Shown here: piece after piece, positions 1 to 52,397 of the stretch
How the letters are laid out: every line of letters starts with the position of its first letter
Position numbering within the stretch: the first letter of the stretch is position 1
Assembly: GCA_947168815.1 (NCBI GenBank)
Contig: CAMVNG010000006.1
Span: forward strand, 1 to 52,397
Length of the DNA stretch: 52,397 nucleotides
Direction: 5' to 3'
Source: an uncultured bacterium
Lineage (GTDB): Bacteria; Patescibacteriota; Gracilibacteria; Absconditabacterales; Absconditicoccaceae
Translations under genes and position numbers: made by a program
The notes under the pieces: generated by a model
The model's input: only the letters and a program-made list of their open reading frames with translations
What the model was told of the DNA's origin: nothing
The model's database searches: none

Positions 1-15
1 ATATAAGGAAACGTT

Positions 16-291
16 ATGAGAAAGTTATTAATTGTTTTAGCGTGTTTCATCTGTTTACAGATGTTCACTTCCTGCGAGTCTTGTTCTCGTGAGATGAAGA
101 CCATTGGCTCTGATATCTCAGGCGGTTTGAATAGAACTGCAGTCCTAATGGACTATAATGGTGATACCATTAAGGTTTGGGAAGGTAAATTTGATATTAG
201 AGACACAGGCTCTGATAATCAGATATTCTTCGACCTCAATGGAAAGAGAGTCTGGATACAGGGTGGTATCTTCGTCAGCGAGGAGAAATAG
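16..291 (+). CDS. Small lipoprotein, TGA-free class
   Basis: A 91-aa protein with a basic start, a hydrophobic stretch and a lipobox-like FTSC (Cys about 20), so probably exported and lipid-anchored. The mature part looks beta-rich, with a pattern (NGDTIKVWEGKFD, then FFDLNGKR, then IQGGI) that I associate with small beta-sandwich lipoproteins of phages and gut bacteria; that match is from memory. AAGGAAA sits 6 nt before ATG. All about ten glycines are GGN, none TGA, and it stops at TAG before a hairpin terminator. Function unknown. Confidence 0.75.
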   Translation: MRKLLIVLACFICLQMFTSCESCSREMKTIGSDISGGLNRTAVLMDYNGDTIKVWEGKFDIRDTGSDNQIFFDLNGKRVWIQGGIFVSEEK

Positions 292-335
292 TAAATCACT
301 TTTACAGTGAAAACTGAATTTTTTCATTAAGCTTT

Positions 336-371
336 GCTGGTTTCTATTGTGAAATAGGGACCAGCTTTTTT
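336..371 (+). terminator. Intrinsic terminator
   Basis: GCTGGT...ACCAGC stem with a partly paired inner part, followed by TTTTTT. It ends the 16..291 gene. Confidence 0.75.
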
Positions 372-440
372 CTTGATTTACTCTTTTATATTTTTAACCT
401 TCATTTATCCTTTTTTTATTCTTTTTTTATTCTTTACACT

Positions 441-992
441 ATGAACATGCTAAAAGAAAAAATTTTATTTTGGTTTAATGCTATTTTCTACATCGTTTTC
501 TGATGTATTATGATGTTTAAACCTGACTTAGCTTTAGAGACTCTAGTTATTTATTTCTGACTTGAATTTCTTCTTTCTGGTATTGTTTGAGTTGTTTTCG
601 CTATTATTGATGAAGATTATGAAGACAGACGAGTTTTGGCTGTTGTTGCAGCTCTTCAGATTATTTCTGGAGTTTTGTTGGTAGCTTACCCTGCTGCATG
701 AGAAGCTATTTTGAGAGCTTTCGTTATTCTTTTCTGAGTATGAGCAATTATTAAATGAATCCTTGTTATCTTAAGATGTATTCAATTGGCTAGAGCTTGA
801 TTCTCTGAATGGGGTTGGATATTAGCTTTCTGAGCTATCTTATTACTTCTTTGAATTTTCTTGGTAACTAATAGCTTATTAGCATTGTTCATTGTAAATG
901 GTATTATCTGATTATGATTATTATTTGTAGGTATATCTATGATTATTTTAGCTTTACAAGTTAAAAGAATTTTAAGAGAATCGCTTAAATAG
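441..992 (+). CDS. HdeD family membrane protein (DUF308)
   Basis: 183 aa with TGA read as Gly (at least nine in-frame TGA). Six or so hydrophobic segments in the paired layout of HdeD/DUF308 proteins, with repeated FGxxxLxxGI-type patterns (FGLEFLLSGIVGV, FGVGAIIKGILVI, LLGIFLVTNSLLA). HdeD was named for acid resistance in E. coli; the molecular role is unclear. No Shine-Dalgarno; the leader is T-rich. Stop TAG, then a terminator. Confidence 0.85.
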
Positions 993-1010
993 TTTTTATA
1001 ATTTAAATAT

Positions 1011-1038
1011 AAAGACAGTCATTATGGCTGTCTTTTTG
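1011..1038 (+). terminator. Intrinsic terminator
   Basis: AAAGACAG...CTGTCTTT stem followed by a T-run, 19 nt after the HdeD-like gene. Confidence 0.85.
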
Positions 1039-1239
1039 TCTAATTTATATTTTTTTATTAATGTCAATAACTTGTCGTTAGAGTCTATGTGGGTTTTTGT
1101 TTTAGCTTTTTAGAACTAGATTCTCTAATATTGACATATTTAAATTTTATGACGATTCTTCTTAATATTGACTATGTGAATTATATTCTTATAAGTTTTT
1201 TAATGATTGTATTTTCTCTTTATATTCTATTATATTTAC

Positions 1240-2331
1240 ATGAAAAAATTATGACTTTTAGCTACTCTCCTCTTTTGAGGTGTTTTGCTTGCTTGATGCT
1301 GAACTTCAAGCGTTTCTAATTATGATTTAGATTCACAGGATGGTCGTTTATCTGCTTGTATTGACCGTGTTGGATTCTATCTTAATACTGAGTCTTTTGA
1401 TGCAGCTTGGGAAGATGAACAAGAATGATGAGCTTCTTTTATCTTGAATGGACATGTTTTACGTTGAGAAGAATGAGATTTAGCTGAGGATGATGTAGAA
1501 TGTGTAATTGATATGGTCGATCGTTCTGTTAATGTAGAGTTCATGCATCATAAATATAATTGAGTTTCTCAAGAATATGAAGGACCTGTTTATACTCTTG
1601 TTTGACCTGATTCTTGATTTGATGAACAATTAGAAGCTTGAAAATTAGTTTTGAGAAAATCTTATGATGACCATACTGATGTAATCTTTATTGACCAAGA
1701 ATTATGGCAAGAATATCTTGATCCACATAAGATGTATTATTGAGATGATGTTATTTTCTCATGAGCACTAACTCCTATAGATTGAGCTGCATGAACTCAT
1801 TACTATGCTGCTGATTCTATTGAACAATTAGAAGAATTATTTGTTGCTGAATATGATGAATCTAGAGGTGATTCTTTAGTTGTAGTCTTTTCTCCTACTG
1901 GTCATACTAAAGAAAAAGCTACTTTTATTTCTGAAATTGTTGGTATTCCTCTTTATGAAATTAATCCTGTGACTTGATATACTGCTGAAGATTTAAATTG
2001 GAGAAATGAAGAATCTAGATCTTATTATGAGTTTAAACATCCTGAAGTTAGACCTGAAATAGCAAATGATTTTGATTTCGATTGAGTTGATACAATCTAT
2101 CTTTGATATCCTATTTGGTTCGGTATTACTCCTAATATTATTCTTACTTTCTTAGAAAACTATGATTTATCTGGTAAGAAAGTTGTATTATTCTGTACTT
2201 CTGGACAAGTTTGAATTGAGAATAGTGTTGAATATCTTTCACCTTTCAATCTTAATGTTATTGCTAGTAAAAGATTTGAACAATGAGCAACTAAACAAGA
2301 TGTTGAAGATTGGCTAGCATCTATTCAATAG
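1240..2331 (+). CDS. Lipoprotein with C-terminal flavodoxin domain
   Basis: 363 aa. Starts MKKLGLLATLLFGVLLAGCG: a signal peptide with lipobox LAGC, visible only with TGA as Gly. Residues about 20-205 form an exported domain I do not recognise (contains TPIDGAAGTHYY). Residues about 208-360 are flavodoxin-like (Flavodoxin_4 type): [14 protein letters not shown] is the phosphate-binding loop, YLGYPIWFG and CTSGQVG the usual following strands. Likely a membrane-anchored FMN protein. Stop TAG, then a bidirectional terminator. The T-rich 200 nt upstream holds no other supported gene. Confidence 0.85.
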
Positions 2332-2348
2332 TTTATATTTCTTAATTT

Positions 2349-2382
2349 AAAAAATGCTTGAATAACATTCAGGCATTTTTTT
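2349..2382. terminator. Bidirectional terminator
   Basis: AAATGCTTGAAT...ATTCAGGCATTT stem with A- and T-runs on both sides. It serves the flavodoxin gene (+) and the 2390..2695 gene (-). Confidence 0.85.
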
Positions 2383-2389
2383 GATTGGT

Positions 2390-2695
2390 TCAATCATCAT
2401 ACTCAGTTGGGATTTCAAGGAGGATCTCATTCTTGTTGTGAGTCTTAACGAAGAGGGTCTTGTCTTCGAATTTGACGTCAAATGCTTTGCTAAAGTCCGG
2501 AGAAGATTGTTCTAGGACGATAAAGCATGATGTCATACGGATTTGAATTCCGCCTTTGTGAAACCACTGGCTTCCATTTGAAGAAGAGTCTTTTTCTCTT
2601 ATCGGAGCTCCGATAACGACGAGCTTTTTATCTTCTCCGTCGTAGCTGATTTCTTTATCAACTTTAAATGTGAATACGAATTTTTTTTCTCTCAT
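2390..2695 (-). CDS. Small beta-rich protein, ends at TGA
   Basis: 101 aa as a standard-code gene; all glycines are GGN. The stop is TGA (2392-2390), 8-10 nt before the terminator. Read as code 25 it would run 16 residues on, through the hairpin, to a TAA near 2344. The start MREKKFVFTFKV has the same charged-then-beta-strand pattern as other TGA-free genes here. Promoter TTGAAT-17-TATAAC lies at 2731..2759 and the leader is C/A-rich (AAAAAACAAAACAAAATCCC). Function unknown. Confidence 0.75.
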   Translation of the reverse strand: MREKKFVFTFKVDKEISYDGEDKKLVVIGAPIREKDSSSNGSQWFHKGGIQIRMTSCFIVLEQSSPDFSKAFDVKFEDKTLFVKTHNKNEILLEIPTEYDD

Positions 2696-2730
2696 AGCAA
2701 TTCTTTTTGGGATTTTGTTTTGTTTTTTAG

Positions 2731-2759
2731 GTTATAGTGAATTAAATTATTGAATTCAA
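2731..2759 (-). promoter_or_regulatory. Sigma70-like promoter
   Basis: TTGAAT, 17 nt, TATAAC on the minus strand, upstream of the 2390..2695 gene. Confidence 0.7.
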
Positions 2760-2762
2760 CAT

Positions 2763-2793
2763 TAAAGGCGTCAGTTATATCTAACGCCTTTAT
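2763..2793 (-). terminator. Intrinsic terminator
   Basis: AAAGGCGT...ACGCCTTT stem on the minus strand, after the 2804..3145 gene. Confidence 0.8.
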
Positions 2794-2803
2794 AAAGTGC
2801 TAT

Positions 2804-3145
2804 TTAGCATGGTTCTGGATACCCCATTTCTACGCTGATATCTTCTCCACGTGTCGTGATGCTTACAACATCTTCGCTGATGTGGAGTTCGAATGCATCG
2901 TTGTCGCTATCGATATTCTTCTTTTTGATAACGTTGGCATTCTTGGCGTAAATTCTTGTGTAGTTAACCGGGATCTTGTGAGAGCTATCATCGAAATCGA
3001 TGTCGTTCTCAGACTCAATGAACTGGCGCTTCTTTCTGATGCGCTCCTCGTCTAGTGCTACTTCTATGGTTAATTCGCCGATTTCGTCACTATCGGAGAG
3101 GTTACCGTTGTAGTAGACTTCGAAATTTAATCTAATCTTTTTCAT
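2804..3145 (-). CDS. Small acidic beta-rich protein, TGA-free class
   Basis: 113 aa, starts MKKIRLNFEVYYNG, acidic overall, no membrane segment. Glycines are all GGN; stop TAA. It has the clearest Shine-Dalgarno in the window (AAAGAAAGGAGT, 6 nt before ATG), and a TTGAAT-17-TAGAAT promoter at 3187..3215 followed by a C/A-rich leader. Monocistronic, with its own terminator. No family recognised. Confidence 0.8.
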   Translation of the reverse strand: MKKIRLNFEVYYNGNLSDSDEIGELTIEVALDEERIRKKRQFIESENDIDFDDSSHKIPVNYTRIYAKNANVIKKKNIDSDNDAFELHISEDVVSITTRGEDISVEMGYPEPC

Positions 3146-3186
3146 TTTTTACTCCTTTCTTTTAGGGTTTTGTATTTGTCATTCTT

Positions 3187-3215
3187 ATTCTATTGTTTCG
3201 ATATTCTGAATTCAA
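3187..3215 (-). promoter_or_regulatory. Sigma70-like promoter
   Basis: TTGAAT, 17 nt, TAGAAT, 42 nt before the start codon of the 2804..3145 gene. Confidence 0.7.
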
Positions 3216-3262
3216 GATGTATTTAATAAATGGAATTTTCTATTAGAGTTTTTTTAAAATTT

Positions 3263-3296
3263 AAAAAGCTAATAGTAAATCAGACTATCAGCTTTT
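3263..3296 (-). terminator. Intrinsic terminator
   Basis: AAAAGCTGATAGT...ACTATTAGCTTTTT stem on the minus strand after the 3313..3516 gene. Confidence 0.8.
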
Positions 3297-3312
3297 AATT
3301 TGTTGGTAATGC

Positions 3313-3516
3313 TCATTTTACGATATTGAACATCTTATTCTTACCACAGTAGCGGAGTTTAACATCCACAATCTGGACATTAGGATTACTGTTGATAATC
3401 ATTGAACGGATCATCCGTTCTAATTGGTATCTGGTATTGATTTTCCCAGCACCAATCAAATACTTACGATTCTTCTTTTTTGCTACTCTCATAGGAAAAT
3501 ATTTTATATTTAGCAA
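3313..3516 (-). CDS. Small basic protein, ends at TGA
   Basis: 67 aa from the first ATG; a second ATG eight codons in (MRVAKKKNRKYLIG) may be the real start, since the sequence just before it is A/T-rich and promoter-like. Stops at TGA (3315-3313); code 25 would add only GALPTN before TAA at the hairpin edge. Layout (basic start, YLxG, a Tyr, paired Ile/Arg, VK) resembles the 57-aa protein at 50946..51119, so the two may be distant paralogues. Function unknown. Confidence 0.6.
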   Translation of the reverse strand: MLNIKYFPMRVAKKKNRKYLIGAGKINTRYQLERMIRSMIINSNPNVQIVDVKLRYCGKNKMFNIVK

Positions 3517-3574
3517 TAAGAATATAAAGATTTGAGTATGTAATTTAAAGTTTAATTATATAATTTTATTTGAG

Positions 3575-3650
3575 AAAAGGTTCCCTGAATCAGAGGACCC
3601 ATCTACACCGCTGTGCATTTGTAGATATTGCTATCAATACTACGAACAAA
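3575..3650 (-). ncRNA. Possible small RNA / terminator element F
   Basis: GC-richer island in an AT-rich gap. On the minus strand an imperfect GGGTCC...GGGAACC hairpin is followed by TTTTCT, and the motif CACAGCGGTG lies just upstream. No ORF. I could not place a good promoter, so the 5' end is a guess. Confidence 0.3.
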
Positions 3651-3691
3651 AAACCATATACTTTTTACTTAGTTATTTTATGATTTCAATA

Positions 3692-4477
3692 TTATTCTTT
3701 TAAAAATTCTAGCATTTTAGTTCTGAAATCTGGCGCTTCGTCATATACTGCATGTGAATATTCTTCGTATATGTATAGTTTACCATTTGTTTTTTTAGCG
3801 ATTATTTCTGCTCATTCTTTTCAGAATATTTTGTCTTTTTTGGAGCTTATTGCTAATGTTTTGCATGTTATATTTTTTATTTTATCTTCAATATTGAAGT
3901 ATTTTATAGATTCAGCAAGAATGATAAACTTTTGTAGCTCTTCATCGCTTACATCTTTATTCATATTTAGTATTATTTCTCAGAATTGTTTTAGTGTTTC
4001 TTCGCTATAAATATCCGATGCCATTGTTTTGTTTAGCTCCTCTATTTTATTATTTTTTGCTAGGTCTATTCGTCTAGAAAAGATTAATTCACTCTTTTTT
4101 CCTACCTTAGGTGTTGTTGATCAGAGGATAAGTTTCTCTATTAAATCTGGATGATTTATAGCGATACATTGTGCTATCATTCATCCTTGTGAGGCTCAGA
4201 AGATATTACATGTTTCTATTCAGATTTCCTTTATTGTTTTGTAAGTATCTTCAGCCATTTCTTCTATGCTATAGTTTTCTGGAACCTTTTTTAAACTATC
4301 TATGAGATATATTTTGTAATCGTTAATAAAATCTGAGAATGCTGACTCGATGGCTTCTGGATTTATAAGAATGCTTTTTATGGATAATCATGGAATAATT
4401 ATGAGAACTTTCTTTCAATTTCAAAATTCAATATATTCCATTTCAGAATTGTTTATTAAAACAGATTTTATATCCAT
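3692..4477 (-). CDS. Alpha/beta hydrolase
   Basis: 261 aa with TGA as Gly. IIIPGLS is the oxyanion-loop strand. GASQGG gives the nucleophile elbow (Ser about 96), SSKKDKIFG supplies the acid, and YSHAVYDEAP the His (about 242). The order and spacing fit a complete catalytic triad of the alpha/beta hydrolase fold. No signal peptide, so cytoplasmic; substrate not predictable. Minus strand, monocistronic, TAA stop. Confidence 0.88.
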
Positions 4478-4541
4478 GTTCTTTTTCTTTTATAAAGTGA
4501 AGTATTTAATGTGTTATTAATTTTTGTGATTATTTCAAACA

Positions 4542-6338
4542 TTATAATGATGCTGAATGTCTGAATAGATTCTTTTCTACGATATCTTTAGAAATATAGA
4601 AATCTTCTTTTGGTTCGAATCAGTATTCTCTTTTAACGTTTTCTTTATTCTTTTCCAATTTCTTATAGTTCATTTTTATTTTTTCTACGATATCTTCAGA
4701 GTCATCGCTACTTTCCATCTGGTATCCATAATTTCAATTTCATAGATTTACTTTATTTTCTTCAAAGATTTTCCATATTTCTCGATCCTCATTTATTTTT
4801 TCGATCCATACTTTAACTAATTTTTCTAGTGTGTGTTTAATTCATTTTAGTCCTTCATCAACTTCAATTTCCTCTAATTTAGATGAAGCAATTTCACATT
4901 GGCTAACTCGATCTGAATATCTTATAGTCTCTTTTCATGCTACGATTTTTTCTCCTATACATGGTTCTACTATAGTTACTAGTTTTAAGTAATCTTTATG
5001 AATTTGTATTTTGTCGGTACTGTATTCTATTTCATCAATTTTTTTATCTATACTATCTTTAATTCAGGTTTCTTCGAATTCTTTTCTTGTATTTTCTGTT
5101 TTTTCTTCATCTATATATGTGTGTACCATGATAGCTCAGTTATCGATAAGTTCTTCTGGTAGATATAAGAATGTTTCTGTATCTCCAAAGATACTTTTAA
5201 TTGTTGGACTTAGATCATCTATGATATTTTCAAGTTTCTTATATTCTTCTTGTAGATTATTTACTGTAGCGTATTCATCATCGAATACATCGTCTCGTAC
5301 TTTATTTATTTTACCTTCTCTCGAGGTAGCAGCATCCATTAATTGTGATACTTCGATGTATTTAAGCCATTCATCTATGATATTTTTAGTTGTTTTCAAT
5401 AAATCATAATCATCTTCATCTAGGTCTTTTAAACCTGATTTAGCATTTTCACATCTTTCTTTCCAATCGTCATAAGTTAATTCAATTTTACCTCAAATAA
5501 TTTCTTCTTGAATACATTCATTTGCTGTAGTCCAGATATCTATTATGGTGTTCTTTATAGTTGGATCTGATAATTCATCTATTTCATCTTCATCATATTC
5601 ACCCTCCTCTGTTTTATAAATTTTTTCTTTCGTTTTTAATCAATTAACATATGTTTCTACTGCTGAGATATTTCATTCCTCGTCGTAGATAGTTCGTTGT
5701 CATTCTTTTTGTCCTCATTTGTATGGCCCTACTTTATTTATTTTTCAATCTTTGTATCATGTTCCTATTCATGAGATAATTCAGTCTACATATGGTGTTT
5801 CATATATTAAATTTGTTCAATCGTATTGTTTATAGATTCAATCCAATACTCAGTTTTTGTAATTCATTTCTTCATATATTTTTCAGTTGGATGTATTTAT
5901 TCGTTTTCAAATTTTTTCTCAAGATAGGTATTGTCATTTTTCTCAATTAAAATAGTAATCTCATTCTAGTATATTATTTATATATGTTTTATAACCTACT
6001 ACTTCTCAATTATTATATGATTCCCATTTCCAATCTGGTTTGTTGTTATTATAAAATCATCTTCTTGTTATTTCTCATTTTTCGTTTGAAAATAACATTT
6101 CTCATTTCCATTCGTTATTTTTATTTTCACATATGACAATCCTGCTTGTTGAGCTAGGTTTTAGGACTTTTTTCTCATATCAGGATTCACATTCTAATGA
6201 AGGAATATTTGAATCAGATAGTATGTTCTTTATTTTTCAATCTATGTAAAAAGCTATAGGTTCTATAAATAAATATACTACAAATCAGATTATTCCAAAT
6301 ACGATAATTGATATGATTATTTTTGTACTTTTTTTCAT
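4542..6338 (-). CDS. Membrane-anchored MORN/YwqK-like protein
   Basis: 598 aa. N-terminal membrane anchor (residues about 5-25), then MORN_2/YwqK-like repeats (GEMLFSNEKGEITRRG, ISGIGTGYKDGKIN, KGGQKEGQRTIYDEEG) to about residue 215, then a long acidic helical region rich in Glu/Lys without clear homology. Most of it is probably outside the membrane. Only 12 nt separate it from the similar gene at 6351..7589, so the two form an operon. YwqK proteins are annotated as antitoxins of YwqJ-type toxins, but no toxin is adjacent and a structural role is as likely. Confidence 0.75.
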
Positions 6339-6350
6339 TTGTTTTTGTTA

Positions 6351-7589
6351 TTATTTAAAAACTTTTTCTACATATCCGTGATTATAGATTACCATTTCTC
6401 TAATATTTCAATCTTCTTCGTAATATTTTCGAGTTCATACCTCTTCGTTATTCTCATCATATGCTCATTCTGTTTTAATGTTTCAATTTTCATAGTATTC
6501 ATATAGTACTCAGCTAATTACTCAATATGATAATTTTCAATCCTCATAATAATAAAATACAGAGTCAGGTACTTTTTTTCAATTTTCCCATTTTACTTTT
6601 CAACTTATTTCTCAGTTTGTATAATATAATGTCATTTCTCCGTCTTGAACTCCTCATGAGTAATTAGTTTTACTGTATATTGTTCATCAATATAAATGAC
6701 CTATGATTTCTCACTCTTTCTTATCGTTTTTGTATGTTCATACTTCACTGAGTTCTCACATGTTATTATATAGTCTATATTCTCATGATCGTTTATTTGA
6801 ACTATTTTTACATATTTGACGTACTAGCACTCAGCTTGCGTAATCTCTAGTTTCTTGGTATCATTTTTCACATTTTACTGGTTCTATATTATTATAATCA
6901 AAGGTATCTGTTAATTTTCAATCTTTATCATACCATTTTCGAACTCATGTAGCATATCCGTCTTTATAGAAGCTTTCTACGTTTATTTTTCAGTTTCTGT
7001 AATAGTATGTTGTTGGTCAGTTATATTTACCTCAACTGTAATTAATTATAGATTTAAGTATTCATGAATTGTCATAACTCATCCATTCTCCTGTTTTCGT
7101 GTAATATTTCTCGAATGTTCAGCTTTCTGTGAGTATTCAGTTATTGTATGTTTTATACATTCCTACTTCTAATCTGTTTTCATCTATTTCATGTTCAGTT
7201 TCTAGAGCACCTGTTCAATATCGTGACCATACTCCGATTAGAAGATTCTCTATTCATTTCTTAAAACTAAATTTTCATTTTTCATATCTTTCACATTTGT
7301 TCTCATCACAATAACTGTAGATGAATCAGTTTGTATAATCTATTGATGATATTACTTTATCGTCTTTACTTTGACTTATTGTAATCTCTCCTCTATTATT
7401 TTGTGAATACGAAAATCATTCTTGTTCTCAGTTATTATTTTCACAGTATACTACTTTTCATCATGAGATTCTATGTGTTGTTCTTTTATATCATGAAGGA
7501 CATGACATGAATGGTTGAAAATAATTCCATGAAAATATTATTCATGAAATTGCTAGAATAATTCATAATGGAATAAGTCGTTTTTTCAT
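6351..7589 (-). CDS. Membrane-anchored MORN/YwqK-like protein
   Basis: 412 aa. One N-terminal membrane segment (GIILAISGIIFSWNYF), then nearly continuous repeats of the MORN_2 kind (Tyr/Asn-Gly turns such as YENGNIKTEG, YKDGYATG) to the end. TGA is used for almost every turn glycine (about 50 in frame), which hides the gene under the standard code. First gene of a two-gene minus-strand operon. The same family recurs at 26708..27328, 27356..27979 and within 45114..47075. Confidence 0.78.
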
Positions 7590-7716
7590 TTTGTTTTGGC
7601 TTAATATTGCTAAATTTTTTGTATTTATATTATTTTATACTATTTTCTTTAATTTGTCAATTTAATTGCTTGTTTTTCTTAGTTTAGAATTATTGAATTA
7701 AAAAATTTTTTTATAA

Positions 7717-7745
7717 GAAAACCCCAGGATAAAACACCTGGGGGC
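7717..7745 (-). terminator. Intrinsic terminator
   Basis: CCCCAGG...CCTGGGG stem followed by TTTTCTT on the minus strand, after the 7800..8087 gene. Confidence 0.88.
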
Positions 7746-7799
7746 TAAGTCGAATTTTTTTACGGTGAATTTTTGGATAATAATTAGTTCCTAGCGTCG

Positions 7800-8087
7800 C
7801 TAGGTTGGGGCAGGTTCGTGCAGGGTGAATCCATCCTGTATGTTGCCTTTGTCCTCTTCTACGTACTCGTTACGAACTCGGGGCTGATCATCAGCGACCT
7901 GGATCGTGATTTCGGCAGCTACGAAGGCCACTTGTTGTGGCGTCGTGATTGATCCATAGGCGGGGTCAACTGTGATTACTGGCTGGCTCTTGTCAGTCAG
8001 TTGCTTCTCCGACTGCTCCATATCAGCAGGTAAGAGTTGTAGAAGTACAGTACAAAGGGTGCCCATCATTAAGATTGCTGTACCCAT
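7800..8087 (-). CDS. Small exported or membrane protein, TGA-free class
   Basis: 95 aa from the ATG at 8087 (MGTAILMMGTLCTVLLQLLP), giving an N-terminal hydrophobic segment then a polar, Gln/Glu-rich tail. A longer frame begins at 8144, but its codons 2-3 are the -10 box of a TTGACA-17-TATAGT promoter (8136..8164), so that start cannot be transcribed from it. Glycines all GGN, stop TAG, strong terminator. Function unknown. Confidence 0.65.
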   Translation of the reverse strand: MGTAILMMGTLCTVLLQLLPADMEQSEKQLTDKSQPVITVDPAYGSITTPQQVAFVAAEITIQVADDQPRVRNEYVEEDKGNIQDGFTLHEPAPT

Positions 8088-8135
8088 GATTTGTTTTTTT
8101 TGTTTTGTTGCCGGCGTTCTTATACCGGTGAAATT

Positions 8136-8164
8136 ACTATACATATTTCAACTCTTAATGTCAA
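8136..8164 (-). promoter_or_regulatory. Consensus sigma70 promoter
   Basis: TTGACA, 17 nt, TATAGT. It fixes the downstream start of the 7800..8087 gene. Confidence 0.8.
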
Positions 8165-8228
8165 CACTATTTTTCGCTAAAATAACACGAGTTTTAATCT
8201 GATTTCTCTTTTATTTGAAAATATTTTA

Positions 8229-8256
8229 TTGATTGAATTTTCTGAATCGTTATATT
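8229..8256 (+). promoter_or_regulatory. Sigma70-like promoter
   Basis: TTGATT, 16 nt, TATATT, 25 nt before the 8282 start codon. Confidence 0.55.
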
Positions 8257-8281
8257 TATTAAAAATAAAAACGCTTAGCGT

Positions 8282-8863
8282 ATGGAAAATAAAACTATTA
8301 AAAGAACAATTAGGGATCTTTATTTTCTATTACGTAGACCTGTTTCTTACCCTACTGTTATTGCAATGGTAGGCTTTCAGATTGAAAGGTTTACTCAAGA
8401 TAGAAAGAAAGAGTTTAAGCATGCAAATGTGCTTAAGAGAATGTTCTGTTATCCTGATACTTACCACTGGAAGGTGGAATCTCATCCGGATAATAGAAGG
8501 AAGGTAAAAATTAGTCTTGTTCATGATGTTCATGATAAGCTAGTTTTTAATCTCTATAGAGGTGATGCTCATGATAATTATGACCCCTATTTTGATGAGG
8601 CTGAAACTACTTATTCAATCCTAATTAAACCTGTTGAGGTTGAAGATAAGGATTGGATTAAGAAGCAGAATCATTTCTTATTAGAATTTCGTCCCTATAT
8701 GGTTAATGAAGTTAAAGTAAGAAGATTGGGAAGTGGGCTGAATGATTATTCATTTAAACAATCAAAACGTGACGTTAATCGACTTGTTAGTGCTTATGAA
8801 TCTGTTTTGAAGAAGCTCTATCTGATTCGATTGAGGCGAGACATTATAAGGGATATGTTTTAA
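8282..8863 (+). CDS. Unknown basic protein, TGA-free class
   Basis: 193 aa, no membrane segment, rich in Lys/Arg/His/Asp. The few glycines are GGN. Middle region (RKVKISLVHDVHDKLVFNLY) reads as beta strands; the C-terminus (VSAYESVLKKLYLIRLRRD) as a helix. Stop TAA lies inside the terminator stem AAGGGATAT...ATATCCCTT. I do not recognise a family. Confidence 0.75.
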   Translation: MENKTIKRTIRDLYFLLRRPVSYPTVIAMVGFQIERFTQDRKKEFKHANVLKRMFCYPDTYHWKVESHPDNRRKVKISLVHDVHDKLVFNLYRGDAHDNYDPYFDEAETTYSILIKPVEVEDKDWIKKQNHFLLEFRPYMVNEVKVRRLGSGLNDYSFKQSKRDVNRLVSAYESVLKKLYLIRLRRDIIRDMF

Positions 8864-8876
8864 TATCCCTTTTCTA
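8846..8876 (+). terminator. Intrinsic terminator overlapping the stop codon
   Basis: AAGGGATAT...ATATCCCTT stem then TTCT; the TAA of the 8282..8863 gene is in the loop. Confidence 0.8.
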
Positions 8877-9242
8877 GTTTATGAAACAGTAATTTTGTGG
8901 CGGTCTTTTTAGATTGTATTCTGAAAGTGATTTAGGTGTTTTATATCTTTTAGCAGCTTTTAGTTTTATAGCGTATCAATATTCTTTTCCTTTAAAGTAT
9001 TCATAAAAGAATTCTTTATCTACACATGATTCTCATTTTGTCTCATTTCGCAGTTCATTAATGGGTTTATAGAGAATTTCTTCTATTTCACACTCACCTA
9101 CTGCTCTTTTTGTTGGGGCTGATTCATATATTACTATTTTATCTATTTTTTTCTTCGTAAAAAGTCTCCTAATTTCGTAAATTTTTTCTCATTTTAAAAT
9201 TAATTCTGCGTAATTTCTTTTGATTGAGAGTAATATTTTCAT
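8874..9242 (-). CDS. ASCH domain protein
   Basis: 122 aa with TGA as Gly. MKILLSIKRNYAELILKGEK is the classic ASCH start (Lys-Gly at the first helix end), followed by EIRRLF, IVIYESAPTKRAVGECE and a C-terminal YAIKLKAAKRYKTP. ASCH domains have a PUA-like fold and are thought to bind RNA or act on nucleosides. It converges on 8282..8863 with almost no gap. Stop TAG. Confidence 0.85.
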
Positions 9243-9343
9243 AGTTTTGCTAATTAAGAACTAAGGTTTCTTTAACATGCATTTTATAGCGATTTCAATT
9301 GAAAAATGAATTAAAAATGTTACTATCTAGTTAATCTACATTT

Positions 9344-9373
9344 ATGTAGTTTTATATTCTATCATTTATAATA
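9344..9373 (+). promoter_or_regulatory. Conserved HU promoter, probably leaderless
   Basis: TTTTATATTCTATCATTTATAA just upstream of the ATG recurs almost unchanged before the second HU gene. If TATCAT is the -10 box, transcription would start at or next to the ATG. Confidence 0.5.
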
Positions 9374-9649
9374 ATGACAAAGACTCAATTAACTGAAGCT
9401 CTTGCAAGCGAATTAGGAGTTTCAAAGAAATTAGCTGGTGAATTAGTTAACTGCTTTATCGACAACGTAGTTAAAGGAGTTAAAAAAGAAGGAGAAGTAA
9501 GAATTCAAGGATTCGGAACTTTCAAGAAATCTAAGAGAAAGGCTAGAGAAGGAGTTAATCCTCAAAATCCTAAACAAAAGATTAAGATCCCTGCAATGAA
9601 CGTTGTAACTTTCAAAGCTGGTTCTGACTTCAAAAAGGCTGTTAAATAG
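9374..9649 (+). CDS. hup: DNA-binding protein HU, copy 1
   Basis: 91 aa, full length for HU. MTKTQLTEALASELG dimerisation helices, GFGTF and the DNA-binding arm with GVNPQNPKQKIKIPA. All nine or so glycines are GGA/GGT and none TGA, unlike most recoded neighbours, which fits codon selection in an abundant protein. The protein differs from copy 2 at only three sites (D/S, Q/T, D/E), with extra silent changes. Own terminator. Confidence 0.97.
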   Translation: MTKTQLTEALASELGVSKKLAGELVNCFIDNVVKGVKKEGEVRIQGFGTFKKSKRKAREGVNPQNPKQKIKIPAMNVVTFKAGSDFKKAVK

Positions 9650-9668
9650 TCCTTATTAATCTAAAATA

Positions 9669-9702
9669 AAAACTGACTTTCTTCGTGAAGGTCAGTTTTT
9701 TA
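9669..9702 (+). terminator. Intrinsic terminator
   Basis: AAACTGACTTT...AAGGTCAGTTT stem and T-run after HU copy 1. Confidence 0.88.
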
Positions 9703-9843
9703 TTATTCTTTTTCAATTTTTATAAACGTTATTATTATACTTATTTCTTTTCTAATAAGATGGTCTTTTTTATTCTGATTTTTTATTGTATTTTTCGATA
9801 GTTTTTTTATCATGTTTTCTGGTTTTACTTTTCTATTTTAATT

Positions 9844-10332
9844 ATGAGAAAGTTCTATTTGTGCTGATTATTTATGTTTTTGTTCCTCCTTTTAAGTTGA
9901 TGTTTTGAAGTTAAAGATAGGGAGTGAATGGTCGTTGATGAAAATGAAGTTGTTAATGAAGATTTAAATGTTGAAGATGAAGGTAAAAAAACTCATTTAA
10001 CGTTTAAAGATATAGATTATTTAAATGAGAATTTAAAACCAAGGTGATATCATTATGAATCTGTAGATGATAAAACTCATGAGGTTGTAAAAGAATGAGA
10101 TGATGTTTTTTTAGAATTTGATCGTGTAATAGCTCCACTTGAATATGAAAGTATGGAGATTGCATATTCTGAACTTAGTGGTGATTCAATGATTGAAACC
10201 CATGTTAATTATCATTTTGTTGATTGAAGTGTTTACAGAGTTGATTATTTTAATGATCGTGAATCTTTGAAATATATTTCTGCTATTGGTTATTATGATA
10301 ATACGACTACTACATTTACGTTTAATTATTAG
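9844..10332 (+). CDS. Lipoprotein of unknown function
   Basis: 162 aa. Signal peptide MRKFYLCGLFMFLFLLLSGC with lipobox LSGC at Cys 20 (the Gly is TGA). The mature part starts very acidic (VVDENEVVNEDLNVEDEG), then a beta-rich domain with several Tyr-Glu/Tyr-Asp strands. Recoded class, no Shine-Dalgarno, TAG stop and terminator. It lies between HU and the tail-fibre-like gene. Confidence 0.8.
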
Positions 10333-10351
10333 AAATTTTTTATTTATATAT

Positions 10352-10377
10352 TAGCTCCTTTCTTAGGAGCTTTTTTT
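10352..10377 (+). terminator. Intrinsic terminator
   Basis: AGCTCC...GGAGCT stem followed by seven T. Confidence 0.88.
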
Positions 10378-10468
10378 AAACTTCATTATTGGAGTTATCT
10401 TAATATGTATTTTTGATTTTATTTTGTTCTCTGCTATTTTTTTATTATTTTATTTTGAGAAATTTCTT

Positions 10469-13400
10469 ATGTATAGCGTTAAAGATAATGCAGAGACTAA
10501 ACTTCAATTCTGAATTTCTTCTGTTGCTACTTCTTTAGTTGTTGAGGAATGAACTTGAGGTGTTTTTCCTACTCCTCCATTTATAGCGGTTTTGAATAAG
10601 AGAAATGATGATTGAGGTATTATCAAATCTGAGAAAATTGAAGTAACTGCAATTGATTGAGATCAGTTAACGATTACGAGATGATTTGATGATAGTGAGG
10701 CAACTGATTTTAATGCATGAGATTATGTTTCTCTTTTTGTTATGGCTAAACATATTCAGGAACTTCAGTCTGCTTTGGCTGATATTCAGAAAGATATATG
10801 AGAAGAATGATTAGTTAAACCAGCGAGTGATGAGTTAGCTTGAACAGTTAAAATAGCGAATAATGATGCGATTATTAATGTTATTAATAAAGATGAAAGA
10901 GGTGTTTATTATGTGCCTAAAGTTTCTGATTTAGTTCCTGAATATATTGGTTCACTCTTTATTTCGGCTTCTGATATTGCTCTTTGAGCTGATACGTATT
11001 TACATACACAACCTGATTATGATGAGTGTACTCAGGCTTTTTATGTTTGAAAAGAAACTAGTAATAGAATTTTAGATCTTCAATGATTATCTAATTGAAG
11101 AAGCTTTGATACGATTAGTTTAAAACTCGATAAATGATGATTACCTACGACTAAATTAGTTGTAGAAGTTATGAGTGCTAGTGTGAATTGAAATTATTGG
11201 AGTTGAGAAACAGTTATTGCTTCATGAGAGGTTAATGCTGATGATATTGTTTGAGAATGATTATATACGGTTCTTTTAGATAGAACGGTTTCTCTTTCTA
11301 TTGGCTCCCCTTTTGTTGTGAGATTAAGACAAACTGATAGTATTGTTAATGCAATGAACTATTTTATTTGTTTCTGACATCCTACTAGGAACTCAGATAT
11401 CTTTTCATGAAATTATATTGTGGATAATGTGCTTGTTAATACCTGAAATGATATTTATTTTAGCTGTCTTTGAAAACTTACTCAGGCTATAAGGCAAAAT
11501 ACAAATTGAAGAATTGTCCATGATGATTCTTATACAAAATATAGTGCTGAGGTTGTTGCTTCAGGATTTTCTTATCCTTTTAATCTTTCTTCTTCTGATA
11601 TAGATTCAAATCAGCCTATTAGTATTTCATGAACGGTACAATTCGTTCAGCATTCTAATAATGGAGCTACATTATATTCTTCTAGTGATGCGAAATGATG
11701 GATGACGTATTTGTGAGTTGAATCGAATAAGGTAAGAGATATTTCAGCTAATTGAAGAACCTATACGATTACGCTAAATAATAAATCGGTTTCTTTTTCT
11801 GATTTAGCGAATGGAGTTATTGCTATTATCTGACAGGCATCGTTATCTACCTGGGACCATAGATGGAGTGAATGTTATTTTACAATCAGTTGGAACTTAA
11901 CCGTTAATTTTACTGATATTAATTCATGATGAGATGTACAGGCGGTATATATTAGAAATAGTGCTAAAAGATTATGATTAGTTTCAGCTACTTTAGTATG
12001 AAAACATATAGATTGAAGTTTTATTTATCCTAGGAATGATTGATCGCATGCCGTTATTGCATGACAGAAATGAGATGATTGAAAGAAGGTGTTATTAAAG
12101 GTAGAAGATAAGTGTTTTTGGTATAGATATGATTGAGATACTAATCGAACTAAGCTTTCAGATTTTTATGATTTTATTTGACCTGAATGACCTAGAGGTT
12201 TACAGGGTCCTAGAGGGGCTATGGGGTGAATTAATTATAGAGGGAGATTAAGTTCTTTTAATGATTTACCAGAAGAATGAAGTATAGAATGAGAGGCCTA
12301 CTCTGTTTGATGAGTCTTGTATATTTGGGATTGAGAATATTTTAGGAATTCTGGAATAAGTTCTTCAGCTATTAATTTAGTATTAGATTGGGAAAATATT
12401 GAGAATAAACCTGATTATGTAAGAATTTCTGATGAGGTTGCTTATCAGTTTACACAATGAAATTATGATTATGTGTGGAGGCTAACTGAAAGACTTTATA
12501 CTCAGATTAATCTTCTATGAAGAGATCTAAATTTAAGTTCATGAGAAAATATTCAAGAGCTTGTATCTAGGTGGTATGGGAAAATTATTTCTAATGATTA
12601 TTTCTATACGAATTATGTTTTACCTTCTACGTATGCATTAGGGTTTATTAATAAAGAAAATACTAATAATTTCTTTCAAACCTGTACTCATTTTTATGAG
12701 AATCTTAATTATTTAGATAGTAGTGCTAATTTTAGTTCTTGAGATACATATACGGAGTTTCTTAATGCTCCTTTGGAAATGGCTAAGCTTTGGAAATCTG
12801 ATATTATTAGAAATCAGTATTTTTTGAAAAGTAGTTATGCTCAATCGCTTTATAAGAACTTAGATGAGGATAAAGTCGTTGCTTGTATTCTTGCTTGTAT
12901 TGATGAAGATACTTCAACTTGTTCGAGTTTCTCTTCATTATTTAGTAATACTCGTTTGGTGTGATTAATTATGCAAAGTGAACCAGCTTTATGCGCTATT
13001 GCTTATAATACTTGAGCGATATCTTCTTTTGCATCTACAACGTTAACGGTTAATAGATTCGTTGAATCTTCTAGTGCATTATCTCTTTTCAGTAATAACA
13101 CTGATGCTATTAATGTGATTTATTCTACTCAAAAATCTAGGAATGCTCTCTTTTCTTCTAATAGTGCTTTAAGCTATGTTTTGAGTCATGAGACCTCCTC
13201 TGCTGCTCTTGCTTTAAATACTGATGGTTTGAATGCTTTTGCTACCAATTTGACGTATCTTTCTACTTTATTATTAAATCAGCAGTATATTAAGCATGAT
13301 GTTTTCACTGCATTGCAGGCTTATTCATATAAGATTTATACGTTAGTTTCTCAGCGTCTTACTTGATCGAATTATTATAGTTCTGATAGAGATAGAAGTG

Positions 13401-13696
13401 ATCTTTCTTGAGCTTCTAAGATTGATTTTATTAATAATTATTATGATTTCTGAGATACTGCTATTATCTTTCCTGCTTATTATTGGGATGATAATGATTC
13501 TTCTTCTCAACAGATTAAGTCTCAAAGATTTGATGAACTTATTTGATATCCATTAAGGACTTATTGATATTGAAACGTTAATATTATTGCTAATTCTTCA
13601 GATGAAAGACCTATGTGATTTGCTTTGAAATGATGCCGTTTAGTTAATTTATGATGATCTAATTATGGTGCTTGAGTTACTGTCTTCACTTTTTAA
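10469..13696 (+). CDS. Phage tail-fibre / receptor-binding-like protein
   Basis: 1075 aa with TGA as Gly. Residues about 1-100 carry a phage-tail pattern: KIEVTAIDGDQLTITRG, then FNAGDYVSLFVMAKHIQEL. Residues about 130-560 are beta-rich and could be carbohydrate-binding jelly rolls (IALGADTYL...). Near residue 570 there is a short collagen-like stretch, GPEGPRGLQGPRGAMG, a common fibre shaft. The remainder (700-1075) is Ser/Asn/Tyr-rich with FxxNTxALS-type repeats and a probable receptor-binding tip. Holin and CHAP lysin follow at 14.7 and 17.0 kb. A non-phage surface adhesin is possible but less likely. Confidence 0.8.
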
Positions 13697-13705
13697 TTTT
13701 AGAAA

Positions 13706-13798
13706 TAAAAAAAGACGGCCTCATTCAGACCGTCGGTTTACTTAGCTCATTGGTTAGCCCTCCATAATTAGTTAGTTATTTACTTTGGTTATTTATTA
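13706..13798 (-). ncRNA. Candidate small RNA or mini-ORF unit, element A
   Basis: Minus-strand promoter (13805..13834), about 90 nt, then GACGG...CCGTC terminator and T7. The only translation signal is a perfect GGAGGG 7 nt before ATG AGC TAA (13750-13742), a two-codon ORF. It may be an sRNA or a start-stop regulatory element. Confidence 0.5.
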
Positions 13799-13804
13799 AC
13801 AACT

Positions 13805-13834
13805 ATAATATATTAATTTACTTACAAATGTCAA
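13805..13834 (-). promoter_or_regulatory. Sigma70-like promoter
   Basis: TTGACA, 18 nt, TATTAT, driving element A. Confidence 0.6.
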
Positions 13835-13872
13835 GAGAAAATAAAAAATATTATTTACTTGTAAAAATTAAG

Positions 13873-13899
13873 GAAAAGGCGCTAGTAAACTAGCAGCCT
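13873..13899 (-). terminator. Intrinsic terminator
   Basis: Imperfect GGCTGCTAG-TTTA-CTAGCGCC hairpin followed by TTTTCC, after the 13915..14223 gene. Confidence 0.65.
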
Positions 13900-13914
13900 T
13901 TCGCGTTAGAACTT

Positions 13915-14223
13915 TTACTCTTTGGTAATGTTTACGACTTCGATTCTAATTCTATCGACGTGGTGACCTGTTCCAAAACCAATCCTTGAGATGACTAGTT
14001 TATCATGTTCATTGGTTGATCTATCGATTGAAACCAGATTTGAAATGATTTTTGGCTCGATGATTCGATAGCTTTTTGGAGCATGAATGTGATAGTACGA
14101 TTGCCTTATTGCTTCAATATAGGCTGAGTCGTTGTCGTTGTACTCTACTTCGAGAAGTACTTCTTTGCCGTCTCTTTCATCCACTCTTGAATTGATAGAG
14201 ACCTTGAATTGGACTTTTTTCAT
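13915..14223 (-). CDS. Small beta-rich protein, TGA-free class
   Basis: 102 aa, MKKVQFKVSINSR start, no membrane segment, glycines all GGN, TAA stop. TTGAAA-17-TATACT promoter at 14257..14285 and a C/A-rich leader (GAACAAATACAAAAAACC). It resembles the 2390, 2804 and 31253 genes in size and opening beta strand, not in obvious sequence. One of a tight minus-strand series of short units (elements A to D and 15181..15621). Function unknown. Confidence 0.72.
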   Translation of the reverse strand: MKKVQFKVSINSRVDERDGKEVLLEVEYNDNDSAYIEAIRQSYYHIHAPKSYRIIEPKIISNLVSIDRSTNEHDKLVISRIGFGTGHHVDRIRIEVVNITKE

Positions 14224-14256
14224 ATGTTAAATGGTTTTTTGTATTTGTTCTTTAAG

Positions 14257-14285
14257 AGTATATGAATTTGGAATTTCTATTTCAA
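14257..14285 (-). promoter_or_regulatory. Sigma70-like promoter
   Basis: TTGAAA, 17 nt, TATACT; serves the 13915..14223 gene, directly after the terminator of element B. Confidence 0.7.
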
Positions 14286-14288
14286 CAT

Positions 14289-14407
14289 AAAAGAAAGCCC
14301 CTCCGCATATAGGAGGGGCAGGGATGAATTTGATACGACCGGGTTTATCGCCGGCCAAGGTGGAGACTCCGAACCTAATCGCGTCGGAGGGACTAGTGTT
14401 TCTGTCC
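14289..14407 (-). ncRNA. Candidate structured RNA, element B
   Basis: About 120 nt from a TTGAAA-17-TATATT promoter to the terminator CCCCTCC...GGAGGGG plus T-run. Markedly GC-rich against the AT-rich surroundings. Internal stems: TCCGA...TCGGA and CCGG...CCGG. An open frame exists but has no ribosome-binding site and no ATG start, so an RNA is preferred. Confidence 0.6.
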
Positions 14408-14413
14408 AACTAA

Positions 14414-14442
14414 AATATATGAATCCGCTCTTTTAATTTCAA
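14414..14442 (-). promoter_or_regulatory. Promoter, TTGAAATTAAAA family
   Basis: TTGAAA, 17 nt (begins TTAAAA), TATATT. The same first 12 nt occur at 14649 and 19813. Confidence 0.72.
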
Positions 14443-14454
14443 GAGATTTTTTAG

Positions 14455-14614
14455 AAAAAGGCCCCTCCGATTACGATACGGTAGGGGCCGGGGAGAAATG
14501 ATTGACGGTTTTGCCGGGAGATAACCGGCTGGACCCACAACGGGTGGGTTGATATAATGGAGGTAAATGCGTTGATATATGTCTCCTTAGTAACGGTGAG
14601 ATATACACATCGTT
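14455..14614 (-). ncRNA. Candidate structured RNA, element C
   Basis: About 160 nt between a TTGAAA-17-TATAGT promoter and a strong GGCCCCT...AGGGGCC terminator with T5. Internal stems CCCAC...GTGGG and GCCGG...CCGGC. AAGGAG occurs but no ATG follows it. GC-rich island, no supported ORF. Confidence 0.6.
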
Positions 14615-14620
14615 GGCAAT

Positions 14621-14649
14621 ACTATATTCAACCGTACTTTTAATTTCAA
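14621..14649 (-). promoter_or_regulatory. Promoter, TTGAAATTAAAA family
   Basis: TTGAAA, 17 nt (begins TTAAAAG), TATAGT; drives element C. Confidence 0.75.
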
Positions 14650-14661
14650 GTGAATTTTATT

Positions 14662-15123
14662 ATGAGTGAAAAAGCAATTAGTATCCTTTGAGGAATCAGT
14701 TTTTGATCTCTTTTATCTTATTTATGAATAGATTGAGAGACTTTGAGTATTTTTGCTGTAGTTTTATTCTTAGATTTTGTCTTTTGAATTATTGATGTTT
14801 ATTTATTTGATAAGTCTTTGATTACATCTAAGAAAGCATGGAGGTGATTATTGAATAAGATAACAAAGTTATTACTTCCTATGATTGTTGTAATTGTTTT
14901 GAAATGAGTTTGATTTAAAGAAATGGATTTTCTGATTTCTTCCATTATGTGAATAATGATTGTATCAGAATGATATTCAATTATCTGACATCTCTACTCT
15001 ATTAATACCTGAAAACAATTACCTGAAATTGATGCTTTTGAGTTGTTGATTTCAAAGATATTGAGTATTTTTAAAAATGTTATTGATGCTTTTTTAGATG
15101 ATATCGATAAGGAAAAATCATAG
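14662..15123 (+). CDS. Phage holin (Phage_holin_4-like)
   Basis: 153 aa with TGA as Gly. Three to four hydrophobic segments, with FLDFVFGIIDVYLFDKSLITSK (residues about 33-54) matching the LDxxxGxxxA...SSK signature of toxin-secretion/phage-lysis holins; WRGLLNKITKLLL and SEGYSIIGHL follow as in that family. It would form the membrane lesion that lets the CHAP lysin at 16978..17508 reach the wall. It sits antisense to the minus-strand RNA series. Stop TAG. Confidence 0.82.
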
Positions 15124-15125
15124 TA

Positions 15126-15160
15126 AGAGAAAAGACACCGATTATAAACCGATGCCTTTC
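15126..15160 (-). terminator. Intrinsic terminator (with G-U pairs)
   Basis: On the minus strand AAAGGCATCGGTT pairs fully with AATCGGTGTCTTT if G-U pairs are allowed; on the plus strand the same stem has mismatches, so it works only for the 15181..15621 gene. Confidence 0.75.
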
Positions 15161-15180
15161 ATGCTTCATCCGAAACGGAA

Positions 15181-15621
15181 TCAGCGTGCTTTGTTAATGC
15201 TAGGTTTCTTGAACGTATTTCCAACTTTGCATGAGCCATATAAGACTGCGGCCAGAGCTGAACCTATCATGACTACGCTTAATAGCATTGCGAGAATACC
15301 TGCTGCCTCGCTATCTAGACCTAATCTGGTGAACATCCCGCAAGATACATCGCATAAAGCTTTGATCGTTGCGTAGGGTGAACCCATACTGCACATTAGG
15401 AGGACGAAGAGTCCAACACCAACGGCAAGTGAGATTAATTCGGTTTTCGACATGCGAACCAGCATGAACAGTATAGTCTCAATGCCGGCCATTCCAACTA
15501 AGCCAGCCAGGACATGCCCAGCTAAACCAATCTTAACATGTTCATCGTTTCCAACAGAGTAACCGAAGACGATTCCGAACACCACAGCAATTAACAAGCA
15601 AATAAGATCAATTTTTTTCAT
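15181..15621 (-). CDS. Four-helix membrane protein, ends at TGA
   Basis: 146 aa, four hydrophobic segments (about 8-24, 31-54, 62-78, 105-128), Gly-rich. About 16 glycines are all GGN. Consensus promoter TTGACA-16-TATAAT (15659..15686), then a leader with AAACAAAAACAAAAAGAAAGGG and a good Shine-Dalgarno. The stop is TGA (15183-15181), 20 nt before the terminator; code 25 would add 13 residues and end in the terminator loop. Family unknown; a conjugation- or phage-type small membrane protein is possible. Confidence 0.75.
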   Translation of the reverse strand: MKKIDLICLLIAVVFGIVFGYSVGNDEHVKIGLAGHVLAGLVGMAGIETILFMLVRMSKTELISLAVGVGLFVLLMCSMGSPYATIKALCDVSCGMFTRLGLDSEAAGILAMLLSVVMIGSALAAVLYGSCKVGNTFKKPSINKAR

Positions 15622-15658
15622 AACTGTACCCTTTCTTTTTGTTTTTGTTTCTAGGATT

Positions 15659-15686
15659 ATTATATCTATTTTCTAATATATGTCAA
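15659..15686 (-). promoter_or_regulatory. Consensus sigma70 promoter
   Basis: TTGACA, 16 nt, TATAAT: the closest match to consensus in the window. Confidence 0.82.
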
Positions 15687-15701
15687 TATTTTCAGATTTT
15701 G

Positions 15702-15797
15702 AAAAAAGAGCCACCTCTGTGACTCCCCTAGAAACCTAGGAACTGAATATAACATTAATGTTTAATTGTTGATGTATAGGTACGACCCTCACGGGCT
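15702..15797 (-). ncRNA. Candidate small RNA, element D
   Basis: About 95 nt from a TTGAAA-17-TATATC promoter to terminator GAGTCACAGAGGTGGCTC plus T6. Inner CCTAG...CTAGG hairpin. No Shine-Dalgarno with ORF seen. Confidence 0.55.
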
Positions 15798-15803
15798 GAG
15801 ATA

Positions 15804-15832
15804 GATATAGTTATTTTTCTTCTTATTTTCAA
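15804..15832 (-). promoter_or_regulatory. Sigma70-like promoter
   Basis: TTGAAA, 17 nt, TATATC, driving element D. Confidence 0.68.
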
Positions 15833-15908
15833 TAGGTAATAACTATTTGGCCTTGAAAAATTATTCTTTTTTTAGTATTCTATCTCTTGCTTTATATCTC
15901 TATTTTAA

Positions 15909-16301
15909 ATGAAAGGTTGTCTTCAACATACTAATAGTCGCTGAGATACTGATTACTTTTTTTCTATGGATAAAAAGGATTTTGATGAGTTACTTGAGAA
16001 ATGAGAAATTGAATCTTCAGTTTTTTCTGATTGATTCGACACTAAGAAGCAGCTATTTATTACTTTGCATGCTGATTTGTGATATTGAAATGAATCTATT
16101 ACTCAGGATATCAATAGTATCAGTATAAAATTCTCATATAAGCTTTTAGGAATGCTTATGAATTATGATAGAGATACCTTTGAACATCGTTATAATCCTA
16201 AATGAGATAAATTTATTTTCTATATTAAAGATTCTTATCAGAAACTTTGCCTGGATCATAGTTTAAAGATGGCAACGGAAGAGACTGAAAAAAAGTGATA
16301 G
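15909..16301 (+). CDS. Unknown protein in the lysis region
   Basis: 130 aa with about eight TGA glycines; cytoplasmic, charged, Tyr/Phe-rich. It ends TGA TAG, so the last residue is Gly under code 25, and the stop lies in the terminator stem AAGTGATAGA...TCTATCACTT. Between the holin and the CHAP lysin, convergent with the RyR-domain gene. No family recognised. Confidence 0.7.
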
Positions 16302-16325
16302 ATTTATTTCTATCACTTCTTTTTT
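16290..16325. terminator. Terminator between convergent genes
   Basis: AAGTGATAGA...TCTATCACTT stem with T-run on plus strand and A-run on the other side. Confidence 0.85.
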
Positions 16326-16810
16326 TAATTATTCTGATCTTTGATTATTCTTGTTGCTACTTTTTTTATGGCATCAATTATTTGAACTCTATCTTTTGCT
16401 TTTTCTTTTTCAGGTAATTCTTCATATGGTACGAATAATTCAGGTTTAGATACTTTTTTCCATGAATTTCTTTCCATCCATGAGTCATGTACTTTACTTG
16501 ATAGCTCTTCAATTGTTTCTAAATCGTATCCTTTTTTATTTAAGTTTATTACCTCGTCATATACTAAATCTATTACTAATTTCGCTGCTTCATAATTTTC
16601 TTTTTGCCGATCAATTGGTAGATCTACAAATGTGGTGTTGGCGATATCAACTTCATCTGTTCCATTCTTTTTAATCCAATTCTTATCTTTTGTTTTCTTT
16701 ATTCTTGGTTCAAAGGTTCAGTCTTCATTCATTTTTAATCTATTCCTTCATTTATCATGTAATTCTGTCGCTAGTTGCATGATAAGTTCTTCTTTAAGGT
16801 TTTTATTCAT
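16325..16810 (-). CDS. RyR-domain protein
   Basis: 161 aa. The C-terminal half has the ryanodine-receptor-repeat pattern: VHDSWMERNSWKK, then KPELFVPYEELPEKEKAKDR. Bacterial and phage RyR-domain proteins exist; their role is unknown, and some are linked to nucleotide or second-messenger sensing. Only two TGA glycines. Minus strand inside the lysis region, so possibly cargo. Start at ATG 16810, no Shine-Dalgarno. Confidence 0.75.
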
Positions 16811-16977
16811 TCTTTTTATATTTCTATAAAAGTTTTATACTTCATTATATACCTTATATGATAAATATCAATTTTGTTGCGTTTTTTACTCCTCTTTTTT
16901 TGGAGTTATTTATCTTTTAGATTTGTTTCTCATTCTTTGAATTATTATGCTTTAATTTTATTTTTTATCTTTTAGTT

Positions 16978-17508
16978 ATGAATAGACCATATAAAGCATT
17001 TAAGGATAAGTGGATTGGTAAAAGAATTGATTATGATTGAGCGTATTGATTTCAGTGTGTTGATTTGATTAAACAATATGCTGATGAGGTTTTATGATTA
17101 TGAAGAATTTGAGCGATTTGAAATGCAAATAAGGTTCAGAATTCTTCTACTTTTAAAAGTTTTTCTAAACTATGAGTTAAGGATTTAATACAATGAGATA
17201 TTATTATTAGAACTAGATGAAAATACTGACATATTGCTATTGTAGATCATATTCTCAATTGAAGAGTTTATGTCTTAGAACAGAATGGCTCATGAAAGAA
17301 TAGTTGAAATTGATTATGAGATAATGCTATTAGAGTTAAGGACTACCCTATTAATTGGTATGATGTTGTTTTAAGGAATGAGTCAATAATTCATAATTTT
17401 GAAAATGAATTGTTTGTTGTTCAAGAAAAGATTAAGGAGTATGAAGAGAAGATAAAGATTACAAGAGAATATTGAGAAAGTATTAGCTATAGGTTTTCTT
17501 CTAAATAA
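16978..17508 (+). CDS. CHAP-domain endolysin / peptidoglycan hydrolase
   Basis: 176 aa with about 18 TGA glycines. CHAP catalytic residues are visible: Cys27 in FQCVDLIKQY, His85 in GKYGHIAIVDHI, and Glu101/Asn103 in VLEQNGSG. The CHAP fold covers residues 1-135; the rest is a charged helical tail with no binding domain. There is no signal peptide, so release would depend on the holin at 14662..15123. The family cleaves wall cross-bridges or the Ala-amide bond. Confidence 0.88.
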
Positions 17509-17561
17509 AAATTGCTTTTTTTTGGCTTTGCAAAAAATAATCATTCAAATTCAAATATTTG

Positions 17562-17584
17562 TTTTTAAAAAATTCGTGACTATA
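17562..17584 (+). promoter_or_regulatory. Sigma70-like promoter
   Basis: TTTGTT, about 17 nt, TATAAT, 30 nt before the tandem-HEPN gene. Confidence 0.5.
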
Positions 17585-17613
17585 ATTTTGATGGTTTATT
17601 CAATAGATTTGAT

Positions 17614-19197
17614 ATGGTTAGAAATAAAATTAAATCATTTGATAAAAATAATAAAGCAACATCAAAAAAGATTTTTTGATATAAGAAAGAGGTTAATGAT
17701 AATTTAATCATGAATTTGGAAAATAAAAAAAATGAGAATAAAAAGGAACAGATATCCAAACTTTCCCCACTAGTATTTAATGAAACTGATTGAATTTTTG
17801 TTACACCGTCCATTAACTTTGGTCTTGATAAAGATGAATGTAAAGTGACAGAGATGACGGAACTTGGTTTCTGAGGCTGAAATTATTATACGCCGTGTTT
17901 AGTTCCATCGTTATGAAATAGTAATAAATGATTTTGATTGAATGATTTTTTTCAATATATCGATAGTGTAGAGAATAATACTAAAAACATTCAACTAATA
18001 AAAACGATTCTTTCAATTTACTGTAATAATTTTATAGAATTTCGAGAATTTTATCATGATAAAATTGACACTTCATTGATAGATTTTTCTAAGGTACATC
18101 CTTTAAATTTATGTGAAAAATTTGATTTAAAAGATATTAGAAACTGATTAGCTCATGATGTTTTATTTGAAAGAGATAAAAATTGAAAAGTTTGAATTCA
18201 TATAAAAGTTGAGCAAAGAGACAAAAGAACCAATGAATTAATACATAAAGAAGCATTTATTGAGCCTTCATTTTTTGAGGATACTCTGAAATTATCCTCA
18301 TCTTGCTCCAATCTAGAAATTGATACTATTTATACATCAGTTAATTGATGAATGAATTATTATACTTTTAAATATTTATGACACATATGCTCAGGGAAAC
18401 CGTATAAAATTTTGTGAACTCATCCTAAATTAGATGATTTACTAAAGTTAGGTTGTTTATTACCTAATTATTTCAAAAGAAGATTAAAAAGTAAGCTAGA
18501 AATTGTAAACATGAAAGAATTGCTAAAATCACAGTGATTAGAGTTTAGCCCAGATAATATGTGATTAGTAAGTATGATCAATAGACCTTATGTTCATAAT
18601 CTGTTTTCACTTTTAACAATCAATATTTATTATTTAATGTTAAAAAATCCAGGTATGTCTTTATCTGTAATAAAAAATAAATTTGGGAAACAGATTCTAG
18701 AAAGCTTTAACATATTTGATGGTGATAATAATCATTATGTTAATTATTTTTTCGAAAATATTGAAAATTGGATGAAAGTAGAAGCCTTAAAAACTTATTT
18801 TGTTACTGTTTATAAAGATAAATGATGAAAAAAATGATTTTATAGTAGTTTTAAACGTCGTACAACCATGAAGGAGGAGTTGAAGCGAGATTCTACAAAC
18901 TGAAGTAATTTTAAAGACTATAAAGATGAACTACGTCATATTAGAAATGCTTTCGCTCATTGACGTTATCTTGTAGTATGAAATTGTATTAAAATGTGGG
19001 ATATTGATGATGGTAGTACTTGGTGATCAACATTGGATAATAAGTATGTAAATAAAAATAATTCTACTAAAGAATGAGTTTATAATATTGATGATCTATA
19101 TAAAAGAATGTTAGTAAATGAGCTTAGATTTGAAGATATGGATAACAAAAATATGTTGTATTGCACTAATATAATTTGTAAAAATCTATTAAAGTAA
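17614..19197 (+). CDS. Tandem HEPN-like putative ribonuclease
   Basis: 527 aa with over 25 TGA glycines. Two RxxxxH motifs in HEPN-like helical context: RNGLAH (R176-H181, in DLKDIRNGLAHD) and RNAFAH (R444-H449, in DELRHIRNAFAHGRY). HEPN domains with RxxxxH are metal-independent RNases in abortive-infection, toxin and CRISPR effectors. The rest is helical and I recognise no known family; no CRISPR array is near. The start is the only ATG after the upstream TAA. Position after the lysin suggests phage cargo or a defence gene. Confidence 0.7.
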
Positions 19198-19229
19198 TTG
19201 AGCTATTCTAGAAATGCAGTTTAAATGTA

Positions 19230-19258
19230 TTGAAAATAGGCTATCAAAAGTATATAAC
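19230..19258 (+). promoter_or_regulatory. Sigma70-like promoter
   Basis: TTGAAA, 17 nt, TATAAC, 32 nt before the 19291 ATG. Confidence 0.72.
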
Positions 19259-19290
19259 AGCACACGCTGAAAAATAAAAACAAATACGTG

Positions 19291-19638
19291 ATGAGAAAAG
19301 TTAAGTTGAAACGGGTTATTTTAAAAACCCTAAAAGGTTTAGGTATCACTATTCTAGTTTGTGGCTTTTTTGCTGCGATGCCTTATTGTGGAGGTATCTT
19401 ATCTCCTAAAACTGCTGGAGTTGTAACTGATTCAATTTCTGCTACTCAACTTATCTCTGCTGACAGTTCTAAGAATGTTGTCGTAGAGTTTAAGTGCAAT
19501 GGTACAGAGTTTGCTGAATGTTTGACGACATTCATGAAGACGAATACTCATTTAGAGCTAAGGAAGATTGATGATGTTCCAGGCGAAGGTTTAACGTCAG
19601 CGAAAGCTTTCAATGTGATGTTTATCTGTAAGGATTAG
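19291..19638 (+). CDS. Single-pass membrane protein, TGA-free class
   Basis: 115 aa from ATG 19291 (a GTG at 19288 is in frame). Basic N-terminus, one hydrophobic segment (about residues 14-32), then an exported beta-rich domain with a few Cys (CNG, ECLT, FICKD). Glycines all GGN; TAG stop followed by AGCTGGGTG...CACTCAGCT terminator. Leader is A/C-rich (AAAAATAAAAACAAATACG) without Shine-Dalgarno. Function unknown. Confidence 0.7.
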   Translation: MRKVKLKRVILKTLKGLGITILVCGFFAAMPYCGGILSPKTAGVVTDSISATQLISADSSKNVVVEFKCNGTEFAECLTTFMKTNTHLELRKIDDVPGEGLTSAKAFNVMFICKD

Positions 19639-19668
19639 CTGGGTGTTTATCACTCAGCTTTCTTTTTA
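19636..19668 (+). terminator. Intrinsic terminator
   Basis: AGCTGGGTG...CACTCAGCT stem then TTCTTTTT. Confidence 0.8.
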
Positions 19669-19673
19669 ATTAA

Positions 19674-19778
19674 GAAAAAAGAGCCACCGCTGTGGCTCCT
19701 ATTCAGAATACTGAATCACGTTTGGATCAAGTGTTTTTTTGTACACAATATTGTAGATAGATTGTCTCTCACGAGACG
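19674..19778 (-). ncRNA. Candidate small RNA, element E
   Basis: About 105 nt from a TTGAAA-17-TATACA promoter to the perfect terminator GAGCCAC-AGCG-GTGGCTC plus T6. Internal hairpins GTCTC-GTGA-GAGAC and ATTCAG...CTGAAT. No ORF with a start signal. Terminator nearly identical to that of element D. Confidence 0.62.
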
Positions 19779-19784
19779 GGTTTA

Positions 19785-19813
19785 TGTATACAGATTAGAT
19801 ATTTTAATTTCAA
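19785..19813 (-). promoter_or_regulatory. Promoter, TTGAAATTAAAA family
   Basis: TTGAAA, 17 nt (begins TTAAAA), TATACA, driving element E. Confidence 0.72.
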
Positions 19814-19894
19814 GAGTAATTTTTATAGGTATTACCTATTAAAATTTCTTCTATCCTTATTATATTGATATTATTTTTAATAAGTAAACCACTT

Positions 19895-19916
19895 TTGTCA
19901 AAATTGGATTTGACAA
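19895..19916 (+). promoter_or_regulatory. Palindromic operator candidate
   Basis: Perfect inverted repeat TTGTCAAA-6-TTTGACAA. Its right arm contains the -35 box TTGACA of the next promoter, so a bound repressor would block it. Confidence 0.65.
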
Positions 19917-19937
19917 TCATTTTTGTTTTTTTATAGT
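19910..19937 (+). promoter_or_regulatory. Strong sigma70 promoter of the Cys-rich gene
   Basis: TTGACA, 16 nt, TATAGT; about 80-nt leader to the 20024 ATG. Confidence 0.75.
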
Positions 19938-20023
19938 ACTGAAAAATAACTGTCATAAATTTGTTTTATAACTTACTTATATATCGTCATGAAAAATTTA
20001 AACGCACAGAAAGGGGTACTCGA

Positions 20024-20173
20024 ATGAGTACTTGCCATGGATGCATGGTGAATGTTTATTGTTGGAGCTGTTATTGCTCTTGTATGAATCCATTTGGAAA
20101 ATATCCAGATGGTTTGATGGTGAGTAGGTATTACTCTACTCGTCTGAATGCTTATGTGATTCTATATTACTAA
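20024..20173 (+). CDS. 49-aa cysteine-rich peptide, TGA-free class
   Basis: MSTCHGCMVNVYCWSCYCSC begins the peptide: six Cys as CxxC, CxxCxCxC plus one His in the first 20 residues, so zinc or other metal binding or disulfides are likely. Start chosen because AAAGGGG is 9 nt upstream; an in-frame ATG at 19990 lacks one. Glycines are GGN. The upstream palindrome/promoter suggests repressor control. Function unknown; a metallothionein-like or zinc-ribbon peptide is possible. Confidence 0.62.
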   Translation: MSTCHGCMVNVYCWSCYCSCMNPFGKYPDGLMVSRYYSTRLNAYVILYY

Positions 20174-20298
20174 GCATTTAGAAGAAAAAAGGGCCTATAT
20201 TGTAAATAAAGGATTTTTCACTTGAAAATTGAGTTAAAAAATCTAGCATTTAGTTGCCTTTAATGAGTTTATGAATCTTTAAAGGGATTCAGAACAAA

Positions 20299-20328
20299 TT
20301 ATGTTTTATATTCTTATCATTTATAACA
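20299..20328 (+). promoter_or_regulatory. Conserved HU promoter, copy 2
   Basis: TTTTATATTCTTATCATTTATAA before ATG, matching the element before HU copy 1 with single differences. Confidence 0.5.
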
Positions 20329-20604
20329 ATGACAAAGACACAATTAACAGAAGCTCTTGCTAGCGAATTAGGAGTTTCTAAGAAATTAGCTGGTGAATTA
20401 GTTAACTGCTTTATCTCTAACGTAGTTAAAGGAGTTAAAAAAGAAGGAGAAGTTAGAATTACTGGATTCGGAACTTTTAAGAAATCTAAGAGAAAGGCTA
20501 GAGAAGGAGTTAATCCTCAAAACCCTAAACAAAAGATTAAGATCCCTGCAATGAACGTTGTAACTTTCAAGGCTGGATCTGAATTCAAAAAAGCAGTTAA
20601 ATAG
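20329..20604 (+). CDS. hup: DNA-binding protein HU, copy 2
   Basis: 91 aa, same architecture as copy 1 (9374..9649): N-terminal helices, GFGTF, arm GVNPQNPKQKIKIPA. Differences are Ser for Asp in the IxNVV stretch, Thr for Gln in RIxGFG, and Glu for Asp near the end. Glycines only GGA/GGT. Silent differences between copies show the duplication is not very recent or that both are under protein-level constraint. Confidence 0.97.
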   Translation: MTKTQLTEALASELGVSKKLAGELVNCFISNVVKGVKKEGEVRITGFGTFKKSKRKAREGVNPQNPKQKIKIPAMNVVTFKAGSEFKKAVK

Positions 20605-20625
20605 GATATAAAAGAATAAGAAAAA

Positions 20626-20656
20626 GCTGATTTCTTTATTGAAGTCAGCTTTTTTG
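20626..20656 (+). terminator. Intrinsic terminator
   Basis: AAAAGCTGATTTC...GAAGTCAGCTTTTTT after HU copy 2. Confidence 0.88.
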
Positions 20657-20672
20657 TTTTATTTACTACTAA

Positions 20673-21119
20673 TTAATTTTTTATCATTCATGGGAAAAAA
20701 TTTCATAACAGTTTATTTATAAAATCCATGATATCAAAGCTAATATTTGATGTATCAACCCGGTATGATTTTTCATTATTTGGATCAACATAAACATATA
20801 ATGGATTTCATATATTTACCATTGGATTCGTTACTTTAAAGCTTTTATATTCATTATTTCAATCAGTGGTATAAATGATGCAGTAATATTTTGGTTCTGA
20901 TTCTTCATCTTTGTCTTTTTTCTTTTTAGTAGTTATATTTATAATTTCTTTCTTTACTTCGATTCTGCTTATTTTTGTTAACTTTTTAACTCATATTTTT
21001 AGTAATTTTTCTTGTATGTGAAGCTCATATATTCTTCTGGCTACTGATAGAGTACTAATAATCATGGAATTAATATTATTAATCATGTCATATCTCATCA
21101 GCACGTAATTAAAACTCAT
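20673..21119 (-). pseudogene. Displaced C-terminal module of the 21041..22312 protein
   Basis: A 149-codon frame whose useful part (from about 21060 down) reads RIYELHIQEKLLKIGVKKL, then a beta domain ending NPLYVYVDPNNEKSYRVD. This is the soluble half expected after the last membrane pair of the upstream gene, one frame away. The simplest reading is a single frameshift, biological or from sequencing, around 21041-21060. As an independent gene its ATG at 21119 lies inside the other gene. Stop TAA. Confidence 0.6.
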
Positions 21120-22312
21120 ATGAATGAGAATATGAATCATATTAGTCAATTACTGATGTTATTTATTAGAATTCAAAATATGCTTTTTCTTTTTGGCTCT
21201 AATTTTAAATAAGGGAATTTTTTTTCGATGTCTTGTTCTTTATCTTTATTATTTTTATTGTCTTCATCATTTGTATAAGATTCTTTTATTACTTTTAATG
21301 GATCAATGTAGAATGCAGCAGGATTTTCTTGTATATTCTCATTTAATTTTTTTCACTTCTCTTCATAATACTCTTTAGTATTGTCGTTTACGTATAAACA
21401 ATATTTATCGTAGTTATTTCTATCAATATAAATATATACTTTATCTCATTTTTTTAATTCTGGTTTTACTATCAGTTCTTCAGATTTATATATTCTTCAA
21501 TTTGCCTTAGCGTTTACGATATACTTACTCATCGATCAAGATGCTTTAATTTCTTCAATAGATTCAACGGTTCATTTTACTTCTTCTCATTCGTTTATAT
21601 ATTTATATTTTTTTCAGGAGCTTTTTTTTCAAAATATCATTAATCATCCGAAAATTACGAATATTACTCAAAAAATTTCTCAGTTAAAAACTACCATTCA
21701 TCACATTAATACTAGGAACACTCAAATTACAACTATATAAAATCATTCTCAGAAAGGATTTCTTTCAGCACTCTCACAAATTTTATTCTTATTTTCTTTG
21801 AGCTTTTTTTTATCTTCATACTTTCACTCCCCTTTTTTGATGCTTTTTAAATCAACATAATAATTTAATCTTTCTCAATTTATTGCATATACTGTTATGT
21901 AATCTCATACTTTTGCATAGTCATCAATATTTTTTGCGTAAAATCCCGAACTAATATATATCTGATTTTCGTCTTCTACTTTTATTATATACTCACTGCT
22001 TATCTCCTTTTCTCATTCTCATCATATTCTATACCCAGTCTTTTCTATTCCTGTGATTCTTAATTCTTTTTTGATTCAATACTTAATTGCTCTATTTTTT
22101 CTCTTTAAATTTTGATATTTTTTTAAAATTCTATTTATAAAAATTATTAGCACTATTAAAGTTAATGCACAAAGAAAGATTATACCAACAATTTCATTTT
22201 CATTTATTTCCCGTCATACGTATATACAAAGTCATAGAAAGGCGCAAATAATTCATAATATTACTGTGATTATAAAGTCTTCCTTCTGTTTAATTTTTTT
22301 TCTTTCTTCCAT
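21041..22312 (-). CDS. Repeated membrane / soluble-domain protein (DUF3592-like)
   Basis: 423 aa with many TGA glycines. Built of repeated units: two membrane helices then a small beta domain (GEEVKGTVESIEEIKA, then KKGDKVYIYID). Two full units and the membrane part of a third are in this frame; the third soluble domain continues in another frame (20673..21119). The domain pattern recalls DUF3592-like proteins. Last gene of a minus-strand operon of membrane proteins starting at 25378. Ends at TAG 21043-21041. Confidence 0.68.
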
Positions 22313-22329
22313 TTTTTTTATTTAGTGGG

Positions 22330-22830
22330 TTAAATTTTTATTTTAGATTTTCTTGTTCTTTTCTTTTTTGATTCTTCCTCCTCTACTCAAACTGTTTTTC
22401 CTCTTTTATCTTTCTTGCGACCTTTAATAAAGAATTTAATTGTAACTATTATAGCAATAGGTAACGTTATGGAACATAGTATTATGAGTGCTGGACTGAT
22501 TGACATGAGGAATAGCATTATTAGTGCATATATGAGGAAGTTTGAAAGTGGATAATAAATTTTTCTTTTTTCTTCAATCTTTCAGATATTTTCTTCTATA
22601 AAGAAGATGTACCCGAACATTGCAATAAATGAGAGTACGAAATAAAGAAAATTAGCTCATTCAAATCCTCGCTCTGAAGTTCCTTCGTTACTTGGAGCGA
22701 AAAAGATTAGAAAAGGGATGAGAATAAAAACAATAACTATAGCAGCACAATTAGATGCTAGCTTTACTTTTTCTAATGCTTTCTCAGATTTATTATCTAT
22801 TTCTTCGATTTCAAGATTTTTGTTTTCCAT
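22330..22830 (-). CDS. Membrane protein, unknown
   Basis: 166 aa, four hydrophobic segments, a charged N-terminus (about 24 residues) and a very basic C-terminus (KKKRTRKSK). It lies 17 nt before the 21041..22312 gene and 49 nt after 22880..23617, so cotranscribed. Only a few TGA glycines. No family recognised. Confidence 0.72.
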
Positions 22831-22879
22831 ATTTTTGTTTATTGATAAAATTTGATTGAGTTTTCCCGCTTTGTTTCGT

Positions 22880-23617
22880 TTAGTTTAAGTCAACCCGATA
22901 AGAATTTTTATAATTTGGGTTAATATATACATCAAAGCTATCTCCTATGTAGATTTCTTTTCCTTTATACACAAGATGCTCTTTCATATCATTTGCTAAA
23001 CATTCTCTTAAATCTTCGATACTTTCTGCTCTTAATTTACTGGTAAGCTTATTTATTAATCCTTTTCCGTCGTTTATTGGACGGTCTTCATCGAAGGCTT
23101 TTAAGACTTTCTTTTTGTTGGCTGGTTTATAATCATATCCATAATATTCATAAACCGTTTTGAGAAATTCTTCATTATATCAAACATGTTTTGCTGATTT
23201 TAAAACGTCTGAATAATAGGTTTCTTTTCAATCTTTAAAGGTAAGATAGTATCAGCTTACTTCTTTTCTTCAAACAAAATCAATTGAACTGACTTGAAGA
23301 TGTTTAACGATTCCTTTTCAGCTTTTTTTAAGAAGTTTTGCTGATCTAATGAGTATTTCATTTTTTAGAATCATGTATCCTCGCCTTCCGTAGTGATAGG
23401 TACACCAGATTCAGAAAAGGATAACGAGAACATCTGTTATAGCGTTTCAGCTTATTTCTCCTCGAGTAAAGTCTTTATTGAGAATTTTATAAAGAATTAA
23501 GACGGTTGTACCACCAAAGAGAAGTACAGCAATAAGATAAAGAGGAAGAGATGATAGTAATCCTATCCATGCTTCTTTCTTTCAGTCTTTTCCTTTTCTT
23601 ATGCGATAGTGTATCAT
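22880..23617 (-). CDS. Membrane protein with C-terminal soluble domain
   Basis: 245 aa. Two membrane segments (about 20-43, 63-77), then a soluble domain ending YIGDSFDVYINPNYKNSYRVD, which closely matches the end of the neighbouring product (YVYVDPNNEKSYRVD at 20673..21119). The shared ending supports a common domain family in this operon. Start at ATG 23617, 21 nt after the 579-aa gene. Confidence 0.72.
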
Positions 23618-23638
23618 GACTCTTTATTGATTATAAAA

Positions 23639-25378
23639 TTAATCTAGTTTAGGAACTTCTTTTCCTGTAACTGCATTGAAAATAAATTCGTTATATTTTC
23701 AACAATCATCTTTTTGCAATCCTAATTGACCGAGGTAAATAAGTTCATTATCTCATGAGAGATAATAATAATGGTCGTAGTGTGTATTTCCTTTAGACCT
23801 AAAAATTTTATCACATGATTCAGTAATATGAAGATTGAGTTCTTTAAGCTTAGCTGAAAGTACTGGATCATCAAAATCGTCATAGTCTTTTAATTTTCCA
23901 TTTTCATCATATGGATAGTATCCATGTTTACTCCATAGTCGTTGTTTATCATAAAGGTCTCTACATCCTTTTTCTTTATTTCCTAATGGCTCTTTTTCAA
24001 TAAGTTCAACAATTACATCATCTTCCTCTACACATCTGAAACGTACTTCTTTGGTATGGAAGTCTTCGATTTCAAATTTATCTACATCTATTTCTTTACC
24101 ATCTCTATTGATTGTATACATTAGGTCGAAAGCTCAGTAACAGATATCAGTCTTTTCTCAAGTATAAAGATATGCTGATTCTCAATATCATTTTGTTCCC
24201 TCAGGGAGTTTTGTAGTTTCGATATATTTAGACCATGGACGATGATCTGGAGTATCACATTCATAGTCTCATGATAGAAGCTTTTCTAAAATTTCAGATG
24301 TTTCTTGGTTTGTTTTTTCTACTCTTTCATTGTAAGCTATTCTATTTGCTTTGTATTTTGGTAAGTAAATTATAAGGTGAATTACAATATAGAGACCTAT
24401 AATAAGTGCCATAGCTCTTCTAAAGAATCTATCATGTTTTTTCTCTAGTTCCTCTTTTGAAAGTTTTGGTTTTGGATCTTCAGCTATAGTTGGTTGCTGT
24501 TGAGCTACTTGTGGCTGCTGTACTGGTTGTGCTTGAACCTGAGGTACTTGTTGTGGTACTGGTTGAGGCTCAGGCATTGGTGCAACATTTCCTGGTCCTA
24601 ATGGATTTGATGTTGGTTGAGCAACTGGAGTCGGTTGCTGCTCTACTCAAGTTGGATGATTTTGTGTTTGAAGATTATTTCTTTCTTCTACACTTAAAAA
24701 GTCTGAAGCTGAAAGCTGATTTAGTTTATTTTCAGCAATTGGTGATTTAAATTTATTTTCTTTAATATCGATATATTCTTGTTTTATTTTGATTAGTGAT
24801 TCTTGTTTAGGTCTTTCGGTTTCATCATATTTTGAACTTCATAATCATAGTCACCATATTGTTAATGGTTGAAAGAACGCATGCACTAGAGCCATCTTTT
24901 CTCACCATCAGAATTTTAATGCTGCTTTATATGCTAATTTAGCAAAGAAGAACATTAAGAAAGTAAACATTGCTATTGTTCCGAAGAATACAAGAGGTGT
25001 ATATTCTCAGTAAAGTGAACAATATCTTCATGCCCATATTAAACACATAAAGGTAGTCGTTAATGAGACAATTCAGAAAAGTCACCACATAATGAAACAT
25101 GCAGGTATTGAATATAATAAAACAATCCAGTCTGCTAATCCATAATACATTCCTTGAGCATAGAGACCTAATCCTTTATGATTGTTCCAACAAAGTAGGA
25201 ATGTAAAAATTATCATTAATACTGAAATAAGATATTTTCTTTTAAATCCTACGAGTTCAAAATATTCAAAGACATTTAGAAATGGAATGAAGGCATTTTT
25301 CCCATTTAATCATGCTTTATGAAACATAATTGAAACTGGGATGTTTAAGATTAATACAATAATAAATTTTATTAGCAT
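23639..25378 (-). CDS. Multi-pass membrane protein with Pro/Gln-rich linker
   Basis: 579 aa, first gene of the membrane-protein operon. Residues 1-190 are five to six membrane segments, with FHKAGLNGKNAFIPFLNVFE resembling DUF5684/signal-peptidase-associated proteins. About 200-300 is a soluble linker with a Pro/Gln-rich stretch (PQPVPQQVPQVQAQPVQQPQ). Another membrane segment lies near 325-345, followed by an acidic extracellular domain with paired Cys (YECDTP, DICYG, RFRCVEE). Function unknown; an envelope complex is likely. Confidence 0.75.
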
Positions 25379-25408
25379 TTTTTATTTTTTTATAGTAAAA
25401 AACTCATT

Positions 25409-25440
25409 ATAGTAATGATACTTATAATGAGTTTAATAGT
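25409..25440 (-). terminator. Intrinsic terminator
   Basis: ACTCATTATA...TATAATGAGT stem after the 25459..25764 gene, with T-run on the minus strand. Confidence 0.75.
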
Positions 25441-25458
25441 CAAAATATGATAGGTTTT

Positions 25459-25764
25459 TTACTCTTCTTCATCGTAATATTTCATGTCTCATTTTTTACA
25501 TGAATCACTTCAGAGATCTTCTAGATAACAGAATGATTCATCATCATAGAAACAAACTTCTTGTTCTTCTCATCATTCATATCGAGTTTGAACTTCTCAT
25601 CATTCTTCATTACATTTATCTGTGATGATTGAGATTCGTTCTCCTCCTCATTCTGGAATATCTTCTATATTTCTTTCCATTCCGTCTCAATCCATGATGT
25701 CGTTACATCATGCTAAGAATAGAATACTAAGTAAGGCTGTTATTGTTAATAGAGATTTTTTCAT
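25459..25764 (-). CDS. DUF333-like lipoprotein
   Basis: 101 aa. Signal peptide MKKSLLTITALLSILFLAGC with lipobox LAGC. The mature part has the DUF333 pattern: Cys-x3-GGEVxxR...GGExxEVCFYDDESFCYLEDL...C. DUF333 lipoproteins are small envelope proteins of unclear role. Almost all Gly are TGA. The broken lipoprotein at 31784..32091 carries a related module. Confidence 0.78.
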
Positions 25765-25893
25765 GTTAGTTTGTTCTATAGATAAATATTTAATTTATGG
25801 TAGTAATATTATTCTCTTTTACAATTTATTTTTTCTTGTAATTTTGATGAGTAGTTGTATGTTTAATATAACGATTTATATTTAAGATGGTTG

Positions 25894-26127
25894 ATGTCTT
25901 TGTTTGATTGGAGATGATTTGATAGAAAATGAATTCATAAAGATACTGGAACTTTGTATGATCCAGAAGGTTTTGATAGATATTGAATTCATAAAGATAC
26001 CGGTACTAGATTTTCTCCTTCTTGAAAAATAAGGGACCATAAAGTCTGAGATGAAACTCGTAATTTTCTTAAAAATGCTAGTAAAGAGGAAATAAAATAT
26101 AGAATTCGTAAAAAATTGTGACTCTAA
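25894..26127 (+). CDS. Small protein with an internal GIHKDTGT repeat
   Basis: 77 aa. Two copies of FDRxGIHKDTGT (residues about 7-18 and 24-35) with the glycine as TGA, then a basic helical tail. ATG 25894 is chosen because an earlier ATG (25887) is in a frame that soon stops. Unknown function; short tyrosine/aspartate repeats like this occur in phage and plasmid proteins. Confidence 0.6.
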
Positions 26128-26166
26128 TTACTCCTCTATTTCCTGATATTTTTCTTGTTTTTTCTC

Positions 26167-26195
26167 TTTACATTTTGGTAATAAATGTATATAGT
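26167..26195 (+). promoter_or_regulatory. Sigma70-like promoter
   Basis: TTTACA, 17 nt, TATAGT, followed by a 60-nt A/C-rich leader to the 26256 ATG. Confidence 0.7.
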
Positions 26196-26255
26196 ATTTT
26201 TTTGAAAAATAAACAGATACAAAAAATAATAATAACAAAAAAATCAAAATTAATT

Positions 26256-26660
26256 ATGGTAGAATACAGAATTAATACGGACATTGAGGACGTTCTAAAC
26301 GGTTCTTCAGATTTGCTTGCGATGAGACAAGCTGACACCTTGTTGTGTGGTAGGCTCTATTCAGTTGAGGAGCAAAATGCTCTAGATTACTTGATGGACA
26401 TTATCTTGCTAGGTTCATGGCTGATTTCGAGACTTCCTGAGCGATTCTATTCAATAGAACTCAGAAGCTTGATTCCTGTCTTTGTTGATGTTGCTAAGCT
26501 TGATGTCACAGGACTTCAGCTTGGTGAAGTTGAGTGGAAGATGCCTTCGACTGAGGATGTTACCATCATGGATGAATCTCTTGAAGATATCTATGACAAA
26601 GAAGAAGTGTATCAGGAGCCATATCGAAAGGCTATTGTAAAGATGCTTGCTGAAATTTAA
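26256..26660 (+). CDS. Acidic soluble protein, TGA-free class
   Basis: 134 aa from ATG 26256, which follows the promoter and A-rich leader; the longer upstream frame is rejected. Helical, acidic, starts MVEYRINTDIEDVLNG. Glycines all GGN; TAA stop; strong terminator AAGGTATGGA...TCCATACCTT. Monocistronic. No family recognised. Confidence 0.72.
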   Translation: MVEYRINTDIEDVLNGSSDLLAMRQADTLLCGRLYSVEEQNALDYLMDIILLGSWLISRLPERFYSIELRSLIPVFVDVAKLDVTGLQLGEVEWKMPSTEDVTIMDESLEDIYDKEEVYQEPYRKAIVKMLAEI

Positions 26661-26675
26661 GTTGTATTTAAAAAG

Positions 26676-26709
26676 AAGGTATGGAGTTTTTTATTCCATA
26701 CCTTTTTTT
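26676..26709 (+). terminator. Intrinsic terminator
   Basis: AAGGTATGGA...TCCATACCTT followed by T7. Confidence 0.9.
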
Positions 26710-27328
26710 ATTTGTTATATTCTTTAGTTCCTATTAATTCTCAGTCTTTGTATTCTTCAATATATTTTGTTGTGTAGTGTTCATAATTTTCATTAAATCG
26801 TTTATCGATGTATACAAATGTTCAGTTATATTTTTTTCAGTCTTTGTATTCTCATTCGGCAATTAATTCTCACTCTTCATTATATGACTTTTCTATTCAT
26901 ATTTCATGTCCTTCTTCATCAGTCTTGCATTCTTTTTCGATTTGTCAGTTCTCATAATAACTTATATCTAATCACTCTGGAGTAGATATCCATTTGTAGC
27001 TTCAATCTTCATAGTATTCTGCAGCTTCTTTTGTGTGATCTCTATATCATTTTTTCCATATTACTTTATGTTTTATTTTTCAATTTGGATAATATGATAT
27101 TTCTTCTCAATCTTCTACTCAGTTTTTGTAATTTATTATATGTTTAGTTCAATCTTTATAGTAAGTTGTTAGTTTTTCTATCTTTCACCATTTTAGTGTT
27201 TGCACATCAACTATTCAGCTCTTTTCGTGTACAATTGTTTTTTCTCAGTTGTTTTTAATGTAGTATCGTGATCATGCAGCTCATAGAGCTATTAGAATTA
27301 TTATTCATATGATTATTCTTTTTTTCAT
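26708..27328 (-). CDS. MORN/YwqK-like protein
   Basis: 206 aa. N-terminal membrane anchor (about 5-22), then MORN_2 repeats (YYKDGTKHIINYKNG, YYPNGKIKHKVIWKKG, YKDGELIGTKEY). Paralogue of the gene directly upstream (27356..27979): same size, same start pattern and repeat positions. The two are 27 nt apart, an operon produced by tandem duplication. Confidence 0.78.
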
Positions 27329-27355
27329 TATTTTCTTTTTAGGAGATAAAATATT

Positions 27356-27979
27356 TTAACCGTTATATTCTTCTGTACTTATTAAGTCTCAGTCATTATA
27401 GGTTTCAATAATTTCTATTTCTTCTAATTCTGAATTATCGTTTACTATGTAATCATAGTCTAAGAATGTTCAGCTATATGGTTCTCAGTTTATGTATTCT
27501 CATTCAGCGATTATTTCTCCTCCTTCATTATAGGCTTTCCAGATTCCTATCTGATTATATTCTGTATGCATTATTCATTCTTTTTTAACTTGTCAGTTCT
27601 CATAGTATTCTGTTCGTTGTCAGTCTGGAGTGTAATTTGTTTCATAGTTTCAATTTTCATAGAAGATTTCCATTCCTTTAGAATAATCTACTTCTCAATC
27701 TTTCCAGAATAATCTGTTTTTGATTTTTCAGTTTGGAAAATAGGCAATTGCTTCTCAGTCCTCTACTCAGTCTTTAAAATTCATTTTTAGTGTACTTCAG
27801 TCTTCATAGTACGTAGTTGAGATTCAATCTATTTTTCATCGTTTTAGGGTGAATACTTCTTTTATTCAGTCTTCGTATACAAGTGTTTTTTCTCAGTTGT
27901 TTTTCATGTAGTATCGTCATCATGCTCCTAATAGCAGGATTAGTAATAATATCCCGCATATCATTGCAGCTTTTTTCAT
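27356..27979 (-). CDS. MORN/YwqK-like protein
   Basis: 207 aa. Membrane anchor (MICGILLLILLLGAGG), then RYYMKNNGEKTLVYEDG, shared almost exactly with its downstream paralogue (RYYIKNNGEKTIVHEKSG), and MORN_2 repeats to the end. Glycines mostly TGA. Likely faces the periplasm or cell surface. Whether it acts as an antitoxin, as YwqK relatives are annotated, is not shown by the context. Confidence 0.78.
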
Positions 27980-28152
27980 GTTTTTCTCTTTGTTAAAGGT
28001 AAAAGATATAAGTAATACTATGTATTCTTATAGTTTAATCAAATGTTTTCTTTTAGGTGTATTGCTTAGGTAGTTAGGTTATGTTTTTTTATTGTAATTT
28101 TTGTTATTTTTACTACACTTTTAGTACCCTTTTACCTTACTACTGCTATATC

Positions 28153-29523
28153 ATGAATAAGAATCTTTTAAAAGTCTCTGCTTTTTGAGTCTTTTTTATT
28201 TTTTCTTTTTTGATTAGTTATTGGTGATGATTGTTTTCTTCTTTTGCAAATAGTATGCAACTTTGGATAGATCAGAAAGATTGAAAGCTTATTGTTAATT
28301 GGGGTGAAGGTGAAGCTCCTTGAGACGTTGAGATAACTGCATATAATTATACTACTAAGAAAGATGATTTTATTTGAAAAGTTTCATGAAAAGAACTTAA
28401 ATATGAAGTTCCTATAACTTGTGATTTTATTGAGAAATATACTTTTAATTCTGATGCTCAGTTAGATTTTTCTTGATTTAAAGAATATGATTGAGGAATT
28501 TCTTATACTTTTGAGGTAATGACTGATGGTTTTGAGAATAAGTGTAAAGTACCTAGAGATGCTTCTGCTTATGATGTTGTTTTATATTCTTTTTCTCATG
28601 ATTTTGTTGATGGTAGATTATCTTTATGGTGGCATAAAAGACCTTGGGATGAAAAATTTGTTATAACTGCATATGATAAAAGTACTAAAAAGTATGTAAA
28701 TCTTTGAACTCCTATGATTAGTGATTGAAGTGTTGTTTTATCTCTTGATTGTGATTTTTATAATAAATTTGTAGATAAGTGAATAATAACTTTTAAGGTT
28801 GTTGCTCCTTCTGGTAAGGATTTAAAAGTTGAAATAACTTATCCTTCTAGATTAATTCCTTCTTGTGGTGATTGAACTATAATTTCTCCAGGTAATACTG
28901 GTAATGCTTCTGTTGATGATTATGCAATTGGAATAGTTAAAGAAAAGCTTATTGATTCTACTGGAAGCGTTTCTAATAAACCATCACTTAAATGAGAATG
29001 GTATTTAGAAGGAGATCAAAAAGAAATCTTAGCTAATGGTTATTCTAGAGAAATGAATAATGCTTATTTATTTGCTTCTTATTATGGATTAACTTCTGCT
29101 CCAGACATTTATTCTGCTAATTTAGATTGAGAGATTACTAGGGCTGCTATGGCTAAGATTATGTCTAATTTTGTTATTAATGTTATGGATGAGATTCCTG
29201 TTACTCTTTATAGCTGTCATTTTGATGATGTAGATGATGCTATGAATAAGAAATATGATAATTGAATTACTCTTTCATGTAGTTTTTGAATTATGTGAGT
29301 AGGTATTAAAAATTTTAGACCTTATGATAAAGTGTATAGATCAGAATTTTGAACTGTTTTATCTAGACTAATGTTAGGAATAAAAGATTGAAGTCCTTAC
29401 TATGAACCACATTTAAAAGCATTAAATTGAATTTGAGTTATCAGTAATATGGATCCTGAGAAGGTTGAGAAAAGAGGTAATGTATTATTGATGTTAATGA
29501 GATCTGCTCTTACGCTCCTCTAG
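28153..29523 (+). CDS. Surface protein with SLH-like domain
   Basis: 456 aa with about 30 TGA glycines. Signal/membrane segment at residues 5-30. Residues about 35-240 hold two similar beta modules (IDQKDGKLIVNWGEG... and DFVDGRLSLWWHKRP...). Residues about 290-440 look like S-layer-homology units: ITRAAMAKIMSNFV, then FDDVDDA, YRSEFGTVLSRLML. SLH-like domains anchor exported proteins to the envelope. TAG stop. Confidence 0.72.
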
Positions 29524-29534
29524 TCTTTTTTTAG

Positions 29535-29562
29535 TTGTATTCTTAGTGGTATTAGGTATTGT
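29535..29562 (+). promoter_or_regulatory. Possible promoter
   Basis: TTGTAT, 16 nt, TATTGT, 25 nt before the 29588 start. Confidence 0.45.
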
Positions 29563-29587
29563 TGTTTGTGAGTAAATAAAAAAGCTT

Positions 29588-29863
29588 ATGAAAATAAAAT
29601 TTGTCTTCTGTAGTTCTAAAGAAAAAGAAGAACACAGAGTAACAGTTATTGTTGAAGCTTCTGAGAAACCTAAAATTGACGCTGGTGATCTCTATATTGG
29701 AGTGTATCCAGTTGAAAGATTTGAGGTTATTGAAGAAGAATCAACTCAGGATTGGAAAAATCGTTTTCTTATTGGACCTAGTCCTAGAAATGGTTTGTCG
29801 GTGTATGGTGGATTTCCTGAAGAGAAATTTGGAATGGAATTTCCTGAGATTATTGAAGAATAG
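29588..29863 (+). CDS. Small beta-rich protein, TGA-free class
   Basis: 91 aa, MKIKFVFCSSKEKEEHRVTV start like the other small TGA-free proteins, acidic end (FPEIIEE). All glycines GGN, TAG stop, terminator AGGCATTGG...CTGATGCCT. No family recognised. Confidence 0.7.
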   Translation: MKIKFVFCSSKEKEEHRVTVIVEASEKPKIDAGDLYIGVYPVERFEVIEEESTQDWKNRFLIGPSPRNGLSVYGGFPEEKFGMEFPEIIEE

Positions 29864-29892
29864 GCATTGGTTATTTCTGATGCCTTTTTTCT
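29860..29892 (+). terminator. Intrinsic terminator
   Basis: AGGCATTGG-TTATTT-CTGATGCCT then T6. Confidence 0.8.
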
Positions 29893-29901
29893 TATTTTTT
29901 A

Positions 29902-29950
29902 AATAAAAGAAATAGGTCCTGATAATCAGAACCTATACCGCTGTGAAATG
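29902..29950 (+). repeat. 49-bp direct repeat, left copy
   Basis: Identical to 31222..31270. It holds the minus-strand terminator AGGTTCTGA-TTA-TCAGGACCT and the last codons of a gene (HFTAV, TAG). Beyond 29950 similarity fades after about 12 nt and the frame meets a stop, so this is a 3'-end duplication, not a second gene. Confidence 0.85.
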
Positions 29951-29988
29951 ATTTGAATCATATATTTTACTTTTTATCATTTAAGCCT

Positions 29989-30399
29989 TTAAATCTGATA
30001 ATTGAACTTTGAATATATTTCTTTATGATTTTCTCTTATTTGTTTCTGCCACCAAACCGTTTCATTTCATCATTGAATGTCTGTTTTGGTATAAAGTAAT
30101 AAAATCTGAACTTCTTTCTCGCTTTCATCTACATAAGCAATAATTCTATTTCATGAAGTCTTTGGAGATTCGTTGGATCATGCTATTTTAAATTCACATT
30201 TTGCTATGTAGCAGCTATCTGATTTATGAATCCTTTCGGCTTTGGATGTCTTGATAAACATATCTATACGACTCAGCATTTCATTAATGGCGTTCATAGT
30301 TTTATCCCAAACGTTGTTATATCTTTTTTTAAATGCTTTAATGAAATGTCTTTCTGCATAATCTGTAGTTGTTACTTTGTATCACGAATTAGTAGACAT
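29989..30399 (-). CDS. Toxin of a Panacea-type toxin-antitoxin pair
   Basis: 136 aa. The start codon lies inside the end of the antitoxin gene (11-nt overlap), the usual arrangement of such pairs. Sequence: helical N-terminus (ERHFIKAFKKRYNNVWDK), then strands CYIAKCEFKIAGSNESPKTSGNRIIAYVDESEKEVQ written here as two parts: CYIAKCEFKIAGS and NRIIAYVDESEKEV. The layout recalls RelE/HigB-like mRNA interferases, an inference only. Six or so TGA glycines. Confidence 0.68.
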
Positions 30400-31072
30400 T
30401 ATCAGATTCTTCTTGAGTAATTAAATCATATGGAATAATTTCCTTATCGTTACAAATCATTCGAGGCAATTGCTGGTGGGTAAAATTAACTATTTCCTGT
30501 GTGTCATTTTCTTTCCATTTTTTAGCGATTTTTTCCAAAAGATTCATTTCATCTTCTGATAATTTATCGTGTTTTGGTTCCTCAATATTTTCTATCATGT
30601 AAGCTTTACCTTTTTGTTTTACATTTATACTTTCTGCTTCTTGTAATTGTTCTATTGTGCTAAAATATGCATCAGGTACTGGTCATTGTTGAATTCTTCT
30701 ATATTCTAATCATGTAATAGAATTTAAATTGTAGTAATATCGTGCAAAATCTAACAAATAACAAAGTTTTGCAAGCTTTGTTTTTGTGATTTTTCAGTCA
30801 TCATCAGATCAATATTTGATGAAATTCTTGATAATTTGCTTGTATTTTTCCCAATCTATATCTTTTTGAGCTGTTGTTTGAGTGTCTCATGGTAAAAATC
30901 TAGCTACATCGACTCCAAAAAATTCTGAAATTTTTACAGCTTGTCATAAAGTTGGATCGATTTTTCAATTTTCTAATTTTGAAAAGGTCTGGCGTGTGAT
31001 TCCAAGTAAATCTGCTAGTTGTTGCTGACTTGCTCATCTCTCGATACGTAACTCTTTGATAGAATTGCTCAT
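30389..31072 (-). CDS. HTH + Panacea (DUF4065/SocA-like) antitoxin
   Basis: 227 aa. Residues 1-65 are an XRE-type helix-turn-helix (IKELRIERGASQQQLADLLG, then ITRQTFSKLENGK). Residues about 95-200 are the Panacea/DUF4065 domain: ITKTKLAKLCYLLDFARYYY, LEYRRIQQGPVPDAYF, and the late KHDKLSEDEMNLLEKI. Panacea antitoxins neutralise many unrelated toxins, and the HTH fusion suggests autoregulation through the palindrome upstream. Followed by its overlapping toxin gene. Confidence 0.88.
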
Positions 31073-31100
31073 TGTGTTTTTTTATGTTTTATAAAGATAT

Positions 31101-31128
31101 TCATATTATAATAAAATTTTTAACAAAT
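31101..31128 (-). promoter_or_regulatory. Toxin-antitoxin promoter
   Basis: TTGAAT, 16 nt, TATAAT on the minus strand, upstream of the antitoxin. Confidence 0.65.
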
Positions 31129-31138
31129 TCAATCAAAT

Positions 31139-31156
31139 GTTAAAAAATTTTAACAT
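31139..31156 (-). promoter_or_regulatory. Palindromic operator candidate of the TA operon
   Basis: Perfect inverted repeat TGTTAAAA-2-TTTTAACA just upstream of the -35 box, with a further TGTTAAAA-like half-site in the spacer. Plausible site for the antitoxin HTH. Confidence 0.62.
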
Positions 31157-31221
31157 ATATTTAAAAATAAGAACCACCTTACTGTTATTAGATCAAAAAA
31201 GTATTAAGTTTTTACTTTTTT

Positions 31222-31270
31222 AATAAAAGAAATAGGTCCTGATAATCAGAACCTATACCGCTGTGAAATG
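31222..31270 (+). repeat. 49-bp direct repeat, right copy
   Basis: Identical to 29902..29950 in direct orientation, 1,320 bp away. Here it covers the true 3' end and terminator of the intact 31253..31597 gene. Confidence 0.85.
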
Positions 31271-31597
31271 GATCGAATCATGCCTTGTGTACCAGTCTGG
31301 ATTTTTCTTTAACGTTTCTACGTCAATTGCTTCTACTGGTACCTTGAATGTGACTTTGAGAATGTTTTTTTCAATTGTGTATTCGAAGTATTTTTCCCAT
31401 TCCCTATCTGCATAGGTTTTTAAGAATTGGAAATTTGCTTCTTGTGAATCGAACGCTTTAACGGTTATTGTTTTTAAGCGTATCCTGTAGACGATGAGAT
31501 CAGTTCCTTTATAGTGGAACATGATTCTTTTTTGTTTACCATCATCTTTTGTGAAAAAGCCTATTCTCAAGGTGATTTTTGTTGTTGAATTTTGCAT
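31253..31597 (-). CDS. Small beta-rich protein, TGA-free class
   Basis: 114 aa, MQNSTTKITLRIGFFTKDDG start, beta-rich and basic, glycines GGN, TAG stop in the duplicated 3' end. TTGATA-17-TAGTAT promoter and an A/C-rich leader (AAATACAAACCAC). The adjacent TA cassette appears to have inserted at its 3' end while rebuilding it. Function unknown. Confidence 0.72.
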   Translation of the reverse strand: MQNSTTKITLRIGFFTKDDGKQKRIMFHYKGTDLIVYRIRLKTITVKAFDSQEANFQFLKTYADREWEKYFEYTIEKNILKVTFKVPVEAIDVETLKKNPDWYTRHDSIHFTAV

Positions 31598-31635
31598 ATA
31601 AGTATTTGTTTTTTTAGTGGTTTGTATTTAGTGTT

Positions 31636-31664
31636 ATACTATGTATTTGATTGTGTGATATCAA
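31636..31664 (-). promoter_or_regulatory. Sigma70-like promoter
   Basis: TTGATA, 17 nt, TAGTAT, upstream of the 31253..31597 gene. Confidence 0.62.
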
Positions 31665-31783
31665 GATTATTAAGTAGTTCTGGTTTTTTTGCTTTTTTAA
31701 AAGATTCTGTTATCGAATATTCGCTTGATAACTTATAAAATATTTATATCTTGTCTTTAGTTTTTATTTTTTATTTTGTTTAT

Positions 31784-32091
31784 ATGAAAATGTTTAATCT
31801 CAATTTAAGAATAACAACTGGTATGATTATTGTTGCTTGTGCTTTTTTTTAGCATGATGTGGTAATGTTGTGGATAATTCTGTTTTACAGGATGAAACAA
31901 AATTTGAACAAGAATCAATAAGTGTTAGGGATAAAGATTATGTAGATGGTGCAGAAGAATTGTGTTTATCTGAAGGATGAAAATATGAGTTATTTTATTC
32001 TGAGGAAGAATGAAATTATTCAATATGTACTTATGAAAATTGAGCAACGGTGACAGATTATAAGGATTTTGGTGATTTTTTTGAGAATTAA
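31784..32091 (+). pseudogene. Frameshifted DUF333-like lipoprotein
   Basis: ATG 31784 starts a signal peptide (MKMFNLNLRITTGMIIVACA) that hits TAG after a run of eight T (31843-31850). With nine T the frame would continue FFLAGCGN, a proper lipobox, and then an acidic mature part with Cys-x4-GGxxE and CTYENGATV, like the 25459..25764 lipoprotein, to TAA. Homopolymer slippage, phase variation or sequencing error could explain this. Confidence 0.7.
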
Positions 32092-32173
32092 TTAACAATG
32101 GCTGGTAAACATACCTTCTTTTATCTTCCTTTAAAGAGTAATCAATTTAAATAATACATTTTTTTATAATAAA

Positions 32174-33232
32174 CTACGCAGCTTGGTCTAATCTTAAGTT
32201 GATATTTCTTGCAGAATCATAATCTGTATTTAAGATGTTTTTTACGTTTTCCATATAATTTATAGCTATTCTTTGTGCGCTATGTAATAGCATATTCTCG
32301 GTTCATCACTGATAATAATTATATCATTTTCTCATATATCATCCTGTTTCAAAGATACTAGATTTTGAAATATCTGGCTCCTCTTCTCATTCAAAGATCG
32401 TCTTTTGTAAGACTCAATTTGCGTTTGTATCATCCTTTTTCAAAAAGAAATTATTTAGATTAATAATCTTATTCATGAAATCGGTATTCATTCAATGATA
32501 AGGATTATCTTGGATTAATGACATATGAGTTTTAAAATACTCTTTAAGATATTTCTTATCAACTTTTAGGGTTTGATCCATTCATCTAATATTACTTCTA
32601 ATTCTATCTATGTTCGTTTTTTTATCAGCAATAGATTTTTCTAAGCTTTGGGTATCTTCACATCATACTATTAATTTTTCCCATAATAATCTTTTATTTA
32701 ATCGAGTTGTAACCAAAGATAGTTTATTTTCATCAACTGATTCTCCATATTGATCCAATATCTTTAGGGTTTCAGGCACTGAGAATGGCTCCCCTTTTTC
32801 TAGGTAGGTATCAAAATTAAAAGAACCATCATGAAATGCTGCGTATAATTTTTTACACTTAAATTTTACAAATCTAGAAGATTGTCCATTATCATTATAT
32901 CCTATTGATTCCCCATTATCCAAACATAACAAGTCCATGAAATAGTTTTTCCAAGGCTCATTTAAATTATCTGAGATTTCATTAATACCAAACAATTCAT
33001 TATCAAAGAAATGGGTATTATAATCATGCATAGCTCTTAATACTGCGATTTGCATGAATATAAACTCAGCAGCGATTCTTTTTGATTTATAATCTTGATC
33101 ATCTAAAAATAATTTATTTTCTACCAAATACTTCATTAAATCTTCAGCATTCTTAATGGTATCATTCTTTCGTAAGTCCATCACTGTTCTTGAGCTGACG
33201 GTAGAAACTTTTTTCTGTGCCTGACTTCACAT
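32174..33232 (-). CDS. Unknown 352-aa partner of the repeat protein
   Basis: 352 aa from ATG 33232 (a later ATG at 33181 is possible). Helical and mixed-charge, no membrane segment, six or so TGA glycines. Motif-like stretches: FDNELFGINEI, MGENDIIIISDEPRICYCI. It lies 39 nt after the 1379-aa solenoid gene and is probably cotranscribed. No family recognised. Stop TAG. Confidence 0.7.
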
Positions 33233-33271
33233 GATAGCATAGGTATTTAGGAGTACATTCTTTTCAAAAAG

Positions 33272-36200
33272 TTAAACATCATCCACACTATAAGTACGAA
33301 GTTCTACATATTTTTTTGATTCAGAGTTTGGGAATACCGAGAATTTAGAAGATTTAGAATTTATATTACTATATCTATTAATTCTACTTACATTTTCTCA
33401 ATTATTCATTCATCATCGAGGTAAAATTGTACAGAAATTTTGGATAAATTGGATATTTTCATCCACTCAAATCTCAGCATCAGATCAAATATTTAAATGA
33501 TATCCTGTTCAATTTCTACTATTATAGTCCGCTTTTCAAACAACTAAATCCTTTTTCTCTTCTTCTTTCCTATCATCTCTGAGTTCTAAAAGTTTTTGCA
33601 TATCATTGATATCTAACAAATTCAGTTCTTGCAATAAATGGATTTCCAACAAAGCAGCAATTGGATTTGTAGATGGTTTAGTCGCAAATTCATATACTCA
33701 TTCATGTTCTATTCAAACTTTAGCGTTTTCTACAACCTTATTTACAACATCATAGTACTCATTTCATGTTGTTTGTTTATACCAGCGTATAAAATAGTTG
33801 GTCATCTCAAATTCTAACCCCACACTTATTTTTAATCAATCTGGGATTTTATCTTCTGGATACATATCAAGCACTTTATTATATTCTCTTAACTTTTCAA
33901 TTAACATATGGTTTAAATCTTTAGCTTTAACTCAATCTCTCTGCAGTTTTTCAATTGTTAGTATAAGAATAGAATATCACTTATTAATTCATCAAATACT
34001 ATCCACAAATCATAATACCTCTTCTGTTTCTTCCTTATTAAATTCCACATTCAATCAAGGATACAAGGTATTTATAGAATCATTTAAGAACTTTTCATCT
34101 GAATCTTTGGGTCCAGAAATACTAAATCACCTTAATAAGAATTTAGTTGCATTTGGATTAATCGTTTTTCAGTCAAAGCACTTCCAAAAGTCAGAATAAG
34201 CAAGTCCTTTATGTATACAAAAATCTTCTAAAAGATCGAGATAGTTTTCAGTTTCCTCAAAAGAAAGACCTGATATATACGATAATAATTTATTAATATC
34301 ACTTCTCGTAGTCTGTGGCAACTTACGACTTATTTCATTAATTTTCTTATAATATTTTAGATATCACTTGTGATCATCCTCTTTAAATTCAGATAGATTT
34401 ACTAAACAAGAAGTATAATCTCATATTAAACTTTGATATTCTACTATATCATCTCTATTTAATCAAAATTTTTCCAATAGTGTCTTTAAATTCTCAGGAA
34501 CCATATCAAGTACAATTTCTTCTAATTCTGCGAAATCAGCAACAGTTGTTACTCATGCACTTTGTAGGGATTCTATATTTTGCTTTATTTTTTCTGGATC
34601 TCAATTTACAATAAAATTGTATAAATTTAGGAAATCATCAAGCTGAGTTATTCATGCCCCCTTTAAGACTTCTATATTTCCTGAATTTCAATAACAAATA
34701 ATATCTTGTAATTTTAGGTAATCAGCAACCTCTCTTATTCATGCACCTTTTAGGGATTCTATATTACTTTTTATTTGTTCTGGACCTCAACAACGAATAA
34801 TATATCGTAATGTTAAAAGATCATCAATTTTAGCTATTCATAAACTATTTAAGGCTTCTATATTCGCCTTTGTTTTTTCCGGTTCTCAAAAATAAATAAT
34901 TTCTTTTATTTTTACTAAATCATCAACCTTAGTTATTCATGCATTTTTTAGTGCTTCAATATTCCCCTTTATTTTTTCTGCATCTCATCAGCGAATAATA
35001 TCTTGAAATTTTAAGAAGTCATCAGCAGTTGTTATTCCCACACTTTTAAATGCTTCTATATTTTCTGACCTTCATCAGCTAATAATATCTTGTAATTTTA
35101 CGAAATCATCAATCTCTGTTATTCATGCACTTTTTAGAGCTCCTATATTTGTCTTTATTCTTTCTGCATCACTATTATAAATAGTATCGTTTAATTTTAT
35201 GAGATCATCAGCATTTGCTATTCATATACTATTCAGTGCTTCTATATTCTCCTTTGTTTTTTCTGGTTCTCAATAACTAATAATATTTCGTAATTTTGCG
35301 AAATCATCAGCAGCTGTTATTCAAATACCTTTTAGGGTTTCTATATTGGCCTTTATTTTTTCTGAATCTCAATAATGAATAATTGTTCATAATTTTGCGA
35401 AATCATCAGCAGCTGTTATTCATACACTATGCAGTGCTTCTATATTCTCTGGAATTCAAGTATAAATAACACCTTCTAGTTTTATGAGATCATCAACAGC
35501 TGTTATTCATACCTTTTTTAAAGACGCTACATTCGTCTTAATTTGTTCTGGATTTCAACGATAAATAATATCCTGTACTTTTATGAGATCATCAGCACTT
35601 GTTATTCATATGCTTTTTAGTGCCTCTATATTCTCTGGATGTCAAAAACGAATAACATCAGTTAATTTTACGAAATCATCGATAGCCGTTATTCATACAC
35701 TTTGAAGTGCTTCTATACTCGTCTTTATTTTTTCTGAATCGCAATTACGAATAATATCTTTTACTTTTACGAAATCATCAACAGCCGTTATTCATACACT
35801 TTGAAGTGCTTCTATACTCGTCTTTATTTTTTCTGGATAAGAAAAACGAATAGTATCCTTTAGTTTTATAAAATCAGCAGTTTCTGTTATTCATACACTT
35901 TTTAGGGCTGCTATATTCGCCTTTATTCCTTCTGGATCTCAATCAGAAGCAAAATCTTTTAATCTTACGATATAATCAACATCTGTTATTCATAGATCTT
36001 TTAGGATTGCTATACTTTCTGGTCTTCAATAATGAATAATATCTTTTACCTTTTTGAAATCAGCAATCTCTGTTATTCCTAAATCTTTTAGAGCTTCTAT
36101 ATTCTTCTTTGTCCTTTCTACATCTTGAATATAAGTAGTATCCTGAAATTTTACGAAATCATCAGCATCTTTTATTCACATACTATACAGTGTTTCTATA

Positions 36201-37411
36201 TTTTCCGGATATCAAAAACGAATAACATCTATTAATTTTACGAGATCATCGATATTTGTTATTCATACCTTTTTCAGTGCTTCTATATTTATCTTTATTT
36301 TCTCTGGATCTCAACGATATATAATATCTTGTAATTTTACGAGATCATCGATATTTGTTATTCATACACTTCTTAGTGCTTCTATATTCGTCTTGATTAC
36401 TTCTGTATCTCAATAACGAATAATATTTCGTATTTTTTTGAAATCATCAATCTCTGTTATTCATATACTTCTTAGTGCTTCCATATTCTCCTTTACTTTT
36501 TCTTGCTCTCCTGAACTAATAATATGTCGTAATTTTAAGAAATCATCAGGATCTGTTATTCATAGATATTTTAGGATGTCTAGCTTCTTCTTTACTGTTT
36601 CTGCATCTCGATAACGAATAATCTCTTTTAATTTTATAAAATCATCAATCTTAGTTATTCATGAGCTTTTTAGTAATCCTATATTTGTCTTTACTCTTTC
36701 TAGATCGCAATACGGAATAAGAGGTCGGAATTTTTCTAGATCATCAACATTTTTCCCTCATAGTTCTAATAGAGCTTCTATTGTTGCTGCATCTCATCAT
36801 TTAATAACATCTCTTAATTTTACAAAATCATCAATCTTAGTTATTCATGCATCTCTTAGCATTCCTATGTTCGTCTTTATTCTCTCTGGATCTCAATTAA
36901 TAATAAGCTCTAACATTTTTTGGAGATGTTCATCTCACAGATTTTTAAAATCTTCTTTCCCCATATTTAATGCTTCATGAAAAGCATCAATATTCCCTTT
37001 TATTGTATCTTTAAATCCTTTTAATTCCTCTTCATTTTCTAATAAATCATTTACCTCTTTTTCCAATCATTCTATATTTTCTCATCATTTTAATACCTCG
37101 ACTATTAATTGGGTTCCTAAAAATTCATATCAGGCAGGAAATAATGATTGTACTTTGGTTTTCAATTTTGCCATACGACTTGAGAATTTTGTATATTCTC
37201 ATTGTAGATTTTCAGATTCTGGATCAGAAAAAAATCAGTTAAAACTATTTTTTAAATCTGATTCTTTATGCATTTCTGTAGAATCTAATGATAATGCTCA
37301 TAATATTTCTTCTTTCTTCTCTTGTGTAATATTTCAAAGACTTTCTTCATAAGTTAAAAATCACACAGCTTGTGCTTGTAATTCTTCATTAGATTTCTTT
37401 CTGATGGCCAT
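33272..37411 (-). CDS. Giant helical-repeat (solenoid) protein
   Basis: 1379 aa with about 90 TGA glycines. Residues 1-165 are a charged helical head. About 165-990 hold roughly 25 tandem repeats of 33 aa (some 29): GITxxDDxxKxxxII-xx-GDPEKIKxNIEALKxx. The two residues after the II pair (YR, RF, SS, RY...) vary between repeats, the rest is conserved. The C-terminus (about 1000-1379) is non-repetitive and ends NRYSNINSKSSK...VELRTYSVDDV. The period and the EKIKxNIEALKxxGI pattern recall mTERF and, less so, TALE-like nucleic-acid-binding repeats; a protein-binding scaffold is equally open. Confidence 0.82.
34500..36950 (-). repeat. Protein-coding tandem repeat, about 99-bp period
   Basis: About 25 degenerate units encoding the solenoid. 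On the plus strand each shows ATCATC near GATGAT, TTATTCAT (glycine TGA plus Ile-Thr), and a GCTTCTATATT (NIEA) block. Confidence 0.88.
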
Positions 37412-37616
37412 TGTTTTACTTTTCGATAATTAAAATTTTACTACTTTTTTACTATCTTCAATTATGCTTACTTTGGGCATTTTTTTCAAATTTTAGGCCA
37501 GAAAATTTATGCAAAATGAGAGTTTTATAAAACGTGGAAAAATCAAAAAATTGAAATTTTTCACGGTGAGAGATTTTATATAAAATCATTAGTGAGTGTC
37601 CGTTTTTTTTGATTTA

Positions 37617-38843
37617 TTAAATATCCCAATAGATTAATAAAAATTTAAGATAATTTCATACATCTGCCGTATGTTGGTTTTTATCATTTTGTAGTACGAG
37701 AACTGTATCAACAAATTTCTTTTGTGTTTCTTCGTCTGACTCTAAAACCGCAGGTATAATAGCTTTAAGCTTATTTGCTTCTTCTCAAAGTCTTCACTTA
37801 GCATCTATTGCTCATTTCTCCATTAGATTTATCATAGACCATATTAAATCATCATCTTCTTCAGGCAAATCACTCATTACCTTATTTTTTTCTGTCCTAA
37901 ATTTCTTTTCTTCATCGGTTAGTGTTTTTACTGTATATTGGATATTACTATTTTCTGAAATATTATTTAAGTTATTATTTACGACGGGTGTAGTTTTCTT
38001 CTTTTCTATACATTTAGTCATATCAGAGTTCCATTCATATCAATCTTTACAGTAACATTTATTATCTTTAAGGTAAGATTGAGATCAATATATTCAACAA
38101 TATGCTTTATCTTCACTTATGCATTGAGTTCATTTTTCATCCCAAACGTATCAATCCATACAAACACAATATCATGGTTCTCATGCTTTAGATTTTGTAC
38201 CATACTGTCTCTGACATGATTCTGTTGCTGTTATACATGCAGTTCATTTATACATTACATATCAATTCTTACAAGAACATGATTTTGTTAGTAAGTCATA
38301 AAATGAATTTTCTCAGTATGTTTTTATACAGCTATCATCTTTAGGTACACATTTCCAATCTACCATTAGATAACCTGCTTTGCATCAACATGATGAATTT
38401 CAAATGTGATATGATTGTTCTCAATGCATTGCCTGACAATTTTCATCATAATTAAGACACCTTTTAACTCCATTTAATGTATTTAAAACATATCAATAAT
38501 TACAAGAGCATTGTTGATCATATGATGAATAATAAGCATTATCTCAGTATTGGTTCTTGCATTCTAAATTTTTATCTACAGTTACTGTGTATGTTGGGTA
38601 AGAGTATGAATATGTTGGATAACTGTATGTGTATGAATTTGAAAATGAGTTTGTATAAGAATTTGTATAAGATGATGTTCAACATTTGCAACTTGATCCC
38701 CTCCATCAGTCATTACAAACATAATATCAATTAGATCAACAATATGATACTCATCAATGCCAAGAACAACATCACTGTTTAGCGAATGTGCTTGAAAATA
38801 ATAAGAAACATACAGAAAGTAATAAAAATAACAATTTTTTCAT
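37617..38843 (-). CDS. Secreted Cys-rich EGF-like repeat protein
   Basis: 408 aa. Signal peptide MKKLLFLLLSVCFLLFSSTFA. Then a Cys-rich stem (CCSWHGGVSYC), a Ser/Tyr/Thr-rich linker (residues about 55-85) and five to six repeats of C..YG.NS.Y......C.C..GY, the pattern of EGF-like modules with disulfides. The last 100 residues are acidic and helical. Its ATG overlaps the stop of the upstream gene (TAATG), so translation is coupled. Likely surface or adhesion protein. Confidence 0.75.
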
Positions 38844-39904
38844 TATTGAATTAAATATCAGAAATAAATACCAATATTCCTAGTGTATGAATCTTTACTA
38901 GATTCAAATGTTTTTAGTAACGTCTTAACCTTAGTTTGAGTAGTCGTATCTTTTTGTTTAAATAAAGGAACTAATCATTCAAATATAACTGCTTTAGATC
39001 ATAAAGCTTCTTTGGCTTTTTGTATTTCTGCATTTTTTTCTTCTTCAGCTTTTTCTGCTTGTGCTTCATTCCATGTTTTTTCAGCATCTGCTAGTTTTTG
39101 AATGTTCTCCCTTATTTTTTTAACTTCTTCATAATTATTTCCCCATTCAATTTTTCATTCATTTCTTAGTACTTCATCAACAATAGATAAGGCTTTGGTA
39201 TAATCGTTTATTTTAGTATAATTATTAGCTTCATTCATCTTATCTACCATTTTCTGTTGCTCGGCCTTTAATTCTTCTGCTTTTTTTAGTTCATTAGCTG
39301 CTTGTTGTTTTAGTTTTAATGAAGAAATTGCATTCTCAATTTGAGAAACAACATCATTTGTTACTGTGACCCTATTTTTCATATTTAAAGCTCTCTCATA
39401 GTATTCAATAGCTTTAGAATATTCATTGTTATTAGCATAATTATCTGCTTGTTGTAATAATGATCAGAAAGTTTCATTATTTCTTTTCGTTTCTTCAATA
39501 GCGTTATTATATGCATTTGTAATATATTCTATAGCATCTTTTTCAAGTGAACAAATATTATTCAAAGGAGATGCTGTATCAGGACATATTGTTCTAGGAT
39601 TTTTATACCTTCAAACTTGACTAGGATCTGGATAGCATGATTTATTCATGTTATTATAGTTTATCATAGCTGTATTAATAGCATCGAGTTTTATTTGAAA
39701 CATTCTTAATACTTGTTCATCTTTAATATATGGGACATATTGTTCTGTTGCAAATAGTTGTTGATCTGTACTACAATATCATTGAACAGTAGGAAATTTT
39801 ACAGTATATTCTACTGTTTCATAATAAATAGAAATACTATCAGCACTAACTATTCATAAAAATCAGAATATAGTTGCAGATAATAAGTATAAAGTTTTTT
39901 TCAT
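38843..39904 (-). CDS. Exported coiled-coil / TPR protein
   Basis: 353 aa with an N-terminal signal segment (LYLLSATIFGFLGIVSA). Residues about 140-180 form a TPR unit (LLQQADNYANNNEYSKAIEYY written in two halves: LLQQADNYANNNEY, SKAIEYYERAL), and a second near 225-250; between them is a Lys/Glu/Gln coiled coil (ANELKKAEELKAEQQKM). First gene of a two-gene operon with the Cys-rich protein (1-nt stop/start overlap). Probably an envelope assembly partner. Confidence 0.75.
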
Positions 39905-40193
39905 GAGGTTTTTTAATTAATAAAGGTTAATACTAGACTTTATTAATAATTTAAGAAAAATCAAGTATTGAAATCAATTAAAATCAAATTACTGTAATAA
40001 TCTAGTTTGTATATTGGTATGTTTGTATGTCTTTTTTATTTTAAATAAAAAAGTTTGTTGAAATTAACTATAATATCATTAGTAGTTTATTCAGAATCCT
40101 TTAATAGAAAAAATAAAACATTATATAAAAACCCCACTTTGTTTTTTTTACTTTTTTGTTTCTTTCTCCCTTTTTATATTTATTTTTATTATT

Positions 40194-40808
40194 ATGCCTG
40201 ATAATTGAACTATACTTATTATTGTTTTTACAGCTTTTATTTTTACTGTTTTTTTGTTGATTTGAGTTGCTGTTATTTGTAATGGTATATTCTTTTCAAA
40301 AATTAGAAAATCTAAAATTGAAAGAAAGGAAGATATTTTCTCTTGGAATGAAAAGAGATTCTTTAGAACTTTAGAAAAAATATTAAAGGATAAATATTCT
40401 GATAAATATTTAATTTTTCCTCAGTTTAGATTAGCTGATTTATTTAAAGTTCATGTTGAGGATGAAGATGATAGTTCTTATGATTTAAAAATTAAGTGAC
40501 ATGTTGATTTTTTGATTGTAGAAAGAGAAAACTTGAGACCTGTTTTATGAATCGAATTAAATGGTAAAAGTCATCATTGATTTGCTCAAAAAGCTGCTGA
40601 TGAATTTAAGAAAAAATTATATGATGAATCATTGAATTGTGATGAAAAATTAAGTATGATTGTTTTTCGAAACAATGAAATGAAATATAATGATAAAGAA
40701 TGGGAATTCTTTAAGAAAAAACTTGAATTAAGGATTGATGACGCTTTAAGAAAAAAGGAGTACCCCGAAGTGTACCCATGAGCCACAATGCAGCTCACCG
40801 ATGAATAA
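40194..40808 (+). CDS. DUF2726 nuclease-like membrane-anchored protein
   Basis: 204 aa. N-terminal membrane segment (TILIIVFTAFIFTVFLLIGV), then a DUF2726-type domain of restriction-endonuclease-like fold: FFRTLEKIL, FPQFRLADLF, then HVDFLIVERENLRPVLGIELNGKSH written in part as HVDFLIVE and LGIELNGKSH, where Asp and Glu fit a PD-(D/E)xK core. First gene of the plus-strand defence-like cluster. A 222-nt gap with a T-rich leader separates it from the DUF262 gene. Confidence 0.75.
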
Positions 40809-41030
40809 TATACTCAAAAATCTTAAAATTTCAATAAGTTATAACAAACTTCCTTACATATGAGACTTTCAAAGAAATAAAAAAGATTGAAGAAAGCAAT
40901 GGAATAACAATAATGAAGAAAAGTATGTAGTTATTAATGAAAGTATTATTAATTAGTTTAAATTATTGATTTTAATAAAAATTTTCCTACTATTTGTTTT
41001 GTTAGTTTTTTATCATTATATTTTTAATAA

Positions 41031-42827
41031 ATGGAAAAAATTGATATAAGTCCTTCTACTATAAAAGGTGATATTCTTTTAATAGATTCAGAATATAAAA
41101 TTCTTCGTATACCAGATTATCAAAGAAATTATGTTTGGTGAGATGAAAGAGTTGAAGAATTTTGGTCTGATTTGACTGAAAGAAAAATGGTCTTACCTTT
41201 TCTTTGATCATTTATTTTAAAAGAAAATGATGAAAGTTCTTTCCCTGTTATTGATATCGTTGACTGACAACAAAGAACAATTACTATAGCTCTTTTCCTT
41301 TCTGCGTTAAGAAATATTGCAAAGGAAAATGATTGTTTAGCTTTTGCATTAAGAGTTCAAAGATATCTTGAACAAGATTGAAGTTGATGAGAACATTCAT
41401 GAAAATATTTTCTTGAATGCTGGTCTAGTGTGCAAGAATTTTTTGAACAGCATGTACTCCATTACGAATGAAATTTATTAAAAGATAAGTTACCTACAAT
41501 ATATAGAACTAAACAAGAAACGTTATGGAATATGGTTAAAAATTATAAAAAGATTTATTGAAAAATAAATTCTTATATAGAAGGTAAAAATAATATTGCA
41601 GATGTTTTAACTGAGCTATTAAATAAAATACTAAATTATCAAATTGTTGTTATAAAGGTTCATAGTGATGAAGAAGCGTATATTGCATTTGAGATTGTTA
41701 ATGCAAGTTGAGTTAAACTTGAAAATATTGATTTATTAAAAAATCTTTTTATAAAAGAATCTTATAGTAAATATTCTAAAGAAGAGCAAGAAAAAGTTAA
41801 GGCAAGATGGGCTGAGATGACTGATAAAGTTTCTGATTCTAATACAAAATCTAATATTGAATCATTTTTAAAACACTTTTGGAGTGCTAGGAAATGATAT
41901 ATAACTTGAAAAGATTTATATGTGGCTTTTAAAAGGGAAATATGAAATCTTTGAGTTGATGTTCTTTCTGAGCAATTACTTGAAGATGCTAGATTGTATA
42001 ATCAATTTTGAAATCCTGAATGATCAGTATTCTTAGAACGTTCTGATTATAATTCTTCAGTTATAAAAAGTTTAACTGCATTAAAAACATTTTGAATCAC
42101 TCAAGTTTATATTTTGTTTTTAACTGTTTTGAGATATAAAAATGAAATATGAGATAAAAGGGTAAAAAAGATATTTAAATTACTAGAATATTTCCATTTT
42201 ATATATTCTGTTGTTTGAAAATGACAAGCTAATAAAGTTGAAAAATTATATTGAAATTATTGTGTTGAGTTTATAAAGGCAATTGAAAGCTCTCAAGGAT
42301 TAGATGATTCAGAACGTAGTAATCGTATACAGAAGGTGTTTGATAAATTAAAGCGCGAAATGGTTGATCTTTTGAACGAATATGTTCCAAATGATGATTT
42401 TAAATCTTGATTCATGAATATTCAATTAAAATTATCAAACAAAGAATTAATTCGTTATATATTAACTTTATATGAATCTGCTATTACTCCTTGAGCTAAA
42501 AGACCTGATTTTGAATTCACAAATATTGAACATATTTATCCACAGGATGATAGCAAACAATCTGAATCAAATTCTTTATTAAATAATATATGAAATCTAG
42601 CTTTATTAGAAACAAAATATAATTCTGAAGCTCAGAATAAACCTTTGCCTGATAAAATTCCTATTTATAAAAAGAGTGAATATAAACAAATTGCTGATGT
42701 AGTAACTGAATATGAATGATCTAGTGAAGAGAATCGTGTTCGATCTGAAGAAAAGACATCTAAAAGAGCAAGAGTTATTGCTGAAGCTATTGAGGGGTTT
42801 ATTGAAGAGAAATTCAATAAAATGTAG
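41031..42827 (+). CDS. DUF262/DUF1524 (GmrSD-like) protein
   Basis: 598 aa. DUF262 at the N-terminus: IPDYQRNYVWGDERVEEFW and VIDIVDGQQRTITIALFL (DGQQR, ParB/Srx-like nucleotide-binding motif). C-terminal DUF1524 HNH nuclease: NIEHIYPQ, NNIGNLALLE, YNSEAQNK. This is the domain pair of GmrSD-type IV restriction enzymes and SspE-like defence effectors that cut modified phage DNA. TAG stop; the MazG gene follows after 69 nt. Confidence 0.9.
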
Positions 42828-42896
42828 AATATTCTTAAATTATTTTCGTTTATTAAATGCTTATGTGAAGTTTATATTTTTTTCATCTGTATAGTT

Positions 42897-43238
42897 ATGG
42901 ATTACGAGAAAATTAGAGATGCTATTCTTGATTTCAGAGAAAAAAGAGATTGGAAACAGTTTCATAATCCAAAAGATTTAGCGACTGCAATTGCTATTGA
43001 GGCAGCAGAATTACAAGAAGTTTTCTTATGGAAATCGCAACAAGATTCATATGAAATAGGTAAAAATGATCCTCATGTAAAAGAAGAGTTTTCTGATATT
43101 TTTAATTTTATGGTCCTATTTGCTGAGGAATGTTGAATTGATATTGAAAAAGAAGTCTTAGCAAAGTTAGAAAAGAATGGTCAAAAATATAGTGTAGATA
43201 AGGCTAAAGGTAAATCAGATAAATATGATAAACTTTAA
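42897..43238 (+). CDS. MazG-like nucleotide pyrophosphohydrolase
   Basis: 113 aa, all-alpha MazG/dCTPase type: IAIEAAELQEVFLW carries the EExxE-like metal site and EEFSDIFNFMVLFAEE the second ExxD half. It would hydrolyse (d)NTPs to monophosphates. One TGA glycine. The start is 69 nt after the DUF262 gene and the stop 14 nt before the DUF2075 helicase, so these form an operon. Confidence 0.9.
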
Positions 43239-43252
43239 TTTCTCTTAATATT

Positions 43253-45109
43253 ATGTTAGTATATTCTTGAACTAAGGATTCTTTTTGTAGTGATGTATGG
43301 TCTAATCAGATAGCTGATAAGATTTTATCTAGAATTCATGAACTTTGATTAAGTTGATGATCTCCTGCTGAATATATGTCTTGGCAAAATTCTATGTGAT
43401 TTATGAGAAATATTCTTGAAGATTCTTATTTTTCTTGAGATATTGATGTAGCTATTGAATATCAGATACCGAGAACTTCAAAAAGAGTTGATTTTATGAT
43501 TTGATGATCTGATGAGAATTGAAATGATAATGTTGTAATTGTTGAATTAAAGCAATGGCAAAGAGCTGAAAAACTTTGAGATGAAATGTCTCATAGTGTT
43601 AAAGCTTTTACTTGATGAGCTGAAAGAATCGTCTCTCATCCTTCATATCAGGCTTTTTCATATTCTGTTTTTATTAAAAATTCTTCTCAAGAAGTTGAGG
43701 ATAAACATATTTGAGTTATACCTTGTGCGTATCTTCATAATTATGATCCTTCTTGTTTAGATTCTATTAATGACAATATTTATAAGATTTGGTATGATGA
43801 AGCTCCCTTCTTTATTAAAAATCAAGTACAAGATATTACAGATTTTATAAAAAAATATATTTGTCGTAAATCAAAGGATTGAGAATTATTATATAGAATT
43901 GATCATTGAAGAATAAAGCCTTCAAAAGCTTTGCAAGATTGTTTAGTTTCATTGATGCAATGAAATCAGGAATTCATTCTTTTAGATGATCAGATTGTTG
44001 CTTTTGATATGTGTAAACAGATAATGTTTCAGTGCCAAAAGGATAGAAAAAAGAGAACTTTGGTTATTCAATGATGACCTTGAACATGAAAATCTGTTTT
44101 GGCTGTTAATCTATTAAAGGAATTCTTAACTAATGATTTAAATGTTTCTTATGTTACTAAAAATAGTGCTCCTAGGGAAGCTTATTTAAAGAAGTTATCA
44201 AATTTCAGATTTAAAGATGAAGTTGCTGTAAAGACTCTTTTTAGATCTCCTTTTTGATTGTGTCATTCTCCTAAGAATTATTTTGATTGTTTGATTGTTG
44301 ATGAAGCACATAGATTAGTAAAACAAATGTATTGAGATTTTAAATGAGAAAATCAGGTAAAAGAGTGTATTAATGCATCTTTATTTACAATTTTTCTTAT
44401 AGATGAAAATCAGAAAGTAACTACAAAAGATATTGGAACTATTGATGAAATTAAAAAATGGGCTAATGAATTATGAAGTGATATTAAATATACTGAACTT
44501 CATTCTCAATTTAGATGTAATTGAAGTGATGAATATATCCAATTTGTTAATAATGTCCTTCAAATTTGAGAACATGTCGATATAGATTCTTCTGAAATGA
44601 ATTTTGATATTGAAGTATTTGATAATCCATCTGAACTACGTGAAAAATTGAGATCTAAAAATATTGATAATAAAGCTAGAATGGTTGCTTGATATTGTTA
44701 TGATTGGAATGTTAAAAATAAGAGATGAGAATGGGATATTGTTATTTGAGATGATTTTAAAGCAAAATGGAATTTAGAATGAGATAAGATTTGGGCTATT
44801 AATCCTAATTCTTTCGATGAGATTTGATGTATTCATACTGCACAATGATTGGAGTTTGATTATGTTTGAGTATTCGTTGGTAAAGATTTATATTTTGATA
44901 GTAATCTTTGAAAAGTTATGGTAGATAGAAATATGATTTCTAAGGATGATAAAACTTCATGAATTAAGAACAAATCTACTAGTGATGAAATGGCTGAACT
45001 CCTTATTAAAAACACCTATAAGACTTTGCTTACTAGGTGACAGAAATGATGTTATATTTATTGTGAAGATGATAATTTGAGAAATTATTTTAAGAAGCTT
45101 ATTAATTAA
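43253..45109 (+). CDS. DUF2075 helicase with N-terminal nuclease-like domain
   Basis: 618 aa with about 40 TGA glycines. Residues about 60-130 hold a PD-(D/E)xK-like core (KRVDFMIGG, then VVIVELKQW). Residues 274 on are an SF1-type ATPase of the DUF2075/Schlafen-like group: Walker A GGPGTGKS (all four Gly are TGA), Walker B CLIVDEAHR, motif III FLIDENQ, motif IV QFRCNGSDEY, and late IHTAQGLEFDYVGVFVG and LLTRGQKG. COG3410-like helicases recur in phage-defence neighbourhoods. Convergent with the exonuclease-MORN gene. Confidence 0.9.
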
Positions 45110-45113
45110 TTTT

Positions 45114-47075
45114 TTATAATAAGATTATTTCAATTATTGTAATAATTATTGCTACTCCAATGATAAAAGAAACTGCAAAAATATTTTCTTTTTTATCAAA
45201 GAAACCACTCCTCTTTTCTTCTATACTAATACTTTTAATCTCTTTCTTAATCTTTTCTTTTTTGGGTTTTTCCTTTTTTTCCGGAACTTTTACATTTACT
45301 TCTTTTTTCTTAATTATTTTCTTTTTTTTAAGAGATTCAGGTATTCAATCAATTGGATCTACATATTCAGAATCTTCATCATCTTCTAATTCTTCGTTTT
45401 CTTTATTTTCATTTATTATTTCTTTTTCTTCTTCATCATCATACTCATAATCATCAAATTCTTGTATTCTTTCTTCTAGTGATTTTTCTTCTCTGTAATT
45501 ATCAATATCACTATATGCTGGTTTACCTAAATTATATTCTACTTTTTTATTATCATCTTCCTCTTTGTCTTCTTCATAATCCCGCATAGAATCATTTCGA
45601 ATATCTTCAATAGATTCACAATATTTTAAAATATCATCATTCTTGTCCAATATTTCTTTATAATACTTTAGAAAATCTTCAGGATATGTTGGATATTTCC
45701 TTTTTAATTCTTTTACTGATAGATTCTTGTCATTGACTATTCAATCGTACAATAATTCATCATCAGCATCATAAATTTCATCTTCTTTTGTATAATAATC
45801 CATTATATTTCAATTTTTGAAATTTCATTCATGTTTTACTTTACCTTTTTCATCATACAATATTCCTTCTCAATCATAATTTCAGTTATAGAACCATCAT
45901 TCATAGATTTTTTTACCATTGCTGGAATATTCAATACCTTTTCAATCATAGAGACCGAATATAAAATCTCATTTATATCTCAATATTCATTTATTAAATT
46001 CTTTACCTTTTCATTGATATAATCCTTCTACGAATCCTCATTCATATATTAGTTCATTTTTCTCATAATATTTTCATTTTCATGAGTATTGTCATTTCTT
46101 AAAATTTCATTCATATTTTAAATCTCAATTACTGTAATATAATTTACCACTTCCTTCAAAATTTCATTTCTTAAAGCTTCATTCGTATCTTATATTTCAG
46201 TTTTTGTAATATGATTTTCATTCTAAATTAATTCTTCAATCTTTAAAGTTTCCTTCATACATTAAATTATTCTTTGCTGAGAAAAGTTTTCCTATTCAAT
46301 CTGGTAATCAGTTATTTGTTCTTCAGCGATAGATAATTCAATCTTCATTTACTATTTCATCATTTTCTACGATTCATTTTTTCTTTACTACAACTTCTTC
46401 TTTGCTCTTTTCTTTAGTTTCTAATTTATCTGCTTTCTTAATCTCTATTTTTTCTTCTATTTTATCTATATTAATTAGTTTTTCTTGTTTCCATTCAGAT
46501 CATCATAAATTAACTGGGAGATCAAAGAAATTATATTTTCTCTGTAATTCTAGAAAACAGTCTTTAGTCGCTAAAACATCTCACATAGCATTATGTGCAT
46601 CATCAAAATCTTTATGAAAGAGAAAATAATATAATTCTGTTAATTTAGGCCATTTAAGAGATCAATTACTCCTACGTGCTCCTACTAATTTAGTAGTAGG
46701 AATCATAGTATCTATCCAATAATAATCATCTATGTTAAATGGCTCACCAATTCTTTTGCATTCATTGACTAACTTACTCCTATCAAAATTAACATTATGT
46801 CATATGATAATATCTGCTAGTTCAAAATAACTTAGTATTTCTCAAATATATTCATCAATATATCAATACTCTGAAAGAAATTCTTTAGATAGGTGATGTG
46901 TTTCATAGGCTTTTGGAGAGATTTCTGCATGCACATTTAAATACTGGTTTATTCTTCTTTCTTCTATAAAAACATTAGTTTCAGGATTATAATTTCAGAA
47001 AATTCATCAAAATTGAACTATTTGATCATAATCATTTAATCATGTAGTTTCTGTATCAAAAAAGAATGCTTTCAT
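45114..47075 (-). CDS. DEDDh exonuclease fused to MORN repeats and a membrane anchor
   Basis: 653 aa. Residues 1-180: DnaQ-like 3'-5' exonuclease with FFFDTETTG (Exo I), IIGHNVNFDRSKL (Exo II), DDAHNAMGDVLAT (Exo III with His five before Asp). Residues about 240-420 are MORN repeats (YEGNFKKGQYSGKGKYYEKN split as YEGNFKKGQY, SGKGKYYEKN). Then a highly acidic segment, a Lys-rich stretch, and a C-terminal membrane helix (IFAVSFIIGVAIIITIIEII). The nuclease would be held at the membrane. An unusual combination. Confidence 0.85.
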
Positions 47076-47224
47076 AGAATGAATTTTTGGTTAAAAGCAT
47101 TTTTTATACTAGAAATATTTAATACTTTTTCAAGTAGTATCAATTATTATAATTTCTTCTATTTTTTGCTAAGTTTAACTACTTTAGCTATAATTATTGT
47201 GTTTATTCTTTTCATTATTACCTC

Positions 47225-49051
47225 ATGGAAGAAAATGAAGGATTATGAGAATCAAACTCATTAGATCTAGAGAAAAAAGAACAAAAAATGATGGAAGATT
47301 TAGCTAAAATAGTTGAATCTTTATCTCAAAATGAATTAGCATGAGCTATTGAGAATGATGTTAATACTCTTATTAGCAAAGCTGAAAATGATTTAAGAAA
47401 ATATTCAGAATTTTTTGCTATTCCTTCTGATGTAACTGAGGAATTTATTAATGAAATATGAAAACTATGAAAAGAAAAGTTACTATCTAAAGAGATAGAT
47501 GATACTACATTAGTTGCTATCTTTGGTGAAGATGTTCTTAAAGTTAGAAGTAATCCTATGTTTAAAAATATATTTCATTCTGAAATAAAATATTTTGTTA
47601 TATTATATAATTTGAAAAAACTTTCTCCTGAACATTATACTGAATATATGGTGCATACTTATAATATCCTTGTCTGATTTGCAGATGATCCTGGCATGCT
47701 TAATACTCATATAAAAACAACCGCTCAGGCTTTTGAAGCTATTTATTCTTTCATTAAATCTAACTGAGATAAAGCTCTTAGTTATTTAAAGTATTGTAGT
47801 GCTTCAGAATGAAGTTATCTTAGAAATAGTACTCAACCTATGGTAGAACATACTGTTAATGAATTGGTTGAAATGAGACGTAAAAATGATGAGAAAGAAA
47901 GATTGATGCATGAAAGAATTGCTGCTTTAGATGGTAAACCCACAAATGATACTTCAGAACAAGTAGAAGTTGAAATACCTGATTATGACTCTTTTGCTGA
48001 TGAGAAAAGAGATGAATATCAATTAATGTATGAATGATTCGGCTCTTCTATTCAGTTCTTTGAAACCTTTATTGATGAACCTGAGTGAAAGAACTTATTT
48101 GATTATCTTAAAGATTACCCTCAAAAGCTTTCCAATTTATGATGAAAGGAAATTAAAGAAATTGATTTAAATACAGAAAAATGAGTTAATTTCTGCTTTC
48201 ATTGAATCCTTTCAATGGTAAGAAGTAGATCTGATATCAATTTCCCTCATTTACCTGATAATCCTTCTCAGGAAGATAGAGAATCTTGGTCTAATCAATG
48301 GTGAAAGATTATAAAAGAATATGAAAAGGTCTTAGGAGATTATATTTCTTTGGATTTTACAACAAATGAAGCTTGAGAAAGAGTAGAAAAACCTAGAGAG
48401 CAAACTTTTGATAAGATTTTCTATATTGCGCAGAACTGAGATTCTATTGTTGAACGTTTTAAAATCTGAAAAGATGTATTATCTTGATTAACAACTAGTG
48501 AGGTTTCTGATTTTTCTTATCAAACTAGCAATAATGAAGATGTAAAAAAAGATAATGCTTACGCTAAGATGGATGAATTTGCTGATGAATTAAGAGATTA
48601 TATGGCTAAAAATCCTGATAAGAAGATTTTGATTTGTATTAATGACCATTGAAACCCTGATGGATCTTCAGAAAATGAAATGGGTAGAGAAGAGTGGTTA
48701 ACTTTAGCTAATATGTCTGAGAATATTAATATTTGGTCTGTTAGATGTTACTTTTGAACTGCTTTTGAAAAAGACCAAATCACTCAGAACAGGTCTTCTG
48801 TTTCATGATTCTCTAATCACTCACCTACTCTATGACCTGTTACCTTATTAGTTGATGAAGCTAATAAAAAGAATCTTTGATATCATGAAATGGAAATTTA
48901 TACAAGATTAAATTATATTACTTCTGTTTCTCCTTTAACTGAAAGTTTACCTTATACAAATTGGAATACTTGAGAAACTGAGGTATGAAAAATTTGAATC
49001 GCTCAAAATAATGTAACTTCTGATAATGCTGATGCTTTAGATTTGGCTTAA
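47225..49051 (+). CDS. Clan CD (caspase-like) cysteine peptidase candidate
   Basis: 608 aa with about 35 TGA glycines. The C-terminal part has a hydrophobic strand ending in His-Gly (KKILICINDHGNPDG, His475), followed 33 residues later by a strand ending in Cys (NINIWSVRCYFGTAFEK, Cys508). That His-Gly / Cys pairing is the signature of clan CD peptidases (caspases, gingipain, legumain families). Residues 1-420 are helical, possibly a sensor. TAA; it overlaps the stop of the convergent 49048..49653 gene. Confidence 0.65.
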
Positions 49052-49653
49052 TTATTCTGATATTTATTAAGCATTTCTCTATAAGTATCTCTGAGAAACT
49101 TACGATTTTTGTATCCTCTATAAATGACAGGTATTCCTATCAATATATAGCTTCAGATAATAAAGAACATAAATTTAAAACTTAATAAATATGATCAAAT
49201 TCATATTCCAATCATAAGATAAGATATTAATGCAATTGCTATATATAATTCTTTCTTTTCTTCTATTTTAACGTATTCGTATTCTATTCTTAAAGTATTA
49301 TAGAGTTTTTCTAATGTATCATATTTCTTATGTTTTTGAAGAAGTAATATTTCAAGAAAAACTATTAATTTGTCTCTATAGGTGAATAGACTTCGTGAAT
49401 TTAATATACACATTACTATATCTGGTCTTTCTTTTAATACTTTTAGAGGTATTTTATATTGTTTAGCTGTTAATCTTCATCCTTTTGATTCTATATATTT
49501 ATCGATATCTTCAGGTGTTGCAAATTTTGTTTTCATGAGAAAATCTTGATCTTTTTTAGCTTCAATTTCTTCTTTAGATTTTTTAGTTGTTTTAGTCTTT
49601 TTAACTTTTTTTGTTTCTTTTGGAGCTTCTTTAGTTTTCTCTTTTTTAATCAT
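49048..49653 (-). CDS. Two-TM membrane protein with basic N-terminus
   Basis: 201 aa. Lys/Thr/Glu-rich N-terminus (residues 1-35), helical middle, and a pair of membrane helices near 140-180 (LYIAIALISYLMIGIGIGSY split as LYIAIALISY, LMIGIGIGSY, and FFIIGSYILIGIPVIY). Four to five TGA glycines. Convergent with the peptidase-like gene; stop codons overlap. No family recognised. Confidence 0.75.
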
Positions 49654-49737
49654 TTTTGTTTTTGATATTTAAAGATATCTTATTACTTCTCTATTATAGT
49701 TTATACCTCTAAAATATGCAAATTTAGAATTTAAGAA

Positions 49738-49770
49738 AAGAGAATGAGCAGTTAACTCATCCTCTTGTTT
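49738..49770 (-). terminator. Intrinsic terminator
   Basis: GAGGATGAG...CTCATTCTC stem (one G-U) followed by TTTTC, 12 nt after the TGA of the 49772..50461 gene. Confidence 0.8.
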
Positions 49771-49771
49771 C

Positions 49772-50461
49772 TCATTTCGTCAATTCAACGTCTCTTGTTT
49801 TCAGATTCAACAGATTTGTTAAACTTGGTTTTATCTTCATGTCTTTATAATGTACTCCATTCAGGAAGAACATATCTAAAGCTTTTAAGTGAATATCTTC
49901 ACAGTGAGCACGAACCAAGTTAAAGGTAATCTTGTTAGGATTGTATCCAGAGGTAATACACAGAACACAGAAGAAAATGGTAACCATATCTAAACATTTT
50001 GGTAAATCGCAAATGATTTCTTTGTTGTAGATAGTGACTTCAAGGTTTAATGTATTAACCCTGCTATTTTCTCCTAATGGCTCAGTAATCTTGCATATCG
50101 GTGCAGTGATATCGTCAGCCTCTTTTAAGAATGGTAATTTGATTGATTTACCGTTCTTAAAGTCACCAACATGATGCTTTGTTGATACAAAATTATTGAT
50201 TGTTCTGTTGTATTCCTCGAATTCTTTCAGAGGTAGTTGGTTGATTTTAGAGATCATTTCCGAGATTCTTTTCTTCGGAAATTCCGCGATGATGGGGAAC
50301 CCATCCTCAAAGGGCCTTGCATGAATTTTCCTTTTATTTACCATCTCGAACTGGTATTCGAGGGTATAGGTAGGAAGCGAGAGCCCCGTCTTGCCTTCAG
50401 GATCAGTATACCTTTCTCCTCGGCTGCATAAATCATAGATAAGTGTTTGAAATTTTTTCAT
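49772..50461 (-). CDS. Unknown 229-aa protein, ends at TGA
   Basis: Largest TGA-free gene: 229 aa, all glycines GGN, GC and codon use (CGA, GGG, CTC) unlike the neighbours. Mixed alpha/beta, no membrane segment; MKKFQTLIYDLCSRGERYTD start. Stops at TGA (49774-49772) just before a terminator; code 25 would add 16 residues through the hairpin. TTTAAA-16-TATAAG promoter (50490..50517) and an A-rich leader. No family recognised. Confidence 0.8.
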   Translation of the reverse strand: MKKFQTLIYDLCSRGERYTDPEGKTGLSLPTYTLEYQFEMVNKRKIHARPFEDGFPIIAEFPKKRISEMISKINQLPLKEFEEYNRTINNFVSTKHHVGDFKNGKSIKLPFLKEADDITAPICKITEPLGENSRVNTLNLEVTIYNKEIICDLPKCLDMVTIFFCVLCITSGYNPNKITFNLVRAHCEDIHLKALDMFFLNGVHYKDMKIKPSLTNLLNLKTRDVELTK

Positions 50462-50489
50462 ATAACTCAGTTTTTTTGTTTTTCACTTA

Positions 50490-50517
50490 CTTATAACTAT
50501 TTACTTTTTGATTTAAA
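50490..50517 (-). promoter_or_regulatory. Sigma70-like promoter
   Basis: TTTAAA, 16 nt, TATAAG, upstream of the 49772..50461 gene; divergent from the 50537 promoter. Confidence 0.5.
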
Positions 50518-50536
50518 GATATATTATATACTTTTC

Positions 50537-50565
50537 TTGAATTTGATGATTTGAATATGTATATC
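50537..50565 (+). promoter_or_regulatory. Sigma70-like promoter
   Basis: TTGAAT, 17 nt, TATATC, 29 nt before the 50595 ATG. Confidence 0.62.
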
Positions 50566-50594
50566 TTTTATACAATTTATTATTTGGATTCATT

Positions 50595-50873
50595 ATGGAG
50601 ACTCCTGAACTTAAGAATAGAATTGTTATTTCAAAAAGAAACTCAAATACTTCTAAGAAGTTATTAGATACATTAAATAGTATTTCTAATGAAGATATTA
50701 CTAATGTAGGAGATGCAATTATTGAGAAAATGAATCAACCTGTTCATGATCTAGATTGGGCTAAACGTGTTATTTATGATGAAGATGAATCAATAGAACA
50801 TTATGAGAACTATAGAGAAGCTTTAGATATTTTAGCAAATTCAGGTGATTCTTTCTTGTTTATGGAGTTTTAA
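50595..50873 (+). CDS. Small acidic helical protein, TGA-free class
   Basis: 92 aa, METPELKNRIVISKRNSNTS start, mostly helical, acidic C-terminus; the glycines are GGN; TAA stop. First of three plus-strand TGA-free genes, each with its own promoter. No family recognised. Confidence 0.7.
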   Translation: METPELKNRIVISKRNSNTSKKLLDTLNSISNEDITNVGDAIIEKMNQPVHDLDWAKRVIYDEDESIEHYENYREALDILANSGDSFLFMEF

Positions 50874-50876
50874 CTC

Positions 50877-50905
50877 TTGTATTTAACTCCTCTGTTCTTT
50901 ATAAC
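50877..50905 (+). promoter_or_regulatory. Sigma70-like promoter
   Basis: TTGTAT, 17 nt, TATAAC, then an A/C-rich leader (AACATAACCACAAACACAAA). Confidence 0.68.
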
Positions 50906-50945
50906 GTATTAGATAACTAAACATAACCACAAACACAAATTAATT

Positions 50946-51119
50946 ATGAAAAAAGCTAGAAAATTAAGCCGTAGTTACCTTAGAGGAAGGCATTATCACC
51001 ATTATTATGAACAATCTGTTTTTATAATGCGTCGAATTATTGCTCGTAGGTATGGTGTGCCGATTGCGTCTGTGAAATACAAACCTCGGTTTGATCGATA
51101 TTATGTTTTTATGAACTAA
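50946..51119 (+). CDS. 57-aa very basic protein, TGA-free class
   Basis: MKKARKLSRSYLRGRHYHHY start: Lys/Arg/His-rich, probably nucleic-acid binding. YLxG then paired Arg/Ile and SVKYKPRF parallel the 3313..3516 protein. Glycines GGN. Clear promoter, terminator just downstream. Function unknown. Confidence 0.72.
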   Translation: MKKARKLSRSYLRGRHYHHYYEQSVFIMRRIIARRYGVPIASVKYKPRFDRYYVFMN

Positions 51120-51131
51120 ATTACTGCGCAG

Positions 51132-51167
51132 TGAAGAGTTAATAGTCAGATTTGCTATTAACTTTTT
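51132..51167 (+). terminator. Intrinsic terminator
   Basis: AGTTAATAG...CTATTAACT stem then T6. Confidence 0.85.
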
Positions 51168-51185
51168 TATTTACTTTTCAAATTC

Positions 51186-51213
51186 TTGACAATTTCTTAT
51201 TAGTATATAAAAT
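51186..51213 (+). promoter_or_regulatory. Sigma70-like promoter
   Basis: TTGACA, 16 nt, TAAAAT before the 51247 gene. Confidence 0.6.
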
Positions 51214-51246
51214 TATTTCAGCTTTATATTTTACATACACTTTCAA

Positions 51247-51783
51247 ATGAGAAAAACAAAATCAAGTTTAGAAAAAGCAGTAGAGAAGAATGGTTCAGAC
51301 ATTAATGGTTTTAAAAAAGCTACTATCAAAAAGCAACTTGTAAAAACCTTAACTGCTAGTAAAGAATCTATTGATGTTAAAGAATACTCAATTAATGATG
51401 CTATCCAAGCTTTACGTTTATGGAGGAATAGTGAATTTAAAGATATTGATCTAGGAGGATTAAATACTGCTAAATCAAAGAAACTTTTAGCTAAGTATAA
51501 GGAACTTTATAAAGATGGAAGCTTTGATTATCAAAGTGAAGAGTTTATTCCATTAGATAATAAATTGGCTATTTTACTTATTTTGGAGAATGGTGGAACT
51601 GCTATTTCTAGATATATGTTAGGTAGAGATGTTACTGAAGGTGATTTCCAACATTGGGTTCCTAATTTCGCTGATAAGTGGAATAATGGATTCTTTAATA
51701 TTGGACTTAAAGAAAGTGGTAAAATTAAAGCTAAATATGAAGTACATGGTGATGCTGTAAAAGTTATTATGGAAAGGATTTAA
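51247..51783 (+). CDS. Unknown 178-aa protein, TGA-free class
   Basis: 178 aa, helical and basic at the N-terminus (MRKTKSSLEKAVEKNGSD), a middle DIGLGG-like turn region and a C-terminal beta part (KIKAKYEVHGDAVKVIMERI). About 13 glycines, all GGN. TAA stop, terminator GAAGGAA...TTCCTTC. No family recognised. Confidence 0.75.
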   Translation: MRKTKSSLEKAVEKNGSDINGFKKATIKKQLVKTLTASKESIDVKEYSINDAIQALRLWRNSEFKDIDLGGLNTAKSKKLLAKYKELYKDGSFDYQSEEFIPLDNKLAILLILENGGTAISRYMLGRDVTEGDFQHWVPNFADKWNNGFFNIGLKESGKIKAKYEVHGDAVKVIMERI

Positions 51784-51802
51784 TAAATTATAAAAATATG
51801 AA

Positions 51803-51832
51803 AGAAGGAAGTCAGATTCCTTCTTTTTTTTA
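51803..51832 (+). terminator. Intrinsic terminator
   Basis: GAAGGAA-GTCAGA-TTCCTTC then T8. Confidence 0.9.
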
Positions 51833-51840
51833 ATTTAAAA

Positions 51841-51872
51841 AAAGGCCTTACGTTATATCATTGAAAGGCATC
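51841..51872 (-). terminator. Possible minus-strand terminator (element G)
   Basis: GCCTT...AAGGC stem followed by seven T on the minus strand, with no minus-strand gene before it; could end another small RNA whose promoter is not clear. Confidence 0.35.
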
Positions 51873-51981
51873 TGAATTCACATATTTTTATTATTAAACC
51901 TTATATCCAATTTGAATAGTTTTTATTGAATACTATTTTTTTATTCTTATAAAAATTTGTATTTATTAGTTGGTTAATCTT

Positions 51982-52397
51982 ATGCAATTAATACCCTTAA
52001 AAGAAGAAGATATCAAAGATTTTAAGTCATCTATGCAAGAAGCATTTCAATATTGATATGAATCTGTTTGTTGAAAATCTGATGAAATACTTTCAGAAAG
52101 TCATATAGACCGTAGTTTAAATAAAGAAAACTCATATGCTTATGAAATGATAGATGATGGATGAAACTTATTATGATGAGCTATTGTTACTATAAATGAG
52201 AATCAACACAATTATTTAGATTTTCTATTTGTTAAAGTTTGAATTCAATCCAAATGAGTATGACAAGCTATCCGAGAAGAAATAGAAAAAATCCATTCAG
52301 ATACTAAGGTATGGGAAACTGTAACTCCTTATTTTGATAAGAGAAATATTCATTTCTATGTTAATAAATTACATTTTCATATAACAGAATACTTTAA
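51982..52397 (+). CDS. GNAT family N-acetyltransferase (3' end missing)
   Basis: At least 138 aa, open to the window edge. N-terminus [20 protein letters not shown] is typical of [23 protein letters not shown] matches the acetyl-CoA loop (Q/RxxGxG/A with TGA glycines), followed by [17 protein letters not shown], the usual Asn-xx-Phe/Tyr region. Acetylates an unknown amine with acetyl-CoA. Leaderless or T-rich upstream. Confidence 0.85.

Follow-up and report, generated by a model that had tools for sequence, protein, structure and literature searches.

Agrobacterium-type T-DNA genes are kept in the genome of a donor and are written for expression by another cell. The genes described here, hereafter referred to as class B, similarly carry the code and stops of another cell and are conserved over time, but they form many scattered units, and their promoters are of a type that native genes also use. 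In a non-systematic look, neither borders nor a transfer island or other contiguous unit for transfer were apparent. PF03432 relaxase was not found in the search for transfer functions, while a TraG-type coupling domain (TraG-D_C) gave two matches.

For Gracilibacteria and Absconditabacteria, Liu et al. (2023; PMC10746230) predicted code-11-compatible phages, in which other stops lie close behind TGA; all prophages found in that study use code 25. Like these phages as described there, class B has no in-frame TGA, is readable in both codes and is associated with code-25 bacteria. Unlike them, it is scattered in the chromosome, in some cases in place, and shows no excess of back-up stops. Class B does not make up a contiguous phage genome with capsid, portal or terminase genes: 100 proteins between them matched 14 PHROG families, a single one of which carries a virion-structural label, with no portal or terminase family among them. 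No previous description of resident genes lacking TGA in code-25 genomes was found in a literature search, and a search on mRNA transfer returned nothing relevant.

The window, i.e., the whole stretch of DNA analyzed, comprises 52,397 nucleotides of contig CAMVNG010000006.1 from an uncultured bacterium of the Absconditicoccaceae (GCA_947168815.1; genome G000, with G001 and G002 as congeners). Class B comprises genes without in-frame TGA and with glycine encoded as GGN only, in the window with higher GC3 than natives and mostly with A/C-rich leaders and terminators of their own; GC4 denotes GC at four-fold sites. The 14 class-B genes in the window (Table 1), a partly hand-picked list, contained 86 glycine codons, all 86 of which were GGN, and no in-frame TGA. 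In 37 native window genes, TGA accounted for 677 of 922 glycine codons, a share (0.73) that is biased upward because these genes were selected for at least three TGA; a set of 378 genes called regardless of glycine codon over 432 kb of the genome gave 4941 TGA among 8408 glycine codons. The stop was TGA in 4 of the 14 genes, each with a terminator-like hairpin within about 30 nt on the 3' side.

Table 1. Class-B genes of the window and TGA-free genes assigned to the native set.
Position	Strand	Assignment	Length (aa)	Stop	Remarks
16..291	+	class B, small lipoprotein-like, phage family phrog_2316		TAG	9 GGN, 0 TGA; at contig edge, leader 15 nt
2390..2695	-	class B orphan	101	TGA	terminator stem about 10 nt downstream
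2804..3145	-	class B	113	TAA	PHROG match weak and partial, no other
3313..3492	-	class B orphan	59	TGA	followed by terminator; mixed leader; resembles 50946..51119 (judged by eye only)
7800..8087	-	class B orphan	95		start re-annotated, moved from 8144; A/C-rich leader precedes codon 20 of first-listed ORF; paralogue L016:17719-18051, stop TGA
8282..8863	+	class B orphan	193		G001 homologue 53% identical, TGA-free
13915..14223	-	class B orphan	102	TAA	G001 homologue has the same terminal residue, but stop TGA
15181..15621	-	class B membrane-protein-like orphan	146	TGA	17 GGN; followed by terminator
19291..19638	+	class B orphan	115	TAG	leader ends ...AAAACAAATACGTG
26256..26660	+	class B orphan	134	TAA	paralogue L010:5359-5841, stop TGA
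29588..29863	+	class B orphan	91	TAG	G001 homologue 55% identical, TGA-free; mixed leader
31253..31597	-	class B orphan	114	TAG	
49772..50461	-	class B orphan	229	TGA	9 GGN; terminator stem 5 nt downstream
50946..51119	+	class B orphan	57	TAA	
9374..9649	+	not class B: HU-type protein			TGA-free, GC4 0.00, T-rich leader
20329..20604	+	not class B: HU-type protein, second copy			TGA-free, GC4 0.00, T-rich leader
51247..51783	+	not class B			13 GGN, 0 TGA, GC4 0.02, T-rich leader
50595..50873	+	probably native, not class B			2 Gly only, TGA-free, GC4 0.00, T-rich leader

The first-pass annotation had proposed two gene populations, with about 17 genes in the TGA-free one. The populations were found to be real and discrete, and the set was corrected to 14. 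Both HU copies, 51247..51783 and, probably, 50595..50873 also lack TGA but were classed as native on the basis of their low GC4 and T-rich leaders. The gene at 51247..51783 was apparently among the three examples given in that annotation. Its description of the TGA-free genes as GC-richer than their native neighbours, with A/C-rich leaders and their own terminators, held in the corrected set, in which third-position GC was above that of natives and leaders were mostly A/C-rich (mixed in two genes).

Class B was not confined to the window: further members occurred in other parts of the genome and in additional genera of the same code-25 family, with almost none in G007 and G011. Its units occurred singly or in short runs, scattered amid native genes. 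In the 622 kb examined, 52 candidates were found, a few of them false, from which perhaps 100 class-B genes are extrapolated genome-wide. The automatic lists consisted of table-11 ORFs, which cannot contain in-frame TGA, and were filtered for an A/C-rich leader and a terminator, so both traits are in part a product of the selection. False entries in these lists were at least L013:207-713 (an EF-Tu fragment) and L008:2865-3032. Reciprocal-best homologues in a congener were available for 601 genes, of which 56 had an A-rich leader; the TGA share was exactly 0 in 30 of these and >0.3 in 26, with nothing between, and the continuous distribution named beforehand as evidence against two populations was therefore not seen. 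Another 20 zero-TGA genes of the 601 missed the cut for an A-rich leader, about 11 of which were class B by homology. Shares of proteins with TM segments and lipoboxes, assigned by simple rules, were alike between the classes (0.48 and 0.04 vs. 0.42 and 0.04). With Lgt and LspA both encoded in this genome in the native dialect, class-B lipoboxes prove nothing, and lipoprotein processing was dropped as a class discriminator.

Drift toward TGA was assessed with class B defined in G000 only. Of the 47 automatic entries, 12 had homologues in G001 or G002 (13 homologues), and none of the 57 GGN columns had changed to TGA, whereas the native homologues predicted 29.8 such changes (log10 P -19.0). 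When 11 hand-added entries were included, some of which were already known to have TGA-free homologues, 115 columns contained no TGA against 64.9 expected (log10 P -42.4). A count of 145 Gly-Gly columns was set aside, as its pairs had been chosen for zero TGA in both members, which is circular for zero. Class-B homologues in the two congeners showed 27-85% identity, and dS was saturated in 11 of 22 pairs, which remained from 29 zero-TGA pairs after 7 had been removed by hand (antisense or tRNA-region ORFs, HU and a conserved native gene); one of the 22 had C-ends 35 residues apart and a dN/dS of 0.67. Two class-B genes, found as zero-TGA pairs, were in place between native genes in G001/G002.

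The stops of these genes alternate. TGA stood opposite TAA or TAG in 6 of the 22 orthologue pairs, with C-ends 0-4 residues apart, and a seventh pair had TGA in both members. Overall, 22 of 96 class-B candidates ended in TGA (21 of 94 without the two false entries named above). No excess of back-up stops was found behind these 22 ends, one of which belongs to the EF-Tu fragment: TAA or TAG followed within the next two in-frame codons in 1 of 22, compared with 0.11-0.23 in other frames and in TAA/TAG-ended genes. Readthrough of the TGA would run into the terminator stem in 16 of 22. The genome encodes a UCA-anticodon tRNA and one RF-1-domain protein, whose prfB score was below the cut-off. Class-B genes are also readable in code 25, so that translation by the epibiont itself is conceivable; the TGA-ended ones would then gain a C-terminal tail.

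PhoH was found in 12 of the 36 family genomes searched, one of which supplied the query, and lacked TGA in every one of them (331 glycines); the other 24 gave no match. Zero TGA had a log10 P of -107.7 at each genome's native rate, calculated from natives picked for at least three TGA, and of -18.7 when the rate was taken from low-TGA conserved genes. PhoH was in place between native neighbours in G016/G033 (42% identity), G015/G024 (49%) and G027/G035 (71%), and on one side only in G031/G023 (25%). In the PhoH tree, a branch with support 91/94 separated the code-25 copies from 30 standard-code copies. Its GC4 was within 0.06 of native GC4 in G016, G035, G033, G024, G031, and G023, but across all 12 genomes it hardly tracked native GC4 (r = 0.15), since the GC4 of PhoH stays higher in four to six of them.

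Class B is discrete, occurs in several genera and has its own leader type and, in genus g1, its own codon choice; its comparable members are old, protein-constrained and free of TGA glycine, with TGA stops at conserved C-ends. Judging from the zero TGA drift, the old in-place PhoH and the alternation of TGA stops, something keeps these genes readable where TGA is a stop. Genes meant for another host and a class selected against TGA, two of the origins suggested in the first-pass annotation, are both supported by the TGA stops and the lack of drift, which leave the choice between them undecided.

The reading that we favor, if tentatively, is that class B is a resident class held in standard code by continuing selection and most likely translated by a standard-code partner cell. 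Most of its units are small and consist of one gene; with TGA as a stop and glycine as GGN only, they would form a second resident set next to the native genes, held in that state by selection within a cell that decodes TGA as glycine. Its messages would be translated, at least where needed, by the bacterium on which the presumed epibiont or predator lives, and transcripts or DNA would be delivered to that cell. Delivery of epibiont-made mRNA may fit slightly better than DNA transfer, because the promoters are of native type and the leader, code, stop and codons are not. In this narrower form, which we consider doubtful, one chromosome would hold two codes, with a large set of small standard-code messages transcribed by the epibiont and translated by the partner; compared with injected effectors, such a bacterial counterpart would deliver the message instead of the protein.

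Promoters of the form TTGA-16/17-TATAat were confirmed for class B, and native genes use the same type: the motif scored above threshold in 54% of class-B, 18% of native and 2% of shuffled upstreams. The promoter TTGAnn-16/17-TAnnnT described in the first-pass annotation is therefore present, but it is no class marker and no mark of a foreign polymerase, and it was dropped as a discriminator; the leader separates the classes instead. Class-B leaders had 85% A at -14..-12 (67% on average and 76% at most in 5000 within-leader permutations) and T at -1 in 81%, compared with 42% in natives and 32% in a Bacteroidota sample. The A signal is not exclusive to class B, as low-TGA conserved native genes showed a weaker preference at -14/-13 (60/53%; 30 non-independent rows, including two class-B TK). 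Baez et al. (2019; PMC6847099) describe A enrichment in this region as characteristic of Bacteroidetes, whose start sites have no Shine-Dalgarno sequence and carry adenines around -14 to -11. Class B resembles these start sites in both respects and additionally has T at -1 and TTGA/TATAAT-type promoters.

The candidate partner may be a member of Bacteroidota, judging from some nearest homologues and the adenines at -14 to -12. In contrast, the Bacteroidota element TAnnTTTG was rare in class B (5.6%, vs. 26% in Bacteroidota and 8.9% in natives), T at -1 is unlike the Bacteroidota sample, and the hosts reported for related Absconditicoccaceae are gammaproteobacteria (PMC13059738). Translation by a partner is also at odds with the scattering of the units, the occurrence of PhoH in 12 of 36 genomes and its weak GC4 correlation, and the limited synteny described below.

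Among the alternatives, recurrent import would have class B live in a standard-code pool (phages, plasmids or a partner chromosome), re-enter code-25 genomes and leave before gaining TGA; we consider this rather improbable. A mobile pool would suit the positions of these genes, which shift more than those of natives: across G000-G002, 2 of 9 interior class-B pairs were syntenic, against 103 of 142 native pairs. Homologues in G001/G002 were found for 16 of 56 class-B proteins and 112 of 200 native ones, within sampled stretches of 435 and 373 kb of about 1.0 and 1.3 Mb, so that absence of the other 40 is not established. In genus g1, the GC4 of class B stays at 0.29-0.30 in genomes whose own value is 0.08-0.11. 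Some families, namely PhoH, TK, ThyA and phrog_2316, resemble phage ones, and phages readable in both codes have been described from these bacteria (PMC10746230). Against it stand the in-place PhoH of four genus pairs at 25-71% identity (one of them one-sided), the native GC4 of PhoH in six genomes and its position on a code-25-only side of the tree.

The search for outside relatives likewise spoke against such a pool, as it turned up no close standard-code copy in the collections covered. An acyltransferase reached at most 42% identity outside the genus among the best 80 of 187 matches, PhoH, TK and ThyA were <60% identical in phage records, and full-length PhoH showed 41-48% identity in Bacteroidota. 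Of five viral-contig scans, that of the lipoprotein gave relatives (best 70%); the other four, with PhoH, the 146-aa membrane protein and two orphan-family alignments as queries, yielded nothing. Phage records contained no match to three TGA-free proteins, and plasmid records none to one such protein. A close standard-code relative together with the lack of an in-place orthologue, as expected of a recent import, was not found for the comparable genes. The top TK and PhoH matches labelled 'Bacteriophage sp.' were short unannotated contigs that, in our own reading of their gene content, look bacterial.

Selection inside the epibiont, an unlikely explanation in our judgment, would involve no other cell: class B would be expressed at a stage or rate at which the UGA-decoding glycyl-tRNA is limiting, and TGA would be purged. 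Apparently highly expressed conserved genes can indeed have few TGA, with a pooled share of 0.122 (25/30 rows; the group was chosen for a share ≤0.2), and the window HU copies have none; class-B promoters resemble native ones, and the weak A preference is shared. These low-TGA natives (EF-Tu, ribosomal proteins and HU) resemble class B in having few or no TGA, but they have T-rich leaders, a GC4 of zero in HU, and fluctuating TGA numbers (1 and 5 in L008:10750 and L123:10765 of congeners, at >90% identity), whereas class B has A/C-rich leaders, TGA stops, constantly zero TGA and, in genus g1, higher GC4. Class B in genus g1 accordingly lacks native composition and leaders, and PhoH has native GC4 in six other genomes. 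This explanation also leaves the conserved TGA stop unexplained, given one RF-1-domain protein and no excess of back-up stops.

Thymidine kinase (TK) bears on the same point. Code-25 homologues with TGA glycines, named beforehand as contrary evidence, were seen only for TK of G026 and G009, with 3 and 7 TGA within the match. These copies showed about 42% identity, a different motif and a T-rich leader, and by motif they appear to be a different TK lineage (the G012 copy lies outside this comparison). TK was for this reason dropped as a case of dialect switching; TGA in the other lineage indicates that TK function itself is compatible with TGA, which does not suit selection inside the epibiont.

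Recent import from standard-code bacteria or phages with amelioration still incomplete, also suggested in the first-pass annotation, is very unlikely, because the old in-place orthologues, the saturated dS and the native GC4 of PhoH in six genomes do not support it for testable genes, even if foreign codon use and GC4 in G000 and a lipoprotein (16..291) with 66-70% identical homologues on standard-code viral contigs, present in G000 only among 59 genomes, point toward it, and it is possible for single class-B genes among the 40 of 56 without a sampled homologue.

If genes of a recoded genome have indeed stayed in standard code throughout the divergence of genera, a second translation system must be reading them. 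This would provide a sequence-only test for genes of ultra-small epibionts that act in their partners, and would perhaps point to the partner itself. Under the rival explanations too, class B would represent a natural experiment on codon reassignment coexisting with standard-code genes.

Code 25 is in use in the source genome (G000; 1.29 Mb, 18 contigs, 99.7% complete), whose contig C6 is the entire window: three TGA codons are read through in ribosomal protein L14, and a UCA-anticodon tRNA and a lone RF-1-domain protein agree with this. G000 probably belongs to the Absconditabacteria/Gracilibacteria group. Across 378 genes called blind to glycine codon choice (432 kb of G000), 4941 glycines were encoded by TGA and 3467 by GGN. 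Among genes with at least six glycines, the TGA share formed a main hump at 0.5-0.8, and 25 genes made up a second peak below 0.1.

The first-pass annotation had described two interleaved gene populations. The separateness of the TGA-free genes with GGN glycines only (hereafter class B) held, but the low-TGA end is itself a mixture of class B and conserved natives (genes of the recoded kind), so that there are three populations in fact. The low-TGA conserved natives, by sequence EF-G, EF-Tu, ribosomal proteins, and HU, had T-rich leaders and a pooled TGA share of 0.122 (25 of 30 rows, from a set selected for TGA shares not above 0.2). Class B has 14 members in the window, and none of their 86 glycines is encoded by TGA. 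GC at four-fold sites (GC4) was 0.29-0.30 in class B vs. 0.08-0.11 in the genus, and GGC (16% vs. 1%) and CTG (9% vs. 1%) were more frequent in class B than in natives. Class B leaders were A/C-rich and G-poor and had T at -1; the terminator followed the stop at a median distance of 14 nt. The automatic class B list also selected for leader type and terminator. Individual features of the window are listed in the table. A further HU-like copy, flanked by class B genes, was seen in another sequence stretch (L015:4728-5003).

Selected features of the window (GC4, GC at four-fold sites)
Position	Feature	Remarks
16-291	Lipoprotein gene	Family assigned with PHROGs
9374-9649	HU-type gene	Nearly identical to 20329-20604; TGA-free, GC4 0.00; near class B genes; conserved-native low-TGA kind, not class B
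20329-20604	HU-type gene	As 9374-9649
29863-29950	Short hairpin 3' of 29588-29863	Similar to 31220-31253, opposite orientation; by eye
31220-31253	Short hairpin 3' of 31253-31597	Similar to 29863-29950, opposite orientation; by eye
33272-37411	1379-aa native protein	Patchy Pfam matches (mTERF, radical SAM, others), no single known architecture
40194-45109	Gene run: DUF2726, GmrSD restriction endonuclease, MazG-like, Schlafen-group-3 helicase	TGA glycines in every gene; may be a defence cluster
50595-50873		Probably conserved-native low-TGA kind, not class B
51247-51783		Conserved-native low-TGA kind, not class B

Most class B proteins are orphans. In a set of 100, matches fell into 14 Pfam families, most of them represented by a single protein; these included thymidylate synthase, thymidine kinase (TK), PhoH with PIN, LemA, acyltransferase, and CxxCxxCC (two proteins), some of the matches being weak; PHROGs added the lipoprotein family of 16-291. 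Relatives, where found, were often from Bacteroidota or phages. Full-length PhoH was 41-48% identical to Bacteroidota relatives, and the lipoprotein 66-70% identical to proteins on standard-code viral contigs. Among the matches listed for the acyltransferase, those outside the genus were at most 42% identical and in Bacteroidota, and the other best match (66%) was the copy of the congener G001. The family has two forms of TK (L165-L171). One lacks TGA and has an A-rich leader in G000, G002 (also a congener), and G005 and a mixed leader in G001; the other has 0, 3, and 7 TGA within the match in G019, G026, and G009, respectively.

The absence of TGA from class B is not merely an artefact of picking TGA-free genes. 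With class B defined in G000 alone, 12 of the 47 proteins on the automatic list had homologues (13) in the G001 and G002 stretches sampled; the 57 columns with GGN in the query contained no TGA in the homologues, vs. 29.8 expected from native homologues of matching identity band. When 11 hand-added proteins were included, 16 of 56 had homologues (18), with no TGA at 115 columns vs. 64.9 expected (143 native homologues). The sole TGA in these alignments falls at the C-terminus of L237:10236-10598. When all sampled relatives were included, 57 queries (a piece of EF-Tu among them) yielded 32 homologues with 485 GGN and 11 TGA; besides the C-terminal one, ten were in TK of G009 and G026; this TK differs in sequence motif, its leader is T-rich, and it appears to be a separate TK lineage. 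In the native control, 82 homologues contained 536 TGA and 484 GGN, and none of the 82 was a TGA-free homologue with at least four glycines.

The class B genes open to comparison are old. Among G000, G001, and G002, 29 reciprocal-best-hit pairs had zero TGA on both sides; seven of these (antisense ORFs, tRNA regions, HU, and one conserved native gene) were dropped. The 22 retained pairs were 27-85% identical; dS was saturated in half of them (11), and of the remaining 11 all but one had dN/dS below 0.5.

The clearest case is the class-B-type PIN-PhoH protein. Searched with the G001 copy, it turned up in 12 of 59 genomes (12 of 36 in its own family), and no stop interrupted the match in any of the 12 (331 glycines). 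In the tree, the 12 code-25 copies fell on one side of a branch and 30 standard-code copies on the other (support 91/94), some code-25 branches being very long and the details unsure. PhoH lay between native genes adjacent in both genomes in three pairs (G016/G033, G015/G024, and G027/G035) and shared one conserved neighbour in G031/G023. In G027/G035, three more class B genes, TGA-free and 44-56% identical, were in place around it. Still TGA-free in place after divergence to 25-71% identity, PhoH is no recent import, contrary to one of the earlier suggestions. Its GC4 was within 0.06 of native GC4 in six genomes; the correlation over 12 genomes was low (0.15) because the remaining genomes keep a higher PhoH GC4. 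The match in G024 (L157) was in two pieces near the C-terminus, which points to a frameshift or an error in the assembly.

Four of the 14 window class B genes, read with table 11, stop at TGA, with a hairpin and T run shortly after. In three congeneric genomes, 22 of 96 class B candidates had TGA stops (21 of 94 once two known false entries are removed). Read in code 25, these genes would acquire tails running into the terminator stem in 16 of the 22, and no excess of back-up stops was found near these 22 TGA codons. TGA stood opposite TAA or TAG in six of the 22 retained homologue pairs, with C-ends 0-4 residues apart, and a seventh pair had TGA on both sides. This alternation at aligned C-ends indicates that TGA has behaved as a stop in class B over evolutionary time, in a cell where a single RF-1-domain protein (prfB score below cut-off) and a UCA-anticodon tRNA (labelled SeC by the program) leave no evident use for TGA stops.

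The class B promoter consists of TTGA, 16-17 bases, and TATAat. This type was scored in 54% of class B, 18% of natives, and 2% of shuffled sequence; its presence before natives means that it is no mark of a foreign polymerase. The Bacteroidota element TAnnTTTG was rare in class B. Translation signals differ: native leaders are T-rich, whereas in class B leaders A reached 85% at -14 to -12, a higher proportion than at their other positions. Baez et al. (PMC6847099) describe enrichment in A from -14 to -11 as characteristic of the Bacteroidetes, and a weaker A peak was present there in 171 sampled Bacteroidota starts. Since low-TGA natives also show a weak form, this match is only a hint.

Drift should load class B with TGA glycines, as in natives within the genus; something removes TGA. 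Part of class B could come from a circulating pool, as class B genes were seldom in the same place among G000, G001, and G002 (2 of 9 interior pairs vs. 103 of 142 for natives) and fewer had homologues in sampled congeners than natives did. G000 has two coupling-type ATPase domains; no PF03432 relaxase was found in it, and no transfer signal was identified. Individual genes may be young; of 59 genomes, for example, only G000 itself yielded 16-291. Selection inside the epibiont, at a stage without UGA decoding, is possible but leaves the class B TGA stops unexplained.

According to Liu et al. 2023 (PMC10746230), phages of these bacteria are readable in both codes, and all prophages found use code 25; the dual-readable genes there are those of phages, whereas class B genes are resident on the chromosome. 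Among the literature matches listed, we found no earlier report of a resident standard-code class of chromosomal genes in a code-25 genome.

The simplest nameable cause of this removal of TGA from class B is that standard-code ribosomes must read its messages. Relatives are described as epibionts of other bacteria or as predators on them (PMC13059738, PMC11452946), which makes the partner cell the natural candidate reader. Since the Absconditicoccaceae hosts that these sources name are gammaproteobacteria, a Bacteroidota partner is a weak guess. A promoter of native type before a leader, code, and stops that are not native would be consistent with class B mRNA being made in the epibiont and translated in its partner.

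What the first reader, a model, noticed from the sequence alone, without database searches (positions are those of the whole stretch)
33272..37411. 1379-aa protein of about 25 33-residue repeats, mTERF/TALE-like
The consensus GITxxDDxxKxxxII-xx-GDPEKIKxNIEALKxx is two helices per repeat. Two positions after the II pair vary strongly while the frame is fixed, as expected if repeats read a ligand such as nucleic acid. EKIKxNIEALKxxGI resembles the mTERF motif; a 33-aa period is also that of TALE-like BurrH repeats. Code 25 hides it from standard gene callers, so the family may be undescribed.
Basis: partly seen in the sequence, partly recalled or inferred. Interest (0 to 1): 0.85.

Follow-up and report, generated by a model that had tools for sequence, protein, structure and literature searches.

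The report
Helical-repeat arm fused to ligase
An undescribed family of giant proteins in tiny Patescibacteria joins a coil of repeats resembling those of DNA/RNA-binding mTERF and TALE proteins to an enzyme domain folded like glutamine synthetase, suggesting a bond-forming enzyme that picks its target with a changeable arm; the copy in this window carries one premature stop codon.

Summary
The repeat ORF is real: minus strand, 33272-37411, genetic code 25, 1379 aa, 25 repeats (18 of 33 aa, 7 of 29 aa; residues about 160-985). A confident AlphaFold2 model (pLDDT 94.6) shows three helices per repeat. The closest solved natural proteins are human mTERF1 and MTERF4, then TAL effectors and BurrH (Foldseek probability 0.94-1.00), but TM-scores are only 0.28-0.40. 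So the mTERF/TALE comparison holds for the repeat unit, not for the superhelix. Variable positions are 4, 12, 16, 17, 19 and 25, not just two, and the array is acidic (pI 4.9); nucleic-acid reading is unproven.

After the repeats comes a conserved domain that folds like glutamine synthetase (49 of the 50 PDB matches listed; the other is YbdK) and keeps the GhExE, H and ExR residues of carboxylate-amine ligases. A single TAA (33272-33274) interrupts the gene; the frame continues to 32174. An uninterrupted ortholog (L031) has Glu there. Relatives occur sporadically in Patescibacteria, one with the standard code, with other N-terminal regions; no Pfam or NCBIfam model covers them. Best reading: an ATP-dependent amide ligase whose diversified solenoid selects the substrate. 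Substrate and activity are inferred.

The parts
36935..37411 (-). N-terminal region (residues 1-159): helical, acidic, no signal peptide evident by eye; conserved in the ortholog (MAIRKKSNEEL / MVIRKKSREDL)
34457..36934 (-). Solenoid, residues 160-985: 25 repeats (18 of 33 aa, 7 of 29 aa) plus a partial first one; three helices per repeat; consensus GITxxDDFxKLxDIIxxGxPExIKxNIEALKSx
33986..34456 (-). Helical linker between repeats and ligase-like domain (residues about 986-1142)
   Evidence: conserved in L031
33275..33985 (-). Glutamine-synthetase-fold ligase-like domain up to the stop: GLEFEM (GhExE), VYEFATKP, GYHLNIG, VELRTY
   Evidence: signature after PMC2588565
33272..33274 (-). In-frame TAA at a codon that is Glu (GAG) in the uninterrupted ortholog L031
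32174..33271 (-). In-frame continuation: last helices of the ligase domain plus conserved C-terminal domain (GYNYYQGGTENM); the tool's ORF begins at ATG 33232 (352 aa)

Best explanation
The ORF is the larger part of a roughly 1745-codon gene for an ATP-dependent carboxylate-amine (amide/isopeptide) ligase of the glutamine-synthetase fold. A long acidic three-helix-repeat solenoid, built like mTERF/TALE-type repeats, forms its N-terminal arm. Shown here: the solenoid fold (model), the glutamine-synthetase-like fold and active-site residues of the conserved domain (model plus alignment), a species-specific array with diversified surface positions, and the interrupting TAA. Inferred: the arm binds a macromolecular substrate, most likely a protein or peptide, and presents it to the ligase domain, which phosphorylates a carboxylate and joins it to an amine. 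Relatives keep the ligase and exchange or rebuild the N-terminal region, so they would share the chemistry and differ in target. In this genome the stop is probably a recent nonsense mutation, or less likely an assembly error or a split into two chains.
For: Solenoid model: pLDDT 94.6, pTM 0.85. PDB fold search of the conserved domain: 49 of the 50 listed matches are glutamine synthetases and the remaining one is YbdK, a carboxylate-amine ligase; best probability 1.00. Invariant G-h-E-x-E, E, H and E-x-R in all ten aligned members, in the order that defines the superfamily in PMC2588565; all are kept in the window copy. Purifying selection between window and L031 both before (dN/dS about 0.26) and after (about 0.21) the stop. 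Arrays re-amplified per lineage: 0 of 22 window repeats have their best match in L031. Between repeats, core positions are conserved while positions 16 and 17 have pN 0.56 against pS 0.29. N-terminal regions differ across the family.
Against: No sequence-profile match links the ligase domain to any Pfam, NCBIfam or PDB family. Its model is only moderately confident (pLDDT 75), with TM-scores near 0.2-0.3 and no Foldseek E-value below 0.001. The arginine of core strand 5 and the D of the strand-6 motif are not cleanly recovered. No substrate, partner gene or conserved neighbourhood was found. The pN/pS comparison picks variable positions after the fact.
Confidence: 0.5

Rival explanations
1. 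The solenoid reads nucleic acid, as mTERF or TALE proteins do, and brings the ligase domain to an RNA/DNA-bound or aminoacyl-RNA substrate (GatB, also of this fold, acts on charged tRNA).
For: Closest natural folds are mTERF1 bound to DNA, MTERF4, DNA-bound TAL effectors and BurrH. The best, though not significant, PDB sequence match is an RNA-editing complex protein with a RAP domain (E 0.023). Exposed variable positions 12 and 16 are rich in K, R, Q, Y and H.
Against: Array pI 4.9 with 145 acidic against 113 basic residues. No TALE-like code positions. TM-scores at or below 0.40. The ortholog's repeats do not match mTERF.
Confidence: 0.2
2. A protein-binding helical scaffold in which the glutamine-synthetase-like domain is catalytically dead or only structural.
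For: A helical repeat array with an acidic surface and diversified exposed residues is equally suited to protein binding. The stop codon falls inside the ligase domain.
Against: All GhExE, E, H and ExR residues are invariant across ten members, and dN/dS is low on both sides of the stop.
Confidence: 0.2
3. In this genome the gene is simply a decaying, non-functional remnant, and the repeats have no current role (compatible with the family-level explanation above).
For: In-frame TAA in the ligase domain. The gene is not detected in the two same-genus genomes searched.
Against: A single lesion in about 1745 codons; the post-stop part is as conserved as the pre-stop part; the repeat frame stays open with 77 sense TGA codons in the ORF.
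Confidence: 0.25

Closest known systems
mTERF family (PF02536; human mTERF1 3n7q, MTERF4 4fp9)
   Same: Three short helices per repeat of about 33 residues; best PDB fold matches (probability 1.00); Pfam mTERF above its cut-off for the window protein (52.8 against 23.1 bits)
   Different: Bacterial, cytosolic-looking, 25 acidic repeats, fused to a ligase domain; superhelix not matched (TM 0.33-0.36); ortholog repeats below the Pfam threshold
TAL effectors and BurrH/Bat proteins
   Same: 33-34-residue helical repeats; Foldseek probability 0.94-0.99; variable residues in each repeat
   Different: Three helices instead of two; no two-residue base code; 29-residue repeats interspersed; acidic; TM at most 0.40
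Glutamine-synthetase-fold carboxylate-amine ligases (GS, GCS2/YbdK, PafA, GatB/E)
   Same: Fold; GhExE on strand 1, acidic residue on a middle strand, H on strand 4, ExR on strand 6
   Different: No detectable sequence-profile relation; long N-terminal helical arm and a unique C-terminal domain (GYN-IQGASENM)

Membership tests
Carboxylate-amine ligase superfamily (GS fold) | GhExE motif on core strand 1 | tested here: met
   Invariant G, E, E in ten members; window GLEFEM; strand 70-78 in the model
[quoted passage not shown]
   One invariant Glu (HEIAT / YEFAT) on strand 115-118; the second not assigned
Carboxylate-amine ligase superfamily (GS fold) | [HD]x[NH] on core strand 4 | tested here: inconclusive
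   H invariant; HxN in window and L031 (HLN), HxT in the others
Carboxylate-amine ligase superfamily (GS fold) | Ex[RK]x2D on core strand 6 | tested here: inconclusive
   E and R invariant (EYR / ELR); D displaced or replaced by S or G in most members
Carboxylate-amine ligase superfamily (GS fold) | Glutamine-synthetase fold | tested here: met
   49 of the 50 listed PDB matches are glutamine synthetases and one is YbdK; top probability 1.00; model of moderate confidence
Carboxylate-amine ligase superfamily (GS fold) | Match to a described family profile (Pfam, NCBIfam) | tested here: not met
   No significant match; bears on membership of a named family within the superfamily, not on the fold
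Carboxylate-amine ligase superfamily (GS fold) | ATP-dependent ligation | not testable with these tools
   Needs biochemistry
mTERF | Pfam PF02536 above gathering score | tested here: inconclusive
   52.8 bits (cut-off 23.1) in P0001, one stretch below E 0.001, lost on scrambling; ortholog has no match, and repetition inflates scores
mTERF | Three-helix repeat unit and its superhelix | tested here: inconclusive
   Three helices per repeat and top fold matches, but TM 0.33-0.36
mTERF | Binds organellar nucleic acid | not testable with these tools
   Bacterial protein, acidic array
TALE-like (TALE, BurrH) | Two-helix repeat with base-specifying residues in the loop | tested here: not met
   Three helices; at least six variable positions; R/Y/S/H rather than TALE code residues

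The most novel reading that the evidence does not exclude
A bacterial mTERF/TALE-like solenoid that reads nucleic acid repeat by repeat and directs a glutamine-synthetase-fold ligase to a nucleic-acid-bound or aminoacyl-RNA substrate, with the specificity rebuilt in each lineage by array turnover.
Probability: 0.1. Interest if true: 0.92.

Novelty: new variant of a known kind. Interest (0 to 1): 0.62.

Why it matters
It would add a family to the carboxylate-amine ligases (a superfamily that includes the Pup ligase) in which a rapidly rebuilt solenoid may set the target, and show that mTERF/TALE-type repeats are used by ultra-small bacteria outside organelles and plant pathogens. The separation of conserved catalytic and exchangeable recognition parts makes substrate specificity directly testable. 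It also warns that code-25 genomes hide large modular enzymes from standard annotation.

Tried and rejected
Radical_SAM, RAD51D_N and similar Pfam matches on the repeats: inflated by periodicity; a perfect repeat of the consensus and a scrambled repeat each give unrelated families with E down to 1e-11. Amidoligase Pfam families: no match. Anti-phage role: P0001 and the C-terminal piece match nothing in PADLOC, although neighbouring genes do. Viral origin: no relative in viral contigs; fold matches to phage tape-measure proteins are weak. Conserved gene neighbourhood: none between window and L031 or the other loci apart from the gene itself and a small ORF shared with L024. Same-genus genomes show no collinear locus. 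A paper on hypervariable repeats in a gracilibacterium (PMC6851277) concerns an unrelated PTD-tripeptide surface protein. No Rfam match in the window.

Full report
OBSERVATION. Translated with code 25, the minus strand of 33272-37411 gives an unbroken 1379-aa protein. Twenty-five repeats lie at residues 189-985, preceded by a partial one. Eighteen are 33 aa and seven are 29 aa, the short ones lacking positions 22-25. Identity at lag 33 is 0.37 against 0.08 in shuffles; lags 62, 95 and 128 are also high, showing higher-order duplication of 33+29 and 33+33+33+29 blocks. The invariant first Gly is TGA in 20 of 22 repeats and GGA in two, which supports code 25 from within.

STRUCTURE OF THE REPEATS. 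AlphaFold2 on eight repeats, aligned with other segments of the same gene and of the ortholog, gave pLDDT 94.6 and pTM 0.85 with three helices per repeat. Against 350,542 PDB chains the top natural matches were mTERF1-DNA (E 2.8e-3, probability 1.00), MTERF4, TAL effectors dHax3 and PthXo1, and BurrH; the rest of the top ranks were mostly designed repeat proteins. ARM, HEAT, TPR and PUF solenoids, which are abundant in the PDB, are absent from the 50 rows listed, so the resemblance looks specific. TM-scores of 0.28-0.40 show that the overall superhelix differs. Pfam mTERF reaches 52.8 bits on the protein, and one stretch passes E 0.001 in the isolated array. Scrambling the repeat removes the mTERF match, but perfect repetition alone lifts unrelated families to significance, and the ortholog's repeats do not match mTERF. 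Similarity of the unit is therefore supported; membership is not established.

VARIABLE POSITIONS. Entropy is highest at 17, then 4, 25, 12 and 19, with 16 next. Between repeats overall pN/pS is 0.93, with near-invariant core positions and pN 0.56 against pS 0.29 at 16 and 17, 0.53 against 0.43 at 4, 12, 19 and 25, and 0.22 against 0.28 elsewhere. This fits a diversified surface but not a two-residue code, and the positions were chosen after the fact. The array is acidic (pI 4.9; the ortholog's main array 6.3).

THE REST OF THE GENE. Downstream of the TAA at 33272-33274 the same frame stays open to 32174. A relative in G032 (record titled candidate division SR1, L025) carries both parts in one frame. 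L031 (G166, same family) is an uninterrupted ortholog of the whole gene, with ...SVDDVELFEKNV... where the window has ...SVDDV-stop-LFEKNV...; the codon there is GAG. Identity to L031 is 63% before and 61% after the stop, with dN/dS about 0.26 and 0.21, so the whole enzyme has been under purifying selection and the stop is probably recent. An assembly error, or translation as two chains (ATG at 33232), cannot be excluded.

THE CONSERVED DOMAIN. Ten family members align over the region beyond the repeats. The model of the L025 member (pLDDT 75, pTM 0.77) matched glutamine synthetases in 49 of the 50 rows listed, the exception being YbdK, a carboxylate-amine ligase. The defining signature of carboxylate-amine ligases in PMC2588565 is GhExE on strand 1, acidic residues on strands 2 and 3, [HD]x[NH] on strand 4 and Ex[RK]x2D on strand 6. 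Here GhExE, an E, an H and ExR are invariant and in that order, and the window copy keeps all of them before its stop. The fine details of motifs 4 and 6 and the strand-5 arginine are not cleanly recovered. No described profile family matches.

DISTRIBUTION. The domain was found in 7 of 288 genomes of the class and, in a phylum sample of 380, in the window's genome and one further genome that reads it without TGA, that is with the standard code. One genome has a tandem row of at least four full copies. Other members have different N-terminal regions, several visibly helical and repetitive, with no Pfam match in the four that were scanned. Repeats of the window type were also found in proteins with another C-terminal domain (G278, L043). 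Window and L031 arrays are independent amplifications. The gene was not detected in two same-genus genomes, one of them 77% complete.

MECHANISM. The best-supported account is an ATP-dependent amide-forming enzyme whose N-terminal solenoid selects the substrate; catalysis and target are inferred. I favour a protein or peptide target because the array is acidic and because the family keeps the ligase while exchanging or rebuilding its N-terminal region. Nucleic-acid targeting remains possible because the nearest folds bind DNA or RNA.

VERDICT. Partly supported first reading; the more important finding is the solenoid-ligase architecture and the interrupting stop. The repeat unit and the ligase fold are each of known kind; the combination and the family were not found in the libraries searched.

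Noticed in passing
window 40194-45109: GmrSD-type restriction protein (PF03235/PF07510; PADLOC HEC-06 and Orf5 models) beside a Schlafen-group-3 helicase protein (PF09848), suggesting a defence island upstream of the repeat gene.
   Followed up: partly
window 29989-31072 (-): Helix-turn-helix plus Panacea (SocA-like) antitoxin gene with an overlapping 136-aa ORF that matches no Pfam model: a candidate toxin-antitoxin pair.
   Followed up: partly
window 47225-49051 (+): 608-aa protein without Pfam match; motifs NDHG and RCYFG look, by eye only, like a caspase-like (clan CD) peptidase.
   Followed up: no
window 9844-17508: Possible prophage remnant, judged by eye: 1090-aa tail-fibre-like protein, small membrane (holin-like) protein and a CHAP-like 176-aa protein; no profile search was run.
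   Followed up: no
L043 2575-5316 (+): Two tandem genes in another class member combine similar GI..DDL..L repeats with a different, unnamed C-terminal domain.
   Followed up: partly
L017 and L018 (G193:C53): Tandem array of at least four large ligase-family genes with divergent N-terminal regions in one genome.
   Followed up: partly
window 9374-9649 and 20254-20604 (+): Two copies of a small ORF about 76% identical to one in L024; probably a mobile-element gene.
   Followed up: no
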